Source of the DNA: Patiria pectinifera
Taxonomy: Eukaryota > Echinodermata > Asteroidea > Valvatida > Asterinidae
NCBI GenBank assembly: GCA_029964075.1
Contig: CM057135.1
Coordinates: 8,892,863 to 8,956,862 of the forward strand
Length of the DNA stretch: 64,000 nt
Reading direction: 5' to 3'
Shown: positions 1-64,000 of the stretch, piece by piece
How the letters are laid out: each line of letters starts with the position of its first letter
Position numbering within the stretch: position 1 is the first letter of the stretch
Made by a program: the position numbers and the translations under genes
The notes under the pieces: model-generated
What the model was told of the DNA's origin: nothing
Seen by the model: only the letters and a program-made list of their open reading frames with translations
The model's database searches: none

Positions 1-640
1 TCTGCCGACCCGACGAGCGGCTGTGGGGAAGGCCAGGCGCTCAGGGAACACACTCACTCGCGCTCTCACGCAAACCTCACGAACACACTCGGGGAAGGGT
101 TAACGTCCAATGAATAGATCAGACACTCGGGTATTTAGGGCTTCACTGCTTTATTATAACCACTTGGAGACCCAATAAGATGCGTCCTACTTAGGTGCGT
201 CCTACTAAGGTGTGTCCTACTTAAGTGTAAGAATTGGCCCCTTTCCAATAATCGTCAAGAACTGGAATGCTTCCTGTACCAACCAGATTTCCTAATCCCT
301 GCACTCACCGGAACTAAACCAGTGCTCTTCCTGAGTGAGAGACTGACCACAGCTGTACTACACACGCTTCAGCAACTCCAAGTCTCTGAGCGGGAACTGT
401 GCTACGCTTCGCGCCACAATTAACAGCTTAAGCACACAACGTCAGCAGTGCAATGGGAGAGTGCAATCCATGGACGAGTGAAATGGAAGAGAGCGAGTGC
501 GCGCGCGACACGCGCTTATATACCCGCGCTGGGTACCAACCAGCCACGCAACTTGCGCGCTGTACAACAGACAGAAGTCCGCGTACCAATCAAATAAACT
601 ACGGTGAACCTAGCGCGCCAATATTAACTGTTCCGCTACA
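1..640 (-). mobile_element. Partial LTR (solo or end of an LTR retroelement)
   Basis: Read on the minus strand, the block starts TGTAGCGGAACAG at 640, as an LTR would. It has a TATATAAGCGCG promoter-like box (about 513-522) and, further on, an AATAAA signal (150-155). This order matches U3-R of an LTR and resembles the promoter layout of the intact LTRs near 29 and 35 kb, without sequence identity to them. Three direct repeats of about 17 bp (consensus around gtgcgtcctact) lie at 179-228. The other end is outside the window, so I cannot say whether this is a solo LTR or the 5' LTR of an element lying to the left. Confidence 0.5.
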
Positions 641-1612
641 ATATAATTGTGTAGTAAGGCCCTAAATGATGTAGACATGTATGTCCAATATATGTGTTCA
701 TGCATCATTGGACCGTTTTAGTAAATTTTCGGCCAACTTTGACAGATTATTTTGTGACAAACGAGTTTAACAGAAAATTTGACACAATGGATTTTTTTTG
801 ACAGATTTCTGCAAAAATGGTTTTAGGTCCTATTTGACCCAAAAAAAATAGCTAATCTGAAAAAATTGTACATTTTTAAAAAACGCCACAATCTTTTCAA
901 ACAAATCTAGCTTGCAATATTACAACATCTGCATTTGATTTTGTTAAGTGCATTTTTATAGTGTATTTCGAGTAATTGTTGGGAATTTCACAGATTTCTG
1001 ACAGATTTTTAAAGCGCATTCATACGTAGCAGAATTTGACCATTTTAAACTATAATTATAATGTCCAATCATTGTTGAGGCTGTCTGACTGTTATAAAGA
1101 AACCTGGATTTCTGTACTTCTGTGCATTTGCTAAGAAGCATCACATAAACAATAGCCCTTTTTAACACAGTTGAAATCTGTTTAATCATGCAGCAAGCAA
1201 TATGCGCCTTCGATTGCGAAACCAATCGCATCACAGCCCATTTTAAGAAGCCATAATTCATTGCGAAAGAAAGGCAGATCAACATGGATTCAGCATTCGG
1301 CATATAAACAAATATATAGGTAAGTACAAATTCCTTTGTTTATGATAAACAGTCAGAGTCAGTGTTTTCCACAGACATTATAACACAGCAAAAATGTTGC
1401 AGATTTCATTGCATTTGCCATGTTTGCAGAGGCATTTAGGGCAAAAAAAATCTTCTGCTTCTGATTACTTTCCTTTCAAAAATAGGGTCGGTAGGTCGGA
1501 AGTTTTTTTTTTTTGCTGATTGTTTGGGATATTCAATTATATGCGCAATATCAGCCTGAACTATTTCTATTGCATTACAAAAGCTATACAAAAAAATGGC
1601 TACAAAAAGTGA
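641..1612. other. Non-coding stretch, no gene seen
   Basis: AT-rich sequence without a convincing coding exon. Open frames here are short and show no domain motif. A small block near 1485-1515 (agggtcggtaggtcgg followed by a T run) belongs to a short repeat also seen near 2253, 15500 and 54500. Confidence 0.5.
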
Positions 1613-2045
1613 TTAAAACTTACCTAATTATTGTAAATATATTTACGGTGGATAATTCTTAAAAATAATGGAAAATTCAGGTTGTTCATACCATATGCAC
1701 AACACTAGTCAAGACACGCTGCATCGTATCACTCGAAACACGAGTAGTACGACCTCGAAATGAACTTATGAACTGGGAAAATACAGACAAGAGAGATCAA
1801 GTTCTATGAATTAACTTGCAAAAATGTTCTTTCTCCATCTGTGTTTTCATGGCTTTTTTACGATGTCGAATCAACCAGTTGACAGGGGACCGCGGCCAGC
1901 GATGCATAGCTATGCACATACTGGTTACCGCATTCATCATGCCTTCTTAATTGGCCCTTTCGCGGCGCGGCAGGAACCAGTCATCGCTGCATTGAGCTAG
2001 CATTATGCATGTGGTTATCAATATCACTGCGACATCGATCGATCT
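1613..2045 (+). repeat. Unknown interspersed repeat, copy 1 of 4
   Basis: Begins with aaacttacctaattattg and continues through ttacggtggataattctt into a GC-richer centre. Related sequence lies at about 20400-20790 (minus), 38340-38665 (minus) and 51120-51480 (plus). Shared words include the 5' head and an internal ATGGAGAAAGA...TTAATTCA..AGAAC block read on the minus strand of this copy. No coding capacity or target-site duplication was found. It could be a SINE or a non-autonomous DNA element. Confidence 0.45.
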
Positions 2046-2252
2046 TAAGCGAACTTGTAAAAACAAGAAGTTTCTTTTAAAAAAAATAGCTAATAGAAAT
2101 AGGAAACCAAATCAATACAAGCATTTTTGATGCAAAACTTTAAGGCTTGTTGAGAAGTGTGTTGTGAAGACAGAAAACAGGAGGTTTTTTCAATTATTTA
2201 TTCCTTTACTATCGTATTTTTTTTGGACTTGCCAATAAAGTTTTTAAGGTTG

Positions 2253-2311
2253 CGGCCTAAAAATATAGGGTCGGTCGGGTAACCTGAAGCAGATATTAAT
2301 TTTTTTGGCCT
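2253..2311. repeat. Short GGCC-ended palindromic repeat
   Basis: A 59-bp unit starting ggcctaaaaa and ending tttttttggcc, with agggtcggtcgggtaacc between. Related fragments occur near 1485, 15493-15570 and 54500-54590, all carrying a GGCC-A-run and a gggtcgg-like word. Probably a tiny MITE family. Confidence 0.4.
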
Positions 2312-2565
2312 AATCCATAAATTTTCGGACTGTGCCTGTAACATGTATGGGGCTTCCAAAAGGTAGATCCAGCAGGAAGTGCTCAAAACTGTTTGGACTG
2401 GCCTCCTGTGGTGTAAGGATTTTAAAAGGGAACGGGGAATCATGACAATTTTTCTTGCATTGTTCTTGTCAAAATTCATAACTTGTGTCAGCAGTGGCTT
2501 TGAAAGGGAATATTTTTCTTTGAAACTAGAAAATGAACTTTACTGATTTAATTTGGATCTTGCAG

Positions 2566-2729
2566 GGCGTGGTGTGTATGCAGACAAAGAGTTTGCACGG
2601 AAAAGCCTCCTCCTGGAGTATCAGGGAGGACTCATATCCTATAAAGAAGCCTTGAAACGAGAGAAAAGCTACACCGCAGAGGATGGAAGTTTTCTATATT
2701 TTTTTCATGCATCGCTCTAATAAGAAATG
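2566..2729 (+). CDS. Exon: N-terminal half of a KMT5A-like SET domain
   Basis: Flanked by a tgcag acceptor and a gtaaaa donor. The frame beginning with RGVYADKEF continues LLLEYQGGLISYKEALKRE, matching the start of the SET domain of H4K20 methyltransferase KMT5A (GRGV...EY.G.LI...A.KRE), which binds the methyl donor and substrate. The KMT5A-style YFF segment follows. A run of seven T at 2699-2705 breaks the frame: downstream the register that fits the family (SNKK) is offset by one base. That register splices in phase into the next exon (TG + C gives Cys, then LDAT). The break is either a mutation or an assembly error. Exons upstream of the SET domain were not found. The family is clear; activity of this copy is doubtful. 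Confidence 0.75.
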
Positions 2730-3883
2730 GTAAAATGATACATTTCATTATTTGTTTGGTATACATATGTGAACATGTAGTCGTTGGGTTATATGAATGA
2801 AAACTATATAGCAAATGCTAGGAAGTTTCAGAAAAATAAAAGCATTTTCTTTGGAGTAAATATTCATATAAATACATATGAATATAAGGGGCCATTCAGA
2901 ATTTTCAATGTTTTAAAATTTCGACTTTTTTCCCAAATTATTTTGACCCACCCACCCACCCACCCACCCCTTATTTCAATTAATAACAAACTGAACATGG
3001 ACATGTACATGTACTTGCATGTACATGTACTTGAACACCATGTACATGTGTGTCTAGTTCAGTGACGGCGTGAAGTTGTCGGTCTTCCTCTTTTATGTGA
3101 TAAAATATATGTGATACCTCACCAACAAGTATCTTTTAACGAAATTCAATCAGAGTATTTATCAATTTTTAAAAAAAATGTTTAGTTGTTGTGTTACTTG
3201 TTGGTGTCCCTGCCACACTGTTCGATGGTGTAGCCGTGTGTGAATAGAGTCTGGTGACTGTACATAGACATTTTTTTGAATAAAAGTTGAATCGTTCATT
3301 CATGTGCACTTGTTATGCAATGCAGGGGCAGTGGTTCAAGGATATCTATGTCGACATGCAAAAAGTGTTCAAGAACGCGACTTGAATGCTTTTATGTGTT
3401 CACAATACAAAGACGCTGTTTAGATATTTCACAGTGTGACACAGTGAGAAATTTTGGAATCATAATGGCGTCAGCGATACTTGCTGGGGAGCTCTTTCGT
3501 ACGACTTTCTGTACTTTGGTACTGTTGTTTCCAGGACAATATTGTTCGTACGGTAAACCGACGTACCCAGATTTTTAAAGACGAAATTGCCGACCTCAAA
3601 CTTGTTAGTGCCATATTTGGCAACTATATGTGCGTTATTACTTTAATTAAACAAATGAACAGGTTAATTAAACATAGTACCATTGAAGGTACCTAAAAGT
3701 AAACATAATAGCACAGAAGACCGACAGACGAACATAAAATGTTCAAAAATAAACATATTTGTCTGGATAATTTTTTAGGGCGTTACCGGCAAGTTAACAC
3801 AAACTTGGTGTCAAATAGATCATGGGAATTACTTTTCTTTGACTTTTCATACAAGTTTACATAAACTTTAACTGTATGACCTG
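2730..3883. other. Intron with simple repeats
   Basis: No exon recognised. Holds an (accc)n tract at about 2944-2970 and an alternating acatgtac-rich tract at about 2998-3050. The block 3560-3620 (aaattgccgacctcaaactt) is shared with 15555-15580, marking an interspersed repeat. Confidence 0.5.
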
Positions 3884-4046
3884 CAGTGGCGTAGCCACGG
3901 GGGGGGGGGGGGGGCGACCCCCCCATAAAATCTTGTCGCCCCCCCAGTCGCCTCCCCCACTGAGATTTCATTGATCTACATGACGCCCCCCCCCCCATGA
4001 AATGTTCCAGCGCCCCCCCCCTGAAAAATTCCTGGCTACGCCACTG
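3884..4046. mobile_element. MITE with CAGTGGCGTAGCCA termini
   Basis: 163 bp, starting CAGTGGCGTAGCCA and ending TGGCTACGCCACTG, an exact 14-bp inverted repeat. The interior has several long G or C runs. The termini resemble widespread hAT-type MITEs. No clear 8-bp target duplication is visible. Confidence 0.75.
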
Positions 4047-4522
4047 ACAGTTCTATCTTTCTTTTTTTCTTCTTTTTTTTCTTTTTTTCCATGCAAAGTG
4101 AATTTCGATTTTAAATTATTCAGCTTGACCCACCCACCCACAATTTGGAAAAAAGATCGAAATTTTAAAACATTGAAAATTCTGAATGGCCTCTAAGTTT
4201 TCTTTACCCGTCCAGCATTTAACTAAACATCAGGTAGCAAGTGTTTCTTATTGTTTGATTGATTGCATGGACGAATGGTAGTCACAGCATTGTTTGTACT
4301 TGAATTTTTCAGGAAGACCTCCAATACGTTTTGTACATGATTGCCAAATTTGGGACCTTCGGGAATTGGGGACCCTATTTTCCTCTATTATTCAATGTCC
4401 CCTATTGAAGTGTTGAACATTTAGTTTGTGTGTGTAGGTGCACCATATGATCTTGCACAACCGCAGTGCAGGTTTAATCATAATGTTCATATATAATGCC
4501 TCAATTAATATAATTTTAATAG

Positions 4523-4718
4523 CTTGGATGCGACACACTCTACTGGCTGTGGCAGAATGGTTAATGATGCAGTTAACCCACGAGCTAATTGCAAAATGCG
4601 GATTGTTGACAACTGCAAAGATGGCAAGCCTCATTTGTGCCCGTTTGCTACTAAAGACATTGCTGTTGATGACGAGCTCAGGTTTGACTACGGAGTCTCC
4701 GACCTGCCATGGAGAAAG
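4523..4718 (+). CDS. Exon: C-terminal half of a KMT5A-like SET domain
   Basis: Acceptor taatag and donor gtatat bound 196 bp. The encoded segment starts with Leu-Asp-Ala-Thr after a Cys completed across the splice, then GRMVND (family: GRL(I/V)N), NCKM, a hydrophobic GKPHLCPFATKDIAV stretch and DELRFDYG (family: GEEL.YDYG). These are the C-terminal SET motifs that form the AdoMet pocket and active-site Tyr. It ends PWRK, as in the multi-copy KMT5A-like proteins of fishes and invertebrates that I recall. The frame is intact and leaves phase 0. With the exon at 2566 it makes a complete SET domain, predicted to methylate lysine on histone or another substrate. Substrate specificity is inferred only. 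Confidence 0.8.
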
Positions 4719-5863
4719 GTATATTTACACAATTTTTTGAAGTACCGATATATATATATGCACAATAAAAGCAGGCTATAAGTGTATAAGGTATACTGTA
4801 CAGTGCTTGAAGAAAAGGAGTTGAATTTTAAAGGAGAGGCCACATGCAATTGACTAGTCTGGTATGAAGCATTTTTTTTTTTGTATATAAATACAAAAAC
4901 AATACAATGTTTCTTAAAAAAAATTGCTGGACAAAAAGTTGGACTGATTTTTTAAATGATGTTCAAGGTCAAATGTGATGTATGAATTTCAAACAATACT
5001 AGAGATTATGGATGTGAACAACCACAGAGCTGTCCCAATATTGGACAGTACAAAATGATTTTCCACAAAAAAAGTAACTATTGAAATTGAAATTATAACC
5101 TTCAATAATTGCACTCATTGTTGTCATAACATGACAACAATAAACAGCACAGTAATAATGATGCAATATAATCATCTGTCAACATAGCTTCATATTAATG
5201 TGATGTTTCATCCAAATCAGATGAATATTTCATGAGACATGATATAAGGGTCTAAAATTAACACTTCCAGTAAAACCAAAAGTGAGGGTCATATGACCTT
5301 GACGCAGTTTTCATCTGTAACACTTCACTATATACATACCAAGTTTGAGATCAATCCGTCCATCAGTACTATAGTTATAAAACTGTACAAAAAAAAAAAA
5401 TTAATTGATGTCATGTAAGTTACCCTAGATGAAGTCAAGATGACGAAAAGTTACGGCATACATCTTCAGATGATGGTTAAAGGGAATATACAACATTTGC
5501 AGACATCAAAAAACAAAACTACCAAATTATCACCCAATACCTCACCGACGTTTAGTGAATGACAGTCTAAAACATCCTGTAAAATCTGTGTAAAATCTAT
5601 TTTGCTTGATTTGATTTTCCTAGCATCTAAGTGTAACTATATTTGCTATAAAATACTAACACCCCCAAATCCATCCATTTTTAAAAATTACAGCTTAAAC
5701 AAATGTTGTATGTTCCATTTAATGACTTTGTAAAGTTTAAAGTTGATCAGATTTAAAATAATTCCCAAAGTGGCTTGTAGAATCTAAAAAGTATACAAAG
5801 TCTTTGGGAAAAGTGAAAAAAAAATCTGAAGAAAAATAATCATTCTATCAATTTTCTTTTCAG
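4719..5863. other. Intron with palindromic repeat debris
   Basis: No exon recognised. Contains hairpins at about 5031-5050 (CTGTCC...GGACAG) and 5119-5141 (TTGTTGTCAT...ATGACAACAA). At about 5265-5400 a stretch (ggtcatatgaccttg..., accaagtttgagatcaat) resembles one diverged core unit of the Helentron-like repeat at 25.1-26.0 kb. Confidence 0.4.
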
Positions 5864-5930
5864 AGTCTACTGCAACTAAAAGTTGTGGAGAATCCTCTTC
5901 CAAAGGCTTTCATTCTGTGGCCTCAGAGCG
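5864..5930 (+). CDS. Candidate short exon after the SET domain
   Basis: Preceded by a pyrimidine tract and cag, followed by gtatgt. Using an AG two bases further on (exon from 5866), phase 0 from the SET exon gives a Ser/Glu-rich segment (STATKSCGESSSKGFHS), typical of linkers in this family. Using the first AG gives SLLQLKVVENPLPKAF. The end phase does not join directly to the acidic frame of the exon at 12253, so at least one exon is missing or the boundary is wrong. Confidence 0.4.
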
Positions 5931-6084
5931 GTATGTCATTAGTTTCCAGTTGGCCTGAGCACTTTATCCTTTACTAGGTTTTATTTTTGTAAACACTTTC
6001 CTTTGACAAATTAACAAGGAATTCATGCCCTTATAGCTTTAAAGTATTTATTCACTCCACATTTGTTATACAGTATTTGCTATT

Positions 6085-6325
6085 AATAAATACCTTGGAG
6101 AGTTGATGGTTTCTGATTGGTCGAGACTCCATCACGTAGCCGTGCATTAACGGTGATAATGACCGACTTCAAAGAACAAGCAAAAAAATGGCCCCTGAAC
6201 CAGCATTGATCCAGCCCCATGGAAGGCAATGATTGGCAAAATTTACAACGGTCATACGGCAGCTTGTAACAAGCGGTCACCCCCAAACCTGGTCATTATC
6301 ACGCAGTGAAGACCGGTTCCTCACA
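6085..6325. repeat. Short element with inner inverted repeat
   Basis: GTGATAATGACC at 6153-6164 is exactly mirrored by GGTCATTATCAC at 6291-6302. The flanks contain gattggtcgag and accggttcc. No coding. Possibly a MITE next to the LINE 3' end; true ends are not determined. Confidence 0.35.
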
Positions 6326-6488
6326 CTGTTATTCCCTTAGGAATGTTTAGGAGTATTATTTACATTCAAGCTTTGGTATATGAAAGGAATTGAAATCAAT
6401 GTCCTCCTGAAAATTGGTAAGAGGTCAATGGTCTTTCCATTGGTTTTATTCTTCCATGCTGTTACAAACATGTTCATAACAATTCTGT

Positions 6489-6898
6489 TCACAATTTGGT
6501 GTGTGATCTGGTGTGTGGGATAGTGAATCTGGAACTGTGTCCTCTGGTAGATATAGATAATTGAGTAAGGTAGTTGTTCCATGGGATGTCGACCAAGTTG
6601 TATCTGATCTTGTACATCATCTGCAGGCGATTTTGGTGACGACGTTCCTGTAGTGAGGGCCAGTCAAGATGTTCTAACATGGATGTAACACTGCTGGTTC
6701 TTCATAATCGCCCATGACGAAATGAGCCGAACTTCGTTGGACTTGCTCAAGTTTCTTGGTATTCCGTTGGGTATGTGGATCCCATGAAGCTGCTGCAAAT
6801 TCGACAGATGGACGAATGAAGGTGGTGTAGACAGCGTCTTTGACTTTCTGGTTGCTGTGGTTCAGATTACGGGAGAAGAAGGCCTTGGTGCCGGTCAC
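6489..6898 (-). pseudogene. LINE ORF2 C-terminal region
   Basis: Frame 6674-6898 holds AFFSRNLNHSNQKVKDAVYT and FAAASWDPHTQRNTKKLE, the post-RT thumb region of CR1-like LINEs (R.L......K..AY.T.VRP.LEYA..VWDP). Frame 6489-6680 continues with WPSLQERRHQNRLQMMYKI (family: W..L..RR...RL...YKI). The two are in different registers. The 3' part runs to about 6330. Confidence 0.75.
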
Positions 6899-6938
6899 TT
6901 TCCTGGTGATGTTGTCGATATGAGTGTTGAAGCTCAGC

Positions 6939-7450
6939 CTAGAATCTATGTGGACTCACAGGTATCTGGCAGAGGTGGAGACCCCCAAGACATGACCATG
7001 GATGGAAGGGCTTCCGCTTGTGGGTGACTTGGACAACCTGGCACTTTGTAGCATTACAGTGCATCAGCCATTTGGCTTCCCAGTCTTGGAGGGCGTCTAG
7101 ATCTTGCTGGAGGCTGGCGGTGTCATCAATTGAGGTGATATGTCTATACAAAACACTGTCATCGGCAAATAATCTACATGTGGTTGTTGTACTTCTGATG
7201 CATTCAGGCAGGTCGTTGATGTAGATTAGGAAGAGTAGGCAACCAAGGACACTCCCCTGTGGAACCACGGATGAGACGATGGATTCACTACTCTTCTGCC
7301 CATCAACGAGTACAGATTGGGAACAAGAGTGTGCTGGACTTTCTTCAGTAGATGTCGATGTGGCACTTTATCGAATGCCTTCTCGTAATCAAGCAGGACC
7401 ACGTCAATTTGTGACTTGCTGTCCAGTCCCTTGGTGAGGTCATCCAACAT
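6939..7450 (-). pseudogene. LINE RT palm, two shifted frames
   Basis: At 7226-7450 the minus frame has DVVLLDYEKAFDKVPH, the RT palm motif with the first catalytic Asp. At 6939-7268 a second frame has VPQGSVLG then LFLIYINDLP and CRLFADDSVLY, the catalytic FADD box. The two frames overlap in different registers, with sequence missing between them, so RT is inactive in this copy. Confidence 0.8.
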
Positions 7451-7455
7451 ATATA

Positions 7456-8553
7456 TCAGTTGCGTTTCGCAGGATCTGTATTTGCGGAAACCACAATGAA
7501 TGATGTGCTCGCACAGTTTGCAGAGTACAGATATTGGTAGTTGGCGGCATCAGAGCGACTTCCCTTTTTGAAAAATGGGACTACTTGCGCTATCTTCCAT
7601 TGTGATGGTACCCTCCCTTGGTCGATTGAAGCCTGAAAAAGTAACGGTGCTGCAGGAGCAAACTCCACAGCCGTCTGTTTTAGCAGCATGGTAGGTATCC
7701 CATCTGGTCCAGAGGCAGTGAAGGGCTTGAGATTTTTCAGGAGTTTAATCACTCCATTCTCGCTCACAGTGATGTTTTCCATTTCAGGATAATTGCTGGT
7801 GCCTAGGTCAGGTAGTGGAGCTCCGTTGTCAGTTGAGAAAACCGATGTGAATTGCCGGTTCAGAATGTTGGCTTTGGCCTTGGGATCTGTGTGTAGAAAG
7901 CCTCCTTCTTTCACAGGTGCAACACCCATAAGATCACATCGCTTGGCTTTCACGAGAGCACCCAACTTCTTGCTCCTACAACCTGCTGGTACGCTGTGGA
8001 TGATGTCATGGACATACGTATTGTAGGAATTTCGGCAGATTTTTTTAGCCTCATTCTTTAAACGCTTGAAGCGAATCCAGTCTCTGGTTTTGTTTGTGCG
8101 ACGAGCCTTTTTGAAGGCACGACCCTTTTGTCTCGGGATGTGTTTTGATTTAGAGTTGAACCACGGTTGATTGACTCTTGTGGAGCTAAGCTTAGATAGA
8201 ACACAGTCGTTGATGATATCTTCAAGCTCCAGTTGCAGGGCAGTAGCAAGGTCTTCAACTGGCGTTGAAGTAGTGAGCTTTGAAATGAAATCATCTGACA
8301 TCTGATGGACTCTCGAGCCGATGGTGACAAGGTCGGCCCTTTTCCAGAGCAGAATCTTGCGCCGAACTGGTTTCCTCCTATAGGCACGGGCGTTCGCGTC
8401 CATGAATACCATGTCATGGTCGCTTAAGGCTGGGAGACCCGAGCATCTGTTAGTGAGGGAGGGTCTGTTGGTCAAGATGATGTCCAGAGTGTTGTCCCCT
8501 CTGGTAGGAAAATTGACCATTTGCTCAAGGCCAGCTGTATCAAGCAGGTTCAA
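7456..8553 (-). CDS. LINE endonuclease end and RT fingers (copy-1 frame)
   Basis: 365 codons. Starts inside the endonuclease C-terminus (NFPTRGDNTLDIILTNRP, SDHDMVFM). A basic linker follows, then the start of RT: ENGVIKLLKNL, ASGPDGIPTMLLK and IAQVVPFFKKG, the conserved fingers of CR1/jockey-type RTs. Soon after ANYQ, where such RTs read NYRPISL, the frame loses homology, so a small deletion lies here. The duplicated block supplies most of this frame. Confidence 0.75.
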   Translation of the reverse strand: MNLLDTAGLEQMVNFPTRGDNTLDIILTNRPSLTNRCSGLPALSDHDMVFMDANARAYRRKPVRRKILLWKRADLVTIGSRVHQMSDDFISKLTTSTPVEDLATALQLELEDIINDCVLSKLSSTRVNQPWFNSKSKHIPRQKGRAFKKARRTNKTRDWIRFKRLKNEAKKICRNSYNTYVHDIIHSVPAGCRSKKLGALVKAKRCDLMGVAPVKEGGFLHTDPKAKANILNRQFTSVFSTDNGAPLPDLGTSNYPEMENITVSENGVIKLLKNLKPFTASGPDGIPTMLLKQTAVEFAPAAPLLFQASIDQGRVPSQWKIAQVVPFFKKGSRSDAANYQYLYSANCASTSFIVVSANTDPAKRN

Positions 8554-8754
8554 GAAGGAATCATATATAGCCAGTGAGTATTGATGGGAAGCGACACTGT
8601 AGGTTTCCCAGGTGATATCTGGTAGGTTTATATCACCAGCAATCCACCTGCTACACCTGGGTTACTTTGACAAAGATGACTGATGGCGCTAATGAGATCC
8701 TCCATATACTTGAGGTCATTTTTGGGAGGTCTATACACAGATGCTAGTACAATG
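7810..8754. repeat. Tandem duplication in the LINE, copy 1
   Basis: Repeats at an offset of 948 bp as 8758-9702, with a 3-base TGT filler at 8755-8757. I saw no mismatch between the copies, and both carry the same frameshift near the endonuclease motif. The unit covers the end of the endonuclease and the start of the RT region. Such identity means a very recent event or an assembly duplication. Confidence 0.9.
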
Positions 8755-8757
8755 TGT

Positions 8758-9702
8758 AGGTAGTGGAGCTCCGTTGTCAGTTGAGAAAACCGATGTGAAT
8801 TGCCGGTTCAGAATGTTGGCTTTGGCCTTGGGATCTGTGTGTAGAAAGCCTCCTTCTTTCACAGGTGCAACACCCATAAGATCACATCGCTTGGCTTTCA
8901 CGAGAGCACCCAACTTCTTGCTCCTACAACCTGCTGGTACGCTGTGGATGATGTCATGGACATACGTATTGTAGGAATTTCGGCAGATTTTTTTAGCCTC
9001 ATTCTTTAAACGCTTGAAGCGAATCCAGTCTCTGGTTTTGTTTGTGCGACGAGCCTTTTTGAAGGCACGACCCTTTTGTCTCGGGATGTGTTTTGATTTA
9101 GAGTTGAACCACGGTTGATTGACTCTTGTGGAGCTAAGCTTAGATAGAACACAGTCGTTGATGATATCTTCAAGCTCCAGTTGCAGGGCAGTAGCAAGGT
9201 CTTCAACTGGCGTTGAAGTAGTGAGCTTTGAAATGAAATCATCTGACATCTGATGGACTCTCGAGCCGATGGTGACAAGGTCGGCCCTTTTCCAGAGCAG
9301 AATCTTGCGCCGAACTGGTTTCCTCCTATAGGCACGGGCGTTCGCGTCCATGAATACCATGTCATGGTCGCTTAAGGCTGGGAGACCCGAGCATCTGTTA
9401 GTGAGGGAGGGTCTGTTGGTCAAGATGATGTCCAGAGTGTTGTCCCCTCTGGTAGGAAAATTGACCATTTGCTCAAGGCCAGCTGTATCAAGCAGGTTCA
9501 AGAAGGAATCATATATAGCCAGTGAGTATTGATGGGAAGCGACACTGTAGGTTTCCCAGGTGATATCTGGTAGGTTTATATCACCAGCAATCCACCTGCT
9601 ACACCTGGGTTACTTTGACAAAGATGACTGATGGCGCTAATGAGATCCTCCATATACTTGAGGTCATTTTTGGGAGGTCTATACACAGATGCTAGTACAA
9701 TG
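8758..9702. repeat. Tandem duplication in the LINE, copy 2
   Basis: Second copy of the 945-bp unit. It joins the intact upstream LINE sequence at about 9703. The minus-strand frame in it encodes LLDTAGLEQMVNFPTRGDN and the post-endonuclease linker, identical to that of copy 1. Confidence 0.9.
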
Positions 9703-10442
9703 GTCTGGTTGTCGTTGATGATCTTCGCAGCGACAATCTCTGCATCTGACTTGATGGTAATCAGGTGGCTATTAAGGCTGTTGTGGACGCCAAGAAGTAC
9801 ACCTCCGTAACCGTCCCTACGATCACAACGATAAATGTCATATCCAGGTGGGAAAACTTCTCCATTGGCGATGTTTGGTTTCAGCCATGTTTCGCACCCA
9901 AAAACAACATCTGGCTTGGTAGCATCAAGAACACTCCAGAATTCTGCACGCTTTGGAAAAATGCTCTGGAAGTTCACTTCAAGTAGGCGGAGATTCTTGA
10001 GAGTTTGGTTGCTATTTCTGTTGTTTGGTGATGAATTGGCGAGAGGAGAACCTGGACGGTGAGAACTGGTGGAACTCGTTGAAGAGTGGGTCTCAGAATT
10101 TGAAGCGCTGTAATTGGACTCATCTATTATTGTTGAGTCAAAAAGCCCAGATGAAAAGTTGGGTAAACCACAACGATAACACTCCCAGGGGAGATCACTG
10201 CGCACAAGGGTATCGAGGGCAGAGTCTGTTAGGCCCACGCGGTCTGAATGAAACCACACGTCACATGATTCGCACAGGATGCTGGCTTTAGCACCTTTAT
10301 AGCTGGTGCAGGCCCTGGTACACTCTCCGCAGGGATACGTAGGTGTGTGGGGGCCAGGGTTGCGTTCAATATCACCAGCAAGCAGAAGTTGCTGATTTAG
10401 GTAGCAAAATGCTAAGTTCACAAAAATAACAATATAAATCAT
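9576..10442 (-). CDS. LINE N-terminal ORF: 2A-like signal, PHD-like zinc finger, endonuclease
   Basis: 288 codons. Residues 1-20 are a hydrophobic segment (MIYIVIFVNLAFCYL), followed at about 23-31 by GDIERNPGP, which fits the D-x-E-x-NPGP 2A ribosome-skipping consensus. Some LINEs carry 2A at exactly this N-terminal place, where it can double as a signal sequence. Residues about 37-92 have C..C...C..C....H...W.C..C spacing (CESCDVWFH, WECYRC), a PHD-like finger. A Ser-rich linker follows, then an APE-type endonuclease from about residue 150 (CETWL, YRCDRRDGYGGV, ASVYRPP). The frame is cut after LLVI by a one-base loss. The endonuclease continues in another register (AGDINLPDITW) across 9590. 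Confidence 0.8.
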   Translation of the reverse strand: MIYIVIFVNLAFCYLNQQLLLAGDIERNPGPHTPTYPCGECTRACTSYKGAKASILCESCDVWFHSDRVGLTDSALDTLVRSDLPWECYRCGLPNFSSGLFDSTIIDESNYSASNSETHSSTSSTSSHRPGSPLANSSPNNRNSNQTLKNLRLLEVNFQSIFPKRAEFWSVLDATKPDVVFGCETWLKPNIANGEVFPPGYDIYRCDRRDGYGGVLLGVHNSLNSHLITIKSDAEIVAAKIINDNQTIVLASVYRPPKNDLKYMEDLISAISHLCQSNPGVAGGLLVI

Positions 10443-11240
10443 GACTGAACATGATCTGTAGTGCAGTTTGTAGTGTACATGTACACAGCAATGTGAGGTC
10501 GATCAGGTTGAATCAATGTCGACATGGTCGATGATCATGACAATGATGAATGACATTGACAAAGAAAAAAGAAACACAACAGCAATGATATATCATTGTA
10601 TTATGAAGCACACACGCAGGAGTGTTGTTGACAGCCTGCATGCATGATGAGCAGTTATTCAAAGGAAGTATGCAGGCAAACAATGATGCAGGATGAGAAA
10701 TAAACAAGGTATACAGGTATACATTACAATACAGTTAGTTGGCAGGATGTAGCTGGCTACTGAATTTGACTCGATGACAATCAAGAGATTGTGAAGAAGC
10801 ACACAGGGAGGTTTCCAATCAAACGAAGGATGTCAGGAATCAACATATGAAGAGACAATACCGGGAAAAAGCGGCCGAGTAAACACGCCGATCGCTCTCT
10901 TCCGCGTTGTCTTGTGACGCTGTGAACATGTTGTAACGTACGTATCGCTACTTCACATGGGCGCCATTTTGACTCGATGACGAACGAGACGATGTGAATA
11001 AATTTGGTGACGATGAATAATCACATAAGGAGGTGATTTGGAGGGAAAATCCAGGTGGACACAAGTTCCAGAGGTGTTAAATCACTCGATATGATGAAAG
11101 AATCCGACAAATGAAAACACAATCCAGGAAAAACTAGCAAGGAAAATACGATTTCGCCCGAGAAAACAAATTTCGTGTTGTCAGACACAACCATGCGCAC
11201 TCTCATCCAGTCACGAATCCTTTTATTCGGTCACAAGTAA
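10443..11240. other. Probable LINE 5' region, otherwise nothing recognised
   Basis: Upstream of the LINE start codon on the minus strand. No coding exon. The sequence gactcgatga recurs (about 10768 and 10971), and gcgccattttgactcg near 10960 looks promoter-like for a LINE 5' UTR, but I cannot prove the boundary. Confidence 0.35.
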
Positions 11241-12252
11241 TGGCAATGATAAAGGAAGGCTTTCTTAACAGTTTATGTACTTGTGGTGGACTTGTGATGA
11301 TCTGTTCAGGTTGAGGCTCCTGATTTTTCCAAATGTTTCATTTGCCTCAAATCTCACTCCTAGAACTTCAGGTGCGGAGCTTGCAGGTAAGGATTGTGAC
11401 GGACTCAACTACAACACTGTGAAACATATTCATCAGTTGTATGTACTGGGGCTGGAAAGTTGTACACACTTTCAGATATTGAATTGAAATTAATTCTAAC
11501 ATGCGCGGTTAGGCGAGCCCTCAAATTAGAATCCCTCCCCGGACCGTTCGGGGTTGAGCCCGCCCAGTACGTTGAAGGGATTGGGACCTTGAATGGAACC
11601 GATCGGCCTGGATTAACTCCACCAGTCTTCAGCACCATGGCTCTGGCTCATCACAAACGAACCAATTTGCGACGCCCTAATCCTCCAGTAGGCAACAATG
11701 ACTGTGATGAGCTTCATAGAAGTTGCCGCTGGTAATCCCAGTGGGCCGAATAATCCTCCAACAATGGCCAGACTTCAATTTATGATGCCTATTGTGAAAC
11801 CCTGAGTCACCAATTTGGACCGATTGGGGCGTCACGCTTCAGTGACCGGGTGGCTTCTGGCTTCGTACCGATTGGGGTGAAAGAAATTAGCGTACCGGAC
11901 CCGGTACCCGAACGGTCTGTTATCTGATGGCTCGCCTTATATGCATTCAGTGCCTTCTTTTCAAATTGTCTTAAAGAGATGAAGCATATCTGTTAACACC
12001 AAGAATGTGTATTCCGCCCATGACGCAGAGTAACTGGCCATGTGTCAAAGCAATGAAACAAATCTGTGGGATGTGTGTTTTGTCAAAAGGAAGATATTTT
12101 TGCATCTGCTCTACGAAACAGTAATGTTGTACTTTGTGAGAATTAGATGCAAACTTCATTTTATTCAAGTAAAATTGATTAAAATTACAAGACATAATGC
12201 ATTAACAGTAGTTATTGTTATTATAGTGGTATCTTAATGTGGTATATTATAG
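11241..12252. other. Intronic stretch, possible SINE-like patch
   Basis: No exon seen. The part 11500-11900 is GC-richer, with phrases such as ggttgagcccgcccagtac that resemble tRNA-derived SINE bodies and repeated accgattgggg(c/t)g words (about 11829 and 11869), but no A/B-box pair is convincing. 12190-12252 is a TA-rich polypyrimidine-poor intron end shared with 39700-39739. Confidence 0.35.
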
Positions 12253-12346
12253 GAAAGTGATACTGGAGAAGAGCTCAGTGACCATGTTTCAGACAGCTGT
12301 GGAGAAGAAAGTGACGTCAGTGAAGAGTTGCTCATTGGATCTCAAG
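12253..12346 (+). CDS. Acidic linker exon, copy 1
   Basis: 94 bp between a tatag acceptor and a gtatgt donor. Phase 0 entry gives ESDTGEELSDHVSDSCGEES then DVSEELLIGSQ, strongly acidic. The near-identical exon at 39740-39833 keeps this frame open, while the alternative frame acquires a stop there, so this frame is the coding one. It leaves phase 1, which fits the next exon at 13481. Function: a flexible acidic linker between the SET domain and the repeat region. Confidence 0.65.
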
Positions 12347-12989
12347 GTATGTACCTGCAGAGGCTGCACTAGGACATGTCCGTGCTTGATGGGGAAATAC
12401 TTAGGTTTTAATTCACCAAGGATTCTCTTTCAAAAATGTATTACATTCAGTAGATGACACCCTTTACAGTGGAAGATGGATTTGTGCAAAATGAATGTAC
12501 TGGTACTTTTAAACATCTTACTTTAATTCCAGGAATCTCTGTCTGTCTGTATTTTTTAATTATCTCTAGAACTGGGCGCCGTATGAAGTTGAAAATCGGC
12601 ATATATATTGTTCGGACAACAGAATGTGCAGTGGTAAGTTTGAAGTGGTTTGGATGAGCGGTTCTCGAAAAAGCTGCAAAAAGCTAACACAATGCACTGC
12701 CGTTCTTTTCAATTGTTTAATTACGTCATGTAAAGCTAAAGCGCGTGTGCTCAATGTGACGCAAAACCACGCGCGCGTATGGCACCATTGAGTTGTGGAT
12801 GTCACAATTAACATTGCATGCGTGTACGTGTGTAAAGAGCTAGCTGACCTTCACTGGGGGCTATTCCATTATCAACAATGGGATAAACAATAACACATTT
12901 TTTTCTTCGTTTTCTTACTTTAATTCCGTCCACATTAAAACATGTGCGTTCAACCTGTGAGTGTACGTGTGCGTTCAACCTGTGAAAAC

Positions 12990-13093
12990 AATTGCGTGCG
13001 TTGTTTGCACAAAAACTGCAAGCAACCGATACCAGCGGCCAAGCAATTTGACCTTCAAGAACATGCACATTTTAGACGGGCACTGCACTAGTT
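12990..13093 (-). repeat. Repeat end CTAGTGCAGTGCCCGTCTAA, inverted copy 1
   Basis: Minus-strand reading matches 14971-15060 over about 70-90 bp (actagtgcagtgcccg..., ttggccgctggtat..., ggttgcttgcag). The two copies point away from each other and flank the repeat exon at 13481-13840. The body of this copy extends left to about 12800. Confidence 0.6.
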
Positions 13094-13480
13094 ACTAAAT
13101 AATTTCAATATGCCAATGTTTTAGAAGAGGCTATTGCAGATCAATAAGGCAGCTAAAAAAACACGTAAATTTGGACTGTGACATTTACGTCGTACCAGAC
13201 CAAGATGTGGATTTTCCTCAGGAGTTGCAATGCCAGTAAAAGGCGGAGCATATGGATTGTACTTTATCTTTGTTTACATAAGTATGAAATAAATTTGAAT
13301 CAAACCATATTTTTGAAATGTGGAGAACTTGACATAACCTTAAACACAGGGCATACAACACTGAATACAACATACAACATTTTTGAAGCTTACCTCTCCT
13401 AATTGATATGTCCCCTTTCGTTAAACAAAAACTACACATGAAGGGTTCAATTTCTGCATAACAATTAACAATTTATGCAG

Positions 13481-13840
13481 CTCGACCAATGCAGGAGACT
13501 GACTACACTGATTGCGGAAGGGAGACGGACAGCACTAATAGTGACAGAGGGCGTAAAGAGCACACTAGTGACGGAAGACGGAAAGAACACACTGGTGACG
13601 GAGGGCGTAAAGAACACACTGGCGACGGAGGATGGAAAGAGCACACTGGTGACAGAGGTTGGAAAGAACACACTGGTGACAGAGGGTGGAAAGAGCACAC
13701 TGGTGACAGAGGGTGGAAAGAGCACACTGGTGACAGAGGGTGGAAAGAGCACACTGGTGACAGAGGGTGGAAAAAGCACACTGGTGACAGATGGCAGACA
13801 TCAGAAGACGAGGATATCAGTGATTGCACAGATGCAACAG
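13481..13840 (+). CDS. Repeat exon, copy 1 (9-residue KEHTGDRGW repeats)
   Basis: Acceptor ttatgcag, donor gtgcgt. Entered in phase 1 from the preceding exon, it reads ARPMQETDYTDCGRETD. About nine 9-residue repeats follow (consensus (R/W)KEHTGD(R/G)G, 27 bp each), then an acidic tail (WQTSEDEDISDCTDAT). The frame stays open throughout and leaves phase 1. Because the unit is 27 bp, several other frames on both strands are also open; they are shadows. The repeat is charged and His/Thr-rich and predicted to be disordered. The longer homologue lies at 40303-41916. Confidence 0.7.
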
Positions 13841-14235
13841 GTGCGTTGATATAATTAATTTTAAGCATATTATTTTTCAGTGAATTTTTATGATGGTCAT
13901 TTCCCAAAGTCATAAACACAAATTATTAAGGTATTTTGTTTGCACAACAAAATGAGATTCCTTCTTCAACTTTTGTTGTGTAGCATGTGGAATTTGCAAT
14001 GACTATATTTTTCTGTCATCATGCGTGGTACATGTACACGGATGATTGTTCGAACTGGTGAACGGTCTACAAGAATATGTTTTTCATTGTAGGCCTATAC
14101 ATTGTACCATGGACATTAACCGAACGGAACTTTGAGGATCAGTTGCAGCACTAAAATAATCCTGTCATCAAGTGGTTTAGTGAAATTTAAATTTTTTGAT
14201 TTTAAAGTCATGAAAATTCCCTTTTATTATTCCAG

Positions 14236-14279
14236 AATCCTCCTCACCGGACATGACATCAGAATTTGAAAGTGAAGAG
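14236..14279 (+). CDS. Candidate acidic micro-exon
   Basis: 44 bp between a ttattccag acceptor and gttagt. Phase 1 entry from the repeat exon gives ESSSPDMTSEFESEE, in keeping with the acidic linker style. It leaves phase 0. No copy is visible after the second repeat exon. Short, so support rests on splice signals, phase and composition. Confidence 0.5.
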
Positions 14280-14970
14280 GTTAGTATTTTTTTCCCAGTG
14301 TAAAGAAACCGATGGTCAGTAATAATGACCAGCTACAAATTTTGTTTTAACAAGAACTATATATCCGTAGCTCCTGGGTGCCCTTTGCATTCTCTTTTGT
14401 AAAAAAGCTTGAATGGATGATAAATATCATTTCCCTTTATTCAGCCCCCCCCCCCACCCCACAAAAAAACCAACAACTTAATAGGCCTACTTGTGCATCA
14501 CAAGTGCCGGCCCTGATATTACCTGTACTGTTGAATTAGTAATATTTATTGAGCCCACTAGTGATTTTGTATAAATGCAAGAAACTGCACACAGAAGTTT
14601 ATGTTCATAGGAAACCTTGTGTCCAGATGGGGAACCGTCATCAACTCACCCTTTTGGAGGTGTGGCTGCCAAATTTAGAATTGGGAGGGGGTGGCATGGG
14701 TGGGCTGGTGGAGTTTCTTTATGCCCACCATTAAAGATGTTTGCACCTTTAGTATTCATGAGAAAACTAATTCAGCTTTGGAGCCATTAGTCATGTGGCA
14801 TATGGTCGGAATCGTGACCAACTGGTCCAAATCACCAAACTTGGCACCAGAAAAACATATTCAGAAGGGGTGACACTTGAAATTATCTTTGGAAGGGTGC
14901 CTTATTTGCGTAAATTGTTAATACCTGCTGTGTAATATATTTATTCCCATATTTTGGTATATTTATATAC

Positions 14971-15060
14971 ACTAGTGCAGTGCCCGTCTAAAATGTGCAT
15001 GCATGTTTGGGAGGGGCAGATTGTTTGGCCGCTGGTATTGGTTGCTTGCAGCGTTTTTGA
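14971..15060 (+). repeat. Repeat end CTAGTGCAGTGCCCGTCTAA, inverted copy 2
   Basis: Plus-strand counterpart of 12990-13093. The element body appears to continue right to about 15430. The shared part includes aaaatgtgcatg, ggccgctggtattggttgcttgcag. No coding. Confidence 0.6.
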
Positions 15061-16204
15061 AAACTTTCGAAAAAAAATGTTGCAACCTGAGGCCGCTTCA
15101 GCGCTGGGTGTACAAAGTCTAAGGACAGTCAAGAACATTTTCCTAACAAAATTGGAAATGTTTCTCAGTCCCAGATTCACGTCTTATCTTCATTTTTGCA
15201 ATGAAGGACTTTCATTGAGATGATATATGAAAAAAAAAAGTGGCGTTGGGTTGCAACGTTTTTTCCGCTCGCTTCAGACACAGCCTGAGGCACCTGCCAG
15301 AAGTCACGTTGGCAGCCATGTTTGTTGCATGGCCAAACCGGCTCGGCGAGTCGGTTACTTTGAATCAGCTGCCAGGTCCCTAAATGAGTGGGTTTGCGAC
15401 AGCTCCACATCTAAAAAAATTACCCCCTTATGAATATAATGTCTCTGCAAAGTTTCACGCCTTTATGAAAAAGTTCATAAATTCATCAGTGCTTTAGGCC
15501 AAAAAAAAAATGGTGTGTTTACGGTAACCCGACCGACCTGAAATTTGTTCGGCCAAATTGCCGACCTCAAACTTTTTATTGCCATTTTGAAGGTTGATAT
15601 TGATCATTTTTCAAAAATCTCAAGTACTTTTAATTATTTGCCACGAACATAGACCATTTTCCACACTTGAAACTGACCATGATTTGACACAAACATACCT
15701 GTGTTCAGAGATGCCACTTTTCCGGTTTTAGCCGGAATTCCGGTTTTTTTTTAAATCCACAAAAATTCCGTTTTTTCCATTAAAAAGGGAAAATATTCAG
15801 TGATTTTCCTTCCAAAAAATTGGGAATAAAACACGAAGAAATGTGCTAAATTTTACCCTCGAGTCTATATTTACGCACCGCCTCGCAGCGTAACGTGGTC
15901 TTCAAAACAAGACTCACTCCTGACTAACCGCACATGCATACATGTACAGCGCGGCGCATCGTGTACGGGCGTGTTGCGTGCTGAGCACACAATTCACATT
16001 CAGCCTTGAATGAAGACTATCAGCTCAATTGTCGCTGGTTTCGATCGCAGCGATGCGTGATGTGCGTAGTGCCGGGTACCAACCAAATCTTCGGCGCACG
16101 TGCGTTCGTTCATGATGCGTGCGTGCAAGGCGACTGTAACTGTACAGCTCTGTGGTGTGAATACAGACCCAAAACAATAAGAATCTTCCGGGCAAGCAGA
16201 AGTT

Positions 16205-16542
16205 ATGGAAAAGTTTAAAGTGTTAGAAAGAACCAACAGTTTGAAGGACAAAGAAGCAAAGGTAAAAAATAAATGGAACTGGACTTGGCTGCAGGAAAAG
16301 GACGACAACGGCGACTTTCTTTCAGAGTACCTTCGGAAACTTAACCAAGGTGGGCTTGCGTCCTGCATATGGTGCACCAAACAAATCATTTACGGTTCTG
16401 CGGGAAAGAAAGCACAGAAGACTCACGCCAATAAGGATGTCCACAAGAAAAACAGATTGGCGAGGAAAAATGCTCAGGAGCTACCACTTAAATTCCAAGC
16501 TGTAGCAAGGAGGACTTTGGCAGTTGCAGAGCCGGCAACAAG
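16205..16542 (+). CDS. hAT transposase exon 1 with BED-like zinc finger
   Basis: From the ATG at 16205 the frame reads MEKFKVLERTNSLKDKEAKV and then NKWNWTWLQ, an aromatic motif typical of BED fingers, followed by C..C (CIWC), GSAGKKA and two His (THANKDVH). BED domains bind the transposon ends. A donor (aacaag/gtacaa) lies at 16543. After it the frame continues open to 16672 without homology, so that part is probably intron. The exon would join the transposase exon beginning about 17789. Confidence 0.65.
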
Positions 16543-16752
16543 GTACAACGTCATTATTTTTGCACACAATGCGGTATTGGCTCTTGGTCTTGGCTTTGTC
16601 AATCCCAATGCCCTCTTCCTATGCATCCTTCCTATTGACACCGAAGTGCTTCACGGAGCTATTTTTTGTTGAATCCAGCTATGATTATAGTTTAGGTTAA
16701 GGCTTCGTCGTTGTATATATGTAAGGCCTAATTGCTGCAGCTGTGAGTTGTT

Positions 16753-17127
16753 TAGGCCAAAAAAAATAAGTCTCCGGTTTCTGGTATGGAGCTTGTCCAA
16801 AAAGTGGTGCGGCGACGCGGCTTTTTTTTTTTTTTTTACCTGACTTTTTTGCTTCAAATGTCGGCTGATGACTGCAAATGGTGCCCGACTAAACTTAGTG
16901 CAAATATATGGGAGTCCAGAGAGGCCACATAAAGCTTATTCTCGATCATAACCCCATCTAAAAACACGTTAAAATTGTGCAGTAGCAGGATTCCAGTCAA
17001 ACCAGTGAGTTTGGCGGTTTTGAGACAACATCTTTCATTGAAAAAAAAACTTTTTCATTTTGCCGACGCGCATGACTACGGCGACGCGCGCGCATACCAG
17101 AAACCGGAGACTTTTTTTTTTGGCCTT
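16753..17127. mobile_element. MITE with AAGTCTCCGGTTTCTGGTAT termini
   Basis: The left end TAGGCCA-(A)n-AAGTCTCCGGTTTCTGG is mirrored at the right end by CCAGAAACCGGAGACTT-(T)n-GGCCTTA, an inverted repeat of about 35 bp allowing for A-run length. The interior is non-coding, with a CG-rich patch. It lies in the hAT intron, so it inserted after the hAT or came with it. Confidence 0.8.
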
Positions 17128-17788
17128 ATGTCTATTATTGTTGTACATATTCTCTTGTGAAAACTTTTACCTAGTGAACATGTAGCAGCAGGCAAGTCTA
17201 ATTTGCCATACTGTGCTCCACTGAATGTTAAAAGTACATGCAGTACATCAACGTGAGTTTTAGATTGGATGTTCTTTCAAGTTTCTTTGATCAGTCATAG
17301 TTCTTGTTACTCACTACACCCATTCTTGTATGAAATTGGTTTGCCATCCGATTTTACAGCACTGCGCACTGACCCATGATTTTTGAACAAATAAATGCTT
17401 GCTTTATTAACATGATGTTATTATTACACCTATGCATGAATTTTTATATGAATGTTTTCCCTGCTTCATCATCGTGAAATTTTGTGAGTTCCATATAAAA
17501 ATAAAAGTTGGTTACTGCTTTGCAGCAATGAGTGACTGACTCCAAAGTTGCGTTTTTGTTTGTGTAATGCCGATGGAAATATTAACACAATGTATATATT
17601 GATGTTACTGGTTAAACATTTTTACCTCTGTTTTAAATTTGAAACTTCTACGTAAAATACATTTCCCTCACATCACTTTGTTAATAGTTAAATAAATTAA
17701 TCAATAATAATTTTTGGTAACTGTGTGCAATTTAGTTTAAGTCAACCCCTAAGAAATTGACAAATTTGATGTTCCTTCAATTTTACAG

Positions 17789-19817
17789 CAATAAAGAGAC
17801 ACCAAGGCCATATGTAAATATAACAGACAGGAAGTCTCATGCAGAAGCAAGAACATTAGCCTTTATGGCGGAGAATAATTTACCGCTCAGCACAGGTCCC
17901 AAACTCATAGAGTATGCTCAAGAGATGGCACAGGACCCTAAAGCTCTTGATGGGTTACAGATGGGAAGGACGTCGGCAACTTACAATATGGTGCATGGTC
18001 TCGGGGCTGTTCCACAGAAGCGCTTGGTTCACAATATGAGGAACAATTTCTTCTCCATGAACTTGGATGAAGCAACTAGCAACAACAACAACAACAAAGT
18101 TCTAAGTGTGATGGTGTCATACTACTCGTCAACAATGGGTGAAAACTGTCATACAGCATTATAAATCGGTGTCTCTGCCACTTTGAAATCAACTATAATC
18201 TTAATGCTTAAACAGGATTGCATCCCTCTTAGCAATTTGGTGTCTGTATTGTGTGATTTAACCAATTACATGCGAGGCAAGAAAGGGGGATTTGAAACAT
18301 TACTACGCAAAGAAGCCCCACATTTACTCGATATTGATGGGGATGTTTGCCATCACATTCACACCACTTCAAAGCAAGTTTGCCAACACTTTGATAAAGT
18401 TGTTGAGGGTCTTTTGGATGATTGCAATACCGATTTCAAGTACTCAACAGACTTAAGGCAGTATCTCTAAGAACTATGCAGCATTCTACAATGTGATTAC
18501 CACATGCCCAAACAGCGCGTACCACATAGATGGCTGTCGGTTCTTGATGTCCTGGAGCTCTTCGAGAAAATGCTAGATGCATTGACACTACTCTACTGGG
18601 CATGGGTACCACTCAAATACAAAGCTGTCTACAAAGAATTAACAAAGGAAATCCTGAAACCCGTATCAAAGAAAGATCGGGGGAAAGTGACTGATATCAC
18701 CAACACATGTGAGAAGAAGAATCTAACAGAAGACGGCAGGAAGAGAAAGTTACGAGTTGTTGAACGCTTATTCTACAGCAGAGATAACACCTACGTGCTC
18801 ATCTACATGTACTTGTCTGTACTACCGATGTTCAAGTCGTTCATACTCATGTTTGAGCAGAAAGTGCCCATGATTCATCGTCTCCACGAGGAGCAAATGA
18901 CAATGATAACTAACTTTTGGGCATGCTTCATCAAGCAGGAAAAGATCAAAAACATGAAAAGGTTGAACCTGGCAAATAAAGAAAATCTGCAGGATCTTGA
19001 AGTAATGTTTGTAGGTCAAAAGGTAAGGAATATACTAGCAAAGAAGGGAAAGCTACCCAGTCAATTTGGGAGTAAGTTTCTGCCTAAATTACAAGAAGCA
19101 TACATTCAATCAGCTACTTACCTCATGAAGAAGCTGCCCATCACAAACCCACTTCTTCGCAGACTAGGTGCTGTGGATCCTCTTGCAATAAGTGCTAGAC
19201 ATTCTATCACAGCAACTTCACTTCACAGATTAGTAGATCACTTCCAACAGGTGATAATCAACGATGATGAAAAAGACAAATATCATCAGCAGGTCAATAG
19301 CATCAACTGTAACCCAACTCTACCTAACCCATATCATAATGATGAACCTGTGCGTCTGGATCACTGGTGGTGAAGTGTTATGGAAGTTTATCCAACATTA
19401 GGACAGCTTGTAAAGGCATGCTTTAGCATCATCACTGCTCCAGTTGTTGAACAAAGCTTCAGCATCATGAATAATCTTATCAACAGCAAAACTAATCGTT
19501 TGGCAATAAAAACATTCAGTGCTGTTCAGTCAATCAAATATGAACTCGAATCAAAGAACAGGACAAGTCTCCAAGTGTATCACAGAGAGGACATTCTTCA
19601 CTCACCAGTAGATACAGCCATTTGCTATCATCTGCAATCAGCACGTGCCAGAAGTGAGAGACACCAGCAAGGAGCCAAAGGACCAGCAAAGCAAAAGCAA
19701 AAAACAGTCACTGCACATACTAAGGCAGCTCATATCAAGAAAATGATCCTGTCAAGGAAGAGGAAACTTCCAGTGATTGCAACATCAGCTCCTAAAAAGA
19801 CCAAAGTCAGCAAGTAA
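17789..19817 (+). pseudogene. hAT transposase, main exon, with stops
   Basis: Successive plus frames (to 18164, 18183-18470, 18504-19373, 19380-19817) together follow a hAT transposase. FSMNLDEATSNN carries the first catalytic Asp. LVSVLCDLTNYMRGKKGG is near the second Asp. LLDIDGDVCHHIHTTSK is the C/H motif. PHRWLSVLDVLE follows, and near the end VVEQSFSIMNNLINSKTNRL, the hAT dimerisation block with the catalytic Glu. A basic tail (PKKTKVSK) closes it at 19817. Stops near 18162, 18468 and 19371 and a shift after about 18140 make it inactive. The family is close to multi-copy hATs of aquatic animals. Confidence 0.85.
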
Positions 19818-20280
19818 TAGGCATATCCGGTAAGGTTGTTTGATTTAAACAGTATCTCTTTCTTACTTTTTCCCGAAGTTTGTGTGTACACTTATTCTAT
19901 GAACAATTTCTTATAACAGAGTCATGGGAAAGACCTAAATATAAATCCACTAGCTGATTCGCTGGTACGTTACGCGCTTCTCATAATACGCATCCCGCTC
20001 GGTACGCGCCTCACTTCGCCGTTTTTTCGCTGCTGTTAATAAAGTTCAGGCTTTTTCAAGCAGACCTTGTGGCATCTCTGAGTGTTAAACGTGCGAAAAT
20101 CGCGACGATCTCAAAACTTGAATTCTCAAACTACATGAAGTACGATTATTTTTGCACAAACGCATCGGGTTGAACTGGTGCGCCTGGCCGACGGACGGCA
20201 TGGTTCTCCCCACGTACAAACATGCGTTCTGCGAATCAGCCCGACAAAAATGCCGATCACATTTTTCAGCCCCCGATACG

Positions 20281-20372
20281 ATAATATAATTATTATTACG
20301 ATAATATAATTATTACGATAATATAATTATAATATAATTATTACGATAATATAATTATTATTCACGCCATTA
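20281..20372. repeat. AT-rich minisatellite (acgataatataattatt)n
   Basis: About five imperfect units of 15-20 bp, each containing cgataatataatta. No gene. Confidence 0.8.
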
Positions 20373-20399
20373 GAATGCACAATATAATCGTTACATACG

Positions 20400-20790
20400 C
20401 CGTTATGTCATCGTGACATGCAATATCTTGACAAAAATCCTGTTTTTCTGATGCATGTGTGATCAAAATGCACACGATGACGGGTTCTGTCGACTGCCAG
20501 CTGACAGGCATGCAGCGCATACAGCATGGTGCACTGGTTCCCTTCGCGTGCTAACGGAATCGATACTACAATGAAGTCCCGGAACCAGTGACAACTTAAC
20601 TGCCACAAACGTCGTACCACGATGATGTTGTGCCGTCGGCCGAAGTTGGATCGTAAAAATACCAAACAAACATCGATGGAGAAAGAGAATTTCTGCGAAT
20701 TAATTCACAGAACGTGATCTTTATTTTCTGTGTATGTGTTTTCCATTAAAATGACGAGATTGCAAAGCTCGAACTTGTGGCGTAACATCG
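20400..20790 (-). repeat. Unknown interspersed repeat, copy 2
   Basis: Shares the block around catcgatggagaaagagaat and aattaattcacagaacgtga with the minus strand of 1800-1830 and of 51350-51420. Flanking parts are diverged. Non-coding. Confidence 0.45.
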
Positions 20791-21950
20791 TATAGGCCAT
20801 CAGCTGAAACTCAAAAACCGGCTGTAAAATGAGTTTCGTTCCAGCAACACTGGGTCTACTTTTTTAATGCACATATGTGGGGTTCAGTACATCACAAACA
20901 CTATCTCAAAAGTTCTCCAGCAAATCTGCTGAATTTTTGTATGCTAAAAACCCACATTTTCCGGTTTGCGGCCTTGCGTTGGCAATTCCAATTTCAAAAC
21001 TACAGCACTATATCTTGTCACATCCTACACTCTAGAAACTCCTGGGTCAGACTCAGTCTGCTCAGTCCTTTTCCGGGTCAAAAATTGACCCCTTTTGGAG
21101 TCATGAATGACCCCTTTGGAGTATAAAAAAAGACATGTTTCTCAGTCATTTCGACTGAAATGTTAATTTTTTTTACCCAAAAAAGGACTGAGCAAATTTG
21201 GAATCTGAATCTGAACCAGGAGATTTTAGAGTTAAAAAATATCTTTTATGTACATTGGCAATTGGGTCACACAGAACATGACCCTTTGTATTCTCATCTG
21301 GTAGACATCACCACAGTCCCTCTTCCAAAAATATTTCACTGTAATCTAAATTATTTGGCAGCATACAACAATGCAATTATTTTGAAGGTTTATAATGCAG
21401 TGGTGGAACCAGCTCATCATTAATGAAAGTGAGGGGGTGCCCAAAATGGAGGTGTCTTTAGAGTAAATAAATACCGGTACATGTAACCAGCAGAACAAAC
21501 AGTAAAGCAGACAAGACATGCCCCTTTAAACAAAGCAAACACACGCATGTAAAAAAAAAAATTTAAAAAATGGGTGCTATGCCCCCAAACCCTCTGGATC
21601 TGCTGTGGTGAACCAAGTACGTCACTTAAAGAACCTTCTACTTGTAAGAAATACCACCTTTTTTTGGAATGAAACAGGCTTTAAATACAATTATAAATCA
21701 AAGGACCATCAGAAGTCAGAGTCTTTTGTCAAAGAAAATTTCAGTTTTTATTTATTGATACATTGATTAGCACCGTAAAATGTTTGCATGTATATCAATA
21801 AAAAGAAAACAAAACCATAACTCATGCTATTTTGTATGCTTGCACATTAAAGAGAGTGATTTGGCTTGTCATATGTGGCTTGTCTCACTGTTAAAATTCA
21901 CAGCATTTGCTTTTCTACTGGAACTAATTTTTAAATCTAAAAATTAATAT
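20791..21950. other. Non-coding, includes hairpin element 21058-21195
   Basis: The only structure seen is an inverted pair: TGCTCAGTCCTTTT..GGGT near 21058 and ACCC..AAAAGGACTGAGCA ending near 21195, about 140 bp, with agtcatgaatgacccctttg inside. This is a probable MITE without a recognisable target duplication. 21405-21610 (cagtggtggaaccagctc ... ctgctgtggtgaa) may be a second short element. Confidence 0.5.
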
Positions 21951-21990
21951 GGCCTGACGTTGCGAACTTAGCAAGTTCTTCTTCAGAGGC
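21951..21990 (-). other. Hammerhead-like hairpin at the Penelope 3' end
   Basis: On the minus strand: CTGAAGA, then a hairpin GAACTT-GCT-AAGTTC, then GCAACGTC. Penelope-like elements are known to carry hammerhead ribozymes with core CUGANGA/stem/GAAA. Here GCAA replaces GAAA, so a functional ribozyme is unlikely. Offered as a degenerate relic. Confidence 0.35.
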
Positions 21991-22372
21991 TAAAAAAAGA
22001 AATGACAGAGGTACATACATTAACATGGGGGTGCACACAAACATGCAGGGCTGAAAGAAGAAACACAAAAGGAGGATTAGGTGGGAAAGGTGTGGAAAGA
22101 TGCAAGGGAGGGTGGATGAGAGAACAAAAAAACAAAGGGAGATGGCAAACCACAAGGGGTCTGGTGTAAACAGGGGAGGGACCAGAAAGGGGAAGGATCA
22201 AAGGTAACAGGGAGTGGGAACGGACAAAAGAGTGTGAGAGTAAAGGGGGATGATGCGGGGGGGGGGGACGTATGGAGGTGGAAGGGATGAAAGATGGGGG
22301 AAGATGGGTAAACACAAACAAGGAAGACCAGGTGGATTATCTGTAACAGAAGACAATGGAGGAAGAAAAGGA

Positions 22373-22646
22373 TTAATCATTTCCAAGTTGGATGTTGAGA
22401 CCATGTGGTTGAATAGTTCGAAGACGATTCATCCACACTTTCTCTCTGCTGAGGCGAACTGAGTCCTTGCGATGGCCAAGAGATTCAATGCCCTGCAAAA
22501 TCATATCAGAAATGGAGTGGTTAGGCAGGTTGAAGTGATGACCAACAGGGGTGTCTAGTTTCTTGGTGTTGACCGTTGACCGGTGGGCATAGAAACGCTC
22601 CTACATACCTACATACTGCACTCCACAGACCCTGCAAGAAATGTGA
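22373..22646 (-). pseudogene. GIY-YIG endonuclease half downstream of the MITE
   Basis: Minus frame after the insertion: HISCRVCGVQYVGM, a stop within it, then FYAHRST, DTPVGHHFNLPNHS, KVWMNRLRTIQPHGLN and a stop. This matches the C-terminal GIY-YIG domain of Penelope-like elements (Y..C..CG.QYVG, HFN..GH, E..WI..L.T..P.GLN), which nicks the target. When the MITE and one TA are ignored, the frame joins NVIY to this segment without shift. Confidence 0.8.
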
Positions 22647-22648
22647 TA

Positions 22649-22835
22649 CAGTCGAATCTCTTTAGTACAAACTCTGTTAATACAAAATTCAGGTTATAAC
22701 AAACATAAAGCCTTAGTCCCGACTGTGCATTTATGTGCACAATGAATGGGACTGATGTTCCTCTTAATACAAAATTCTGATATAACAAACAATTTGGCTA
22801 GGTCCGAACGAGTTTGTATTAACGAGACTCGACTG
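22649..22835. mobile_element. pogo/Tigger-like MITE, copy 1, TA target
   Basis: 187 bp. Starts CAGTCGAATCTCTTTAGTAC and ends GTATTAACGAGACTCGACTG, imperfect inverted repeats of about 27 bp, flanked by TA on each side. The interior repeats ttaatacaaaattc-type words. It resembles 60215-60390. Inserted in the Penelope endonuclease. Confidence 0.85.
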
Positions 22836-23296
22836 TATATTACATTAGAGGTGTTACAAGTGATGTTACCAATGGTTCTGTGGGTAGTGACAGAAGAGTG
22901 GCCAGAAAAGGAGTCAGACTCCTGGATATGAATCTGGCAGACAACACATCTGGAACTGCACTTGAAAGTACCATGCTGGTTGGGAGGGGATGCATCTAAG
23001 GATGGGACTTCAGCTCGAACAATCAGGTCCCGTATATTTCGAGGACGCCTGTAAGCCAATGTGGGGCAGTTGGGGATGGCGCGGGCAAGGCGATCTGAAG
23101 TATGGAGGATATGATGATTGTCATTAGTGATTTTGCGAAGGGGAGGGAGATTGGGGTGAAACGTGGTAACCAAGGGAATCATGGGTTTGGCCATGGCATC
23201 AGGGGCCTTTCCCGTGAGAGCTAGATTTCTGGGGATAGCTTTAGCTCTGGCAATGGCACGATGAACTTGGCGAGAGCTGTGACCCCTGGCCACCAA
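22836..23296 (-). pseudogene. Penelope-like connector between RT and endonuclease
   Basis: Encodes AIARAKAIPRN, PLVTTFHPNLPPLRKI and FRRPRNIRDLIVRAE-like text (here YRRPRNIRDLIVRAE), then a Cys cluster (FKCSSRCVVC) before the endonuclease, as in animal Penelope elements. The reading frame enters the GIY-YIG domain at NVIY, where the MITE at 22649-22835 interrupts it. Confidence 0.8.
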
Positions 23297-23339
23297 GTTG
23301 TTCCTCAGTATCTGTGTATGGCGGGAGAAATCGGAATCA

Positions 23340-24552
23340 TTAGAACAAATTCTTCTGAGTCTGAGTATGGCTAAACGCTATGCCAGTTTTGCAGTGCCTG
23401 GGGTGACAGCTAGAGGAGTGGAGGTACTGGTGGGTGTCTGTGGGTTTGGAATACAGGTCAGTGGTTAGTGAGTTGCCTTGCTTGCGGACGGTGACATCCA
23501 GAAAGTGGGTTTGGTGAGCCGAGAACTCCGACGTGAATTTGATGGTTCTGTTGAAGGAATTGATGTGGTTAGTGAAGGTCAAGAGACTGTCCTCATCACT
23601 GGTCCAGATGAAAAAAAACATCATCAATACATCTCCACCAGATCCAAGGGCGACATGGGGCCGAGGCAAGCATGCGTTCTTCGAGGTCATCCATGAAGAG
23701 GCAAGCCATGGAAGGGGCCATGCGAGTGCCCATTGCAGTGCCGTGTACCTGTAGATAGTGTTCACCAAGGAAGGAAAAATTGTTCTTCGTTAGTATAAGT
23801 CTCATGAGGGTGCCAACATCACTGATGGGAAGAGTCGTTTGTCCTGCCTTGGCCAGAGCCAAGGAGCAAGCACGAACACCCTCCTCATGTGGGATGTTGG
23901 TGTACAGAGATGAGACGTCGAAAGTCCCAATGATGGCTGTGCTGGGAATCTGGTCCTTGATTCCTTCAAGCTTGCGTAGGAAGTCTGGGGTGTCGTGAAT
24001 GTATGACGAAATCTGTGGGACAAGGGGTTTGAGAAAACTGTCAATGAACAGGGAGATGCGTTCCTTGGATGAGCCATTACCGGAGATGATGGGTCTACCG
24101 GGGTTGCCAGCCTTGTGAATCTTGGGTAGAAGGTAAAATATGGCAGTCCTACAATCACAGGGAGAAAGGAATTTGTGAGCTTTCTTGGACAACTGGTCAC
24201 GTGATCGCATATCGTCAAGTACCTGTAGTATATCTCGACAGAAAGTGCCTGTGGGGTCAGAGTCAAGGCGGGTATAGTTAGTGCGATTATCCAACCGGCG
24301 GTGGGCCTCATCAATGTACTGCTGACGATCCATGATGACCACAGCTGAACCTTTATCTGCTGGCTTGATGATGATGTTGGTGCGAGAGCGCAAGGAGTTG
24401 AGATCCAGGCGCTCCTCTCTGGGGAGATTATCATGAGTCCTGTGGGGGAAGTTGTCCGGGTTAGTGACTTGGGAATTGATAACTTGAACGTATGTCTCTA
24501 TGGCTGGCACACGATTCTTGGGGGGTACCCATGAACTCTTGACTCGAAAAGG
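23340..24552 (-). pseudogene. Penelope-like reverse transcriptase
   Basis: Main frame 23596-24510 plus shifted frame 23340-23768. Motifs: NIIIKPADKGSAVVIMDRQQ, YLLPKIHK, GRPIISGNGS, FDVSSLYTNIPHEEGV (first catalytic Asp) and GTAMGTRMAPSMACLFMDDL, then the Asp-Asp box, read as RCIDDVFF in one frame, followed in the other by FIWTSDEDSL. Downstream HQTHFLDVTV and DLYSKPTDTHQYLH are characteristic of the Penelope group. The register changes at the A-rich run after the Asp-Asp box (about 23610), so the copy cannot make RT unaided. Confidence 0.85.
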
Positions 24553-24964
24553 AACTAATTTTTAATAAATGAAAATAATGAAAATGAATAAAACCAACAC
24601 TAATGAGCAGAAGGATACAATTATGTAGTTTTGAAATCTAGAGTTACTCATTATTTTCATTATAATGTCAAATGCTAACTAGTCGTGCTGATACAACTTC
24701 AAGTAAATGTATCACTACATCAAAGTTATCATCAAATCTTGTGCAGTAACGGCAAAACAACAGGATGGAGCGTATGTCTTGCTTTCTAAGCCAAAGTTTC
24801 AGTTTTGAATCCTCTTCTGAAGTCGCCAGAGATTCAACCACACGTCCAGCAGATAAAGTAGCGGTGTAGATGATGTCGCATATATTCAAGGAAAGAGACT
24901 TGTGGATATTCTCTTCTAAGCCGATATGTCAACTTATCACTTCTGTAAAAAAAAAAATAGTAAA

Positions 24965-26094
24965 CTAGAAATGTTTGTGGACAAACACAAGCTGTTTCGG
25001 ATATTTGAAATACTCTGTGCACGTGATGAACAATCAGTGACATCACTGTAAATGTCATCTAGAACAGCACATTATAATATGTACATATGTCAAGTTACAA
25101 CCAAATCGAACACTTTAGTTCTGTAGATATAGACCAATAAAAGAATAAAATGCCCCTTTAAGGGACTTCACATGACATTTGATGATGATGTCACTTCAAT
25201 TTCCATCTATAACACATCCATGTGAATATGCATACCAAGTTGTAACCCAATCAGACTTGTACTTCCGAAGTTCAGTTCGAAGAAAAACGTGTACAAAACC
25301 AATAGGGAAATAATGCATCTTTAATGTGATGTAACCTGACACCTCATTACGCCACGATGACGAATTTCTTCTAGGACCATCTATGGGTAGTGGTCTAAGT
25401 GTGTACCACGTATATAGTCGATCAAATTTACGAAAGTGCCAAAGTGGAGCGTTTTAAAACGTGTACAAAACCTATAGGGAAAATGTGCATCTTTAATGTG
25501 AAGTAACGTGACACCTGATGACGTCACGATCACGAATTTCTTCAAGGACCATCTGTGGGTGATGGTCTAAGTGTGTACCAAGTGTAACGTCGATCGGATT
25601 TACGAAAGTGCCGAAATGGAGCGTTTTAAAACATGTACAAACCCTATGGGGAAAAATGTATCTTTAATGTGACGTAACCTGACACTTGATGACATCACGA
25701 TCACGAATTTCGTCTAGGACCATCTATGGGTGGTGGTCTAAGTATGAATTAAGTTTAAAGTCGATCGGATTTACGAAGATGCCAAACTGGAGTGTTTTAA
25801 AACGTGTACAAAACATATTGGAAAAAATGCATCTTTAATGTGACGTAACCTGACACCTGATGACGTCACGATCACAAATTTCTTCTAGGACCATCTGTGG
25901 GTGGTGGTCTAAGTATGTACCAAGTCTGAAATCAATCGGATTTTAAAAAAGTGGCAAAGTGGACTGGTAGAACAAACATGTGCTAAACCTATGGAGAAAA
26001 AGTCTGAAAAAGGAGAAAAAAAATAAGAACCAAGAAAAAAAAATCTTAACGAAAACAAGGGCTGTTTCGGTGTGTACACCGAAACAGCTAAATA
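24965..26094 (+). mobile_element. Helentron/pearl-like non-autonomous element with 171-bp core repeats
   Basis: The left part has a small palindrome (GTTTGT..ACAAAC, about 24972-24987), then gctgtttcgg. The core has about five tandem units of 171-172 bp from about 25140 to 26000 (landmark catctttaatgtg at 25315-25320, 25487, 25658, 25829). The right end is a near-perfect palindrome at 26061-26088 (GCTGTTTCGGTGT / ACACCGAAACAGC) followed by taa. Short ends, a tandem core and a 3' palindrome are the layout of pearl/Tsp-type elements of molluscs and echinoderms, now placed among Helentrons. No protein is encoded. Confidence 0.65.
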
Positions 26095-27589
26095 TATACA
26101 GGTTTAGTATCTGATGATCAAAAACAATGATTACTGTGGACGTGCTTTAGAAGAAAGAAAACAACTTGTTCAATCTAGAGTTAAATTACTAGAAGGATCA
26201 TGTGCCCGATCGTTTTGCCTTCAACTGTAAATATGTAAACATTGGTCGCTATTGAGAACCAACCTTTTCAGCTTCCAAAGCAATATCAAGAAGTTTTCAT
26301 TTTGAATATTCTATTAAAGTTTATTTCTGTTTGCACTCTGAATAACAATCAAAACATCTTACCGATATAAAGATCCAAGGCCAGTTCCTTCGGCTTCTAA
26401 ATCATTTCATGATTCCAACAGTTTAGCAAGCTGGGACATTCTCATGAAACTTAGTTGTTGATCGGGGTTGAACAGTCAGTCGCAGAACATATCCCTTTTC
26501 CTGACGTTCATCCTTTATATATATAGAATCAAATAGTAAATTCTATAAAAAGCTATTTTGCTATTTTATACAAAGGGAAAGACTACCCTCACACCTCCAT
26601 AAAAGTATCCTTCAACAATGGAGAAAGAGACTGCACAACATTTTTTATGGGATTTTGTGCAGTACCCGTTGTACTTTGGCATCTTAATGTTAGACATTTA
26701 TTTTCAGTGCCAGAGGTACTCGGTTTGAATCATGGAACAAAAAAACAAAAAAACCTTTTTTACTGGGTTTTTCAAATAAGATCTATTTGTCATTGAAGAC
26801 ATTTTTCTTCATTGACTTTAGAGAATTTTTCTAAAAGGAAACTAAAGTCCAAGAACCATTCGGTAAACAAGTGACGTACCCAACAGTCGAATGCAGTAGA
26901 GAAAAAAAGGGTTTTTTTTATAACCAGGAAACTGTTTTTCATTTTGAATGGTATCTTTGGCAAGAAAATAAAATTTTCCTATGCATTTTCAGTTGACGCC
27001 ATCCAAATCGATGCGGTTCTGTGCATTCACGGTGCATCGTGGTGACCACCAGCTTTGTTTTCGCATTCAGTTTTTATCATTTTTATCGTTGTGTCACCCC
27101 CAGTTTCCCTCAAAGAAATTAAAACCTTACCCTTAATTCAAGACAATATAACCCAAACATGGAGTTTTTGGTTCTCTTATGGGGCATATAAATACACAAT
27201 CGCCTTCATTATAATGACATGTAGGCCTACCTGCAACGGAAGTTCTGCTTGTTGTACTGTTTAAGCTTGTCCTTGAATTGAGGTTTTCATCGAAATCAAA
27301 ATCCTGGTTGAGTTTGTGTGCAGCATGACACAGTTATGTGGATAGGCCATTAAAAATAAAAGAAACTTGAACTTTGCCTGGAGCTTTTTTGGTGAAGAAA
27401 TCTGGGTCTCAGCTGAATTGTCTGGTTTGCGTTTTCTTGCAGCACCGAGACGTTTACTATCTATAAAAACCGCCACGGGTGAGGTCGGCCGGACGGACTG
27501 CCTTGTTTACATGCGCCGGTAGTACATACTGCATGTAGTACTGTACAGTACATACAGACATAGCACTATGATCCACTGCCCCACACATT
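26095..27589. other. Non-coding stretch
   Basis: No exon, terminal repeat or tandem array recognised. AT-rich. Confidence 0.5.
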
Positions 27590-28637
27590 AGTAGGGGGGC
27601 CAATGTACAAATTTGGGTTCCCGTCGAAATTTCATGTTAATTTATGGCACCATTATAAATGTAATCTTATGAGTCCTGAGAACAAGAAAAGTGACGTTGC
27701 CATTTTTTCCATTGACCTTTAGTGACCTTGACCTGAGGTCAAAGTTCATGGGTCATTTTCACCTAAAATTTGCCTTTCGGAAGGGTTTGCGAAGATTTTC
27801 GAGGCAAGTGAGCACATATTGTATTTGGTTGAGAGTTTCTCCATTATAATAAATGTTATCATAAATGTATTTATGGGTTTTGCTGAAAAAAACATGGAAA
27901 AATGTCACTTTTGCCCAAAAAGGGCCGGGTTGTTTGACAATCTCACGCAGATTCCGCAACCCCCCCACATGACCATCGAGTGACGAAAACTTATAAAACT
28001 TGGTACATGCATAGAAAAACATAACATGAACAAACCCAAGAATTTTCATGACTATGGGTTAAAGGGTTTTGGAATTACGGTTAATTAATTATTCATAAGC
28101 ACGTATGGTAATTCAAATGTGAACACTACGTAATGGGGAAATTCAGTTTTGACGGAGGGTAGTGTCAAAATATTTCGCTGCGCGGCAACCTGTGGTTCGA
28201 ATTTTATGTTTTTGGTATCAAAAGATGTGCAAGACTCGAGGCTAAAAAGTCAGGACAGCTCAGGCCGTGAAATAAATAACTTTTCAAGAGTATCGCGGAA
28301 AAAGTTGAAAGAGGGAAAATCTGCCCCCCTTTTAGGGCCAAAATATAACCAACCCTTGAGTGCCTGGCATCTAAATATGAAATGTTTTAAAGTGTCCTCT
28401 GCAGTACCACGCTCACACAGGGTGTTTGTCGGTTGAGGAAAATCCCCACTTCTTTTGGTGCAAGCCACTCCAGAGCGGAGGTGATTTAAGCACCTCCAGG
28501 TCTTCCATCCTGCATTGGATCCTGTAGGTAAGGCTTCTGCAGGCTTGATTGGCATCTCATGTAGTGGGGGAGACGACCCTGTAGTGGGGGAGACGACACC
28601 AGCCTGGCCAACCCAGGAGGAACACACTTGGGTCTTA
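27590..28637 (-). mobile_element. Jockey-like LINE B, 3' part (left of the Ty3 insertion)
   Basis: The minus frame 28250-28627 reads CSSWVGQAGVVSPTTGSSPP and then AGWKTWRCLNHLRSGVACTK and DTLKHFIFRCQAL, the C-terminal region of jockey-type LINE ORF2 (W...NRLR.G..R.K, Cys/His end motif). A 3' UTR runs to about 27590 and ends next to ggccccccta. The upstream half of the same LINE lies at 35328-37012 on the other side of the Ty3 element. The flank CTAT/ATAG is the Ty3 target duplication. Confidence 0.75.
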
Positions 28638-28641
28638 ATAG

Positions 28642-29255
28642 TGTAACGGAGACCCCTTTTTAAGGGCCACGCCCGCCAGTTAATAACACAAACTCAAGAA
28701 AATAATTCAACCAAACACAAACAATTTTTGGTCTCTGGGAAAAAGTACTAAAAAAATGAACGCTTTAATTTCTGAACTCTTGAATAAAGGTGAGATTGAC
28801 CAGGCTAGGTCCCCATGGCACTCGACCACATAGGGATTACATGTACGCAAAAGAAAACAAAAATTCAAACTTACAAGATTAAATAGAACTGCTGACGGAC
28901 GGCGGTAAATTATACAACATAATAAGGCAGGCTACATCATCAAGCTTCACAGTAGCAAATTATACAAACTATAGAAAATAAAGGACCGCCGCCCGCCGAG
29001 CTGCAGAGATGTGTCCCCAGCCAGTGTTCAGTTGAAATGCCTCCCCCAGTGCTAGTCGCACGGGCCTTATATACCCTTCGAGCAGACAATCAGTGGAATG
29101 TAAAAAATCCATTGTACCTATTATACTTAACATCAATAGGCATGGCCCAGCGCCCCAAAAAGGAATGTGCCATCACAATGAACATACCAACAGCTGGGCA
29201 CATTACTTAAAACTCTGTCTTTATAGCCCAGCACCCAGAGACCTTTTTTGTTACA
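28642..29255 (-). repeat. Ty3/gypsy 3' LTR
   Basis: 614 bp. Minus strand begins TGTAACAAAAAAGG and ends GTTACA. A TATATAAGG box lies at about 29067-29075. Nearly identical to 34709-35323; a one-base A-run length difference and a C/A substitution (atgaacgc vs atgaacac) are visible. Confidence 0.95.
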
Positions 29256-29270
29256 TTACCCTCCCCACTG
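29256..29270 (-). promoter_or_regulatory. Polypurine tract of the Ty3 element
   Basis: Minus strand cagtggggagggtaa directly before the 3' LTR. It is purine-rich and correctly placed for plus-strand DNA priming. Confidence 0.8.
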
Positions 29271-29541
29271 AAGAAGGCGTGTCCTCGCGCCTTAATGTTA
29301 CTATAAATACGTATAATAATATGCACATAAATGGCAGTTTCCTTGCAGAAGTTTGCATAAAAAACTATGAATTGATCCAATACTGAAAGTGTAAGAGATC
29401 ACATAGTGATAAATTACTGTTCGAAAAGCAGGTGATGAATTGTAATCGCAAAGCTTGGTGAAATGCAATTCTAGTGTCCGCATTGGTCTGCAGCCCAATA
29501 GGCACAGTTAAATATTGACAATTTCATCGCCAAGGAACAGT

Positions 29542-32500
29542 TCATATCACGTAGTTTCCAGTCTGCATCCAGGCAGGAGGTTTACGCTGGCGACATGGAC
29601 GACATGGCCGGCCGGTCCAATCATCCATGTTGTTCAGTTGTTCCTGTTCTAGATCTTCGTGAGTAATCTCTGTAGATCCATCTGCTTGCTGTGCTCTGAC
29701 TTCCGAGTCGGAGAACGTTCCACTCCCATCGCTTGGGCCTTGGCCTTCTGGCGCTGGACTCCTGTCCACCTCAGGCTCTGTCCCGTTAGATGCACCTTGA
29801 GGAGTCCCATCTCTCTCAGAAAAGTCAAAGTGTCCAGATGCAGTACTCCCTTCCCTCTCTGGTGTGGCCATGATGTCTTCATATCCTGCAGTCGAAAGCT
29901 GCTCAGAAGAACTTGAATGACAAGGCTTAAGTCTATCAAAATGAACAATGATTCGGTAACCAGTTTTCACATTTTTGATTCTATACACAGCATCAGAAAT
30001 ACGTTTAACAATTTCATACGGTCCTGTCCAGTATGACTGTAATTTAGGGCTCAAGCCAACTTTTCTCAAAGGCCTATACAGCCAAACCCTGTCTCCTGCA
30101 TTATATGGATTTCCTTTCAGTTTTGCATCATACAAACGTTTTCGACGTTTCTGTTCACCTTTGATATGTTCTCGAGCCATCTCAAAAGCTTTTTGCATAC
30201 GGTTGTACACTTCAGAAGCATACGTCTCTGAATTTGAATACTCATTTTCAGTACGGGGGTTTGCAACCATGAGATCCAAAGGCAACATAATTTCTCTACC
30301 GAACATCATTCTGTTGGGGCTAACACCGGTTGTTTCCTGTTCACTAGCCCTATAACTCATCATGACATAAGGTATATGTGTATCCCAATCGGTATGATCT
30401 TCACAAACATACATGCTAAGCATAGTTTGGATGGTTCTATTAAATCTTTCGACTAGACCGTCTGACTGTGGATGATAAGCTGTAGTTCTTGTTTTGTTAA
30501 TATCCAACAATTTACATACACTTTGAAACAAACCACTCTCAAAGTTTGAACCTTGATCTGTATGAAGGTTTAGGGGGACACCATACCGACAAATAAATTG
30601 CTCTACAAGTACCTGGGCTACAGTCTCCGCCTCTTGATTTCTCAGAGGGTATGCTTCGGCCCATTTGGTAAAATAATCCATCACCACAAGTATATACCGA
30701 TTGCCTTTTTTTGTACGTGGCAATGGGCCAAGAATATCTAAGGCAATCCTTTCAAATGGGGCTCCCACAAGTGACTGCTGAAGTGCACTGTGCAACTTTG
30801 GGGCCGGCATTTTTCTCTTGGCACAACTTTGGCATTGTTTAATCCAGCTGGCTACATCATTTCGGTAACCAATCCAATAAAAGGACCGCTGAACTTTACT
30901 GAAAGTTTTAGTTCGGCCTAAATGGGCCCCTGATCTGACATTATGTGCTGCATACAAAACCTTCTTTCGCAAAGATCTAGGCACAATAACTTGCAAGAAT
31001 GACGACAATTTGTTCTCAAATCGCCTATACAGAATACCTTCTTTCAACTCGAGTTGATCCCAAAGGTACCAATAACCTTTTGTCTCTCGGCTGTGACCTG
31101 CGATCGAGCTGCCAGGTGGCCTCTCCACACAACTCTTTTTCCACTGGATGATTGGAGCCAACGCTTCATCTTTCTGCTGGGCCTCCTGTAGCTCGACCAG
31201 GTCCCAACCTGCAAAGACAGTGCTTACAGAAAAACTGGTAAGTTTCACATGGTTGATTGCATTTTCTGGAAACTTATCAAAAGGCATTCTGGAGAGTGAA
31301 TCTGCGTTTTTGTGTTGGCTACCTGGTCTGTAACTAATTTCATAGTCAAAAGCACTCAAAATTTCAATCCACCTGGCCAACTGTCCTTGTGCATCTTTAA
31401 AATTACACAGCCACCGTAACGAACCATGGTCAGTGCGTATTTTGAATTTCCTTCCATACAAATAATGTCTGTAATATTTCACAAAGTGGACAACTGCTAG
31501 CAACTCTTTCTTAGTCACACTATAATTTTTTTCGCTTTTTGACAGCTTACGACTACTGTAACCAATCACTCTTTCTTGCCCTTCTTGAATCTGAGAAAGA
31601 ACTCCACCAATACCTTGGTCACTAGCATCTGTATCTAATATGAATGGTTCCGAGAAATCTGGAAACGTTAGGACACTTGCTGAAGTGAGGTGGTTCTTTA
31701 ATTCACGAAATGCATTGTCGCATTCGGCAGTCCAATTAAATCGGACATCTTTGTGTGTTAACTTGTGAAGTGGGGCTGCAATATGAGCAAAGTTTTTCAC
31801 AAAGCGTCTATAATAGGAACATAGACCTAGAAAGCTACGAACTTCTTTGAGATCACATGGCGTTGGCCAGTCTAGTATTTTGTGAATTTTATCGGGATCT
31901 GTTGACACTCCATCACTGGACACCACATGTCCCAAGTACAAAACTTGCTTCTGGTACAAATGACACTTTTTGGGCTTTAATTAAAGCCCTGCTGAGGACA
32001 GTCTGTTAAAAAATTCACTCAGCCGAGATGAATGTTCTTCGAAAGATGGAGCAAAAATCAAAATGTCATCAATGTATACTAAACAGGTCTGCCAATGTAA
32101 TCCTGCTAATACACGTTCCATTAATCTCTCAAATGTACTAGGGGCATTACAGAGCCCAAAAGGCATTACATTAAATTCATAAAGGCCAGTCCCTGTAGTG
32201 AAAGCTGTTTTACTCTTATCTTGGGGGTTAACTTCTACTTGCCAGTAACCGCTGGCCAGGTCTAAAGACGAAAACCACTGTGAACCAGACAGAGCGTCAA
32301 GGCTATCATCAATGCGAGGAAGAGGATAAGAATCCTTGTATGTTACCTCATTCAATTTTCTATAATCAACACAAAACCTAGCAGATCCGTCCTTTTTCTT
32401 AACTAGTACAACGGGACTTGCCCATGGACTATTGGATGGAGAAATTACGCCCTTATGTAATATATCATCAACCTGTTTTTGTGCTTCAGCTCTCTGATGA

Positions 32501-33417
32501 TGAGGTAAACGACGAGCAGGTTGTCGCTTAGGGTGAGCATCTCCAGTTTCTATGTCATGATACACTACATTGCTACGACCAAGCTCACCTGATTTTGAAA
32601 ACACATTTTGATTGCTGCTCAACATATCTCTCAATTTACCTTTTTGTTCGTGAGTTAACTCTTTAGAGCATCGCTCATACATTTCTTGTAATTCAGAATC
32701 TATCTCAGGTTTGACACAATCAGTTTGTTCACCACTGTCTATTTCAGTTACTGGATGGAGGACAGCCACATGAGTGTCTTTGTAAATAGTTGATGGTTCA
32801 CTTTTCAAGTTCAACAACCGAATTGGCACATGATTATTTTTACCGACATAAGAGAACGTTCGACCTATCAACATATTGTTGTCTTTAGCCACAAAACGTC
32901 CGGTTGGCTCCATCAACCCTTGCTTTATGCCTATTTTTCTGACATGCAATTGTCCCGGTATTATGACTTCTTGTCCTTGCGGAATTGTTATCGTCTCTGC
33001 TACCGAAACTCTACAACAACCGTCAGTTACAACATTCTCCAAAGATATAGAAACTTCATATGTCCCAAATCTTAGCTTTTTCTTAGGTAAATCTAAGACT
33101 CCTCCGTTACACGAAAGAAAATCCAGACCTAAGATACCAGCCTGAGTAATAGGGGCAACATAAATCGAGTGGCGCCTAACCAATTTACCAACTTTGATCA
33201 CTATCTCAGCACATCCTACTACATCTAAGGCTGTACCTTCGGCAGCTATGATCGACTTAGTACATACATGCAGTGTCTGCCTTATGTTTTGAGGCAGTAA
33301 CTCCCACATTTGCGGGTGTAAAATAGTTACCGAAGATCCTGTGTCAACCAAAAACTTAACATGTACGCCATGAACGCTACCATTAACAAAGATGGTACTC
33401 TGGGCCTGACCGTTCAC
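29542..33417 (-). CDS. pol: Ty3/gypsy pol: protease, RT, RNase H, integrase
   Basis: Starts one base inside the gag stop in the -1 register (GTG start), so it is probably expressed by -1 frameshifting. Protease FLVDTGSSVTIL at about residue 25. RT: FCVDYRKLNEVT, FSSLDLASGYWQ, LCNAPSTFERLM and the catalytic YIDDILIF. A TAA at 31981-31983 then interrupts; the same register continues. RNase H: LDTDASDQGIGGVLSQ and RTDHGSLRWL. Integrase: HHCC zinc site (H..H..C..C near CQSCAKRK), then DILGPLPRTKKGN, HTDQGSNFES and the Glu in HPQSDGLVERFNRT. GPY/F module: YWTGPYEIVKR. There is no chromodomain; a hydrophilic acidic tail ends near 29542. Apart from the stop the enzyme motifs are intact. Confidence 0.95.
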
Positions 33418-34580
33418 TAATTCTGGCTGGGCACCGACCCCATGCTCAGCCGAACCGAGTTTTCCTGTGGTGTTGTGAAACCATTTTCACCCTGCACTAT
33501 TTCTGACTGTTTATTTGGACACTGAAAATGCCTATGCCCTTCCTGTTTGCAATTCCAACAAATTAAAGGTCGTTTAGGTTTGCTAGCCTTACTCTGCTTA
33601 AAGGCCAACTGAAACTCCTTCACTGTCTGTTCTAACTGTTCAATCTTGTGTTTAAGCTCACTGTAATCCTGACTATTGGATGTCGGTAATTCGGCAGTCT
33701 TGCTTTGACAGGCATTGGCACCCATCCTCTGAAGAAAATTTGCTTTGTTGTACTTAACCTGGAAAAAGGCCTCTTCTTCTAAAGCTACTGTAAGAGCAGC
33801 CCCTAAGTCCTTTGGTTTGGTTCTACGAACCTGCATTCTAACATCAGGAGAGTCTAATGCCTCAATAAAATAATCTCTACCCAGCTCTTCTCGCAAAACA
33901 GCAGATAAATCCGGGTATGCCTTAGATACAAGTCTACGAATATCACTAGCTAACTCAGGTAAAGCTTCACCCTTTTTACGTGACCGTACCTTAAGTTGGG
34001 CCCTAAACAAACCCGTTTGTCCTTGTGGCGAAAATCTCTCTTTCAATGCCTTGACAACATTCTCTAAGCACAATTTGCTGGTTTCCGGTAAGTCTGTATA
34101 AACCTGTAGGGCTGGGCCCCTTAACCTAACTGCGAGGAATTTAGTTTTTTGTTCCTCAGTCCAACCATTTATCTGACAACATAAATTCAAATTTGTTAGC
34201 CAATCCTCAAGGTTGGTCTTGCCATCATAATTGTCAGGTTCTACAACTGGTTTCTTTGGTTTTACAACAGACTGCAAGGCACTACCATTATCTTTATGTA
34301 CATTTTCTCTACAAATCCTATCACATGTATTTGACAGAGACTTTGGCAAATCATTGAATTCAGTATCAGGAGTACTATGTACAAAAGACCGAATGCCCGG
34401 GGTTTGTGTCTCAGCTCTGCCCATGGGGGAGGGCATCTGGCTGGGGACTTTAACTCCCATGGGCTGCGTCGACGCTAGCCGAGTCAATCTCTTACTTTCA
34501 GCTTCAATTGCTGCAATTTGTTCTTCTAATGTAGCTATGGTTTGGTCTAACTGACCAGTCAACTCTCTCCTGGAACTCAT
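33417..34580 (-). CDS. gag: Ty3/gypsy gag
   Basis: 387 codons from ATG. An N-terminal coiled-coil (ATLEEQIAAIEAESKRL, residues about 16-32) is followed by a linker, then a retrotransposon gag capsid-like region (NYDGKTNLEDWLTNL, FLAVRLRGPALQVY, LKERFSP) at about 115-230. A second coiled segment and one CCHC knuckle (CWNCKQEGHRHFQC, about 338-351) for RNA binding complete it. It ends TAG overlapping the pol start. Complete and without stops. Confidence 0.93.
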   Translation of the reverse strand: MSSRRELTGQLDQTIATLEEQIAAIEAESKRLTRLASTQPMGVKVPSQMPSPMGRAETQTPGIRSFVHSTPDTEFNDLPKSLSNTCDRICRENVHKDNGSALQSVVKPKKPVVEPDNYDGKTNLEDWLTNLNLCCQINGWTEEQKTKFLAVRLRGPALQVYTDLPETSKLCLENVVKALKERFSPQGQTGLFRAQLKVRSRKKGEALPELASDIRRLVSKAYPDLSAVLREELGRDYFIEALDSPDVRMQVRRTKPKDLGAALTVALEEEAFFQVKYNKANFLQRMGANACQSKTAELPTSNSQDYSELKHKIEQLEQTVKEFQLAFKQSKASKPKRPLICWNCKQEGHRHFQCPNKQSEIVQGENGFTTPQENSVRLSMGSVPSQN

Positions 34581-34586
34581 CTTGGT

Positions 34587-34622
<36 letters not shown>

Positions 34623-34680
34623 GGAGAGACAAAAGCAAAGGATCAAGAATAAAAAAATGTAATTTAAATGGTGGGCAAAA

Positions 34681-34703
34681 TTTCGATCCCACCGCTGCCA
34701 CCA
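34681..34703 (-). promoter_or_regulatory. Primer binding site for tRNA-Leu
   Basis: The plus strand at this place reads like the 3' end of a tRNA (ATCCCACCGCTGCCACCA), matching eukaryotic tRNA-Leu of the AAG/UAG type, including CCA. Its minus-strand complement, TGGTGGCAGCGGTGGGAT, lies 5 nt after the 5' LTR, the expected place for minus-strand priming. Confidence 0.85.
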
Positions 34704-34708
34704 AAAAC

Positions 34709-35323
34709 TGTAACGGAGACCCCTTTTTAGGGGCCACGCCCGCCAGTTAATAACACAAACTCAAGAAAATAATTCAACCAAACACAAACAATTTTTGGTC
34801 TCTGGGAAAAAGTACTAAAAAAAATGAACACTTTAATTTCTGAACTCTTGAATAAAGGTGAGATTGACCAGGCTAGGTCCCCATGGCACTCGACCACATA
34901 GGGATTACATGTACGCAAAAGAAAACAAAAATTCAAACTTACAAGATTAAATAGAACTGCTGACGGACGGCGGTAAATTATACAACATAATAAGGCAGGC
35001 TACATCATCAAGCTTCACAGTAGCAAATTATACAAACTATAGAAAATAAAGGACCGCCGCCCGCCGAGCTGCAGAGATGTGTCCCCAGCCAGTGTTCAGT
35101 TGAAATGCCTCCCCCAGTGCTAGTCGCACGGGCCTTATATACCCTTCGAGCAGACAATCAGTGGAATGTAAAAAATCCATTGTACCTATTATACTTAACA
35201 TCAATAGGCATGGCCCAGCGCCCCAAAAAGGAATGTGCCATCACAATGAACATACCAACAGCTGGGCACATTACTTAAAACTCTGTCTTTATAGCCCAGC
35301 ACCCAGAGACCTTTTTTGTTACA
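34709..35323 (-). repeat. Ty3/gypsy 5' LTR
   Basis: 615 bp, promoter LTR for the element. TATATAAGG box near 35133-35141 on the minus strand. Followed on the right by the target duplication ATAG and LINE B sequence. Confidence 0.95.
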
Positions 35324-35327
35324 ATAG

Positions 35328-37012
35328 CAGGGTTGATCGCTTTCAGGTGACTCACAGTGTAGCACTGCTGTGACTGGTCAAGAGCATCGGTCAACGTCTT
35401 CCCTTTGGGGACCGTTCCTTCGAAGACGTACTCTACTCTGCCTTTGAATACTACAAAGAAACGATGGTTCTTCTGTAGAACACCAATAAACTGGGTAAGG
35501 GTCAGGTCTGCCGTCATGTCCAGGATCTTCTGAAGGAGTCAGCAACGGTTAACACTGTCAAAAGCATCTGTAAGATCAACAAAGACAGCGCTGGTGATCA
35601 TTTTTTTTCTGATGGAAGCAGTCCTTAATATACTGAGTGAGGTTTAGAAGCTGTCCCGTTGTAGATTTGCCGGGACGGAAGCCTGCCTGCCTGTTCCTGT
35701 ATCAGTTGTTTCTCAATGAAGAGGCAAAAAGGTTGAGGAGGAAATATTCCAGCAACTTGAATGTGTGACTTTGGGACGATAAGTTTTGACATGCATTGGG
35801 TCTTTCCCGGGTTTTAGGAGGGCGATGACCTTCAACTTTTGCCACACTTTAGGTATTGTTTGTGTGGCGAGGCAGGTGTTGATGAGCTGGAGTAACCAAT
35901 TTGAGGCGTTTGGTCCAAGATGTTTCAGTTCTTTGGTGAAAATGTTATCCAGTTTGGTTGATTTCCTGTTCTTTATTTATGCCAGTCGCAAGTTCATTAG
36001 CAGAGAAGGATTTAATGAAGCCAATTAGGTCCATGGCGGGGTTTTTCTGGCGGAGCTTGGCTTTCGGTCGCTTATTAGGAGAACGTGGCACTTTACAATT
36101 TAAATAGCAGTTGTTGTGGGCTATTTGGTTGGCGGTGATGTTACAATGCTGTTCACTTGGCTGTTTTTTTTTTATATTATACTCCAGGCTTGGAGGCCAT
36201 ATTGGCTTTTTGGCCATATTGGTGGTTACCACAAGGGTTTGCCACAAGCTTTGAAGCTGTTCTGATATGACTGTAATTAATTCCTCCCCAGATGAGATGG
36301 TATAGACAGCAAGAGAGTCGTTTTCATACATGCGTTTCTATTTCCTGTAAAGTTCAGCACTACAGGATGCTAAGCCTGGGATGTAATCAGTGCGGCAGCC
36401 CGTAGGGATGTTCTTGCACCACCACATCAACAAACCGGTGTCATAGTTATCGGGGGTTGGATCAATGTCAGCTAGATGGTGTTTGAGCTCATTGGTGAAG
36501 CCTTCACAGTTGGCTTACTAAGTTGAAATGGCGGCGGAATGGAATTGTTGCGGAGAGACAGCAGCAGTCACTTTGATTCCAATAGGGCGATGTCGGGTCT
36601 TTGGAATGGGGTCAAGGACCATCTTGTTGCTAAGTGAGGCGATGTTGTGGCTCACAAGGGCTAGAGCAGAGTTGAAACTTTATCTCCAGCCTCCACTGTG
36701 GAAAAACTTCGACAGTTTCGCATTGTGCAGGCATGCAACAGTAAACTCACCAAAAAAGGGGAAATTCCTAAATTCAGAAGACTTTGTACAGTGATTTTTA
36801 ATTTTGAATGGCAGAAATGAGAATTAAAAAATGAGGAAATCAGCTGATCCGGGGAATAGTTGCATGCCTGACTGTGAATAAGGCTCAGTTGACTTGCTTC
36901 GGCCAGCGATTCAAAAGCGTCGACGTCTGTGCTGGAATGATAGCCAATGATGTTGCTGTGGCTATTAAATCCCCGATAATTATGCGTGGCTTGGGCTGTT
37001 TTGTGGATTGTG
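35328..37012 (-). pseudogene. Jockey-like LINE B, endonuclease and RT part
   Basis: Minus strand from right to left: endonuclease piece IIIGDFNSHSNIIGYHSS and ALNRWPKQ; a pre-RT region (IPKTRHRPIGIKVTAAVSP, GFTNELKHHLADIDPTPDNY, then 35945-36331); RT pieces TIPKVWQKLKVIALLKPGKD, FRPGKSTTG-like (frame-shifted), FVDLTDAFDSVNR-like and TADLTLTQFIGVLQ; and finally SHLKAINPA at the Ty3 junction. The frame resumes at 28637 as KTQVCSS. Several frameshifts; 5' end truncated within the endonuclease. Confidence 0.75.
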
Positions 37013-37017
37013 GCGGT

Positions 37018-37955
37018 GCGTTAGGATGGAAGACCTGGAGGTGCTTAAATCACCTCCGCTCTGGAGTGGCTGGCACCAAAAGCACCAAGAAGAAGTGGGG
37101 ATTTTCCTCAACCGACAAACACCCTGTGTGGGTGCGGTACTGCAGAAGACACTTTAAAACATTTCATATTTAGATGCAAGGCACTAAAGGGTTGGTCATA
37201 TTTTGGCCCTAAAAGGGGGACAGATTTTCCCCCTTTCAACTTTTTCCGCAATACTCTTGAAAAATTATTGATTTCGCGGCCTGAGCTGTCCTGACTTTTT
37301 AGCCTCGAGTCTTGCACATCTTTTGATACCAAAAACATAAAATTCGAACCACAGGTTGCCGCGCAGCGAAATATTTTCGGCGCTACCCTCCGTCAAAACT
37401 GAATTTCCCCAAATACGTAGTGTACACATTTGAATTACCACGTGCTTATGAATAATTAATTAGCCGTAATTCCAAAACCCTTTGACCCATAGTCATGAAA
37501 TTTCTTGGGTTTGTTCATGTTAAGTTGTTCTATGCATGTACCGAGTTTCATAATTTTTCGTCACTCGATGGCCGAGGTCATGGGGGGGGGGCCGGAATCT
37601 GCGTGAGATGGTCAAAACAACCCGGCCCTTTTCGGGCAAAAGTGACATTTTCCCATGTTTTCTTCAGCAAAACCCATAAATACATTAATAATAACATTTA
37701 TTATAATGGAGAAACTCTCAACCAAATACAATATGTGCTCACTTGCCTCGAAAATCTTCGTAAACCCTTCCGAAAGGCAAATTTTAGGTGAAAATGACCC
37801 ATGAACTTTGACCTCAGGTCAAGGTCACTAAAGGTCAATGGAAAAAATGGCAACATCAATTTTCTTGTTCTCAGGACTCATAAGATTACATTTATAATGG
37901 TTGCCATAAATTAACATGACATGCCAACGGAAGTACATTGGCCCCCCACTACATC
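37018..37955 (+). mobile_element. Jockey-like LINE 3' end, inverted relative to LINE B
   Basis: Plus strand: GWKTWRCLNHLRSGVAGTKS, WVRYCRRHFKTF, then a 3' UTR ending near ggccccccacta. It is the reverse complement of 27590-28507 with scattered differences. It begins exactly where the minus-strand LINE B endonuclease stops, so two LINE pieces meet head to head. Coding is broken by a stop after the C-terminal motif. Confidence 0.75.
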
Positions 37956-39739
37956 GTGGGTATATTCGGCGATGTCATTGTGAAATTCAGCCACTCTTTG
38001 GCACAGGAAATGAACTTACTATCACCTGACATCAGATCCTTCGCATTTTCCCCCCTCAAACGTGACAGATTATGTGTGCAAACACTTTTTTGTGCACCGG
38101 TCGATTTTACGTTGACGCACTTTTGGCAATGGACGCCGCCATGTTTGTTAAATGTCATGACCTGCGACCTCATATCTGGTGTCTAATTAGACAGTTCACG
38201 TCACGTGGTACGATGCGTCATACGCGGCGGATTTTTTTAACGTAGGCGCGGTACGTTTTTGAACGTCCACAATGGACAAATAGTTCGCTTTTTCGAGTCA
38301 AATTATCAAAAAACTGCTGGACGAAATGTGGAGAACTTTTGTAGTATCATTCTTTGGTAGTGTATTTCGGTACAACTGTTAAACAAATTTCGACCCGCGA
38401 TTGCTGGAGCGAAACGAACGAATTTTCCAGTCCAGCTGACGGCCTAGTAGCGTGTTTCTGCAGTAGTGCAAGATTTTCGGCCACGTGGGATGGCCGTACA
38501 CAGTGCAGTAAAGCACACTGATACTGGGCCGTGAGCACGGCGCGATGTACGGCTGGCCAGACTGAATGTCGGCGGCGCGAGCGGCCGTGATGTATGTTAA
38601 GCATATAGTGGAATCACCCACCTCAAAAATATTTTTTATTAGGTGAGGCAAGTTTTAATCACTTTTGATGGCCAGTCTTGATAATTTTCGTGCCGCAAAT
38701 GAAAATAAGCCAGGCACAAAATAAACATGATTCCTTGCTCTATGATGCTCCATTAATCAGCACCCCAAAAAATTGGCGAAATAATTGTTCCGACCTATTG
38801 ACGCTATTTTGATAGGCATGTAATCGGAAGCAAAAGGATTTTTTCCTTCACCTTAATTTCTTAATTTGAAACTTACTTGTAAATGTAATTTTGATTTTAT
38901 TCTTTAATTACAAAAATAGGGGCCTAAAAGATCTTCTCTCAAAAATGTTCGGGGCCCTTAAAACGCGGGCCCCGAACCCCACGCCATGGCTTGGCAGATT
39001 GTTGAATCACAGCAAAACTTCCCCCACAGGTTTGAAAAAATCCCGGGGAGAACCGTGGGACGGTATAGTACGAATTTATTTGGAATGAAATGTATCGATT
39101 GAGTATCTTGAATGCTTGAATAATGTTTTTATACACACATTTTGCGAAAGAACACGCATGAGCCTGCAGAAGTGAAATAAAAAAAAAATACAAAATAAAA
39201 TTATTTCCCTAACTACCTACCTGGATTTTTTTCAGACCGTTTCCGTAAACACACCATTGTTTTTGTTTGGCCTTAGCATATATCCACCAGAGTCCAGACT
39301 ATATGTTTGACTAGTGCAGTGATAACAGTTGTCAGTCTGTATCCACAGTGGACTTACATATGAACTATACATATATTTCACTGTTTTTAAAAAGTAATGT
39401 GATGCGATCAAGCTAAATGAGACGTTTGTCTGGAATTTTTTATTTGGAGATATACAGCTGAACATAGGCTGCTTCATCACATCACTCCAACACATCTCTG
39501 AGTGTTCCGACTTCCATAATATTTGAACTAAAGATGGTATCAGCATGCGGTTTCAACAGCAGTAATGCAGACATTGTGCTCTTTTGAAATCTGAAAAAAA
39601 AAAAAAAATTACCAGGGACGACAAACGACTCATATACTTGGAGCATCACTAATGTGTAAAGTCTTTACACATTATCATATTTGTCCCTTAATTAAAACAG
39701 TAGTTATCATTATTATAGTATTATTGTGGTATCTTATAG
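37956..39739. other. Non-coding with repeat copy 3 and a GC hairpin
   Basis: 38340-38665 (minus) is copy 3 of the unknown repeat, with head aaacttgcctcacctaataa and gaggtgggtgattcc. 38948-38978 holds a hairpin, GTTCGGGGCCC / GGGCCCCGAAC; a similar hairpin occurs inside the MITE at 49053. 39690-39739 repeats the intron end before 12253. No exon otherwise. Confidence 0.5.
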
Positions 39740-39833
39740 GAAAGTGATACTCGAGCAGAGCTCAGTGACCATGTTTCAGAAAGCTGTAGAGAAAAAAGTG
39801 ACGTCAGTGAAGAGTTGCTGATTGGAACTCAAG
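39740..39833 (+). CDS. Acidic linker exon, copy 2
   Basis: 94 bp, the same splice sites as 12253-12346 and about 90% identical to it. Phase 0 gives ESDTRAELSDHVSESCREKS then DVSEELLIGTQ. The alternative frame has TGA, so the acidic frame is the conserved one. It leaves phase 1 into the long repeat exon at 40303. This is part of a block duplicated from 12.2-13.9 kb. Confidence 0.65.
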
Positions 39834-39867
39834 GTATGTCTGCAGAGGCTGCACACTAGGACATGTC

Positions 39868-40290
39868 GTCACCGTTTTCACGAATTAAGAGCCACATATC
39901 TAAAAAAAAATAACAACTTTTTCGATTTCAATTTTTTTCAATAATTCACTTAACCAATGTGATATGTTTCTGTAAGCAAAACATAACTAATTTCCAAGTT
40001 ACATTAATGTTGCAAGAGCCGAAATCTCGATTTATGTATTTTGCGGTCTCATGAAGCGCCACATAACATTTTGGCCCTTGAACGTGTAGAAAACCTATTG
40101 CAGAGAAATACGTAAAAGTAGGTCAACTGAAATTTCTGTTTTCATGAAGAGCTACATATCTTTGTTACATTTTCAGCTGCGCGCGCGTACTCGCGCGTGC
40201 CTATGGAAATACACGTTAAACAGAAAGGGCCAAAATGTCGGAAACCTTTTTTTTCGCTTTCATGAAGAGTCACATATTTTTACTGGTTAA
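39868..40290 (+). repeat. Palindrome-rich element with GCGCGCGTA core, copy A
   Basis: Starts gtcaccgttttcacgaa and repeats tttcatgaag-gcacat variants (tttcatgaagagctacatat, tttcatgaagagtcacatat). A core gttacattttcagctgcgcg is the inverse of a core at about 45215-45240. Related to 44882-45345. It sits in the intron between the duplicated acidic exon and the long repeat exon. Confidence 0.55.
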
Positions 40291-40302
40291 TTTTCACTTC
40301 AG

Positions 40303-41916
40303 GGTGGACAAAGCACACTGGTGACAGAGGGTGGAAAGAACACACTGGTGACAGAGGTTGGAAAGAACACACTGGCGACGGAAGGCAGAGAGAGCACTCT
40401 GGTGACGGAGGGCGGAAAGAACACACTGGTGACGGAGGGCGGAAAGAACACACTGGTGACGGAGGGTGGAATAAGCACACTGGTGACAGAGGGTGGAAAG
40501 AACACACTGGCGACGGAAGGCCGAAAGAGCACACTGGTGACGGAGGGCGGAAAGAACACACTTGTGACGGAGGGTGGAATAAGCACACCGGTGACAGAGG
40601 GCGGAAAGAACACACGGGTGACAGAGGGCGGAAAGAACACACTGGTGACGGAGGGTGGAAAGAACACACTGGTGACGGAAGGTGGAATAAGCACACTGGT
40701 GACAGAGGGCGGAAAGAACACACTGGTGACGGAGGGCGGAAAGAACACACTGGTGACGGAGGGTGGAATAAGCACACTGGTGACAGAGGGTGGAAAGAAC
40801 ACACTGGCGACGGAAGGCCGAAAGAGCACACTGGTGACGGAGGGCGGAAAGAACACACTTGTGACGGAGGGTGGAATAAGCACACCGGTGACAGAGGGCG
40901 GAAAGAACACACGGGTGACAGAGGGCGGAAAGAACACACTGGTGACGGAGGGTGGAAAGAACACACTGGTGACGGAAGGTGGAATAAGCACACTGGTGAC
41001 AGAGGGCGGAAAGAACACACTGATGACGGAGGGTGGAATAAGCACACTGGTGACAGAGGGTGGAGGAAAGAACACACTGGTGACGGAAGGCCGAAAGAGC
41101 ACACTGGTGACGGAGGGCGGAAAGAACACACTGGTGACGAGGGTGGAATAAGCACACTGGTGACAGAGGGCGGAAAGAACACACGGGTGACAGAGGGCGG
41201 AAAGAATACACTGGTGACGGAGGGCGGAAAGAACACACTGGTGACGGAGGGTGGAATAAGCACACTGGTGACAGAGGGCGGAAAGAACACACTGGTGACA
41301 GAGGGCGGAAAGAACACGCGGGTGACAGAGGGCGGAAAGAACACACTGGTGACGGAGGGCGGAAAGAACACACTGGTGACGGAGGGCGGAAAGAGCACAC
41401 TACACTGGTGACGAAGGGTGGAAAGAACACAATGGTGACGGAAGGCAAAAACAGCACACTGGTGAAGGAAGGCAGAAAGAGCACACTGGTGACGGAGGGT
41501 GGAAAGAACACACTGGTGACGGAGGGCGGAAAGAACACACTAGTGACGGAGGGCAGAAAAAGCACACTGATGACAGAGGGCGGAAAGAACACACGGGTGA
41601 CAGAGGGCGGAAAGAACACACTGTCGACGGAAGGCAGAAAGAGCACACTGGTGACGGAGGGTGGAAAGAACACACTGGCAACGGAAGACAGAAAGAGCAC
41701 ACTGGTGACGAAGGGTGGAAAGAGCACAATGGTGACGGAAGGCAGAAAGAGCACACTACACTGGTGACAGAGGGTGGAAAGAACATACTGGTGACAGAGG
41801 GCGGAAAGAACACACTCGTGATGGAGGGCGGAAAGAACACACGGGTGAAGAACACACTGGTGACAGATGGCAGACATCAGAAGACGAGGATATTAGTGAT
41901 TGCACAAATGCAACAG
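40303..41916 (+). CDS. Long repeat exon, copy 2 (27-bp VNTR)
   Basis: Acceptor ttcag, donor gtgcgt. About 57 units of 27 bp (consensus ggcggaaagaacacactggtgacggag) encode 9-residue repeats (R/W)KEHTGD(G/R)G in the frame entered from 39833. The tail again reads WQTSEDEDISDCTNAT and leaves phase 1, which joins the zinc-finger exon at 43061. Near 41139 one unit lacks a base, moving the frame to TEGGKNTLV-type text and then a TGA at 41409-41411. Two +5 changes (near 41400 and 41757) later return the register. The total length keeps phase (1614 bp). The array makes long open frames on both strands; only the acidic-tailed frame is supported. Copy number is probably variable. Confidence 0.7.
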
Positions 41917-43060
41917 GTGCGTTGATATAATTAATTTAAGCGTATTATTTTTCAGTGAATTTTAAGACTGAGAAATTGAAACAGCTATAAAACAAAACTT
42001 GAAAAATTAAAGCAAAAATGGTTATAGACCCATTACTCAACTAAACTCGGCATGTGATAGTCCTTAACTTAGTTAACCGTTTTCTTTGTGGCATCTAGCC
42101 ACAGCATGGCAACACTAATGAGGCAGTTTTGATGCAGAACAATATGTCAGATCCTGTTGCAGCTCACCTACAGAAATTACACGTTGCGACGACACAGATC
42201 AGTTGCAGGGCTCGCAAAATCGGTTGTCCGATGTCCAGGGACAACCAACATATTTTGTCGGACAGCCAAAAGTTCCAGGTTGCCAGCCGACAAGCAGCCA
42301 CTTTTTTCCACTAATACTCACACATTTTTACACTTGATGTTAGTCCATGTGATGTATAAAAGCAGTGTCGAACAATAATCATGATAATGTCACTTTCGTT
42401 ATTTGATGTTGGTAATCTACACATAAACCCATTGAGATCATTGCATTAACCAAAAATGAGTACCGTGCAGCCAAGATAGGTAACAGCCAAGATGGTATGG
42501 ACTCTGGCCTATGCAAAGACACATAAAAAAAACTAACTTAAAAAGCTGTTTATGGCCTGTTTAAGCAAATTGTTTATTAAGGATAAAGTGCTTTATTTAA
42601 CCACATAATAATTCTGGCAGAAAAAAAATTCTCCAATCATTTGCCAATTTCCTTATTGTTTTCAGGAAAATACCTTAATGTATTGTGCAGCAAAGTAAAT
42701 TACCATTCATTTTAATAATTGGTGGACATAGAAAAGTTGTCTGCTGTGATTTGTAATGTTTCCCGAAGTCTCATGCATAATGTGAATGGAATTTCTGACA
42801 GGTAACAGACACAAAAACAAAATATGGCACCCTCTATCACACTATTTGCATATGATAAAAAAGTGGTCGCGAAAAAGTGAATGAAAAAACAACAACAACA
42901 CTTTTCCACTCCTTTGAAACTTGGTTTTAGTAAACAGTGAATTCCTTCATGTTGCAATGTAAAATAAATTCTCTTGCAATTAGTTAGGTTAGGCCCTATG
43001 TTGTTGTAAATTGATCGGACGAGTAATTTATTATAATTTTCACGTGTGTTCCTCATGCAG
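41917..43060. other. Intron before the zinc-finger/recombinase exon
   Basis: No exon recognised. 41920-41965 copies the sequence after the first repeat exon (13841-13890), marking the right side of the duplicated block. The remainder shows nothing clear. Confidence 0.5.
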
Positions 43061-44684
43061 CCCGCAAGACAAAACCATCAAGACCGTGCCCTTTTTGTGG
43101 GCTATTGCAGACCCGTTTAAACAGACATATGCAAGGCAAGCACAAAGATGAGGAGGCAATACGGCAAGCTCTGAGTCTACCACAAAAGGAACGGGAAAGA
43201 GTATTCAGAAGGCTACGGCTCCAGGGAATATACAATCACAATAAAGAGCTCATCAACAATGGAGACCCATGTCTGATGTCACAAAGATCACAGAAACCAG
43301 GTGCCAAGTTGGTCATCTGTGGCAACTGCAATGGTTTCTACAATAGACGGTTCTTTTGGAGCCACAGACAGCAGTGCAGTACAGATAGCATACTGTCTGC
43401 AACGCCGTTCCCTACACCACTACTTAAAACATATTGGAAGTTTGTGACAGATGAGTTTAAAGAAAACATTCTTTGCGGTTTTCAGGCAACCTGTGCAGGG
43501 ATGATCACGACATCTGTATGTTTGGGGGGGGGGGGGAGATTGTACGACAAGATGAGGCGGAAACAGGACAACAAATTTGAAGTCTGGAAGTCAGTCATGA
43601 CTGATATGAGACGAATCGGGACAGTGTATCACGAGTTTCGAGAGCTGAAGCCAGAATCTGCATCATCAGCAGAAATGTTCTGCAGAGCAAATTCTGATAC
43701 ACTTCAGGAAGCAATCAGCCAGGTCACACAACAAGACGAGAGTCCACAAGGTAGCAAATCAGGCATCAAGGCTGGCTTGAAACTTGCCATTTATTATCTT
43801 TTGAAAAAAATGGCAAAGGTGTTAAAAGGGTCCTATCTTGTCAGTGGTGATGATAAGAAAGCTGAAGATATCAATACATTTGTAGATGTGCTCACACTGA
43901 ATAAGGATTTCGTCTTCGGTGATGCAGTGTACGTGTTGAACAAATATAAGAACATCAGTCTGAGGAGGCCAGAACGACTCCCCCTAGAAAATGAGGTAAA
44001 ACAACTCAGGGATTTCACTGTGACACAGATTGAGAACATGCTAACAGAGGATTACATGTTCTGGTCACCACATGAATCTGTGATGCTACGAGATCTCACT
44101 GCATCAAGAATAACATTATTCAATGCCCGAAGGGGTGGGGAGCCAGCCAGACTGACCATCACAGAATGGGAGGAGGCCGCTAACGACTCATGGATCAACT
44201 CTGATTATATACAGCACTTGGATGAAACAGAAAAGAAGATGTTTGGTGAAATGAAGATCACTTTCCAGACCGGAAAAGGCAACAATCATTTAGTTCCCGT
44301 GCTGATTCCAACAGACTCGATCTAAGCAATGAAAAGGCTCTCGAATTCCAGGTTTAGAGGAATTGCGAATGTCCATCCTGCAAATTCTTACATTTTTCCC
44401 ATGTATCCAAGGCAGCCTTAATCACATGAGTGGATGGCACAGTATTCAACGTGTTTGTGCTGAAGCCAACGTCAGTGAGCCCGCTAAAATGACAGCCACT
44501 GCAATGCGCAACCGTGCAAGCACTCTCTATGCTGCAATGGAAGTCCCTGAACAAGAAAGAACCTTGTTCTACAAACACATGGGGCACACTGCACTAGTAA
44601 ATGCAAATGTGTACCAAGCTCCATTAGCAATAGAAGAAGTGAGGACAGTTGGGAAAAGGCTTCAACAAATGGATATAGGAAATT
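43061..44684 (+). CDS. Exon: zinc fingers plus Crypton-like tyrosine recombinase, with stop and shift
   Basis: Phase 1 entry gives ARKTKPSRPCPFCG. A first finger CPFC...H....H (43 bp in), a helical region (RQALSLPQKERERVFRRL) and a second Cys/His cluster (ICGNCNGFYNRRFFWSHRQQ) follow. The catalytic part begins near 44080: LFNARRGGEPARL fits the first Arg of tyrosine recombinases. After a TAA at 44323-44325 and a shift near 44395, another register gives MTATAMRNRASTLYA (second Arg box) and HMGHTALVNANVYQAP (His and nucleophilic Tyr). Such enzymes cut and join DNA through a Tyr-phosphate link. Here the Arg, Arg, His and Tyr residues are all visible but not in one frame. A donor gtaagt follows in phase with the exon at 46086. 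Similar proteins, often with SET domains, are known to me as multi-copy predictions in fishes and invertebrates. Confidence 0.78.
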
Positions 44685-44881
44685 GTAAGTATCATTATGA
44701 TTACTGCACCTCGTAATACTCATGAGATAGAGCCAAATTTTATCTCATTGATACACCATCACTTGCAATTTGCTAGCTTTGCTATAAAACCAAGCTTGCA
44801 TGTGAGGACTCACGCACAGGAAATTATATTCGCAAGTCGTGTATGCAGTAACCCTTGAAATCTACTTGTGCTTGCATAATT

Positions 44882-45345
44882 CGTCACCGTTTTCACGAAG
44901 GGACGGGTATGTGGATTTTGAAGAAAAAAATGTTTTTTGAGATAATTGCAAGAGAAGTTTCTCCGCTTTTAAAACTGCCAAAGCTACTAACTTTACAAAA
45001 ACTTTATGGAAAAAGGAAACCTGGACGTAATTCTTTGATAGGTAAACTTTAATTTGAACCCATGCAGTAATCATAATTAACACCGTGGTTATTAGCCAAA
45101 ATTAATTAGTAAAGATGCCTGCCCCTTCGTGAAAACGAAAATCCCACTTTTCCCCATGTACGCTTTTCTTGTTCAACGTGTTTTTCCATAGATAAGGGGC
45201 CCGCGTGACTACGCGCGCGCAGCTGAGAATGTAACAAAGATGCCCATCCCTTCTTGAAAATGAAAAACTCAGTTGAACGTGTTCACGGGGGTAGGCATGC
45301 TCGCGTCTCTTCGTGAAATCGCAAAATGCAATTATAATGCCTGCC
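44882..45345 (-). repeat. Palindrome-rich element with GCGCGC core, copy B
   Basis: Starts with the same gtcaccgttttcacgaa as copy A. Contains tacgcgcgcgcagctgagaa and gtaacaaagatgcccatccc, the inverse of the copy A core. Repeats cttcgtgaaaacgaaa-type words in both directions, as a foldback would. Non-coding. Confidence 0.5.
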
Positions 45346-46085
45346 CCTAATGATTAACATCATTAATGTTATTCAGAAATTAAGGATGTCATATGGATTC
45401 CTTTGGGGCCAGTTTTTATGTGCACCCTCTATGAGAGAACACGGCGAAAAATCATTAAGAACAGGCCTTTTTTCACATCTGTCGCCACCACTTCATTATT
45501 TGACATAGTATACCTTAGATCTCTTTCCGAAAATGAAAGAAAAACTGAATAAAACATTGAATTTCACTCGCAAATTGATATTAAACACTGCATTTTTAGT
45601 CAAAATTCTCCCTGTTTTGTGTGTAAATCACGCGTTTAGCCAAGAACTGGTCCATTATTACATCATCACAACGTTATAAAGCGCCACCTGGGAGCTTAGA
45701 TCTCTCGAGTCAATTTTCTTCGTTTCGTCAGCTTTCCAACAAAACTGTACTGGCAATTGCCCAAACATGGCCAGAGTACTGTGAGATATGATGGCTTTTG
45801 CACTTGGATTGCTGCAAGCTTTGGAACGCCTTTCAAACCTGCACAAAGAGCATCATGTGACAGAGTAAAATGAACAAAATTGTCAGATCTTTGTCTCCAA
45901 GGGAATGGATGTTACCAGTATTTGTGGAGTACATTTCACATTGGTTGCATGGGATGATTAATTAAGGCTGTTCATATATTCAGCAGTGCATGTACACAAC
46001 CATGGTCATTATTGTGGGTGTTGTTCTTTTCCCTTATACAGTAATTCATTGGATTTCAAACACATGTTCACTAAAAAATTTTCAG
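45346..46085. other. Intron, nothing recognised
   Basis: No coding exon or repeat structure clear enough to name. The last 70 bp are shared with 52526-52585. Confidence 0.5.
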
Positions 46086-46181
46086 CGCGAATGGAGGGTA
46101 CTGGTGACACAAGACGGAGCTCTAAGGAGGACACTAATGACAGCATCAGGGGGACAAAGGCTGACGTACATGTAACAACAG
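46086..46181 (+). CDS. Candidate hydrophilic exon after the recombinase
   Basis: Acceptor ttttcag and donor gtgtgt, 96 bp. Phase 1 from 44684 gives SRMEGTGDTRRSSKEDTNDS then IRGTKADVHVTT, charged and Ser/Thr-rich like the other linkers. It leaves phase 1. A broken copy exists at 52586-52948. No homology outside the window is claimed; it is supported by phase match, splice sites and duplication. Confidence 0.5.
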
Positions 46182-46710
46182 GTGTGTTGACAAAACTAAC
46201 ATCCTATCAGGGCCATTTCATACTTCATTGGAATTTCAGTACAAAGTGAATAAGTTAAGGTTACTGCGGACTTCACAAGTTCAACTTTTGTGTATTGACA
46301 TCAGAAAATTTTATTCACTTTTGCTTGCGTGAAGTATCAGCATTAATTTTTTGAATTTTTTGCTGTAACTCTGCAGTCCTCAACCATCCATACTGATCTC
46401 CAAATTGAGTGAAGAATTATAACTGTTTGGTATCTTTTAGTTTGTATTTAATTCCAAAATGTTAATGTAATAGTTGAAAAATGAATAGGAACTTTTTGAA
46501 GACAGAGGTTTTTTACCACACATTATACGGGTTTGACAACAACAAAAATGTTTCCAGAGACATCCCCCAAAAATGGGGGTTTTGGTGTTAATGTGCTATA
46601 CCTGTACATCAGAGCCAGTCTTTGCATACATGTACCGGTATTTCCATCGTTAATATAAAGAAAGATAATGTCCTAAGAATGTCTTTTTTAACTGCATCAG
46701 GGCTAAACAT

Positions 46711-46843
46711 TATAGTCAGGTTCACAATGCATTTTCGTTGGGGTTTTATGTGGATTACCAAAACTATACATTTTTGAAAACGTTATGATCTACTGAATCC
46801 AAAAACCAATGTTTCCATTTTTCCGACGCCATTATGTCGGCCA
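46711..46843 (+). repeat. Long inverted repeat, left arm
   Basis: Begins tatagtcaggttcacaatgc and runs through accaaaactatacatttttg and ccaaaaaccaatgtttccat. The reverse complement occurs at 50858-50998 at roughly 75-80% identity. Either the ends of one 4.3-kb element or two opposed copies of a short repeat. Confidence 0.6.
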
Positions 46844-47531
46844 TTTTGTGGGGACGGGATAAAAGGGGGCGGATCCAGCCCCCCACTCTAAGATCTTGGA
46901 GGTGCCATGACAGATTTGATTGAAATTGGTATGCTTGTGGAGATAACACTGCTAAGCACATGTGTAGAGTCTCAGTTCAATAGAACAAAGCATGCTGTAA
47001 TTTTCTTTGTTTATAATATTATTCACATTACAAATTATCCCTTTATCCTATACATATTCAATGCAAAAGTTACCATTTTACTATACCCTGCGTTTTAAAT
47101 TGACATTTCGCAATAACGGTAGGTCCGAATTTTGTAAAAAATAAAGTGTCCCGTTGTGCACATCACATCTGCCTAAATTTTAGGCTGTGGACGACATTTT
47201 AAAAGGCATAGTTATTGAGAGAAAGGGGCGGGGCGGGGGATTCCACAGTTCTTTTATTGGATTAAACATGGGTAATCCTTTACTTTACTAGTTTATTCTT
47301 TGTTGCCTGCACAGGTACATATTAAAGGACATGGACACAAATAACACTTCATAAGTTAATCAAATCCAAATAGGAGGGCATGTACATGTACATTAACACA
47401 CGAAATTGTACTTTTCAACATAATGTAGCTAAATTCAAAACTGAGCAGAATACCTAGACCACGATGGCCCAGCGCCTGAATTCTCGCACTTGCAATAACG
47501 AGCGCTTCAGCACGGGGTGTACCCTCGGGAT
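46844..47531. other. Non-coding
   Basis: No exon recognised. Includes gggcggatccagcccccc near 46868, similar to the end of the MITE at 49366. Confidence 0.4.
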
Positions 47532-47942
47532 CCACTCGATAGTCCGAATGTTAAAAAGTCCGGAAAATTCCCATACCTGGGTTCATTATAGTCAGAAAAT
47601 GAAATAAGGTTCTTCCAGCATTAGATTTTGATGATAAAGTCGGAAGGTTCGGTGGTCAAAATTAAAGGTTACTAGTCCGAAGGTTCATTAATCCAAAAGC
47701 ACAACAGTTTAATAGTCCAAATTGACAATAAAGTTCGATGCTGTCAATTTGGACTATCGAACTTAATCGTCCAGTCGGACTATCGAACTTTCGAATTGCG
47801 GACTAATGAACACTTCGGACCAATCAAACTTTTGGACTAACGAACGATGGACTAATGAACATATGGATTAACGAAGTTTCGGACTATCGAACCTTCGTAC
47901 TTATGAACCTTCAGACTATTGAACCTTCGTTACATCGAGTGG
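47532..47942. repeat. Foldback element built of ggactatcgaac-type repeats
   Basis: Ends CCACTCGAT (47532-47540) and ATCGAGTGG (47934-47942). The left half carries agtccgaaggttcatt-type words, the right half their inverse (ggactaatgaac, ggactatcgaaccttcg), about a dozen imperfect 15-20-bp units. A central hairpin pairs AGTCCAAATTGACA with TGTCAATTTGGACT. No protein. Confidence 0.75.
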
Positions 47943-49052
47943 TCACCGTACGCTCACATAAGCCCCTTTTCATGGCAAAAGCAAGTGCAAGCATTCTGCT
48001 TTACAAGGCAACTGCCCTGAGACGGGTTGTCTGAACAATAGATGGCACCATTTCAAACCAGTATTGCCTATACCTGGACAGGTCATCACTACAGAGTGCT
48101 TGCTCTTTAATCCTGTGTCCTGTGTCCCCATGCAATCCTGAGGTCTTGAAAATCTGCCCTGAGTGAGAGAGCGCATGTTAAAGATCATGACGTTGTAGAC
48201 TGCCTCATTAACCAAGTTCACACTTCTGGCCTTCAGTTAGACCTCTCGCAGACGATAGCATTGTAAACCTGTTGTTATTATTAATTGACCAAACAAGATA
48301 CATATGTATAGGACTTGTGATAGTCAGAATTATAAAGCAGAACAGTAGGTGTGGCTCCTGGTAAGATCAGTCTTGAGGATGGATTTATGCTTCCGAGAAT
48401 GGATGTACCAGCATAGCAGGGACAGGAGGAGTTGCAATAGTCTCATGCAGAAACAGAGTTGGCAGAAGTTAAGGGTCCGCTAATTATGCAGAACTGACTG
48501 TTATGATTCTCATTTGCAATAGACTGAGGTTAGGCTGCATGCGAAAACACCACATAGGGCAACACCTTCAGGAGAGAATATGACCACACATTTTGGAGAC
48601 CATGATACTTAACATACAGGGATGCTGCCGCCTACATTCTGGAGGCCTACAACTACGGCCTTAATACAACATTCCACCGTCGCATGCACCAACACAATAC
48701 TCGATCTGCAGCACTAACATCAGATGGCTTATGACATCAGACCCCATCTGGTCGTTGTTCCCCATCTCCCCCATCTCCAGAAAAGAGTGCACAGTAGAAA
48801 GTGCCGGAGAATCACATGGGAGCTACGAAGAGGGGAAAACAAGATTTTGGGTCTAGTGCAGTCATACAGCTAGAAGGTCCCGTGGGGAGACTAAACTCAG
48901 AATTTTGAAGACTTGCTATAATGGCTGAACAGGTGGCCAGGCAAGGGATGTCTTGTAATGTTCTTGCAAGGAGCGGCCGGAAGTTTAAGGCAACTTTACT
49001 TTGAAAGATGGGCAGAAAAACCTAGGGTGACTTGGTTGAACTGCTTGAGACC
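47943..49052. other. Non-coding, unclassified
   Basis: Short frames only. 48600-48740 reads loosely like degraded coding text (gaggcctacaactacggcct) without a recognisable family. No named feature. Confidence 0.4.
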
Positions 49053-49366
49053 CAAGGGCGGATCCAGAACACAATTTTAGGGGGGGCAAAAAAAAAAAAT
49101 TTGGTCCCCCCAAAAAGTGGGTCAAAAAAATACGGCGTGGGGTTCGGGGCCCGCTTAAGGGCCCCGAAAATTTTTTGGATTCTAGATGCTCTGTGGTGCG
49201 ATCTGAGGCAATTTCTGACCACTTTAACCAATGTTTTTTTGAGGAAAAGATGGTGGTGTACTCATTGCCTGCCTTTATTGCGATGTTACATAAAAAAAAA
49301 AAAAAATGGTTTCGTTTTTGGGGGGGGGCCATGGCCCCCTTTGGCCCCCCCCTGGATCCGCCCTTG
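49053..49366. mobile_element. hAT-type MITE with 8-bp target duplication
   Basis: 314 bp, ends CAAGGGCGGATCCAG and CTGGATCCGCCCTTG (15-bp exact inverted repeat), flanked by TTGAGACC at 49045-49052 and 49367-49374. The interior contains a GGGCCC hairpin and A/G/C runs. The 8-bp duplication identifies hAT transposition. Confidence 0.95.
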
Positions 49367-49374
49367 TTGAGACC

Positions 49375-50857
49375 TAGATTGCACCATTTGATGGAAGGGT
49401 GCCACAGGCGACAGTGTCTAAATAATTTGGAATAGGCCACCACTACTGGCAATGGGGTTGGACGAGGAGGCTCCGAAGAAGGCGCCGTCAGAAGTTCAAA
49501 GGATTAAATTTGAAAAGTATTATATCATTGGGGGTGTACTACAGTACTGCTTCGATTTCTGAAAGACTAATGTAGGTTAATAATGTATAGTGTTCTGTCC
49601 AAGTGTCCAGATTGAATGTCCTTTTTGTAGTCCAATTAGACAATGTGTAAATTGTTCACGAAGACTTGGCTGACATTAAGACAGCTTTCCAAGTCCAACA
49701 CCTGAGAGAGGGAGGATTATAACTCAAGCAAAAAAAAACCCCACAAAGTGACACCTGTTTTGTTGCAATACATGTATCTTGTTTCTCTGTCATCGTGCCT
49801 GGAATTGGCGACCAGTTCAGGGATGTTCAATGCTGCATGAGAGTGGCAATGAGAGTGATAAGAGGTACCTTATCATATCAAGACCCTATAAAGACCAGAA
49901 CATTTCGGGTTTCTTCCGGGACCAAGGGGAGGGGGCTTGCATTTTGATTCCATCGTAATTTGCTGAATCCAACAGGATCCAACTATGTCATATACCCGAT
50001 GGAGCCTGTTGGATTGAGCAGTTAACCCCTTGTGTACATTCCTCATGCAAAATGTTGGATTCAGCAGGCAACTGAACCGCATTATCACACCATGTTGGAC
50101 TCCATTGGATTCAGCATTTACTTCATTTTGGTTATGCCGTAACCACCACAACTCATTTTGCGGGTTAAAAACAGTAAATGTCCACATTACATAAAGGTTA
50201 CCACTGGGGGAGGGAGTTTAACTACTTTTGGGGTACAAATCATCATTATTAGTGGTTTGGTTGAAAACAATTAAAATTACTGAGCCAAACTTAATTGCTG
50301 TAAAAATTGCTACTACGTGTTTAACCAAAACAAACAAAAAGGAAAACATGAGAATTAAACATTACTTTATTTCGATTGCAGCCATATTGGATTTCCATAG
50401 TCACTGCAGTTGATCAAATTGATCATTTTGGTTCAAAGCGAATTCTTGACATGTCTGTGCATAGACGTTTTGTTTTCGGATTAGCAAAAAGCCCCATACT
50501 TTTAATGTTATATAAAAATAACTAAAGTTTATGAAAACCAAGGTTTTTCTTTTTACTAAGTCTGGGCCGGGCATAGACCATAAATTGTTTGTCTAGCAAA
50601 AATGCTCTTATTTTGATGTTTAACACCTTACATCATTTTGAAAAACTCTTTTTACAATCAGTTGCCATGGCAACCGTTGGCAACGTTCGTGAAGATAGAC
50701 TCTTTTTGTATCTAAATTATGAGGAAATACTTTTCTTTTGCGTCAAATACATTGAAAACAGGTTCCAGTGAGTTTCATTCCCTTTAAAATGTATGCGACA
50801 AGCCAAATCATCAGGGAAATAGTGCTAAAAATGTCCTCATTTTGAAATTGCAAGAAG
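49375..50857. other. Non-coding with ttggattcagca repeats
   Basis: At 49955-50125 the word ttggattcagca or its inverse occurs four to five times (for example gctgaatccaacagg, gttggattcagcagg), suggesting another small foldback. Otherwise nothing seen. Confidence 0.45.
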
Positions 50858-50998
50858 GCGGCCAAGATGACCTGGGAAAAAATGGAAACATTGGTTTTTG
50901 GGTTCAGTAGACCATAAGGTTTCCAAAAATGTATAGTTTACCTAATCCCCAAGAAATCCCAACGAAACTTGGATTAAGTACATTGTGAACCGGACTAT
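50858..50998 (-). repeat. Long inverted repeat, right arm
   Basis: Reverse complement of 46711-46843; ends cacattgtgaac-like text and cggactatta. See the left arm. Confidence 0.6.
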
Positions 50999-51119
50999 TA
51001 GTGGGAGAAAGTGGATACAATGCACCTCGTATTAAGTCATGCTCTGATTGAGACTGCTCATTTAACCGTGCAAAAATTCCTGACTTATTTCATTTGCGCC
51101 ACTAAGGCAATCAAAACTG

Positions 51120-51480
51120 ACACACATAACGTGCCTTATTTAATTTAGTAAATATATTGAAGTTGATGATTCTTAAGAAAAACGATGAATTTCAGTCGTG
51201 TACAACAACATTCTCACAACTGCCGCTTGCGCTGGTGAACTCCTGCAGTACTGCTCACTAATCAGCTCTGCCTTTGCATGCAGTCCATGCATGTCAACCC
51301 CAGGCAACGAAGCACGTGTACGTTACAACAGAAATTGTGCAGGATCGGGAACAGGCAACGCTCTCAGAGAAGAGAGATTACATTCTGTGAATTTAATTCG
51401 CCGAAATATTCGTTCTTCACCGATGTTTTGGGCATTTTTGCAATGTCAATTTCGACCTGTCAGGCTGTACAATCATTGAT
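51120..51480 (+). repeat. Unknown interspersed repeat, copy 4
   Basis: Head ttagtaaatatattgaagtt then gatgattcttaagaaaa, as in copy 1. Later the inverse of cacagaatgtaatctctctt and aacatcggtgaagaacgaat. Non-coding. Confidence 0.45.
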
Positions 51481-52525
51481 TGGTTCCAGTCCTCAACTTT
51501 GGCTATTGTAGTCGCAGTGGCAACCATTGCCGTTTTCCAAACCCTGGTCCGGCTCTACCTTTGGCTTCATTCATGCAGGTGGCATGGGGTTGGACCCAGA
51601 TACGGACCGAGGTCGGGGTTTGAAAAACGGCCCATGATATGAGGTATGCACCTGCTTTTGCCATTGTAAGGCTTGCATACTGATCGCTTCGGCAAAATCA
51701 GTTTCTATCTGAAAATAGCGATTGCAAGTTTGCAAACAAGCAAATGCAGACGACAGAATAGTTACAAGCATTTTTGGCGTAAAAAGTTATTCTGAAGTGT
51801 GGTTATGAAAACAGAAAAGACTTGATTTTTGTGTGTCGAACTTGCAGATAAAAACTGGGACAATCTCATGACTTTTGACATGTATGTAATGCCATAGCAG
51901 CTAGCATAGCAAGCGTGTTTGTGTTTGTGTAGACAGAACAGTTATGATTTTTGTTTCTAACTTGCCGATGAAAAGCGGGCAATCCTGTGACTTTCGTAAT
52001 GCTATAACAATGATTTATTTTTTACTAAACCTACGCATGGCCAATTTTTTTTTTTTTTACGGTCAGTCAGGTTACCGAAAAGACAACACTTTGGGGGGGG
52101 GGGGGCTTGGCGTACATGTGCAGTAAGCAAAATATTGATATTCAAGAGTTTACACACTAAAACGGTGCTCTGAGAAAATCAACCACAATTCTGCTAAATA
52201 TCTCCTCCATCTCCACAAACGATTTCCTTGTGAGTATGTACATCTGCTGTCCGTCTAAGTTCAATATTAGAAATAGTCCTCCCATGAAAGACTGAAAAGG
52301 ATCATTTTCAACATTGGTCTCAATGGAGCAAGTTCTCGTGCCAGTCGAGTCGGGTGACTAACCCGGCTGCTCCACTGCGTCATGGACAATAACATAACCA
52401 GCTTGCGGCAGGAGCTTTGATCAATGGCAGTGGATTTATAAACATGAGAATGTAAAAATGCACTTGTTAAACAGAATTTTCGTTATATTGTTTTATTTTA
52501 GTGGTTAAATTATTTAGTTGTTTTG
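51481..52525. other. Non-coding
   Basis: No exon or repeat structure recognised other than homopolymer runs near 52049 and 52095. Confidence 0.45.
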
Positions 52526-52948
52526 TTATTTTCCCTGATACAAAAGTTCATTGGATTTCAAACACATGTTTACCAATTTTTTTTCAGCGCGAATGGAGGG
52601 TACTGGTGACACAAGACAGAGCAAATATCTTGTCATTTTGTTATTGAATGGATTACAGATTTTCAGGTTCTGATGTCGGGCAGTTGGCGGGAAAAATACA
52701 TTAAAAAAAATACCAAATGTAGCATGCACTTAATGTACTCAGTATTTGAAAATGGTATTGGACAGAAAAGTGCTCAAACAAAATGTCTTACTCCACTTTA
52801 CTCCTGGAAACTTTAACAATATGTTTGTATAATCATACATAAACAATTATTTATTCGAAAACAATGAATAATTTGAGGTTAGTTTTGTCAACACACCTGT
52901 TGTTACATGTACGTCAGCCTTTGTCCCCCTGATGCTGTCATTAGTGTC
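52526..52948 (+). pseudogene. Broken copy of exon 46086-46181 with inverted second half
   Basis: 52526-52622 repeats the intron end and the first about 37 bp of the exon (cgcgaatggagggtactggt). 52877-52948 is the reverse complement of the rest (cacctgttgttacatgtacg, ccctgatgctgtcattagtg). Turning 52623-52948 round would place the two halves in order with loss of about ten bases. Hence a duplicated exon was cut by a local inversion. Confidence 0.75.
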
Positions 52949-53480
52949 AGAGATGAAACTTTTCCGATTTTAATCGGAAATCCGACTTTTTGAATTTCCA
53001 AGGAAATTTCTGAGAAAAGTCGATAAAAAGTCGATGGAAATGGCACGTTAAAATCATCGCGAACGTAGTTTTAATCTCTTTCACCAGTCGTTATTGGATT
53101 GTTTCAACGGTAGAAAAACAGGGCATAACACTGATTGGAGCTTTCTCCAGCTGGACAAAAGGTTCAACATTGACAAGTGACATGGAAAAATCACTGTGTC
53201 GCACGTGCGTGCGAATATGCAATGGTACCAGTGTACGTACTGCGCCGTACCGTCCGCTAGCGCGCACATGGCCGGTGTGGAACGGGTATCTTTGCGAACG
53301 ATTCAGTGGATAAAATCATTACGTTGTGCGATTTTCGGAGGTTTCAGATTAATTTGTACAAAATGCAATGCTTTAAAAATCGTGATGATTATCTCGAGGA
53401 TAGGGAAGAGAGCAAAAGCGAAACATTTAACTGGCATTTGTTGGAGCAGTCTCGGTTAGGGCCCGTGACCATTCAGCCCC
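52948..53480 (+). mobile_element. hAT-like terminus and degenerate body
   Basis: Starts CAGAGATGAAACTTTTCC with an inner palindrome TTTCCGATT..AATCGGAAA, parallel to the hAT at 15706 (CAGAGATGCCACTTTTCCGG with its own palindrome). A frame at about 53306-53450 has NWHLLEQS, faintly like the NWTWLQE of that hAT. No right end was found, so a truncated relative. Confidence 0.5.
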
Positions 53481-53649
53481 GGTATGAAAAGGGCGCCCCG
53501 GTATGAAAAGGGCCCCCCGGTTAGCTCGTCCCCTCCCAAGAAGTCCTCTCGTACCGTCCCAGTTAACGGCCCAGGAGCTGGTCCTGTTGCTAATCAGGAA
53601 CTCCTCTATCCTGGGGTCTATTGTTTGCAAGTATTGACACATGTAAGTT

Positions 53650-53890
53650 CAAAAAAAACATAAGTTGGTGTCTGGTCAGCGCGCGTGTCGATTTTAACCA
53701 TGCGCGTCGATCGTTTTTTTTTCTTCCAAAATGTTTCGCGGTAGCTCCAACAGCGCCCTCTATTTCCGCACCTCCTAATTTTTTTACCAAAGAGCACCAA
53801 GGAATTGGAAATTGCACCAAGGCAAATGATCGAAAGCACCAAAGCAAATTATGGAGGACACCAAAAAAGGACACCAAAAAAGCAAAATAG
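53650..53890 (+). repeat. Relative of the AATAGTCGGTCT element
   Basis: Shares tggtgtctggtcagcgcgcg, gtcgattttaac and caacagcgccctctatt with 60643-60750. 53840-53890 holds four repeats of aaagcaccaaa-type words. Right end unclear. Confidence 0.5.
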
Positions 53891-53916
53891 TACCCACCTT
53901 GTCTGTACGAATGTCA

Positions 53917-54058
53917 GACAAGTCGACCGTTGAGACAACTCGACTCGAGACAAGTCGACCGTTGAGACAACTCGACCGTTGAGACAACTCGACTCGAGAC
54001 AAGTCGACCGTTGAGACAACTCGACTCGGGACAACTCGCCCGTTGAGAAAGCTCGACT
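53917..54058. repeat. 15-bp minisatellite (gtcgaccgttgagacaactc)
   Basis: About nine alternating 15-bp units, gtcgaccgttgagac and aactcgactcgagac variants. Open frames over it on both strands are artefacts of the 15-bp period. Confidence 0.85.
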
Positions 54059-54109
54059 TAATGGAAATGTATACACGTGGATAAGAAAAAGTTGCATATA
54101 TCTGTGGCA

Positions 54110-54355
54110 GGACCGGTCCCGGGCGCGGCGCGGGCACACTCGATGCATGGAGGGCGCTCTGATCGGCGCTGGCCGTCGCGTCGGGTCGGCGCGCCCCGCC
54201 CGCGAGGACCGGGCCCGGCCCGCGCGGCACGCGGGCACACGTCGATGCACAGTGAGCGCCCCGGTGGCCGTCGCGTCGGGCCGCCCGGACCCCAGCGCGG
54301 CGACGCGGCATTCAGTCTACCGACGGAGAGGGCTCGGCCTCCGACCGGGTTCCTC
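54110..54355. other. GC- and CpG-rich island with two tandem units
   Basis: Base composition jumps far above its surroundings, with dense CG. Two related units about 103 bp apart share gcgggcacac.tcgatgca and ggccgtcgcgtcggg. No rRNA, tRNA or coding motif fits. Could be a promoter island, a rearranged spacer or foreign insert. Confidence 0.6.
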
Positions 54356-55570
54356 AATGTACATCTACACAGGCCTGTTGTGTTACTACTAGTGCATTAA
54401 TGATGGTCAGTAATGTCCAGGAAATGTATTCAATATAACAAAAACTAAGGTAAGTATTAACAACTAGGCCTAACATGATTGTTAATTGATACTTTTTGAT
54501 ATCAGGCCAAAAAAAAAAAAAAAATGTTCTGCTTTCGATTACATGGCATTCGAAAATGGGGTAGGTGGGTATTATTTTGGCCAATTTTTTTTGTACTAAC
54601 ATGGGGTCTGCGTGTAGTCAAGTGTAAAAGGTAGCAATTGATGGTTTGGGGTGTTTTCCTCCTCATTTTCCCCATAAAATGTAGGTAGGGGCTCTCGGAA
54701 TAGAGTAGGTAGGGAAACTGGAAGCAGAACTATTTTGTTTCAAGGCCCAATTTATTTCATTCAATTTTCAATTGCAGAGAGAGAAATTAATATGAATATT
54801 TAGAAAAACTCACTGTAGGCCTACCGCAATAATAGAATACCCAAAAAACTGTTGTTGAGGATATTTTAATGGGTTTTTAAATACTCGCAGACAAAAGCAA
54901 ACTTTCTACGTCTCTCCCGACAGCCTGCGACGTTCAACCCTTGAAAACAGTATGCCTCGAAAACAGGTACGATGAAGTCACAATTTATATCATTACATTT
55001 CCTGAGTGATTTTGTTCTTCCATCTTCCAAGTGGAGATGTTGCGAAGCACTGTGGAGCATATTTTTATGACAATTTATTTTTCAATAAATTAAAAACATA
55101 GGAAAGCCGGGTTCAATTGAAGTCCTCATCGCACTCTTTTGGAAATAAAATTGTTGTGTAAGTTTGATTTTGCTATTTTAGCCTACTTTGTTCACTAAAA
55201 AAAAAAAAGTTCAACAAACAAAGGCCCTCATCATACTCCTCGTTTTCTTTTAATAATCGGACGATCCACTGGTGGTTTGTTCTACTTGTATGGCCTTAAT
55301 ATGTTCCGTTCAAGCTATAGCTTTAATATCAACCATGATTCGACTAAATTGAAAAACAAGCATGCACCATAAATTCATTCTTTCATTTCACGTTAATGAA
55401 GTCAGATTTATTACCTTTAAAACGAAATGTATAGATTACAATATACATATATACAAAAAATGAAGAGGCATGCATAATTTACTAAATAAATAAGTAGATC
55501 CATTAACCATGAACTTAGCAAACATAATAATGCAAATAGAAAGGATTGTGCCTAGTACATGTACATGGGA
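54356..55570. other. Non-coding
   Basis: Contains a GGCC-A-run repeat fragment at about 54500-54590 (aaaatggggtaggtgggt). No exon seen. Confidence 0.45.
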
Positions 55571-55745
55571 ACAATAAACTAATTAAAAAAAAAAAAACAT
55601 AGTAGGTTTGCAGTAACACCATGTGAATGATAGGCCTCTTTTATTGAGTTGCGTGGTTCTTACACCACACAACTCACTAAAAGAGATACCATTCACAAGG
55701 TGTTACTGCAAACCTACTGTTATTTTTTTTAATTCGTTGATTGTT
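55571..55745. mobile_element. Palindromic MITE (AGTAGGTTTGCAGTAACACC)
   Basis: Left arm agtaggtttgcagtaacacc then atgtgaatg; the right arm is its inverse (cattcac, ggtgttactgcaaacctact). Outer A-run/T-run and aacaat/attgtt extend the pairing to about 175 bp. A very strong hairpin with a short cgtggttcttacaccac centre. Confidence 0.85.
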
Positions 55746-56145
55746 TGTAAAGCTACCATACTATTGATCTGTTTAACAAAATGAGCATAATTTAAAAAAA
55801 AATACTGAAAAAATAATAGATAAAATAAAATTAAATACTATGAATGAAAAAAACTGGGGGAAAAATAATTAAATAAATAGGCCTAGATACACAGACAAAT
55901 TACTAAATACACATCCTAGCCGCAAATATTAAATTAAATAAGTTAATACGCAAATGATGATAAATTAGTTTAAATAATAAATAACTAATCACCGACTAGA
56001 AGTCCACCCGAAAAGTGCCATGATGATCGGACCTATCCTTACATGCATTTTAAAGATTGCATTTAAATAAACTTCAAACTATCAGAAGTCTCAGAGTGAA
56101 TAGCCTATGCCTCCATTTTACCTTGAAGTTGATCTGAACAAATTG

Positions 56146-56517
56146 TTACATTCGAATGACATTTCCCTGCACGGCAGCACATGCCCGAAGCAGGGACTTG
56201 GCTGTGCGCTCCCCCTCCTGGAACTCTTTCCAGTACTTGAAGATTCTCCCCTGTGCTGCCTTGAACTTCTTCTTCTGGTGGCGCTGTAGCTTCTTCTCGG
56301 AGACCAGCTTCACTTGAACATCAACGAACCTCGCCTCAGCGTGGAGTAGCTGGATGAGAAGATAGAAGGGCACATTGAGCCTACGTGCCTTCGTCTTCAG
56401 TCTCAGGTGCCATCCTTCGCAGTCATTATTGGTGCGGATGGTCTGACCATAGCATGACCAGGCTGCAGGAGGCCATGTATTGGAGTAGACCCACGTTGAT
56501 GCTACATAGTCAAAGAG
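56146..56517 (-). pseudogene. MULE transposase C-terminal exon
   Basis: After an acceptor (ttag on the minus strand) the frame reads LFDYVASTWVYSNTWPPAAW, GQTIRTNNDCEGWHLRLK, LNVPFYLLIQLLHAEARFVD, KKLQRHQKKKF and a stop. The motif RTNN..EGWH.RL with a following PFYLL..LLH.EA is the end of animal Mutator-like transposases. The catalytic core is absent from the window, and 55746-56145 has no gene. The remaining element is internally deleted or split by long introns. Confidence 0.75.
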
Positions 56518-57402
56518 CTAAAGTTAAGGATAAAAATAGGTTCACGTGTTAGTGCACTGAAAAGCAGTTCAATATAAGCTGTCTGACCCTAGTGCCCTAG
56601 TGATCGTGTTTGCAGGCTGTACCCAACGTTTATGTTCATTCGTGCGTAATGGAGCATTATGCTCCATATCCAAAAATGGCTATCATTCGTACTGCTTACA
56701 GATTATTTTTAAGGATTGATGCCAAATCCAAATTTTATGTCGTACATGCAGCATTGGTGTTCAAGCTGTACATTGCACAACATGGTAATATTTTCCATCT
56801 TGGTTCATCACTGTTTCTTTAGAAAATTTACATTATAAGAAATCCAAATTTACCCATGGGGGCACAAGGGTTCAGGAAGATTGCCAAATGACCTTTTACT
56901 TTCAAGTTATATACCAAGTGCATTTCTTTACTATGTTAAATTCAACACATGGACCTGCTGGTTGGGTGTTGGCTGGTTGGGTGTTGAAAAGATGAGATGA
57001 CGTCTCTTCTTCACTCGCACGTCCGTCTGAAGAAAATCTGTGGGAGTTCAAGATAACAATGCTAGATTACACACAAAAAGTGTCATACACATGTATTTGA
57101 CAAGTTTGTCAATGTATTTTAGACAAACAGAGATGAACTTTAACATGAAATGAACTTCAATGATGGTTACATCATCATGATAACCCATCCTTCTCTAAAT
57201 AGATATAATGTTTCAACCTAAGGGTAATTTAAGTCTCATAACGTATAGATGTACATGTACCACCTTAAAAAGTAACCAAGTAATTAACTCAAATGAAAAC
57301 TAGATTTCATTACTTGGCAAGTTGTTAAGTTATGCCCTTTGACACGTTTCATAAACTGAACACCCCCCCTCCCCCCCAAAATTGAAGCTCTTAACACTCA
57401 CT
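56518..57402. other. Intron or deletion between MULE exons
   Basis: No transposase core found here. One short open frame at 56610-56822 on the plus strand has no recognisable motif. Confidence 0.45.
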
Positions 57403-57644
57403 TTGGGGAATGGCGTCATGCTCCAAGACAAAATCTAGGTCTGCTGGATCCTGAGGCCTCTGTCTCTGACGGACTCGATTTGCTGTCCTGGCGAGACTGC
57501 GGGCTTTTGGTAGCGACGGAACGGGAGCATGGGATATGTTGTCGATGAGTATCCCGTCGATGATGTGGCTAGCTGGCTCAAACAGGTTGTTTGAAGCAGC
57601 AGAAGTCTTCACCTTTGATATGACGGTGTCCACTGCAAGCTGTC
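57403..57644 (-). pseudogene. MULE transposase upstream exon
   Basis: Minus frame with acceptor ccccag and donor gtgagt: GQLAVDTVISKVKTSAASNN, LPKARSLARTANRVRQRQRP and QDPADLDFVLEHDAIP. This resembles the region before the catalytic core of animal MULEs (P......R...R.R......P..L....IP). 57645-57850 next to it carries ggggtgtttcataaag and repeated aatcttaga words of a SINE-like repeat. Confidence 0.6.
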
Positions 57645-58601
57645 CTGGGGGGTGTTTCATAAAGAATGTCAAACAATTAATCTTATCTATGAACCTTAAG
57701 TTCCAATCAATCTTAGACCACAATTAATTGTAGATTTCTGTTTCATAAAACCAATCTTAGCATAAGTTCGATCGACCTTAATATAAGATTGATATTAATT
57801 GTATCTTAAGACTTTAATATTATTGACAGAGGCTGAATTGCGACCTTTGACCTAGAGCAACTTTTTGGTTGCCAAAACTTTTTTTTCAAGTCGGCCATCT
57901 TGTTTCTCAGTGTGAGTAGTGTATGTGCTATATCATATGGTTAGTACAAAATAGATTCAATTTTCGATATTTGTATAAAAGATTAGGAGGTTTATATGTT
58001 GTTCTAATATAAAAAAACATATGCAGGGTTGACTAATGTTTCCTTTATGTGAAAGAATGTTTTTTGGGGGCTGATTTACACTGCTGTTATCACAGCGTAA
58101 ATTGGCGAGTGACAGCGGCAGGGGCAGCAGAGCTTAACGTTAGTGCCCCATCAAAATACTCTTGCCAATACGCTGCTTGTAACATTGTTATTGTTATGTG
58201 ACGGTGTAGCTGAAGTTTGAACTATCACTTTGTTTAGTTCGTTTGACTGTTTGATCAATTTCCATGCAGTTTATGTCATGTTATTTTTTTTATTTTATTT
58301 TTTTTTGCTGAAAAAAAATCAGTTTTGAGAAATCACATGATTAACGTTGTCGTTAGGGATAAGGTTACCGCAGCTAGGAAGGCCTAGGTTTTTTTTTATA
58401 TATTTGTATTTTGGGGGGATTTTTCTTTTTTCCGGTTTAATTCATTGCAAGCCTATTAAATTTATTGGCTTGCCTTCTCGTGCTCCTCTTGTTTATATTT
58501 TTTTAATCGAAGTGGCTATCGTTACGGCAGTCGTTGTTTAGCGCCCTCTACGATACTTTTTTGATACGCACGCAGGTATATAATTATTTGTTTCCACGCG
58601 A
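57645..58601. other. Non-coding, SINE-like repeat words
   Basis: 57650-57830 contains tgtttcataaag twice and several inverse aatcttaag/cttaagatt words. The rest shows nothing. Confidence 0.4.
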
Positions 58602-58690
58602 TTCAGCGAGCAGTGCGACAGCTCAGGCGGTAGAGGGTAGGATTTTGCACCGCGAGGTTGCAGGTTCGAATCTCAGTTTTGCACTCGAAT
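58602..58690 (+). repeat. tRNA-derived SINE head or degenerate tRNA
   Basis: A-box-like gacagctcaggcggtagagg and B-box ggttcgaatct at tRNA spacing; agtgc and gcact can pair as an acceptor stem. The anticodon arm does not fold well and no CCA or Sprinzl-standard loop is evident, so a functional tRNA is not called. A T-rich tail follows. Confidence 0.5.
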
Positions 58691-59862
58691 TTTTTTCTTT
58701 TTCTAACCTGAGGCTTTGGAGGATTTTTTTTTAAAAAAGGGAAATAAAGTCCGAATTTCATAACGTTCAAATTCACTTTTTTCCTTCTAATTTTATATTT
58801 TCTTGTCATGTTTTAATAAAAGTTGCAGTCTACGGTAACGATAGAAAATGGGAAATGCGTTACGGCTGCCGTAACAATAGCCACTGCATTTTTTAATTTT
58901 GTTTTAAGTTACAAACAACAGTGTTCTCACCCCCTTTTTTCAAAGGCCAAATGTTAAGGTTTTATTTATTATTAATGTTTTTTCTCTTTTTCTAAAACAA
59001 TGCATGACAATAACCACATGTTGGCCTGTTTATTACTTATCTAATGGATTTCCACTAATGCTGTTGCCATGTTAACATTGCCAATAACTAATTACTTTCA
59101 CTTTTGTATTAAATTTCACTGAATATTTACTTCCAATTGCATGCTGCTGAACTCGTTAGACATACAAATTTAATTGATTGTGTTAATATCTTAGTATTTT
59201 ATATTATATTATAATAAAAGTTAATAAGCCTTGGAATAAGCTTTTAAATTGGAAGCTACATGTACTTCTAAAATCATTTTCCAATTACTGTTGTTTCTCA
59301 GAACCTGAACCAAATCCGCAGAAGCAGCATGGGAAAAACGGTAATGTTGTCCTTCCTTAAAGCTTAACTGAGTCAAATTAATTGTCTGATTAAAATATTT
59401 AAAAAATAATGTGACTGACACATATATTTTATGTCATACTTGTACGACAAAGGCATAGTGGAAAAAGATGTACATGTATGTTCGTGTTCAGTGAGACCAT
59501 TTTAAACTCATAAATTAACCATATTGACAGGAAGTTGACCTCTGTTATAATTATGTTTACAGGCAGTTTTTGTAATAAAAACAACAAAATTGTTAGAGCA
59601 AATCAGAGTTATTCTGACAACACAAACACATTTGAATGCTTTTGAATCTTGAGATCCTTTCAAACTTTGAATTTCAGGCATTGTTTTTTTTTTAAGGTTT
59701 AAATTATGAAATCTGCTGAAAAAAACTTCAAAGTGAAAGCTTACTTCTTTAGAATAAAGTTCAAATAACATTTTAATGACTACAACGTAAATTTGATCAC
59801 ATTGAATAAGATGTAATTTCTTAAATATAATTTCAGTGTTGCTGTAATTGTTTTGTTTTTAG
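58691..59862. other. Non-coding
   Basis: AT-rich; no exon recognised. The missing first exon of the Myb/SANT gene might lie here but no in-frame ATG exon stands out. Confidence 0.4.
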
Positions 59863-62426
59863 GGTAAGGACAAAAAAGAAAAGCCAAAGAGACCTCGACA
59901 AAAAAATTTCAGTGCCATAGAAATTCGGGTCCTCTCGGAGTTTGTGAAAGACAACAATTTCAAGCTTCATGGCAAAGCGGGACACTGTGCCCGAAAGGTA
60001 AATATAAAACATGAGGAGTTAATATGATTTACAAAATTCAGTAGTTTTTCACTTTTATTTAGTTGAACGGTCTCTTTTGGCAAATACGGGAATGCATAGT
60101 ACATGTATGCATCAGAAACAGCCGTTGCTGTCTGTCCCAGCTCCCTACCCACCTCCCCAGAAAAATCCTGAAAATTGGGGTCATTCGGGAGGATGTTGAT
60201 TGTCAGGGGGAGTACAGTAGAACCTCGATAATAAGAGCACTGTTAATACAACATTCTGCTTATTAACAAGGAAAATGTTAGGTCCCAATCCCTTGTTTTT
60301 CGTTGTTTTCATTCCTGATAATACAAGGTTCCTGTTATAACAAGGTAAACTGCAAAGTCCCAACGACCTCTTATTGACGAGGTTCGACTGTATATATTCC
60401 CAAGTACTGTTGCATTAATTTTCAGGGCAGTTTCTAAATATAGTTATTTGTACTTTGATTTGAATAAAAGGTGGAGGCCCGAAAGACTTCCTGTTGGAAG
60501 AAGGCTTCTGCTGCCCTAAGGGCAGCAGGGGGTCCCCAGGTAAGGGACTGGAAGGACATCCGAAAAAAATGGAACGAGCTGAAAGTACAAGCGCAAAAGT
60601 ACAATGCAAAGAGGAGTGCGACAGGTAAGGCCAAAAATAAAAAATAGTCGGTCTATGGTCAGCACGCATTGATTTTGAACACGTGTGTCGACCCATATTT
60701 TTTCAAAATTTCCTGTGTTAGCTTCAACAGCGCCCTCTATTGCCGCACCACCTCGTTGGCACCTCGACATTGTACCTAATGTGATAGATCCAGACGCAGT
60801 TGATGTTAAACAAAATAGTAGACCATGGTTACGAGGTTGTCAGCTGATCAATAACCATGACAGCTAGTCAACTACACAAGCAACACGATGACGTGGTGTG
60901 ACTCGTGAGCAAACAAAATAGAACGAAAAAAAACAAAACGCGTCGCCGCAACAATTCCTGAACTTTGGTCTGACCAGAGACCGACTATTTTTTTTAGGGG
61001 GGGGGGGGGGCTAACTCAAGGGTTTTCTTTGGGGTGGGGGCATGACGGGGTTTTCAACTTAAGCCTTTCATTCATGAGGTCAATCCACTCCTTTTGTGGT
61101 TTGTGCCTATTTATTGTTGACTTTCTTTCATTTGAATGCCAGTTGTTAATTCTTTTTACTTTTAAAGGAATAATAACGTTTGAATATATTATATCATGAT
61201 TTCATCAGAAAAACAATACATTCGTTACGAGCTTGAGTTGCATCAAAATTGTGTAAATTCTATTTTGTATCAATACTGATTTGCCTGATATTTTTGTTCT
61301 ATACATAATCACCTTATAAAACAGGAATATGATTTGTGTCACCAAATTTTTCCGTTATGTTTTAAACCTTCGTTTTCTCTTGCCATGGTAAATACAGAGG
61401 CAAAAGTTAACTCTTTGAATGAATGAGTGAATGATTATAAATTTGTTTCAGGAGGAGGACCAATACCGCCTACAAATGATGGCCTGGAAGGGGTCTTAGA
61501 TGCTTTGTCCCCCCAGTCTAAGTTTGGGATCCTTGGGCAGGGCTCAGAAGCTGATCCCTTACCAGATGAAAACATCCAGGAGGTAGGATTATGTGAAAAA
61601 CTGATAAACTCTTATTTGGAGCAGAAAAAGGGGCTTAGTAATTGACTTTCAGCCAATATGCCAATATTTGTCATATTTACTGAAAGATGCAAAAATTCTA
61701 ATGGAAAGGTAATAGTAGCGGGTTAAATATTAGCGTGTTAAATATAATTGTGAATTTGGAGTTATATATATTTTAATTCGACTGGACCACTTGCTCAATA
61801 TTTTGTATGTGTACTTAACAGATATTAAGAGAAAGGTCAAATTGAAGCTCTTCCCGCTGAACTTTAAATTTTACTTGGTCAACTTTTTGCTTTTTTCCCC
61901 CCTGTCTTTTACGTGCCATGTTCTCTTTGAGAGAATTTCAGATTCATTTACGAATGATCATTTTAAACATCTGAAGATTCAGTCTGACCTTTCGGATCAT
62001 CATAGAATAAAATCATGTGTATTTCCTTATTTTGTGCAGGATTCCCAATCACAAGAGGAGGGGTCGTCGCAAGAGTCCAACAACTCCAGCAACATACAAG
62101 AGCCACAGCACTGCGACAGCGTCACTCAAAGCGACCGCATGGCCAATGATAACAACAGCAACAACATTGTCAGTAGCAGCAACAGTGCCAGAAACACCAA
62201 CTTGAACCCCTGCAGCAATAACAACAGCACCAAAAGCAGTTGCAAACAACAGCAGCAAATGGCTTCCAGGGTCGCAAGAATAAAAGGTTTTGAAGTCGAA
62301 GAGGAGCTCTTGAGAGTTGAGAGAGAAAAGGTGGACATAATGAGGCAAAATCTAGATGTTCAGAGGGCTATCTTGGTGTGTCTGCAATCCTTGTCCACAT
62401 CAGCCTTATTTAATTCCATGCAGTAA
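59863..62426 (+). CDS. Harbinger-type Myb/SANT-like DNA-binding protein (4 exons)
   Basis: Exons 59863-59997, 60471-60624, 61452-61582 and 62040-62426 have consistent phases (0, then 1, then 0) and no stop until 62424. Exon 1: KDKKEKPKRPRQKNFSAIEI and VLSEFVKDN; exon 2: RDWKDIRKKWNELKVQAQ, together a trihelix/Myb-SANT domain (W spacing, KKW..L). Exon 3 is Gly/Pro/acidic (GGGPIPPTNDGLEGVLDAL). Exon 4 is an Asn/Ser/Gln-rich region, then a helix VEEELLRVEREKVDIMRQNL, typical of PIF/Harbinger partner proteins that carry the transposase to DNA. A first exon with ATG was not found. Convergent with the transposase exon at 63486-63801. Intact frames suggest a young or domesticated copy. Confidence 0.8.
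60215..60390. mobile_element. pogo/Tigger-like MITE, copy 2, TA target
   Basis: 176 bp in the first intron of the Myb/SANT gene. Starts CAGTAGAACCTCGATAATAA and ends TTATTGACGAGGTTCGACTG, flanked by TA. Same family as 22649-22835. Confidence 0.85.
60643..60989. mobile_element. MITE with AATAGTCGGTCT termini
   Basis: About 347 bp in the second intron. Starts AATAGTCGGTCTATGGTCAG and ends CTGACCAGAGACCGACTATT, an imperfect 20-bp inverted repeat. Shares its left part with 53650-53780. Confidence 0.8.
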
Positions 62427-62559
62427 CATTCAAATGCTGTTTGAAGGTGGACATAATGAGGCAAAATCTAGATGTTCAGAGGGCTATCTTGGTGTGTCTG
62501 CAATCTTTGTCCACATCAGCCTTATTTAATTCCATGCAGTAACATTCAAATGCTGTTTT
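62331..62559. repeat. 116-bp tandem duplication at the end of the Myb/SANT gene
   Basis: 62331-62446 (gtggacataatgaggcaaaa...) recurs from 62447 with almost no difference, duplicating the last codons and stop. The first copy keeps the reading frame; the second is 3' UTR. Confidence 0.9.
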
Positions 62560-63485
62560 TACTTTAACAAGCTTTTATCTGTTGTAATTACAACCAAAAA
62601 ATGTGCATAAGTTTCCCCTGTTAACATGTACATGTTGGAGGTTGTGTTTACCTGTTTGCAAATGGGAAAATTTAGCAAAACAATCATTACTCTTGCCCAT
62701 TTTGAAAGTTTACACTCAGTGACTCGTTATAATTAATGATATTTTCTTCATATTAAGTGAAGATACACACTTCGATCTCCAGTCAGTTATCATGAACACA
62801 TGGCTTATTTTTTATTAATATTCCAAATTTTCAAGTTATCATCAAATATGATGTAGTTCCTAAAGTTTGGCGACTTTTTCTCAACTTCACAGTTGTTATT
62901 AGTTTTGGTGTATTTCTGTTATGATAAACTCATAAATAAAATTTGAAAAGAAATGTATTTAAAGTATGTATTCATATCACATATATAGAAACTTGGACTT
63001 GGGTGGCTTTAAATGGACCACTGGCTTGGCATGCTCAACACTCAGTCTTTATGTATGACAATGAAACGTTATTATATTTAATATGTCTTCAATCGCTGTT
63101 GCGATCAGCATTTAATTAATTTCATTCATCTTCAAATGCTGTTCGATTGTTTTAACTAAACAAGAATTTATCAGTTGTAAATACAAAAAAAAAAAAAATG
63201 TGCCTAGAGACAAGTATTCCTTGTTTACAAAAATCTACAATTTAAATAATTATCCATAAACACTTCCGACAGTTTAACCATTCCTATTTGAAACTTTAAA
63301 AGAAATGAACTTATTCATACACAGATGTATTCGTCTCACTTGGACTGAGTGGCTGTATGTTGGCCATTGGCTTGGCATACTCAACCCTCAGTCTTTATGG
63401 CTTAATAAATTAATTTATTGCCTGTTGGAAAACAAAATGTCTTGATCAGAAAAGCTTGTTTTCTTATCTGTGTTGGCAGGTCAGT
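62560..63485. other. Spacer between convergent Harbinger genes, diverged direct repeats
   Basis: The phrase cttggact..gtggct...ggcttggcatgctcaa with cagtctttatg near 62995-63055 recurs near 63340-63400. tatctgttgtaattacaa near 62576 recurs near 63170. No coding seen. Confidence 0.5.
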
Positions 63486-63801
63486 CTAATCACAAGGATA
63501 TAAACCGTTAACCAAAAAATTGGTGATTATTCTTGCCCTCGCTGCTGCCCCAGTTACACCTGCAACTACCTCATCCTCTTCCACATCTTCATTGTCGTCT
63601 TCCTCGTCCTCTTGGTCGTTTTCAGGATCCAGATGAGGTTCCTTCAACAACTTGCTGATGTTGAAAAACACGCAGCAGGCGATGATGATGTCACATGCCC
63701 TCTCTGGAACAATCTGCATGCCGTGACCCAGCAGACATCGGAACTGATTCTTGAGCTGTCCATTAACTTGCTCAATCACGACTCTGGTGTGGGCATGAGC
63801 T
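63486..63801 (-). CDS. PIF/Harbinger transposase, last exon
   Basis: After a tatacag acceptor the frame reads AHARTRVVIEQVNGQLKNQF, RCLLGH, ERACDIIIACCVFFNISKLL, then an acidic tail (EDEEDDNEDVEEDE) and NFLVNGLYPCD. RVVIE..NG.LK.RF.CL and the following PE.A..II.AC..L.NI are the C-terminal signature of HARBI1-like DDE transposases; the E is the third catalytic acid. Earlier exons with the two Asp lie beyond the window or past 63801. Paired with the Myb/SANT gene to form the two-gene Harbinger set. Confidence 0.85.
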
Positions 63802-64000
63802 CTGTATAAAATGCAAATGCAGATACAATCAAACCACGATTATTTATGACGTAATTAACCGGTAGCACACAAGATTTGCGGCATGTCATGCCCCTCGAAC
63901 AGGGGCGTCGCTAGACCAAATTCAATTTGGATGGGGGCATATGATATCAATTTGCCAACAGTTTTTGTGAAAAAAATGTGTATTTATTTCAGGAGACGCA
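63802..64000. other. Intron of the Harbinger transposase, partial repeat
   Basis: Ends the window. aggggcgtcgctagaccaaa near 63900 looks like the terminus of a MITE (ggggcgtcgctaga type) whose other end is outside. Confidence 0.4.

Follow-up and report, generated by a model that had tools for sequence, protein, structure and literature searches.

A decayed copy of a probable Crypton-type transposon with a SET domain and a tyrosine recombinase in one gene in Patiria pectinifera

Two halves of a SET domain and an exon for a tyrosine recombinase (YR) lie on one strand of the window, i.e., of the whole stretch of 64,000 nucleotides of Patiria pectinifera DNA that was analysed. The gap between SET and YR is 41 kb long and full of other transposons. 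The locus raises the question whether the two parts belong to one gene and, if so, whether that gene is part of the host or of a mobile element. The window very probably represents a dead copy of a Crypton-type YR transposon, whose single gene encoded a KMT5A-like SET domain, a variable acidic and repeat linker, zinc fingers and the YR. The following features were recognised.

2566..2729, + strand: SET exon 1, N-terminal half of a KMT5A-like SET domain (PF00856 and relatives; borders by eye)
4523..4718, + strand: SET exon 2, C-terminal half of the SET domain (PF00856 and KMT5A/SETD8 match; borders by eye)
7456..10442, - strand: LINE-like ORFs, nested in the interval from SET exon 2 to the first acidic exon (type by eye)
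12253..12346, + strand: acidic linker exon, copy 1 (splice borders by eye; duplicate of 39740-39833)
13481..13840, + strand: exon of 27-bp (9-residue) repeats, copy 1 (9.3 repeat copies; borders by eye)
14236..14279, + strand: small acidic exon (splice-like borders by eye only)
28642..35323, - strand: nested gypsy-type LTR retrotransposon with minus-strand ORFs, between the first and second acidic-repeat blocks (type by eye)
39740..39833, + strand: acidic linker exon, copy 2 (similarity to copy 1)
40303..41916, + strand: exon of 27-bp repeats, copy 2 (56.4 repeat copies; borders by eye)
43061..44684, + strand: zinc-finger and YR exon (203 homologues, identity to and fold of the relative P0001; borders by eye)

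A preliminary description of the locus had placed a series of exons in order on one strand, and direct reading bore this out: splice-like borders were read at 12346|GT, AG|13481, 13840|GT, AG|14236, 39833|GT, AG|40303, 41916|GT, AG|43061 and 44684|GT. The last exon of that series (46086-46181) has no homology support, the sole test being a search with the C-terminal parts of relatives; a C-terminal exon like that of the relative on contig C10 was sought in the window and not found. The 27-bp repeat tracts span 13541-13791 (9.3 copies) and 40314-41848 (56.4 copies). The acidic exon is present twice (12204-12380 versus 39696-39867, 88.8% identical), each time followed by a repeat exon. The gene is thus either partly duplicated or present as two copies in tandem.

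The two SET exons were confirmed. In a profile search of the window, positions 51-105 of PF00856 matched 4509-4781 above the cut-off (E 7.1e-6), and positions 1-36 matched 2547-2702 (E 0.0062), where the 17.4 bits are alone below the cut-off of 22.4. The assignment to KMT5A comes from the comparison of SET exon 2 with solved structures: the best match was KMT5A/SETD8 (E 2.8e-6), the 14 best rows were all KMT5A/SETD8, and H3K4 enzymes came next (E 0.0034). The SET structure of SETMAR (3bo5) was also among the matches. SET exons 1 and 2 are 56% and 54% identical, respectively, to the relative on contig C4 (L053:1009-1152 for exon 1). Active-site motifs of KMT5A-type SET methyltransferases are RGxG, NHS and YDYG. 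SET exon 2 of the window reads GRMVNDA and RFDYG. The window and C4 copies thus have ND instead of the NH of KMT5A, and FDYG instead of the YDYG, or a variant of it, of most relatives looked at; a further family of copies, family A, kept NHG and YDYG. The FDYG of the window and C4 copies is presumably the counterpart of the SETD8 change Y334F, which turns the monomethylase into a dimethylase. KMT5A/SETD8 is thus the closest solved SET domain to SET exon 2, but here a recombinase is attached to it.

The product of the exon at 43061-44684 contains two zinc-finger-like modules and the YR catalytic domain. A protein search with this exon yielded 203 homologues, and P0001 is matched by the exon in two frames, at 66.5% and 81% identity. 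The confident AlphaFold model of P0001, a 67%-identical relative, has a fold like those of Cre and XerH. The aligned YR relatives contain conserved R/K/H/Y columns; the R-H-R-Y residues and the YR fold expected of a Crypton were both found. PF00589 matched four of 48 aligned relatives (best E 5.1e-5), and the DUF3504 model matched none of the 48 at E 0.01. No Pfam family above the cut-off was found for the window exon, and the YRs of the C10 and C3 relatives and of P0001 were likewise not recognised. PHROGs and a profile search of solved structures yielded no YR match either; the comparison of folds did. The recombinase fold expected for 43061-44684 is therefore borne out through the P0001 model, not by a Pfam family on the exon itself, and the placement of the window exon in the tyrosine recombinase fold is supported as far as the predicted model of a relative can be carried over.

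The link between SET and YR, which the preliminary description had proposed over 44 kb, was confirmed by relatives in the same genome and in other animals. A SET domain lies within 16 kb of 40 of the 73 YR clusters of the genome, and in all 40 it is upstream and on the same strand as the YR (about 0.1 expected by uniform placement). The other 33 clusters, the window's own included, lack a SET within that distance. Contig C7 alone has 35 YR clusters. The C4 relative has the exon order of the window within 8.6 kb. In family C a single ORF runs from SET through YR in two of the three copies fetched (1117 and 1113 aa), and at L031 an ORF of 1310 aa runs from SET into YR. Fused SET-YR predicted proteins occur in echinoderms and fish; related predicted proteins of other animals were mentioned in the preliminary description. 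Seventeen of 120 listed relatives are fused, and the other 103 are without a precomputed SET; none of the 120 listed relatives of the YR exon has one, in a listing that covers proteins up to about 735 aa. A reverse search gave four fused proteins in five rows, the query included. P0121 and P0123 showed no SET on rescanning, and P0243 has a SET but no YR. SET and YR distances are correlated among 17 proteins (r 0.76). Judged from the sequences, SET, zinc fingers and YR form one protein architecture.

Whether this architecture belongs to a mobile element was examined at the ends of its copies. Family A is a discrete unit, 17.7 kb long on contig C3, with copies on seven contigs (C1, C3, C7, C12, C20, C22 and C166). 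C3:16739483-16757197 is one of the better-kept copies in the genome, as are the C10 and C4 relatives. The nine right and eight left ends examined have one inner sequence in common, the flanks are unrelated, and TG-rich DNA is found at all junctions but those of C22, which are not a clean TG repeat. Since TG-rich DNA lies on both sides, the exact extent of a short direct repeat cannot be read off. One copy, C7b, interrupts a minisatellite, whose surrounding units display the site without an insertion. The termini of family A have a weak inverted similarity, which is only suggestive. These discrete ends are those of family A, not of the window copy or its nearest family. Clean ends were expected for family C as well and none were found; its copies diverge on the left at another repeat, and the right side lies in a minisatellite. 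For the C4/C21 family a left border was recognised next to a TA repeat, the flanks being unrelated, and no right border within the sequence read. Taken together, the fused ORFs, the YR fold and the ends of family A point to a mobile element that is Crypton-like and encodes a SET-YR fusion protein. Of the mobile system that had been proposed, the element ends thus stand, in family A; the copy in the window itself is decayed.

The strongest competing explanation, although of low probability, is a host gene family that was domesticated from a Crypton and spread by segmental duplication, not by its own transposition. The two family C copies on C21 share more of the left flank than C10 does, as in a segmental duplication, tandem YR clusters occur on C8, and the YR is under purifying selection between recent copies, a result that was counted in favour of the transposon as well. 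In the selection test pairs with L010 and L015 were left out, and most of the remaining window-type pairs had saturated dS. Family C gave a whole-ORF ratio of 1.6, which arises from the repeat linker and was not used as evidence of selection; SET exon 2 of family A, with one change between C3 and C20, is uninformative. Against a host gene family stand the same inner end sequences between unrelated flanks on seven contigs, the copy with a visible empty site inside a minisatellite, and the state of the relatives in the genome, of which there are many, some 96-99% identical at different loci, patchy in occurrence and often broken. For family A this explanation is already weakened.

The copy in the window is a decayed, insertion-riddled copy of the element. 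By eye, against relatives, SET exon 1 has a frame change near its end. In the YR exon a short stretch near 43485-43530 matches poorly and is probably mis-framed, translation is interrupted by an in-frame stop (about 44323), and the frame changes near 44390. The LTRs of the nested gypsy-type element (28642-29255 and 34709-35323) are 99.5% identical, and the LINE-like region contains an exact tandem duplication of 945 bp. The 44-kb length of the gene is largely due to such nested transposons. A working split gene at this locus is not supported, and nothing seen points to the domestication that had been considered. That the window copy is nevertheless a working domesticated gene, its stop and frame changes being assembly errors, is given still less weight than the host gene family. 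Homopolymer runs, where assemblies err, contain or adjoin some of the frame changes, but the stop lies outside any run, and the poorly matching stretch, the exon duplications and nested transposons amounting to about 40 kb speak against it, as do the C4, C10 and C3 relatives, which read through in the same assembly.

Slightly less probable again is a YR from a DIRS- or Ngaro-type retrotransposon that acquired a SET domain. Elements of these types make use of a YR, and a DNA methyltransferase domain can be present in those of the DIRS type. This explanation was set aside by ORF length: the 17.7-kb unit of family A has one gene and tandem repeats, no other non-repetitive frame in the parts read is longer than 137 aa, and neither the family A nor the family C list contains a frame long enough for reverse transcriptase or RNase H. 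Two adjacent genes or nested transposons in this order by chance, as the 41 kb of transposon-filled DNA and the existence of YR-only relatives might suggest, are the least credible of all and were set aside in view of the constant order and strand in all 40 clusters, the single ORFs and the fused proteins of other animals.

The Crypton-like element resembles several known systems. As in SETMAR, a SET domain is joined to a transposon enzyme. SETMAR, however, is a host gene derived from a mariner transposase, whereas here the partner is, by its predicted fold, a YR, and the fusion exists in multiple copies, which in family A lie between element ends. The HarbingerS and MuDR transposases are of the DDE class. 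HarbingerS and MuDR transposons of Phytophthora are stated to carry genes for SET histone methyltransferases (PMC12730594); a SET methyltransferase on a DNA transposon is common to both cases, but those are oomycete elements of other transposase classes and this is an animal YR element. The animal group CryptonA was described by Kojima and Jurka in 2011 (PMC3212892) in sea urchin, acorn worm and medaka. Animal Cryptons have there a YR without a C-terminal domain and no terminal repeats were found, and for other Crypton groups the ends are proposed to have short direct repeats and the intermediate to be circular. By this published description the present element is like Cryptons in its use of a YR and its apparent lack of long terminal repeats. 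It differs from the described animal group by the SET domain fused to the YR, which bears on membership in that group and not on how the element moves, and, in family A, by ends at TG-rich DNA; the terms 'SET domain' and 'methyltransferase' do not occur in the text of the Crypton paper (PMC3212892). Crypton-derived YR-like domains also occur in animal host proteins (DUF3504/KIAA1958, ZMYM, QRICH1 and KCTD1), which as described there are host genes without SET, unlike the proteins found here (PMC3212892). SET genes in other transposons are already known from HarbingerS. No description of a SET-YR fusion, including KMT5A paired with a tyrosine recombinase, was found in the open-access literature searched.

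For the movement of such an element, the zinc-finger and YR part would bind the element ends, and the YR would cut the element out as a circle. The joined ends of the circle would contain a short TG core, and strand exchange between this core and TG dinucleotides of the target would re-insert the element. The covalently attached SET domain may methylate a lysine at the element or the target, by homology on histone H4 (H4K20) or else on a non-histone protein. It can reasonably be inferred that it marks chromatin in connection with recombination. Its most likely effect would be continued expression of the element or a more open target; this is the least certain step and is considered rather doubtful. 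The window copy would later have taken in other transposons and gained its stop and frame changes, leaving the acidic and repeat exons in duplicate.

Tentatively, the copies may belong to an animal-wide superfamily of YR transposons, in which one polypeptide would recognise the ends, carry out strand exchange at dinucleotide microsatellites and place a KMT5A-type mark on element or target chromatin, for escape from silencing or for site choice. Some echinoderm and fish database proteins named KMT5A, SET domain-containing or uncharacterized are suggested to be products of transposons and not of host genes. Animal YR elements gain a defined structure with ends, target and domain order. Transposons usually have histone methylation imposed on them; in this case the enzyme for mobility has a writer-type SET domain, and the idea that a mobile element shapes its own chromatin can be tested on it.

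The window carries, on the plus strand, a dead copy of an element whose single protein joins a KMT5A-like SET domain to a tyrosine recombinase (YR). The preliminary description proposed one split gene running from the SET exons (2.6-4.7 kb) over acidic exons and an exon of 9-residue repeats to the YR exon (43-44.7 kb). This architecture is upheld by relatives, but the window copy itself no longer encodes such a protein. SET exon 1 has a frame change close to its end; the YR exon has an in-frame stop and a frame change of its own, along with a stretch that matches poorly. A search of the window with the relatives' sequence gave no support for the proposed last exon. The acidic exon and the repeat exon are each present twice, reflecting either a duplication inside the element or two copies in tandem. 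The copy is split by nested transposons.

Other features in the window
7456-10442, minus strand: LINE-like ORFs, with 945 bp duplicated exactly in tandem (7810-8754 and 8758-9702)
18504-19817, plus strand: ORF, hAT transposase-like (by eye)
22694-24510, minus strand: ORF, Penelope-like reverse transcriptase (by eye)
27632-28511 and 37023-37919: two copies of one sequence in inverted orientation (93% identity), flanking the gypsy element
28642-35323, minus strand: young gypsy-type LTR retrotransposon, LTRs 99.5% identical

Matches in the 613.5-Mb genome were merged into at least 73 YR clusters and at least 95 SET clusters; both match lists are lower bounds, and the SET clusters include ordinary host SET genes. 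A SET match lies within 16 kb of 40 of the 73 YR clusters, in all 40 cases upstream and on the same strand, versus about 0.1 expected under uniform placement. The remaining 33 clusters, with no SET in this range, include that of the window, where the two domains are 41 kb apart. When the range was extended to 45 kb, SET was upstream on the same strand in 50 clusters, downstream on the same strand in two, downstream on the opposite strand in one, and absent in 20. The linkage over 44 kb in the window was stated as inference in the preliminary description; the link between SET and YR is shown by relatives in the same genome. The window's contig, C7 (44.85 Mb; window at C7:8892863-8956862), holds 35 of the 73 YR clusters, most of them in the intervals 0.6-21 Mb and 42-43.4 Mb; low recombination in the region is one possible reason. 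On contig C8 (6553390-6585997), three YR clusters form a tandem array on one strand, about 10.5 kb apart, and the last of them is preceded by a SET match.

Several copies retain long reading frames. In two family C copies, one open frame begins within SET, covers its second half and continues to the end of YR (1117 aa on C10, 1113 aa on C21); in a third (C21, minus strand) the ORF is interrupted, leaving 559 and 570 aa. On C3, locus L031 has a 1310-aa ORF that starts in SET, crosses repeats and an acidic stretch, and ends within the N-terminal part of YR. The C4 relative (L053) has SET1, SET2, an acidic repeat stretch (identified by eye) and YR within 8.6 kb, with an open YR frame of 563 aa. 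The SET-YR linker is an in-frame minisatellite in every family read, with units unrelated between families (L029, L040, L053). Unit length is 27 bp in the window (repeats at 13541-13791 and 40314-41848) and 21 bp in family A, with others in C10 and C4, and repeat number differs from copy to copy.

Fused proteins were also found in other animals. Among the matches listed for the family C recombinase, a precomputed SET domain is present in 17 of 120 proteins; of these, 15 are named (from sea urchin, sea stars, sea cucumbers and cichlid fish) and two are unnamed. Two of the 103 relatives without SET (P0121 and P0123) were rescanned, still with no SET. Counting against the fusion, with the window YR exon as query a precomputed SET was present in none of 120 proteins among the matches listed (up to about 735 aa). 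The reverse search from the SET side gave five long proteins with a KMT5A-like SET, query included. Four carry YR (two from sea cucumber, one from a crinoid and one from a catfish); the fifth, from Ruditapes, is without YR. The YR of the crinoid protein (P0242) is of the window's type. Across the 17 fused proteins, distances between SETs correlate with those between YRs (r 0.76, permutation p 1e-4), as expected if both domains travelled together; the permutation is blind to shared descent, two SETs are partial and several proteins come from one species.

Element ends were determined in family A, in which the C3 and C20 copies share 96-97% identity across the longest aligned pieces. Comparison of copies and flanks placed the left inner end at TTTGTCTTTCATACTCATTGAGGAG, preceded by TG-rich DNA, and the right inner end at GGTATGCGGAACAAGTA, followed by TG-rich DNA. 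Nine right ends were examined (C3, C7a, C20, C12, C7b, C1, C166, C22 and C20m) and eight left ends, the same set minus C20, where the left part is either absent or replaced. In C20 and C20m a G replaces the last T of the right end (AAGTAGG), and the junctions of C22 are not a clean TG repeat. Outside the ends, flanks are unrelated between copies. Copy C7b sits within a 57-bp minisatellite, the adjacent uninterrupted units of which show the empty target, GA(TG)nGATATT. The unit on C3 measures 17,714 bp and consists of one gene plus tandem repeats; its longest other non-repetitive frame, in the parts printed, is 137 aa. The two ends resemble each other weakly as inverted repeats, as YR arms around a core would (a score as high occurs at 176 of 20,000 positions drawn at random and in 81 of 20,000 shuffles); the likeness is only suggestive.

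In the window's nearest family, identity between the copies on C4 and C21 is 98.5-99.4% over the long stretches that were compared. Their borders were compared on the left side, where the shared border adjoins a long TA repeat in both (L073:1380-1860 on C4, L074:60-460 on C21) and the flanks are unrelated; this family may therefore target TA rather than TG repeats. For the YR part, dN/dS is 0.20 in the recent pair of family C (7.0 silent and 5.0 changing differences, dS 1.7%) and 0.26 in that of family A (6.8 and 6.2, dS 1.1%). Amino-acid changes are thus below expectation in both recent pairs, on small counts.

The domain order SET-YR, the YR fold and the presence of many copies are shown, as are discrete ends and a target in family A; the element probably works like a Crypton. 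Animal Cryptons have a YR and no terminal repeats, according to Kojima and Jurka (PMC3212892); 'SET domain' occurs zero times in the text of that paper. In the described animal Cryptons, however, YR stands alone, and the SET-YR element does not fit that group. Phytophthora HarbingerS and MuDR transposons contain SET methyltransferase genes, as stated in PMC12730594, so in principle a transposon with SET is nothing new. The known host protein that combines SET with a transposase is SETMAR. No description of a SET-YR fusion in animals was found in the literature searched.

Judging from other tyrosine recombinases, the element would be excised as a circle and re-inserted through exchange at a short TG core. 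By homology, the SET part would methylate a lysine. The substrate of KMT5A is H4K20. The first Y of the KMT5A motif YDYG is F in the window and C4 copies; in SETD8, this substitution leads to a higher methylation state. SET may methylate its own protein or some other substrate; its most economical role would be to alter chromatin locally in favour of expression or insertion.
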